This document shows positions 1 through 13,712 of a DNA stretch of 13,712 bases, piece after piece. The DNA is from an uncultured bacterium (lineage in GTDB: Bacteria; Patescibacteriota; Minisyncoccia; Phycocordibacterales; PALSA-1337). Positions within the stretch are counted from its first letter, which is position 1; every line of letters begins with the position of its first letter. The DNA is taken from positions 1 to 13,712 of the forward strand of contig CAIQCA010000067.1 in assembly GCA_903870235.1 (NCBI GenBank). The letters run 5' to 3'. The notes beneath the pieces were generated by a model that was not told the DNA's origin, made no database searches, and saw nothing but the letters and a program-made list of their open reading frames with translations. The position numbers and the translations under genes are program-made.

Positions 1-4
1 TCGT

Positions 5-538
5 TCATTCCCTTATCTCCATTAACAATTTTCCCAGATTGTTTTCGCCTTCACCTTTTTCACTGGCTACAGTCTTATGCACTCCCCAAAAAGTATCCTT
101 CCAATAGTTCGTCTCCTCCAGATACTTACTACCGGTTTCCATAAGTTTTGCAAAAATTTCTGGATTCAAAGTCCTATCAAATTTCTGAAGTAAAAGCTTT
201 CTCATGACCTCTAGTTTTATACTATTCCACTCCAGGGATGTGTAGGCATCTCCCGGATGTTCCCTAACATAGTAAATAGCCTCTTTGGGAGTACATGTCT
301 TGAAATAAGTTCTTGATTCTTTTTTGAATTTAGCGGCCTGATAGGCATTTTCAGAAAAACCATACTCTTCTCCGTCTAGAAATACTTTGGCCGGCCAGAA
401 ATTACTTAGAAATCTGTATTCACCAAAAAATCCTTTTATTTCAGTCTCACTGTGAGTAGCGATCTCCTTCCATTGACCCTTCTCAAAAGGCGTACCTGGT
501 TTGAGACCCTGTTCATCAAAAATAATTTTTTCTGCCAT
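5..538 (-). CDS. NADAR-family protein (YbiA-like N-glycosidase fold)
   Basis: The 177-aa product matches the NADAR family. YbiA-type members cleave N-glycosidic bonds in damaged riboflavin intermediates, and other members act on ADP-ribose-type substrates. Visible motifs are FFGEYRFLSNFWPA (37-50), SENAYQAAK (62-70, with the family's conserved Glu at 63), a Lys-Phe pair at 119-120 in the helical core, DTFWG (148-152) and the C-terminal GENNLGKLLM (164-173). About 35 residues precede the usual start of the domain. The stop lies at the window edge. There is no SD: an extended -10 (TGATATACT) ends only 6 nt before the ATG, suggesting a leaderless mRNA. The family assignment is firm; the substrate is not known. 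Confidence 0.88.
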   Translation of the reverse strand: MAEKIIFDEQGLKPGTPFEKGQWKEIATHSETEIKGFFGEYRFLSNFWPAKVFLDGEEYGFSENAYQAAKFKKESRTYFKTCTPKEAIYYVREHPGDAYTSLEWNSIKLEVMRKLLLQKFDRTLNPEIFAKLMETGSKYLEETNYWKDTFWGVHKTVASEKGEGENNLGKLLMEIRE

Positions 539-544
539 GTTTCC

Positions 545-573
545 AGTATATCAAACACCAGTTAAATTGTTAC
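545..573 (-). promoter_or_regulatory. Extended -10 promoter, leaderless, for the NADAR gene
   Basis: On the minus strand TGA-TATACT (553 to 545) is followed by 6 nt and then the ATG at 538, so the predicted transcription start falls on or next to the start codon. A weak -35 (GTAACA, 573-568) sits 17 nt upstream. The layout is shared by four other genes here. Confidence 0.6.
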
Positions 574-610
574 ATGAGTGATTCTGAGCTATTAAGCCAT
601 CACAGATATA

Positions 611-639
611 TTGACATTCAATAAAAATTATGATACTGT
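611..639 (+). promoter_or_regulatory. Promoter TTGACA-N17-TACTGT for the orphan gene at 680
   Basis: A perfect -35 TTGACA (611-616) lies exactly 17 nt before TACTGT (634-639), which is preceded by TGA (631-633). An inverted repeat ACTGT-N5-ACAGT (635-649) overlaps the -10 and predicted start and could be an operator. Leader length would be about 35 nt. Confidence 0.6.
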
Positions 640-679
640 CTCCAACAGTAAAGAACCATTTAAACATAAGGAGACGAGT

Positions 680-1162
680 ATGATAGACGTAATCCAACGT
701 CGGTTAAATGCTCGCTACTATGGAGCATTGGTAAGACCTACGACGGACATAAGTGTCCACGTAAGGTTGAAAAAACCATACGGAACAGAAGAGCCAATCG
801 AGAAGTGGAAAAAACGTGTAGAGGAAAGTTTCCACGCATTGGGACAAGTCCCTTGCCAAGGAATAATCAAGGTTAAGGTCCAGTCACCACTGTGGAATAT
901 GACTGAAGGTGCACTCACTATCTTCGATGATCAGACGGTTCACAGTATCCAACCGTTGATCTTCGAGATATACAACGCCATTAGCGGGTTCCACCTCTGT
1001 ACCAAGCCTTTCGATGCGTACATCGTGGCGACCGTGGTAATTCAGAGCGTATTCCTAGAACGGGAATCCGTATCTGTCCCATTCGCAACCTTGGACACCG
1101 AACTACATGTGGCCCCGACACGTTTTCTGAAAGTGACGGTACCGTCACCGATGATGAACTGA
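680..1162 (+). CDS. Hypothetical protein, 160 aa, soluble
   Basis: The family is not recognised. I place the start at ATG 680 rather than an in-frame ATG at 611, because AAGGAG (667-672) sits 7 nt upstream of 680 and because 611 falls inside a promoter -35 box. The product has no signal peptide or membrane segment. It looks like a mixed alpha/beta protein with a basic first half (several KKP/KWKK stretches, residues 30-45) and alternating hydrophobic strands in the second half. It is a self-contained unit: promoter at 611, SD, one gene and a terminator 8 nt after the stop. It converges with the operon ending at 1266. Confidence 0.7.
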   Translation: MIDVIQRRLNARYYGALVRPTTDISVHVRLKKPYGTEEPIEKWKKRVEESFHALGQVPCQGIIKVKVQSPLWNMTEGALTIFDDQTVHSIQPLIFEIYNAISGFHLCTKPFDAYIVATVVIQSVFLERESVSVPFATLDTELHVAPTRFLKVTVPSPMMN

Positions 1163-1168
1163 TGACAG

Positions 1169-1198
1169 ACTGAACCTGAGATACGGTTCAGTTTTTTG
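1169..1198 (+). terminator. Intrinsic terminator after the orphan gene at 680
   Basis: CTGAACC (1170-1176) pairs with GGTTCAG (1185-1191) around an 8-nt loop, followed by six T (1192-1197) and then GTT. It lies 8 nt past the stop codon. Confidence 0.88.
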
Positions 1199-1218
1199 TT
1201 ATCATAATAAATTTATAA

Positions 1219-1253
1219 ACAAAAAAGGAGAGAAGCCGAAGGCCTCTCTCCTT
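1219..1253 (-). terminator. Intrinsic terminator of the ATPase operon
   Basis: Read on the minus strand, AAGGAGAGA (1253-1245) pairs with TCTCTCCTT (1233-1225), with an inner GCC/GGC pairing around a three-base loop, and runs into a T-run and GTTTAT. It lies 12 nt after the stop at 1266. Its tail faces that of the plus-strand terminator across an AT-rich spacer. Confidence 0.88.
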
Positions 1254-1265
1254 AACTTTCCACCA

Positions 1266-1667
1266 TTACCGACGGCCAATACGAGCTGCTGGGTGAGGAG
1301 TCAAAATTTCTTCCTCAGTAGGCCCAGTCGGCGATGTAGTCTCCAATTCACCATCCTCATGGAATGGATTCAGCTTGGTGATAAGCCCGCTTATAATCGC
1401 GGATATAGCCACCAAGATAAATGCCGAGACGAGGAGATCGATCGGCCACCATTTTGCCACAACTACTGGCTGATATATGGCGACCATTACAAAGGAGACC
1501 CAATGACTCATGCAGTAATGACACGACGCCAATTTGCCGAGCCACCGACTTTGACTTCTCACCCAAGTTCGCATTGAAGCGAACAACTGGGACTTGGTCA
1601 AAGTAACTGATATTGCGGATACTGCGGACGCAAGAGCGACGAGCTGATACGGTTGAATAGTATTCAT
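1266..1667 (-). CDS. Small membrane protein with CxxC motif, DUF1360-like
   Basis: This 133-aa protein is a likely integral membrane protein: hydrophobic segments lie near residues 7-24, 55-72 and 75-97. Between the first two is a basic loop (RTWVRSQSRW, 33-42) leading into SCHYCMSHWVSF, with a CxxC pair at C49/C52. This layout resembles DUF1360-type small membrane proteins (CPxCxxxWV pattern), whose role is unknown. The C-terminal 30 residues are polar and Pro/Glu-rich. It is the last gene of the ATPase operon: its SD (AAGGAGA, 1681-1675) overlaps the stop codon of the preceding gene, implying translational coupling, and a terminator follows. The membrane topology is supported by hydropathy only; the family call is tentative. 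Confidence 0.65.
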   Translation of the reverse strand: MNTIQPYQLVALASAVSAISVTLTKSQLFASMRTWVRSQSRWLGKLASCHYCMSHWVSFVMVAIYQPVVVAKWWPIDLLVSAFILVAISAIISGLITKLNPFHEDGELETTSPTGPTEEEILTPHPAARIGRR

Positions 1668-1679
1668 CGGTTTATCTCC

Positions 1680-1928
1680 TTAGCAACCGCATCTCCGTAA
1701 GGCAACAGGTGATGTCACCGCTACTGCCCTTACTTCTCTTTCTTCCTTGTCGATCTTCTTTCTAATCTGCTTATCGACAGCGTCAGCGGCAACCAGTGCC
1801 CTTTCAATCTCCCCGATCGGATCCTTATCCAATGGGGCCTGGCCCTTAGTTTCCAGAACCTCCACCGATGGAACACTCCCGCCAGGATTTGGCTTGGGCT
1901 TCTTCTTACGAGACATGTCTTGTAACAT
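1680..1928 (-). CDS. Small charged protein coupled to the AAA ATPase
   Basis: This is an 82-aa protein of unknown family. Residues 6-35 are basic and Pro/Gly-rich (SRKKKPKPNPGG), likely disordered. Residues about 38-67 form a strongly charged amphipathic helix of heptad-like character (IGEIERALVAADAVDKQIRK), and the chain ends in RRCGC with Cys80 and Cys82. The start is uncertain: AAGGAGG (1938-1932) is only 3 nt from ATG 1928 but 15 nt from the next in-frame ATG at 1916 (MSRKKK), so neither has ideal spacing. The SD overlaps the stop of the ATPase gene, so the two are translationally coupled. A partner, adaptor or substrate role for the ATPase is inference from position. Pup and UBact tags end in a GG-x tail, which this lacks. 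Confidence 0.7.
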   Translation of the reverse strand: MLQDMSRKKKPKPNPGGSVPSVEVLETKGQAPLDKDPIGEIERALVAADAVDKQIRKKIDKEEREVRAVAVTSPVALRRCGC

Positions 1929-1936
1929 ATTCCTCC

Positions 1937-3700
1937 TTAATTTGACTGCCGGAGCTTAATAATCTTGACTGGACCATCGGAGAAGCCCACGAGCTCTCTG
2001 ATCTCATCTTCGTGGTCAAGAATACGGTTTTCTTTTTCGATCCTGTTAACTGCTTCGACAAGATCTTCCTTACTGATACCTCGTGGTTCAGTGCCGCCTT
2101 GGAGGCTGTGTTGCAAGGCAATTGACGTCGCTCGTTCAACACAGCTGACCGCCATGGCTCCGTTTATGATGTGGCTCAAGTTGAGATTACAAACTCCACG
2201 CTTTGTGGTTATCTCATAGAGCACACGACGAGGTGAAAACAACTCGCCACTTACGAACTCAGCCAACTCTTCACAAGTACTGCCGTTGTAAAGCGGCACT
2301 TTCTTGAGGTGGAGCGTGATTATCTTGGCGGTATTTTCGGCATTGGGCCGATTGACCAAGATCTTCCGATCAACACGATTGTCACGGGTAACGGCTGGAT
2401 CAAGGATGTCTGGCCGGTTGGTCGCTAAGATGACCAAGGCACCAGATTCCTCAAGCCCATCCATTTCCGTAAGAAACATGGGGACGATCGTTCGTTCGAT
2501 ATCCGAGCTTATCCCTGAACCGCGTTTGGCCATGATAGCGTCGGCCTCATCGATGAATATGACAGCGGGATAGCCGAACTTCAGCTTATGTTCCCGAGCC
2601 GTAGCAAAGATTTGACGAATCGCTGCTTCCGCAACCCCAACGAACCGATCAAGCACTTCAGGTCCTTTGACATACATGAACCCGCTTGAATTCGTATCAT
2701 TGTTATAAATACGTGCAAGCGCAGTCGCCGTTGCTTTGCCGATCAGCGTCTTACCGCAACCGGCCGGACCAGCCAGCAAGATACCTTTGACAGGTTTCTT
2801 GCCATAGAACTTGAACAGATCTGGATGAGTATGCGGTAACTCAACAGCCTCGATCATTTCCCGCTTGGCTTCTTCCAAGCCACCGATATCATCCCAGGTG
2901 ACCTTGGTCTCGTTCGTAAAATTGAAACGAGAATCTTCTTTGCCAAGATTACGCAGAACGATCGTCTGAGTATTGTCGACCACGACTCGATCACCCTTCT
3001 CCAGTGTTGCACTATACTTGCCACTGAATACTGCTTTCACCGATGAGTCAATGTCGACTTCGACGAAAGTTTCATCGATAACACGACGAACGTGGCAGAT
3101 AATCCCGTTTGGTTGGGCTGCCGTGACCTTGACGATTTGCATCGTCTGAGTGATGAGACAAACACAATCACCAGAAGAGATCACGGCCCCAGTGGGCAGT
3201 GATACCTCCATGAAGCGTTCATCTACAAGAATGATCGCTGTTGCTTCCTTGACCGTTCCGTCGTCTTTCTTCTTCAAGAGAATAAAAAACTCGGCAATGT
3301 CAGATACCGACGCAAGGATGACTTTGTCACCATCAAGTTGAATGATGGCATCTTGGTCTTCGGTAAACCCAGCGACCTCAAAATGCTTGGCTTCATTCAA
3401 TGCCGCAATCTGAACGTTGGTGATATTCTTCCGCAACAACCTGTCGCCGATACGATATTCACCAAAAGTGATAATCCTTGGATCTGCAATCACTTCCGAC
3501 AAATTTACATCGGTAAACCTTTTTCCCGATCCCAGCTTAGGCTGATTGGACACCGAAATAACGATCGCGTGCACAAACGGCGGACTGGTAAACTGCTCGA
3601 GCGTTTGCTTCTGTTGCATGATGGTCGTCTTTGCCTTCTCCAACGAAGCGCGCAAAGCCCGAACCTGAGCCTGTATTTCTCTATCTTCATCTGCATCCAT
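1937..3700 (-). CDS. ARC/Mpa-like AAA ATPase (coiled coil, OB-like region, AAA)
   Basis: The 587-aa product has the layout of the proteasomal-ATPase-like ARC/Mpa group: an N-terminal coiled coil (about 1-38), a beta-rich OB-like region (about 42-250) and one AAA module (about 265-500) with a helical C-terminal subdomain. Visible motifs are DIGG (271-274), Walker A GPAGCGKT (311-318), aromatic pore loop RFVG (352-355), Walker B VIFIDE (380-385), sensor-1 Asn428 in ATNRPD, and basic residues in DNRVDR (440-445) where arginine fingers fall. Length fits the family (about 590-610). It should form a hexamer that unfolds protein. The C-terminus (KLRQSN) lacks the GQYL tail by which Mpa docks on the 20S proteasome, so partner and substrate are open. 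ATG 3700 has AAGGAGG 7 nt upstream. It leads a three-gene operon. Confidence 0.88.
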   Translation of the reverse strand: MDADEDREIQAQVRALRASLEKAKTTIMQQKQTLEQFTSPPFVHAIVISVSNQPKLGSGKRFTDVNLSEVIADPRIITFGEYRIGDRLLRKNITNVQIAALNEAKHFEVAGFTEDQDAIIQLDGDKVILASVSDIAEFFILLKKKDDGTVKEATAIILVDERFMEVSLPTGAVISSGDCVCLITQTMQIVKVTAAQPNGIICHVRRVIDETFVEVDIDSSVKAVFSGKYSATLEKGDRVVVDNTQTIVLRNLGKEDSRFNFTNETKVTWDDIGGLEEAKREMIEAVELPHTHPDLFKFYGKKPVKGILLAGPAGCGKTLIGKATATALARIYNNDTNSSGFMYVKGPEVLDRFVGVAEAAIRQIFATAREHKLKFGYPAVIFIDEADAIMAKRGSGISSDIERTIVPMFLTEMDGLEESGALVILATNRPDILDPAVTRDNRVDRKILVNRPNAENTAKIITLHLKKVPLYNGSTCEELAEFVSGELFSPRRVLYEITTKRGVCNLNLSHIINGAMAVSCVERATSIALQHSLQGGTEPRGISKEDLVEAVNRIEKENRILDHEDEIRELVGFSDGPVKIIKLRQSN

Positions 3701-3735
3701 GGCACTTCCTCCTTTGTTTTAGTGATGGATTTCAA

Positions 3736-3782
3736 GGAACTAGCGGCTAGTTTAGCCACTTTTGCGTCCCTTCTTAGGACAA
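3736..3782 (-). promoter_or_regulatory. Structured 5' leader of the ATPase operon
   Basis: The approximately 90-nt leader contains two mutually exclusive hairpins on the minus strand: GTGGCTA/TAGCCGC with an AAC loop, or AACTAG/CTAGTT with a CCG loop (3738-3752). A third small hairpin, GTCC/GGAC, lies further upstream near 3780. No T-run follows, so this is not an ordinary terminator. It could be an operator or an RNA switch, or simply chance. Confidence 0.35.
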
Positions 3783-3796
3783 AATAATCTAATTGC

Positions 3797-3825
3797 AAAC
3801 TACTATACAAAACAACTTTCGTCAA
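3797..3825 (-). promoter_or_regulatory. Promoter TTGACG-N17-TAGTTT for the ATPase operon
   Basis: TTGACG (3825-3820) begins immediately after the IMPDH stop codon and is exactly 17 nt from TAGTTT (3802-3797). The -10 is weak alone, but the pattern matches the other class B promoters here. An alternative -10, TATAGT, lies at 3807-3802 but only 12 nt from the -35. Confidence 0.45.
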
Positions 3826-4884
3826 TTAACTCAGCATATCCAATCCCACCAAACTGTGCGGCTTACTTTCTTGCATTGAAGCTGGAGTAATCCTTATAAA
3901 CTGGGCTTTATTCTGAAACTCCTGCAAATTTTTGGCACCGACATAGCCCATGGCCACCTGAATACCAGAAGCTAACTCATCGACTATATCTCCGACCAAG
4001 CCCTTATATGGAACAAGCCCTTCAACTCCTTCTGGAACAATCTTCCTGCCTTTCACCAAATATCGGTCAGACGAATTTTTTTCTTCGAGAACAACCCGTG
4101 AGCCCATACCCCGATATTCTTTGTAATTTTTTCCTTTATGTTTAACCAACTTACCTGGGGCTTCTTCTGTGCCAGCAAATATATTTCCAAGCATCACGCA
4201 ATCTGCTCCAGCTGCCAGAGCTTTTGCTATATCTCCAGACGTACGCATGCCACCATCGGCAATCACTTTCATTCCTAGTTTGTGAGCAGCACTCGCTACT
4301 TCGATAACAGCCGATAATTGTGGCACACCAACACCAGAAACTATTCTCGTCGTACATATGGAACCGGGACCAACTCCTACTTTCACAGCGGCGGCGATCC
4401 CCCACAAATCTTGAACAGCTTCTTTGGTAGCGATGTTTCCTACTATGAGCGGTAGTTTTCCAATTTTATTTTTAATGATGCGTGCTGAAGATATAACCTT
4501 AGCATTGTGCCCGTGAGCGCAATCTATAACCAATACATCTATTCTAGCTTTCTTGAGAGCAAGCGCTCTCTTCTCATCAAATGGTCCGCATGCGGCACCA
4601 ACAAGCGCGCCTTTCTTTTTGACTACTTGAACCATATATACCTGACGATCGATTGTACAGTTACGATGAATGATCCCTAATCCACCAGCCTTATGCAAAG
4701 CAACCGCCATAGAACTTTCTGTAACTCGGTCCATCGCCGCCGATAAAAATGGCCTAGATAATTCCAAGCCCTTAACGCAAACCGCGCGAAGATTTGCTTC
4801 GCGCGGCTCTATTGAACTTCTGTTTGGACGAATCAGTACATCGTCGAAGGTAAATGAGAAATTTGGAATAATCTTCCTTGCCAT
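3826..4884 (-). CDS. guaB: IMP dehydrogenase lacking the CBS (Bateman) domain
   Basis: It oxidises IMP to XMP with NAD+, the committed step of GMP synthesis. The 352-aa protein is the catalytic barrel alone: N-terminal [10 protein letters not shown] (11-20), SAAMDRVTE (48-56), phosphate loop and catalytic Cys177 in [11 protein letters not shown] (170-180), [10 protein letters not shown] (210-219), and the mobile flap with Arg274-Tyr275 in SSDRY followed by [12 protein letters not shown] (284-295). The Arg-Tyr pair and long flap favour IMPDH over GMP reductase. Usual IMPDHs are near 490 aa. The roughly 120-residue nucleotide-sensing CBS pair is missing between about residues 85 and 92, where the barrel runs straight through ([12 protein letters not shown]). 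There is no SD; an extended -10 lies 5 nt before the ATG and 25 nt separate it from the S9 peptidase gene. No terminator is seen after the stop. Confidence 0.92.
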
Positions 4885-4889
4885 GATTC

Positions 4890-4898
4890 ATAATAACA
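4890..4898 (-). promoter_or_regulatory. Extended -10 promoter, leaderless, for the IMPDH gene
   Basis: TGT-TATTAT (4898-4890) is followed by 5 nt and the ATG at 4884. The -35 is poor (TTGCGT at about 16 nt). It lies within the 25-nt gap after the S9 peptidase gene, so IMPDH may be transcribed both from here and by readthrough. Confidence 0.45.
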
Positions 4899-4909
4899 TT
4901 TGTCCAAAG

Positions 4910-6709
4910 TTACGCAAATGCCTCTTCTAGGAATTTGACCACTTTCGGATAAGCATCGAGTCTGTTCTTCAGCTTCGCCAAACCATGGCCTTCATCTTTG
5001 TACACAAGAAGCTCTACTTTCCTACCAAGCGCAGTAAGCTTTTCATGCATTTGTTCAGCTTCATTCAATGGCACTCTTGGGTCATTGGCACCATGTATGA
5101 TAAACAACGGAGCCTTCACATTCTCAATCTTGTTGATCGGCGAGATAGATCTAAGCAAATCCATATGTTTATCGAGATAGCCATATTCAGCTTCTCTAAG
5201 TGACCTTCTATATGAAGCTGTATTTTCTAGAAACGTAACCAAGTTTGCCATACCGACAATATCAACTCCTGCAACCCAAAGATCAGGATAAAAAGCGAGA
5301 CCGGCAAGCGTCATATATCCTCCATAACTTCCTCCCATGAGTGCAACTTTATTTTGATCCAACTGAGGAATAGTTTTTATATGTTCATGAAGTGAGGCAA
5401 GATCATGTACAGAGTCCATACGCTTCTCTATATCATCTAGTGCCAGATATTTCTTACCATATCCAGCACTTCCTCTAACATTTGGAGCTATAACGGCATA
5501 ACCTTGGTATACAAAATATTGAGTCAATGAGGCAAACGACGGTTGATATTGAGATTCCGGACCGCCATGAATATTTATTATTACCGGTATCTTTTTGCCG
5601 GCGGAGATCACTTTCGGCATATATAAAAATGCTGGCACCTGTAACCCATCAAAAGACGTGAATCGAAATAGTTTTGGCTCTACCAATTCTTCCGGAGGTA
5701 CACCCTGAGAACTATTGGTCAATTGCCAACATTGTTGATCGTTCAATGAATATATCCAAACATCTGTAGTGCGGAGAGAGTCTCCGACACTCATAGCTAG
5801 ATACTTGGAATCTTTCGAAAACCTGGCAGAATATACCAAACCCGTTTTGGGTAAGGCGGTTAAATTCACTTCCTCCATAGAACCTATCTTCATGAGTCTT
5901 AGTTTCCAGTAGCCATCTTCATTGATAATCGTAGACAATAAGCTGCCATCATGCGAGACAACAGCTGAATCAACGTCCCAATCTGGAGTATATACGTAAG
6001 TGAATTCTCTCTTTGACATATCAAACCTATTTATACCGAGAAAATCCCGGTCTTTATTGGAGATCGTGAAAAAAGCCGACTCATCTGGTAACCACGATGT
6101 GGCACCAAAATAAGCCTGGCCTTCATGTTTAGTAATCCATTCTGCCTTATTATCATTCAAAGATATCAGATATAGATCGACATCCAAATTCGTGTGATGC
6201 TTCCTCATGCTCAAATATGTGTTCTTGGGAGAAAAGTTAATGGCATGACAAGATCCACCTTGGTCGTATACGCATTTGGTCTCACCATTTTCCATATCCA
6301 TAATATAAACATCAAAATCTTTTCCATTCCTAGAATTTTGTGAATACGAGATATATTTTCCATCTCGAGAAAATTGCCCAAAGTTATACTTCACTTTCGG
6401 ATTATCTGTGAGAGCCCTAGTCTTCTTGGTCAGAAGAGAATATAGATAAAATTGCGTCTGCTCATCTCCCCCAACAAACTTACCGAAAAGAATCTCATCT
6501 TTGATCGGAGAGAAAACAGCAAAACTAATATGGTCTTCGTATGAAGTTATCTGCTCAGCCTGACCGCCTTTGCTAGACATAACATAAAGTTGAGGCGAAC
6601 CGCTTTGATTGCTCAAATAAGCCACTTTCGAACCATCAAAACTGAATGATGAGCTGTTGGCAGATTTTACTTCAAGAAAATCTCTAATTTCGTATTTTTT
6701 ATTTGGCAT
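4910..6709 (-). CDS. S9 family (prolyl-oligopeptidase / acylaminoacyl-peptidase type) serine peptidase
   Basis: This 599-aa cytosolic-looking protein lacks a signal peptide. Residues about 1-340 form a beta-propeller of repeated blades, with recurring motifs of the SFDGSKVAYLS / FSRDGKYISYS type. Residues about 350-599 form the alpha/beta-hydrolase domain. The catalytic triad is readable: Ser461 in GGSYGGYM (459-466), Asp543 in HGANDPRVP (539-547) and His575 in DEGHG (572-576). HGGP (381-384) supplies the oxyanion region. The family cleaves short peptides, with the propeller limiting access. There is no SD. The start fits the propeller's first strand, and an inverted repeat GGTAT-TG-ATACC lies 4 nt before it. 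It follows the 94-aa orphan by 37 nt. Substrate specificity cannot be read from the sequence. Confidence 0.92.
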   Translation of the reverse strand: MPNKKYEIRDFLEVKSANSSSFSFDGSKVAYLSNQSGSPQLYVMSSKGGQAEQITSYEDHISFAVFSPIKDEILFGKFVGGDEQTQFYLYSLLTKKTRALTDNPKVKYNFGQFSRDGKYISYSQNSRNGKDFDVYIMDMENGETKCVYDQGGSCHAINFSPKNTYLSMRKHHTNLDVDLYLISLNDNKAEWITKHEGQAYFGATSWLPDESAFFTISNKDRDFLGINRFDMSKREFTYVYTPDWDVDSAVVSHDGSLLSTIINEDGYWKLRLMKIGSMEEVNLTALPKTGLVYSARFSKDSKYLAMSVGDSLRTTDVWIYSLNDQQCWQLTNSSQGVPPEELVEPKLFRFTSFDGLQVPAFLYMPKVISAGKKIPVIINIHGGPESQYQPSFASLTQYFVYQGYAVIAPNVRGSAGYGKKYLALDDIEKRMDSVHDLASLHEHIKTIPQLDQNKVALMGGSYGGYMTLAGLAFYPDLWVAGVDIVGMANLVTFLENTASYRRSLREAEYGYLDKHMDLLRSISPINKIENVKAPLFIIHGANDPRVPLNEAEQMHEKLTALGRKVELLVYKDEGHGLAKLKNRLDAYPKVVKFLEEAFA

Positions 6710-6713
6710 GTTT

Positions 6714-6725
6714 GGTATTGATACC
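6714..6725. repeat. Short inverted repeat before the S9 peptidase start
   Basis: GGTAT (6714-6718), TG, ATACC (6721-6725). It ends 4 nt from the ATG, where it could be an operator or affect translation. It is short enough to be chance. Confidence 0.3.
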
Positions 6726-6746
6726 TATTTAGACCCAAAATATGTG

Positions 6747-7031
6747 TTAGAAAGAAATGTCCTCTGATGTTATAGGTGAATGAGCTATACCCATAACCAT
6801 TCTCTGGTTGGCCTCATTTGGTTCACTCACAGAAATAGCAACCCTCGAAGGAAATCCTTTGGAAGCTATATAGTCTGCTATGGCAGCAGCAACATCTTCT
6901 CTCTTCATGGCAGCAAACTGAATACTCGCTATATGCACCTCATGTACCAATTCCTTTAGTTTCTCCTTCACCTCTCCGTTATCTTTGAAGCTGATCCAAT
7001 CAACTTGTCCGGGTGTTTCTTGTCCTTTCAT
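6747..7031 (-). CDS. Hypothetical protein, 94 aa
   Basis: The family is not recognised. The product is soluble. A Lys/Glu-rich amphipathic helix (about 20-34) is followed by a strand, a second helix (KREDVAAAIADYIASKG, 43-59), a strand pair (RVAISVSEP) and a polar tail. There is no SD; the start is preceded by a strongly AT-rich stretch (7032-7071) with several TTTATAA-like elements, so a local promoter cannot be fixed. It sits between the hydrolase gene (40 nt upstream) and the S9 peptidase gene (37 nt downstream) on the same strand and may be co-transcribed with both. Reading frame, compactness and gene order support it as real. Confidence 0.6.
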   Translation of the reverse strand: MKGQETPGQVDWISFKDNGEVKEKLKELVHEVHIASIQFAAMKREDVAAAIADYIASKGFPSRVAISVSEPNEANQRMVMGIAHSPITSEDISF

Positions 7032-7071
7032 GTTTTTATAAATTATTTATAAATTTTATAGAATATATAAG

Positions 7072-7932
7072 TTATTTCAACCACTTAGTTATACTCTTCG
7101 CCAACTGCTGCTCATGACCAAAGTAACTATGTGGAGCCTTATCAATAACTAATGTATCAAACCGTACTGTTTTTTCCGCCTTACTCTTAATTATCTTAAG
7201 TGCTTCTTCTACTGGAAGAATGGCGGCATCATCTATACCTCCTAAAATTGCCAGAACAGGTATATTAATATCTCTGATGCATGATGATGCTTCTCTGTCA
7301 TAGGTATTAAAAACATCAACTGCTGTTCCCCTTTCTGAGAGATTTACATATGTGTCAGCGGAAAGCCAATAAAAATCCCAGAGAAGTTCAGGTAGAAGCT
7401 CCTTGCCCTTCCCTTCTTGAATCAGCTTTTTGGACAACGTCATTCTTCTTTCATGATTTTTATCTTCACTTAGTCCAACCATATCTGAAGGAGAAATCAA
7501 AACAAGCTTTAACACCCGCTTATCTTGCGTCTTTGCGACATAATAAGCAGCTTTGACCGAACCGAGACTGTGACCCTGCAAAATAATTTCCGTATATCCT
7601 TCTTTTACTAGAAAATCTATCCCCGCTTTAATATCATGAACACATTCTTCAAACTTTTCATATGCACTGCCAATCCTTTTATGCTTTTCCTCACTGCCAT
7701 CTATTGGAAAATCAAAAATAATCTGAGCGCCTCGGTTATTTAAAGAGAGGAAAGAATAACCTTCGCCGGTAAACTCTTCTGCCATAAAACCGATAAAAGA
7801 ATTCTCATAGAAATTACCTCCCATTCCATGTATATGTAGAATGGCCTTTTTAGTATCTTTATCCGGAGAATACAAACCACCAGACAGAATTAACTTGTCA
7901 TCGGTCGTAATTCTGACAAAATTAGTTCTCAT
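7072..7932 (-). CDS. Alpha/beta hydrolase (DUF1749-like serine hydrolase)
   Basis: The 286-aa protein has the alpha/beta-hydrolase fold: HIHGMGG (33-39, oxyanion region), nucleophile Ser122 in GHSLG (120-124), acidic Asp234/Asp235 in GGIDD (231-235) and His268 in APHSY (266-270). The order and spacing fit a complete catalytic triad. It resembles DUF1749-type hydrolases whose substrates are unknown. I prefer ATG 7932 to the in-frame ATG at 8016, because the longer form would run through the terminator of the neighbouring gene and lacks the fold's usual start, whereas an extended -10 (TGG-TATACT) lies 7 nt before 7932. There is no SD. The 94-aa orphan follows after 40 nt. Confidence 0.82.
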   Translation of the reverse strand: MRTNFVRITTDDKLILSGGLYSPDKDTKKAILHIHGMGGNFYENSFIGFMAEEFTGEGYSFLSLNNRGAQIIFDFPIDGSEEKHKRIGSAYEKFEECVHDIKAGIDFLVKEGYTEIILQGHSLGSVKAAYYVAKTQDKRVLKLVLISPSDMVGLSEDKNHERRMTLSKKLIQEGKGKELLPELLWDFYWLSADTYVNLSERGTAVDVFNTYDREASSCIRDINIPVLAILGGIDDAAILPVEEALKIIKSKAEKTVRFDTLVIDKAPHSYFGHEQQLAKSITKWLK

Positions 7933-7939
7933 AAAAACA

Positions 7940-7948
7940 AGTATACCA
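7940..7948 (-). promoter_or_regulatory. Extended -10 promoter, leaderless, for the hydrolase gene
   Basis: TGG-TATACT (7948-7940) is followed by 7 nt and the ATG at 7932. At a 17-nt spacing the -35 position is TTTTTT, which is the T-run of the upstream terminator. Confidence 0.55.
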
Positions 7949-7962
7949 AAGTTCCAAAGCAT

Positions 7963-7997
7963 AAAAAAGGAGGTCGTGGACTCTTCCACTCCTCCTT
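7963..7997 (-). terminator. Intrinsic terminator after the receiver-like orphan
   Basis: On the minus strand AAGGAGG (7997-7991) pairs with CCTCCTT (7973-7967), with an inner GTGGA/TCCAC pairing, and ends in a T-run. The stem overlaps the last base of the stop codon at 7997-7999. Confidence 0.88.
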
Positions 7998-8416
7998 CAA
8001 ACCATAAACTCCCCAATCATTCTCTTAACTAGGTGTAAGAGCTTCACCCAATCCCTTTGACCTGTATCAGTCCAACAGGTCTTATCGGCGACAAGCACAC
8101 ATCGCCCATCGAGTGAGTCCGTAAGATCATTCTCGAAATATTCAGGTACGAACATACCAAACCCACGAGCACCACAGCGAATATGACTCATCAGGAACAT
8201 TGACGGCATCGTATCCTCCCCGGTGACATCATAGTCTGGTAACCAAGCATCCGCCAAGATGATATCAAAACGCGCCCTCGGATCAGATACCACTCTTTGA
8301 GCTTCCATGTAAGTGTGGACGACCGTCACGTCGTGGTCATGAAATTCAATATCTGGATCTTGAGCCAGAAATTGCGTTTCTTTATTGCGATAAATACAGA
8401 GTATCTTCAATCTCAT
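7997..8416 (-). CDS. Small orphan protein, possibly a degenerate receiver-like domain
   Basis: The 139-aa product belongs to no family I can name with certainty. It starts with a hydrophobic strand (LKILCIYR, 3-10) and contains RFDIILADAWLPD (49-61), which resembles strand 3 of response-regulator receiver domains with Asp56 where the phospho-acceptor would be. Later come VLVADKT (107-113), like the strand carrying the conserved Lys, and a C-terminal helix. The acidic pair normally ending strand 1 is missing (YRNKE), so phosphorylation is doubtful. No output domain is attached. The start is fixed by AAGGAGG 5 nt before ATG 8416. It forms its own unit, with promoter at 8437-8465 and a terminator at the stop, lodged between hisG and the hydrolase gene. 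Confidence 0.68.
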   Translation of the reverse strand: MRLKILCIYRNKETQFLAQDPDIEFHDHDVTVVHTYMEAQRVVSDPRARFDIILADAWLPDYDVTGEDTMPSMFLMSHIRCGARGFGMFVPEYFENDLTDSLDGRCVLVADKTCWTDTGQRDWVKLLHLVKRMIGEFMV

Positions 8417-8436
8417 TGAAACCTCCTTCTATAGCC

Positions 8437-8465
8437 AAAATAACGTACGAATAGCAATGTGTCAA
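8437..8465 (-). promoter_or_regulatory. Promoter TTGACA-N17-TATTTT for the receiver-like orphan
   Basis: A perfect TTGACA (8465-8460) lies exactly 17 nt before TATTTT (8442-8437). The -35 begins 3 nt after the hisG stop codon. The leader would be about 14 nt and includes the SD. Confidence 0.72.
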
Positions 8466-8468
8466 CAC

Positions 8469-9344
8469 CTAAAGTATCACCTTATTGAGAGGATATTCTA
8501 TGATCCCTTCGGCTCCTGCTTCCTTGAGTTTGGGAATAATATCTCTTACCACCTTTTCCTCAATGATCACTTCGAGAGCAACCGAATCATCGTTATAAAG
8601 ATTGGATACTGTTGGCTTCTTGAGCGCTGGAAGCAAAGCTATAACCGCTTTCAGATTTTTCCTTTCAACATTCATCTTCAACCCAACATTTTCTCCGGCG
8701 AGCAATGCGCCTTTCAACAGAAGAGCAATATCATCAATACGTTTCTTTTTCCAAACACCTTTCATGGCTGCCTTATTTGCAATAAACTTAGTGCTGGATT
8801 CCAAGACCACATCAATTATCTTTAGATTATTAGCCCTTAAGGAAGACCCAGTTTCAGTAAGTTCCGCTATAGCGTCTACGAGTTCAGGAACTTTGACCTC
8901 AGTGGCTCCCCAAGAAAATTCAACTTCAGCTTCAACTTTCTTTCTCTTCAGATAAGCCTTGGTGACATTGACCAGCTCGGTCGCAATCCTCTTTCCTTGA
9001 AGATCTTTAATTGTTTTAATGTCTGAATTTTCAGGGACAGCGATGACTAGCTTAACTTTTCCTAAGCCCGTCTTGGAATACACCAATTCAGATATCTCCT
9101 TTACATCAGCACTTGTCTCCTGTATCCAGTCTTCCCCAGAGAGACCCGCATCCAGAACTCCTTGCTCGACATATTTAGGAATTTCCTGCGCTCTAATCAA
9201 TATACATTCTATATTTTCATCATCGATGGCTGGCCTGTACGATCGTTCATTTACACGTATATTAAATCCACCCTTTTTGAATAATTCGATAGTGGCATTC
9301 TGTAGACTTCCCTTTGGAATACCGAGTTTTATAGTTTTTTTCAT
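8469..9344 (-). CDS. hisG: ATP phosphoribosyltransferase, long form
   Basis: It catalyses the first step of histidine synthesis, joining ATP and PRPP to give phosphoribosyl-ATP. The 291-aa length matches the long, hexameric form. It opens with LGIPKGSL (7-14). The PRPP-binding loop is readable at [19 protein letters not shown] (156-174). Residues about 218-291 form the C-terminal regulatory domain that in this family binds histidine for feedback inhibition. The ATG overlaps the hisI stop as ATGA (9341-9344), so the two are translationally coupled. There is no SD and no terminator after the stop; the next gene's promoter begins 3 nt later. No other his genes are in the window. Confidence 0.95.
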
Positions 9345-9661
9345 TTGATAGTTTTTATATTAGTAGAGAAACAAGTAATATTGCCGGTATGGCATGTTGG
9401 TCCTATTGGTTCTGCTTTGATAAGAAGAGTGTCATTGTCACAATCAACGAATACCTCTTTTAAGATCAAAAAGTGGCCAGAAGATTCCCCTTTGGTCCAA
9501 AGCTTATTTCTTGTCCTACTGAAAAATGTGACTTTGCCAGTCTCAAGTGTCTTTTCCCACGCCTCCTTATTCATAAAACCTAGCATGAGAACTTGCTCAC
9601 TATTTATGTCTTGAATGATAGCTGGTAACAAACCATCCATCTTTTCGAAGTCTAATTTCAT
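9341..9661 (-). CDS. hisI: Phosphoribosyl-AMP cyclohydrolase
   Basis: It opens the adenine ring of phosphoribosyl-AMP, the third step of histidine synthesis. The 106-aa product is the stand-alone cyclohydrolase without the HisE pyrophosphohydrolase domain. Visible features are [11 protein letters not shown] (25-35), [18 protein letters not shown] (46-63), the metal-binding VDCDND (72-77) with Asp73, Asp75 and Asp77, and three Cys (74, 90, 97) at the family's zinc positions, including PTCHTG (88-93). I choose ATG 9661; the in-frame ATG at 9679 adds six residues and would lie inside the -10 box. There is no SD. The gene is first in a hisI-hisG pair with an ATGA overlap. Confidence 0.93.
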
Positions 9662-9669
9662 AGTCTTAC

Positions 9670-9678
9670 AATATAACA
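9670..9678 (-). promoter_or_regulatory. Extended -10 promoter, leaderless, for hisIG
   Basis: TGT-TATATT (9678-9670) is followed by 8 nt and the ATG at 9661. There is no good -35. The placement predicts a leaderless or nearly leaderless mRNA. Confidence 0.5.
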
Positions 9679-9765
9679 AAAAATGATTTAAGTAAAATGG
9701 GAGTGCCTAAAACAGTGGACATGTGGGATGGGGTTGGAAAGATTTAAGAACAATCTCAACCAAAA

Positions 9766-9796
9766 CAAAAAGCGCCGTACCCGAAGGTCGTGCGCC
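9766..9796 (-). terminator. Intrinsic terminator after the 151-aa orphan
   Basis: On the minus strand, GCGC (9795-9792) pairs with GCGC (9775-9772). An internal loop and ACC/GGT then close a TTCG tetraloop, and the hairpin is followed by TTTTTGTTTTG. It lies 25 nt after the stop. Confidence 0.75.
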
Positions 9797-9820
9797 CGTT
9801 CTACTATTGTGAATTTGTGC

Positions 9821-10276
9821 TCAAGCCGCAAAGACTTCGGCGACACCATGGTCAACGACCACAACTGCCACACCTTTCGTTTCTTTCAGCTTTTTTGCAG
9901 CGTCTTTGTCAAAAGTACTGAGTGCCCCTTGAATACCGTCACGCATGGCCAGACCTCGCGCGAAAGGGACTTCCCCTTTATCGCGAATTTCTTGCCAATT
10001 GTATCCAGGCATCAGAATATCTGCGAGCAGGGCCCCATGAACATCATCGACATTCAAAAGCACGATCACAGCTTTGTCCGCCGTCAGACCCCGTTCCGTC
10101 AAGCGGCGTTTGAAATGCTCGACGCGGTCAGTGTTCAGCTCCAGCGTATTCCGACAATTGCTTTTTTCAACCGCATGAGCTACTGCCAAGGCAACCGGAT
10201 CATCCAGAACCAATTTGCCACCAACTTCACGAACAACTGCCATGGGGTAATGTTCTTTCTTCCTGCGCTTGCTCAT
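9821..10276 (-). CDS. Hypothetical protein, 151 aa
   Basis: The family is not recognised. The soluble product begins with a very basic segment (MSKRRKKEHYP). It then has a strand-rich region, a helix around RVEHFKRRLTERG, a hydrophobic strand KAVIVLLNVDDVHG, and ends in GVAVVVVDHGVAEVFAA, which looks like a buried strand followed by a short helix. I choose ATG 10276 over 10312 because AAAGGAA lies about 9 nt upstream and the first 12 residues of the longer form encode the leader and SD. The unit is complete in itself, with promoter at 10321-10349 and a terminator at 9766-9796. It is divergent from the orphan at 10465. Codon use looks more GC-rich than in hisIG. Confidence 0.72.
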   Translation of the reverse strand: MSKRRKKEHYPMAVVREVGGKLVLDDPVALAVAHAVEKSNCRNTLELNTDRVEHFKRRLTERGLTADKAVIVLLNVDDVHGALLADILMPGYNWQEIRDKGEVPFARGLAMRDGIQGALSTFDKDAAKKLKETKGVAVVVVDHGVAEVFAA

Positions 10277-10320
10277 TATTCTGTTTCCTTTCATTTTTTC
10301 AGACTCAAACAACCAAAATT

Positions 10321-10349
10321 AGTTTACCATATAGTGATAAGTATGTCAA
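10321..10349 (-). promoter_or_regulatory. Promoter TTGACA-N17-TAAACT for the 151-aa orphan
   Basis: A perfect TTGACA (10349-10344) lies 17 nt before TAAACT (10326-10321), which is preceded by TGG. The leader is about 38 nt. It lies in the shared divergent region with the gene at 10465. Confidence 0.65.
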
Positions 10350-10402
10350 TGTATCCGTAATGCTTCGATAGCTTGGAATCACCATACTCTAGTGGTTGTA
10401 AA

Positions 10403-10431
10403 TTGACTCGATTGTGGTAGTCTGGAATTTA
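10403..10431 (+). promoter_or_regulatory. Weak promoter candidate for the orphan at 10465
   Basis: TTGACT (10403-10408) has a poor -10 (AATTTA) at 17 nt. An alternative is TTGTAA (10396-10401) with TGG-TAGTCT (10415-10423). Neither is decisive. Confidence 0.3.
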
Positions 10432-10464
10432 GAGAACAAAAACAATCAAAAGAAAGAGTGTCTG

Positions 10465-10917
10465 ATGAAATCAAATGAACTGTTAGCTCTCAAAGACCTG
10501 TCCGCTTACAGAGTTATGACCTGTTACTGGGCGCAACTCTCCCATGGTTTAATGGGAACATTCCCGGCTCTTATCGCCAAAACCAAGGATATGTTTGTCT
10601 GTGCGGACAAGCAAACCCTTGGCAAGATTCTTGAGACCATGCCGAAGCGACGGTTCGCGATCATGCCTAGCCTGATGATCGTTAACGAGGCAGACCGTCT
10701 AGCCTTCGACATTCACGCACTGCACAACTGCCATGATATGGGCAAGGAATCCGAGTCATTGCCAGTTATCCTCGCCGACGATCTTCAGACGATGACGAGC
10801 GCACAGCACGGTAATTCGCCACTATTCAAATGGGCCCCTGGTCTCATCGGCGACGACATGTCGCCGGCAGAATTTGCTGAGACATTACAAACCGCTCTCA
10901 AGCAAGCTCGAGATTAA
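10465..10917 (+). CDS. Hypothetical protein, 150 aa
   Basis: The family is not recognised. The soluble product has an N-terminal helix (NELLALKDLSAYRVMTCYW), a hydrophobic strand region (FAIMPSLMIV), a His/Cys cluster (HALHNCHD) in the middle that could bind a metal, a strand (LPVILADD) and a C-terminal helix (PAEFAETLQTALKQARD). I choose ATG 10465 over the in-frame ATG at 10414, because AAAGAG lies about 8 nt upstream and 10414 falls in the promoter region. A terminator follows after 34 nt. It converges with the TrpF-like gene and diverges from the 151-aa orphan. Confidence 0.68.
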   Translation: MKSNELLALKDLSAYRVMTCYWAQLSHGLMGTFPALIAKTKDMFVCADKQTLGKILETMPKRRFAIMPSLMIVNEADRLAFDIHALHNCHDMGKESESLPVILADDLQTMTSAQHGNSPLFKWAPGLIGDDMSPAEFAETLQTALKQARD

Positions 10918-10951
10918 ATCCGGCGACATTTGACTCACGACCACATGAAGT

Positions 10952-10990
10952 AACCTGCCCTACAATATAAACGATGGGCAGGTTTTTTGT
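10952..10990 (+). terminator. Intrinsic terminator after the orphan at 10465
   Basis: AACCTGCCC (10952-10960) pairs with GGGCAGGTT (10976-10984) around a 15-nt loop, followed by a T-run and GTTTTT. Confidence 0.9.
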
Positions 10991-11003
10991 TTTTAATATA
11001 AAC

Positions 11004-11045
11004 AAAAAACCCCGTCTCCATAGCTTGCACTACAGAATGACGAGG
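11004..11045 (-). terminator. Intrinsic terminator after the TrpF-like gene
   Basis: On the minus strand CCTCGTC (11045-11039) pairs with GACGGGG (11016-11010), and an inner TCTGTAG/CTATGGA stem closes a 6-nt loop. A T-run and GTTTAT follow. It begins 6 nt past the stop and is back to back with the plus-strand terminator. Confidence 0.88.
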
Positions 11046-11051
11046 CTCGAC

Positions 11052-11843
11052 TCAATGCATAATTTTCGTCACCAATCTGAACATATCGAGAGCTCTGATG
11101 AGATATCTCTCTGCGAAGTTCCAGTCGACAGGATCAAGGATATCACCACTCGGTCGTAGCTTTCCCTGTGCATCGATGGAGAGGTCAAGAAACTCCAGAA
11201 CTAGAGGCCGAACCAGATCAACCGACTCAGGTCCAAGCCCGCCAGCAGCTACGATTCCGAGGTCCGGAAATGCATTCCGAATAGCTCGTGCATATGGGAT
11301 AAGCCCAACAGCATCCATCCCGATTCCTCGGCCCGCGCTTCTGTCGAGGAGAACCCGACAAATAACTCCTTCATAGTCCCGAAGTCTTTCGACAACAGCG
11401 TCCGGATCATCGCCCGCTTCTTCGAAAGCCTTGTTGCCAACCTGAAGGATGACTTCGAGGTTCTTCCGCGAAGCGTGGACCGCGTTTGCAACTTCTCCTG
11501 GATCTGGCCAGGTTATGTCCAATTGCAAAGCATCTATACCCATGCCCCCATATTGGATGGCGTGAAGTAACGATTTCCAAAGCTCTGGATGACCCCTATA
11601 GTCCGCGTAATGTAAACAATTGTAAGTCTCGTCCGAAGCGAAGATGCTTGCAATCGTTTCTTTCGGCGGAAAGACTTTCGAGAACTGAGTCTCGATACCA
11701 TGAAGCGTCTTGTAACTCATCATGACACCGACATGAAGCTTCCGATTCAACCCTCGCTGACTGTGCTTCTTGAACACTGAGAGCATCCTCTTGACCTGAT
11801 CGAAGTTCGTAAAATCGGTAATTCCGATGTAAGGAACGTTCAT
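11052..11843 (-). CDS. TrpF-like TIM-barrel protein without the catalytic Cys
   Basis: The 263-aa product reads as a (beta/alpha)8 barrel related to phosphoribosylanthranilate isomerase. Matches run in order: IGITDFTNFDQ (6-16) against the TrpF start ICGIT, LLDRSAGRG (165-173) against the LLDS...GGTG strand, VAAGGLGPESV (198-208) against the phosphate-binding AGGLxPENV, and LSIDAQGKL (221-229) against the VDVSSGVE...G strand. The TrpF general-base Cys is replaced by Ile6; the partner Asp appears kept as Asp167. It is also longer than TrpF (about 200 aa), with an insertion between strands 2 and 3. No trp genes are nearby. Isomerase activity is therefore doubtful and the role open. ATG 11843 has AAAGGGG 7 nt upstream; a promoter and a terminator frame the gene. 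Confidence 0.65.
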   Translation of the reverse strand: MNVPYIGITDFTNFDQVKRMLSVFKKHSQRGLNRKLHVGVMMSYKTLHGIETQFSKVFPPKETIASIFASDETYNCLHYADYRGHPELWKSLLHAIQYGGMGIDALQLDITWPDPGEVANAVHASRKNLEVILQVGNKAFEEAGDDPDAVVERLRDYEGVICRVLLDRSAGRGIGMDAVGLIPYARAIRNAFPDLGIVAAGGLGPESVDLVRPLVLEFLDLSIDAQGKLRPSGDILDPVDWNFAERYLIRALDMFRLVTKIMH

Positions 11844-11877
11844 ACTTATACCCCTTTCTTGTTTAACTCTAAAATTG

Positions 11878-11906
11878 ATACTAAAACACTTTTATAGAAA
11901 AGTCAA
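11878..11906 (-). promoter_or_regulatory. Promoter TTGACT-N17-TAGTAT for the TrpF-like gene
   Basis: TTGACT (11906-11901) lies 17 nt before TAGTAT (11883-11878). The leader is about 28 nt. Confidence 0.62.
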
Positions 11907-11914
11907 TTGCTGAC

Positions 11915-11924
11915 CGACTTGAGC
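11915..11924. repeat. Decamer CGACTTGAGC, first copy
   Basis: An exact copy of the core decamer that recurs at 11989-11998 and 12821-12830. It lies just upstream of the TrpF-like promoter. Confidence 0.6.
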
Positions 11925-11986
11925 TAGAACCGTGTGGGGTCTTGCCCAGATTGGCGGATTTAGGTAGTTTTATGATACCACGTCGA

Positions 11987-12000
11987 CGCGACTTGAGCGC
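11987..12000. repeat. 14-bp direct repeat, left copy, next to the CDPS stop
   Basis: CGCGACTTGAGCGC, identical to 12819-12832. It ends 3 nt from the stop codon of the CDPS-like gene and stands out as GC-rich against that AT-rich gene. Confidence 0.8.
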
Positions 12001-12003
12001 ATT

Positions 12004-12750
12004 CTATTTACTGAAATCAAAAGTTTCGATATCAAGCCTATCAAATTCATATAATTTTTTGTTTAAACCGTCGTACCAACTATTTTCATATGTATTCTTA
12101 GGATTCTGAAGATTGAAAAAATTCCTTTGAAGCAAATAAATATATGAGCGATGAGGCTTGCCCTGATAGCAATTGAGTATCCACTGCTCTTTATCTTTTG
12201 TATAATCATTTTGCAGTCGCACCTGTCCTTTCATAACAAGATAGCCTAGAAGTATTTCTTCAAGGATATATGAAACCGTAAGATCATTCACCTCTCTATC
12301 CGCACCCCTAATATCATCAGCGACATATTTTTGAAACAAAGCGTCTTGTTCATACATCTTTTTGAAAGCAACCAGATACGAAGAAAATTTCGGACAATCA
12401 AGCAACAGTTGACCCCACGACATAAATGTAAATGCGCTTGGTATGATATAAATATCCTTTCTTATCAGATTGAGCCAAGCACTTTTATGCTCTTCTATCA
12501 GTTTTTGATACTTCAATTTAAGATCAACTGCCTTTTCTGCACTGTATAAATATAGATTGTCCGTATAGACAACTTGAACCCCCACATTAGAGACCTGTAT
12601 CTTAGAAATAAGATACTCATCCATCTCTGAACACTTTTCTGGACTCTGTACATTATTGAGTAGTGGCATCGAAATACCAAAAAAGACAATGCCCGGTTCT
12701 TTGGGAAACTTGTTTATGTCATAAAACTCATTAATTCCTAGTTTTGCCAT
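12004..12750 (-). CDS. Probable tRNA-dependent cyclodipeptide synthase (CDPS)
   Basis: CDPSs take two aminoacyl-tRNAs and release a cyclic dipeptide. The 248-aa product matches in motif order: FFGIS (23-27) fits the GIS strand with nucleophile Ser27, VQVVYTDNLY (58-67) fits the VVYVDT strand, MYEQDALFQKYVADDI (132-147) fits the helix with a FEEDAEF-like motif in AlbC, and SYILEE (160-165) fits the Tyr-x-x-x-Glu pair (Tyr161, Glu165) of the active site. Ser-to-Tyr spacing is 134, against about 141 in AlbC. The residue three after Ser27 is Leu, not the Asn of the NYH subfamily, and I find no clear YH or YP pair after it, so it is divergent and its product cannot be predicted. It is the most AT-rich gene here. 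There is no SD; a consensus extended -10 (TGATATAAT) ends 9 nt before the ATG. No tailoring oxidase or P450 gene lies beside it. Confidence 0.65.
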   Translation of the reverse strand: MAKLGINEFYDINKFPKEPGIVFFGISMPLLNNVQSPEKCSEMDEYLISKIQVSNVGVQVVYTDNLYLYSAEKAVDLKLKYQKLIEEHKSAWLNLIRKDIYIIPSAFTFMSWGQLLLDCPKFSSYLVAFKKMYEQDALFQKYVADDIRGADREVNDLTVSYILEEILLGYLVMKGQVRLQNDYTKDKEQWILNCYQGKPHRSYIYLLQRNFFNLQNPKNTYENSWYDGLNKKLYEFDRLDIETFDFSK

Positions 12751-12759
12751 TACTGATAA

Positions 12760-12768
12760 ATTATATCA
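12760..12768 (-). promoter_or_regulatory. Consensus extended -10 promoter for the CDPS-like gene
   Basis: TGA-TATAAT (12768-12760) is a perfect extended -10, 9 nt before the ATG at 12750. No good -35 is seen, and the leader would be 0-3 nt. Confidence 0.65.
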
Positions 12769-12818
12769 AAATTCTTTGCTAACCGTAACTATGCAGATCT
12801 GTAGAACTATTACATTAT

Positions 12819-12832
12819 CGCGACTTGAGCGC
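12819..12832. repeat. 14-bp direct repeat, right copy, upstream of the CDPS promoter
   Basis: CGCGACTTGAGCGC, identical to 11987-12000. Its end forms the palindrome GAGCGCTC (12827-12834) and leads into two near-tandem 11-mers, GCGCTCGAACT (12829-12839) and GCGCTCGACTT (12840-12850). Confidence 0.8.
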
Positions 12833-12844
12833 TCGAACTGCGCT

Positions 12845-12853
12845 CGACTTGGC
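12845..12853. repeat. Variant decamer copy CGACTTGGC
   Basis: Fourth, imperfect copy of the CGACTTGAGC core, 13 nt after the right 14-bp repeat. Confidence 0.45.
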
Positions 12854-12950
12854 TGCGGGCACTGTATGATGTTAGAACCTCATTAATGAGTATAACAGAC
12901 CTAAATTGGTTCGGGATAGTAAAAACGTGGTAGACACAACTCAACCAGAC
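12854..12950. other. Intergenic stretch with a 12-bp palindrome
   Basis: No gene is seen here. The perfect palindrome CTCATTAATGAG lies at 12879-12890 and could be a dimeric regulator site, though no promoter nearby explains it. Confidence 0.35.
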
Positions 12951-12985
12951 AAAAGAAAGACCCAAACGATTATCCGCCTGGGTCT
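12951..12985 (-). terminator. Intrinsic terminator after the IPT-repeat gene
   Basis: AGACCCA (minus strand, 12985-12979) pairs with TGGGTCT (12964-12958) around a 14-nt loop, followed by TTCTTTTG. It lies 30 nt after the stop. Confidence 0.8.
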
Positions 12986-13015
12986 CTCTGTTTATACTAA
13001 TGTGGCGAAATAATT

Positions 13016-13712
13016 CTATTGAGGAGCATTGAATGTAAAGCCGATTCGATTGCTGTTGATACCACCAGCACCACTTCCAACGACACCGACCTGATACAGT
13101 CCAGAACTGACCATGCCACCAAAGGCTCCGCCAAGTGTAAATGTGACGCTGTTTGAAGTAACAGAAGACGGTACTACAGAAGCTGCAAATTGACTACCTG
13201 CGGCGTAGAACTCAACACTTGATACACCAGAGAGGTTTGAACCGTAAATCGTAACTGTAGTATTAGATGACCCCTGTGTCGGACTGATAGAGGTAATGAC
13301 GGGAGCAGAGGTGGACGGAACATTGACTGTAAAGTTAAGCCTGTTGCTGTTGATACCACCAGGGCCATTTCCAACGACGCCAACTTGATATGTTCCAGCG
13401 ACATTATAGGCGAAAGCACCGCTGAGTGTGAAGATAACATTTGTGGCAGAAACGGAAGATGGGACGATCGAACCTGCAAACTGTCCACCTGAAGTATAGA
13501 ACTCAATACTCGATACGCCAGAAAGGTTTGAACCGTAGATTGTTACGGTAGAATTGGAAGTACCTTGAGTTGGGCTAATTGAAGTAATGACGGGAGCTGG
13601 AGATGAGGCTGTTGGAGCATTGAATGTAAAGCCGATTCGATTGCTGTTGATACCACCAGCACCACTTCCAACGACACCGACCTGATACAGTCCAGAACTG
13701 ACCATGCCACCA
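13016..13712 (-). CDS. Tandem IPT/TIG-repeat protein, C-terminal part only
   Basis: The open frame continues past the window edge (two Gly codons precede the first Met at 13705), so the N-terminus, any signal peptide and the total length are not visible. The visible 231 residues are Ig-like IPT/TIG units of 98 residues. Each starts with APVITSISPTQG, continues with TVTIYGSNLSGVSS.EFY and ends with YQVGVVG.G.GGINSNR..FT. The last unit stops right after FTFNAPQ with no anchor, LPXTG or other sorting signal. Composition is rich in Ser, Thr, Gly, Val and Asn, typical of surface or secreted proteins; such repeats usually serve adhesion or as stalks. That location is inference. A terminator follows. 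Confidence 0.85.
   Translation of the reverse strand, partial: GGMVSSGLYQVGVVGSGAGGINSNRIGFTFNAPTASSPAPVITSISPTQGTSNSTVTIYGSNLSGVSSIEFYTSGGQFAGSIVPSSVSATNVIFTLSGAFAYNVAGTYQVGVVGNGPGGINSNRLNFTVNVPSTSAPVITSISPTQGSSNTTVTIYGSNLSGVSSVEFYAAGSQFAASVVPSSVTSNSVTFTLGGAFGGMVSSGLYQVGVVGSGAGGINSNRIGFTFNAPQ
13023..13121. repeat. 99-bp repeat, copy 1, in the IPT gene
   Basis: Identical over 99 bp to 13614-13712, which is 591 bp (two protein repeat units) away. The repeat unit between them is clearly diverged. Confidence 0.9.
13614..13712. repeat. 99-bp repeat, copy 2, in the IPT gene
   Basis: Identical to 13023-13121 and reaching the window edge, so the true length of identity may be greater. Confidence 0.9.

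Follow-up and report, generated by a model that had tools for sequence, protein, structure and literature searches.

Two expression architectures in a patescibacterial genome: probably leaderless core genes alternate with self-contained units that keep Shine-Dalgarno sites

In the survey of Zheng et al. (2011), a TANNNT box about 10-12 bp before the start marks leaderless genes, and in Lactococcus a TG precedes this box (PMC3160421). Wolfebacteria, Campbellbacteria, Absconditabacteria and Peribacter are described as lacking CCUCC and as scarce in Shine-Dalgarno (SD) sites, and the loss of the anti-SD in such bacteria is already in print (PMC10783764). Organisms without the classic anti-SD are reported to lack SDs as well in almost all cases (PMC6107228). 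Patescibacteria exchange single genes, mostly among themselves, as set out in a paper whose main text does not use the terms promoter, Shine-Dalgarno or ribosome binding (PMC12455944). Haloferax volcanii, an archaeon, is mostly leaderless and the SD motifs of some of its genes proved unused by experiment; the abstract describes no compositional or cassette-like split (PMC3986360). The genome considered here shares with the TA-led genes a -10 box just ahead of the start, with a peak at a gap of 6 nt, whereas the survey, as described, sorts all genes by signal rather than into two compositional populations within a lineage lacking the anti-SD (PMC3160421). Unlike the pattern in PMC6107228, a subset of its genes keeps strong SDs.

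The window is a stretch of 13,712 nt, contig CAIQCA010000067.1 of an uncultured bacterium of the order Phycocordibacterales (GCA_903870235.1). The first-pass annotation had proposed that two expression architectures alternate along it, and all five class A and all five class B starts that it named were matched (Table 1). The class A pattern, TGNTATNNT followed 5-9 nt on by ATG, occurs seven times on the two strands: five occurrences are the named starts (gaps of 6, 5, 7, 8 and 9 nt), one at 8267 (-) lies inside a class B gene and one at 12897 (-) has no convincing gene after it. The class B promoter, TTGACN-17-TANNNT, occurs five times on the two strands (611 +, 3825 -, 8465 -, 10349 - and 11906 -), always ahead of a named class B start. 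The SD sites are AAGGAG at 680, AAGGAGG at 3700 and GAAGGAGG at 8416, with weak sites at 10276 (AAAGGAAA) and 11843 (AAAGGGG). Generic scans of the window found promoters and terminators at about chance level (29 promoters as compared with 26.5, sd 6.4, in shuffles; 13 terminators against 10.2, sd 3.8), so only the strict patterns and their positions are informative. These generic scans would suit the explanation that motifs were picked by chance in the initial reading, which is nonetheless scarcely credible, since the strict motifs stand far above shuffles at fixed positions on contigs outside that reading.

Table 1. Features of the two architectures in the window.
Feature	Position	Strand	Remarks
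Class A extended -10 TGATATACT	545..553	-	6 nt before ATG 538; NADAR-domain gene 5-538 (Pfam)
Class B promoter TTGACA-17-TACTGT, cassette 1	611..639	+	strict motif
Shine-Dalgarno AAGGAG, cassette 1	668..673	+	
Class B orphan, 160 aa, cassette 1	680..1162	+	one relative (84%) in protein database besides itself
Intrinsic terminator, cassette 1	1167..1194	+	terminator scan
Intrinsic terminator, ATPase operon, 13-bp stem	1225..1253	-	terminator scan
Class B DUF1360-like protein, 133 aa	1266..1667	-	SD AAGGAG
Class B small orphan, 82 aa	1680..1928	-	SD AAGGAGG
Class B AAA ATPase, 587 aa	1937..3700	-	SD AAGGAGG; distant Mpa/ARC-like
Class B promoter TTGACG-17-TAGTTT, ATPase operon	3797..3825	-	begins at the base adjoining the IMPDH stop
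Class A extended -10 TGTTATTAT	4890..4898	-	5 nt before ATG 4884; IMPDH-domain gene 3826-4884 (Pfam)
Class A extended -10 TGGTATACT	7940..7948	-	7 nt before ATG 7932; alpha/beta hydrolase 7072-7932 (Pfam)
Terminator hairpin, 8416 gene	7963..7998	-	by eye; overlaps stop codon, abuts class A promoter of 7932
Class B orphan, 139 aa	7997..8416	-	SD GAAGGAGG
Class B promoter TTGACA-17-TATTTT, 8416 gene	8437..8465	-	strict motif
Class A extended -10 TGTTATATT	9670..9678	-	8 nt before ATG 9661; hisI-like, then hisG-like 8469-9344 (Pfam)
Terminator hairpin, 10276 gene	9770..9798	-	by eye
Class B orphan, 151 aa	9821..10276	-	513 relatives; named ones all Patescibacteria
Class B promoter TTGACA-17-TAAACT, 10276 gene	10321..10349	-	strict motif
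GC-rich orphan, 150 aa, probably class B	10465..10917	+	no strict promoter or SD match
Terminator hairpin and T-run, 10465 gene	10954..10988	+	by eye
Whole duplicated cassette	10994..11914	-	84% DNA identity with second copy on G000:C134
Class B orphan, 263 aa	11052..11843	-	920 relatives in protein database
Class B promoter TTGACT-17-TAGTAT, duplicated cassette	11878..11906	-	strict motif
Class A extended -10 TGATATAAT	12760..12768	-	9 nt before ATG 12750; orphan 12004-12750, no Pfam

Judged from its sequence, the AAA ATPase is a distant relative of the Mpa/ARC proteasomal ATPase and not a member of that family: it scored 296.9 bits against TIGR03689 (residues 7-560), below the cut-off of 504.75. 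A PHROGs scan of nine window proteins matched only this ATPase and the DUF1360-like protein. A TIG-repeat gene (13016-13711), left unassigned in the initial reading, also has a terminator.

The split holds in a set of 264 genes from the window and 36 further readable contigs, the other 24 of the 60 sampled contigs being masked. Among 193 low-GC genes a TATAAT-like box is most frequent at gap 6 (25 genes, 18 of them with TG); at gaps 5-9 there are 45 boxes as compared with 8.9 in shuffles, and at gaps 15-35 there is no excess (35 versus 37.8). An extended -10 box that ends about 6 nt before the ATG would start transcription on the start codon, and class A genes thus fit leaderless mRNAs whose transcription presumably begins there. 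The same signature is present in nine pooled relatives from the order (gap 6 in 36/295; 69 versus 10.5 at gaps 5-9). An SD of at least 5 nt precedes none of the 50 leaderless-box genes as compared with 43 of the 214 others (p 7e-5), in keeping with the claim that class A lacks SDs. The association between leaderless box and terminator was not significant in the 264 genes (p 0.07). Among 69 high-GC genes the class B spacer is 17 in 15 promoter instances, as compared with 0.2 in shuffles. TTGACN-17-TANNNT turns up at 23 sites in the sample; 20 of these precede a called gene by 12-150 nt, and 16 of those genes are GC-rich. An SD of at least 5 nt is found at the canonical distance in 34 of 76 GC-rich genes.

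Nine of ten pairwise association tests across the 264 genes were significant. A GC content above 0.45 is positively associated with SD (p 4e-13), with the class B promoter (p 2e-11) and with a terminator (p 2e-9), and negatively with the leaderless box (p 1e-5); SD and terminator are likewise positively associated (p 2e-12). The greater GC-richness claimed for the second set therefore stands genome-wide, while within the window the ranges for 500-nt windows touch (0.41-0.52 over class B, 0.34-0.45 over class A). Promoter type and SD, the relation on which the first-pass annotation had staked its reading beforehand, are correlated for the class B promoter (p 8e-10) as well as for the leaderless box. 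The association of GC with terminators is independent of start codon choice. The proposed division into metabolism and orphans turned out to be a tendency: a Pfam domain over the cut-off was found in 14 of 20 tested A proteins versus 9 of 30 tested B proteins (p 0.009), and class B also holds OMP decarboxylase, aconitase and dihydrofolate reductase. SD genes are about twice as frequent in this genome (43/264) as in its genus (28/380). The split is weaker in relatives: G003 shows no higher GC in its SD and B genes, and neither G141 nor G171 shows a link between SD and terminators.

Assembly or binning might have joined foreign DNA to the genome, which is fragmented and 74.6% complete and of which two fifths of the sampled contigs were masked. 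We consider such an artefact highly improbable, because A and B genes alternate at sub-kilobase spacing within one contig, the pattern recurs across contigs, the contamination estimate is 0.27%, and the single-contig genome G141 also has GC-rich units bearing an SD and a class B promoter. The extended -10 box and the -35/-10 pair are both sigma-70 promoter types that fit the housekeeping sigma-70 factor. Two RNA polymerase specificities, as had been suggested, are therefore not needed, although the genome does encode three Sigma70_r2 proteins. One of them, on contig C159 (325 codons, GC 0.50, SD AAAGGAGG), is itself class B-like and divergent at its C-terminus, as might befit a second sigma factor for class B promoters; against this, the B promoters are near-consensus and B units also occur in genomes not checked for a C159-type sigma, making this explanation very unlikely.

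The anti-SD was absent from all 30 readable 16S 3' ends from 30 genomes of the order (11 of the same genus, 19 from beyond the family), whereas CCUCC was kept in eight of eight 16S ends (seven genomes) from other classes of the phylum. The order-type tail without anti-SD is of the GGAAUAUUUC type. The 16S of the window genome is not in its own bin, and its anti-SD status is taken from these relatives, by which it would itself lack the anti-SD. As the ribosomes of the order lack the anti-SD, the class B grammar should not be readable by base pairing. A second 16S bearing an anti-SD was considered as the reader of class B and rejected: G141, one contig and 99% complete, has a single 16S match, without the anti-SD.

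The 263-aa gene suggests why class B uses a grammar foreign to these ribosomes. The similarity to its second copy in the genome begins 8 nt ahead of the -35 box and stops where the terminator ends. A 53-codon ORF runs into the -35 box of the second copy, as it might if that copy had inserted into a leaderless gene, but no homologue of the ORF was found. The family is patchy, occurring in 32 of 397 genomes of the order. In its tree, members of the order are interspersed with those of other classes, the order rows needing at least six changes on well-supported branches. In one genome from an outside class (G766) the cassette is 63% identical, whereas a core tRNA synthetase reaches 44%. Some of the history may be vertical, since the order labels on the tree cluster beyond chance (13 changes as compared with a mean of 19.7 in shuffles, 3 of 500 being as low), 25 of its 56 inner branches lack resolution and long branches come together. 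Of the 12 outside rows in the tree, 5 had their anti-SD status read. The two copies differ by a dS of about 0.5-0.6, and no close donor was found in the database (best outside match 69%), which argues that the unit is not a fresh import. In the search of unit edges by blastn across readable sampled contigs, which might overlook short or degenerate sites, no common repeat or att-like site was found. A viral origin was rejected: among 50,697 phage records the protein matches a single one, at 29% identity, and no viral contig carried the patterns used. A search of solved structures with the protein gave nothing significant.

Such a split might also arise without transfer, if leaderless genes were housekeeping genes and leadered, terminated genes were regulated or strongly expressed accessory genes of the same cell. 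That reading is favoured by the persistence of SDs of 4 nt or more in the 263-aa family, in 26 of 31 loci of the anti-SD-less order versus 13 of 15 outside it (p 1.0), and by purifying selection on both copies (dN/dS 0.14-0.19). The GC of the family gene also tracks that of the host (0.37 in a 0.34 context, 0.57 in 0.49), so residence may be long. However, a functional split leaves unexplained a GC of 0.482 as compared with 0.434 in the flanks, and likewise the patchy distribution and the mixed tree, and we regard it as unlikely. The B units do keep SDs longer than a simple view of sites not yet decayed predicts.

We therefore think it likely that a leaderless inherited core coexists with self-contained transcription units that circulate among Patescibacteria, some lineages in this pool bearing an anti-SD, and that the contrast in expression grammar between the two gene populations stems from their different histories. 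The core would be expressed from leaderless mRNAs, with TGNTATAAT as the extended -10 box some 6 nt ahead of the ATG and few terminators, an arrangement that fits a ribosome without an anti-SD, as in every readable relative of the order. The second population would consist of GC-richer units, each with a -35/-10 pair at 17 nt, a short SD leader, a gene or small operon and an intrinsic terminator. These units would move horizontally between Patescibacteria, among them classes whose anti-SD is intact, and settle between core genes. With a promoter and terminator of its own, a unit could be transcribed by the ordinary sigma-70 polymerase wherever it lands. Two modes of translation initiation and autonomous cassettes lying between core genes, raised earlier as alternatives, both find support, the latter in class B homology that sets in shortly ahead of the -35 box and extends to the terminator, and the evidence supports their belonging together. 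We infer the direction of transfer of class B units, and that the family tested is representative of the other B units; on the B mRNAs, translation would begin through recognition of the start codon within an unstructured leader. It is doubtful, though conceivable, that the cassette SDs are actively kept, either read by a non-16S factor (a protein or an RNA in trans) or, on a bolder view, retained for expression in another cell that bears an anti-SD.

Integron cassettes are small mobile gene units, mostly orphans, that are usually promoterless, carry attC sites and stand in arrays. The class B units resemble them as small, probably mobile units that are mostly orphans; unlike them, they have their own promoter, SD and terminator, are scattered and showed no common edge site.

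These observations unite a leaderless core, anti-SD loss and gene exchange among Patescibacteria in one pattern that can be read from sequence. The grammar by which a gene is expressed would then reveal its origin in these genomes and so offer a way to flag imported units. They also provide a natural test of whether SD motifs act without an anti-SD, a question not cleanly answerable where the anti-SD works, and pose the puzzle of how SD cassettes are read where the ribosomes of relatives have lost the matching part. If a non-16S reader of SDs exists, it would amount to a second, orthogonal translation route reserved for imported genes.

The genome of the window (888,912 bases in 167 contigs, 74.6% complete) was sampled through the window itself, which is the whole of contig 67, and 60 further contigs, of which 24 were masked, leaving 36 readable contigs plus the window, or 265,404 bases at 42.7% GC. 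A simple codon-model caller gave 296 genes, 291 of them scorable, and within the window it returned the expected genes together with one that is probably spurious. Because this crude caller leaves true start codons uncertain, each gene was scored at the best ATG in the first part of its frame. The first-pass annotation had proposed that two expression architectures alternate along the window, genes with a TGN-TATNNT box ending 5-9 nt before the ATG and neither SD nor terminator (class A) and seemingly more GC-rich units with a -35/-10 pair, a leader bearing an SD or SD-like site and an intrinsic terminator (class B), and both this alternation and the higher GC of the second set hold genome-wide. 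SD sequences of at least 5 nt precede 34/76 genes with GC above 0.45 versus 11/215 at or below 0.45, TTGA[CT]N-16..18-TANNNT promoters 26/76 versus 6/215, and leaderless boxes 4/76 versus 57/215, while downstream terminators follow 27/72 GC-rich versus 11/197 other genes (background in shuffled downstream sequence, 2/269). Among 264 genes, nine of ten pairwise tests of these features were significant, leaderless box versus terminator being the one that was not (3/50 versus 34/214, p 0.07). The association of GC with terminators (p 2e-9) is independent of start choice, and third-codon-position GC is 0.50 in SD genes versus 0.39 in the remainder. The two-class split in this sample is real.

For class A we took a 5/6 match to TATAAT and measured its gap to the first ATG. 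The box ends exactly 6 nt before the ATG in 25 of 193 low-GC genes, 18 of them with TG in front, with a secondary peak at 9 nt (11 genes). Between 5 and 9 nt there are 45 boxes versus 8.9 expected, an excess that is absent farther upstream in these genes; nine pooled relatives also peak at 6 nt (36/295). The distance from the -10 hexamer to the transcription start is 6 nt, and therefore transcription should begin on the ATG, making class A genes leaderless by box position. PMC3160421, on leaderless genes, makes the same distance argument.

Class B is a sigma-70 unit. TTGACN and TANNNT lie 17 nt apart 15 times in 69 GC-rich genes versus 0.2 in shuffles, and of 23 strict 17-nt-spaced sites in the sample 20 sit 12-150 nt ahead of a called gene, 16 of these genes being GC-rich. 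A spacing of 12 is over-represented too (6 versus 0.1). Contig 159 carries a 325-codon ORF for a divergent sigma-70-type factor (locus L155) in a unit of GC 0.50 with the SD AAAGGAGG; the standard RpoD is on contig 31. The annotation had also placed metabolism in class A and orphans in class B, which stands in part: class B is enriched in orphans yet also holds metabolic enzymes. Outside the window there were 44 B-type and 48 A-type genes, and Pfam domains over cut-off were found in 9/30 B versus 14/20 A proteins scanned (p 0.009), the omitted proteins coming chiefly from B genes that were short or low in GC and from part of the A set.

Coordinates of individual features (contig 67 is the window)
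Feature	Contig or locus	Coordinates
Class B gene, 160 aa	67	680-1162
AAA ATPase gene of class B operon	67	1937-3700
Class B gene, 151 aa	67	9821-10276
263-aa cassette	67	10994-11914 (-)
263-aa gene	67	11052-11843
CGACTTGAGC(GC), three intergenic copies	67	11916-11925, 11986-12000, 12819-12833
Class A gene amid these copies	67	12004-12750
TIG-repeat protein gene	67	13016-13711
99-bp exact repeat in TIG-repeat gene	67	13023-13121 and contig end
53-codon leaderless ORF	134 (L100)	1279-1437
ORF adjoining ATPase operon of G013	L062	32-664

The 99-bp repeat may be the reason that the assembly stops where it does.

The 263-aa cassette was examined in detail. A second copy of its gene lies on contig 134, with 84% identity over 922 bp. 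Homology at the DNA level begins 8 nt ahead of the -35 and ceases where the terminator T-run ends; the terminator is a long-loop hairpin that the detector missed in both copies and that was identified by eye. A dN/dS of 0.14-0.19 between the copies shows purifying selection on the protein, and a dS of 0.5-0.6 shows that they did not arise by recent duplication. The 53-codon ORF continues into the -35 box of the second copy, giving the impression that the insertion had interrupted it; a search for a homologue of this ORF found none. Counting the window genome, the family occurs in 2/60 close relatives (G051 being the sole other among the matches listed), 32/397 genomes of the order and 17/379 across the phylum. 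The protein database gave 920 matches, the best outside hit at 69%, and the named relatives among the matches listed are Patescibacteria. Across 31 order loci from 30 genomes, an SD of at least 4 nt is found in 26, one of at least 5 nt in 20, a terminator in 20 and a leaderless box in 1, versus 166, 70 and 140 for the two SD lengths and the box in 661 other order genes scored in an equally loose window (p 7e-12 for at least 5 nt). Therefore, expression grammar tracks the gene family, not the genome. In the same-genus pair G171 and G212 the SD is retained while the leader around it has diverged.

In a 59-row tree of this family, with 25/56 inner branches unresolved and some branches long, the order label needs 13 changes, at least six of them forced by well-supported branches, and is more clustered than chance (3/500 shuffles as low). 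Genomes of one family are separated in it: f51 (G267 apart from G290 and G404), f50 (G154 apart from G084) and f71 (two groups). Identities within single genomes agree with the tree: G766 and G773 share 63% and 55% with the cassette, and for a core gene, a tRNA synthetase that 361/379 genomes carry, the figures are 44% and 43%. The 151-aa gene, a second B gene, has 513 relatives; identity is 69-84% across the 120 listed, and the named ones come from several Patescibacteria groups, yet the gene occurs in only one other of the 379 phylum genomes (63%); the 160-aa gene has a single relative. Across most of the AAA ATPase the best match is to the model for Mpa/ARC proteasomal ATPases, with a score well below cut-off. 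Among 33 same-genus genomes its operon has clear relatives only in G013 (55%) and G021 (40%), the remaining matches looking like FtsH, judging from the aligned part. The G013 operon carries SDs and has GC 0.55-0.58, other contigs averaging 0.46-0.51; the ORF adjoining it (GC 0.33) resembles, by eye, a reverse transcriptase.

The class split is weaker in relatives. SD genes number 43/264 in the window genome versus 28/380 in ten same-genus genomes (p 5e-4; contigs chosen for B genes excluded). Neither the SD genes nor the B genes of G003 have raised GC, and terminators follow none of its SD genes; in G017 SD genes have neither a GC nor a terminator link. In G141 and G171 SD genes are GC-richer, yet without a terminator link; G141, a single contig with one 16S hit lacking an anti-SD, still has a few clear units with SD and B promoter, at GC 0.46-0.51 in a 0.34 genome. 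This split was not found in the literature on leaderless or SD use in Patescibacteria, subscription papers and preprints being outside the scope.

After helix 45, 11 readable same-genus 16S 3′ ends (16 loci examined) have GGAATATTTC instead of GGATCACCTCC. Across the order's other families (30 loci), 19 further genomes show GGAATAATTC, GGATCAATTCC and similar at this position, with CCUCC in none of the 19, 15 of which carry the 263-aa family; loci L164 and L212 have a CCTC-containing stretch about 20 or more nt farther down, past the usual 16S end. Outside the class, eight ends from seven genomes read ACCTCC. We infer the anti-SD state of the window genome from these relatives, because its own 16S is absent from the bin. 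PMC10783764 describes Wolfebacteria, Campbellbacteria and others as being without CCUCC.

The simplest chain would be a host core of leaderless genes, in a lineage without an anti-SD, that receives whole units from a pool common to Patescibacteria, some members of which have an anti-SD. The housekeeping polymerase would transcribe these units because they bring both ends, and translation would begin without base pairing, at the AUG that follows an A-rich leader, or else depend on another reader. The awkward fact is that SD frequency in the 263-aa family is alike inside and outside the order (26/31 versus 13/15, p 1.0): either there is a continuing influx of units, or the motif retains some function.
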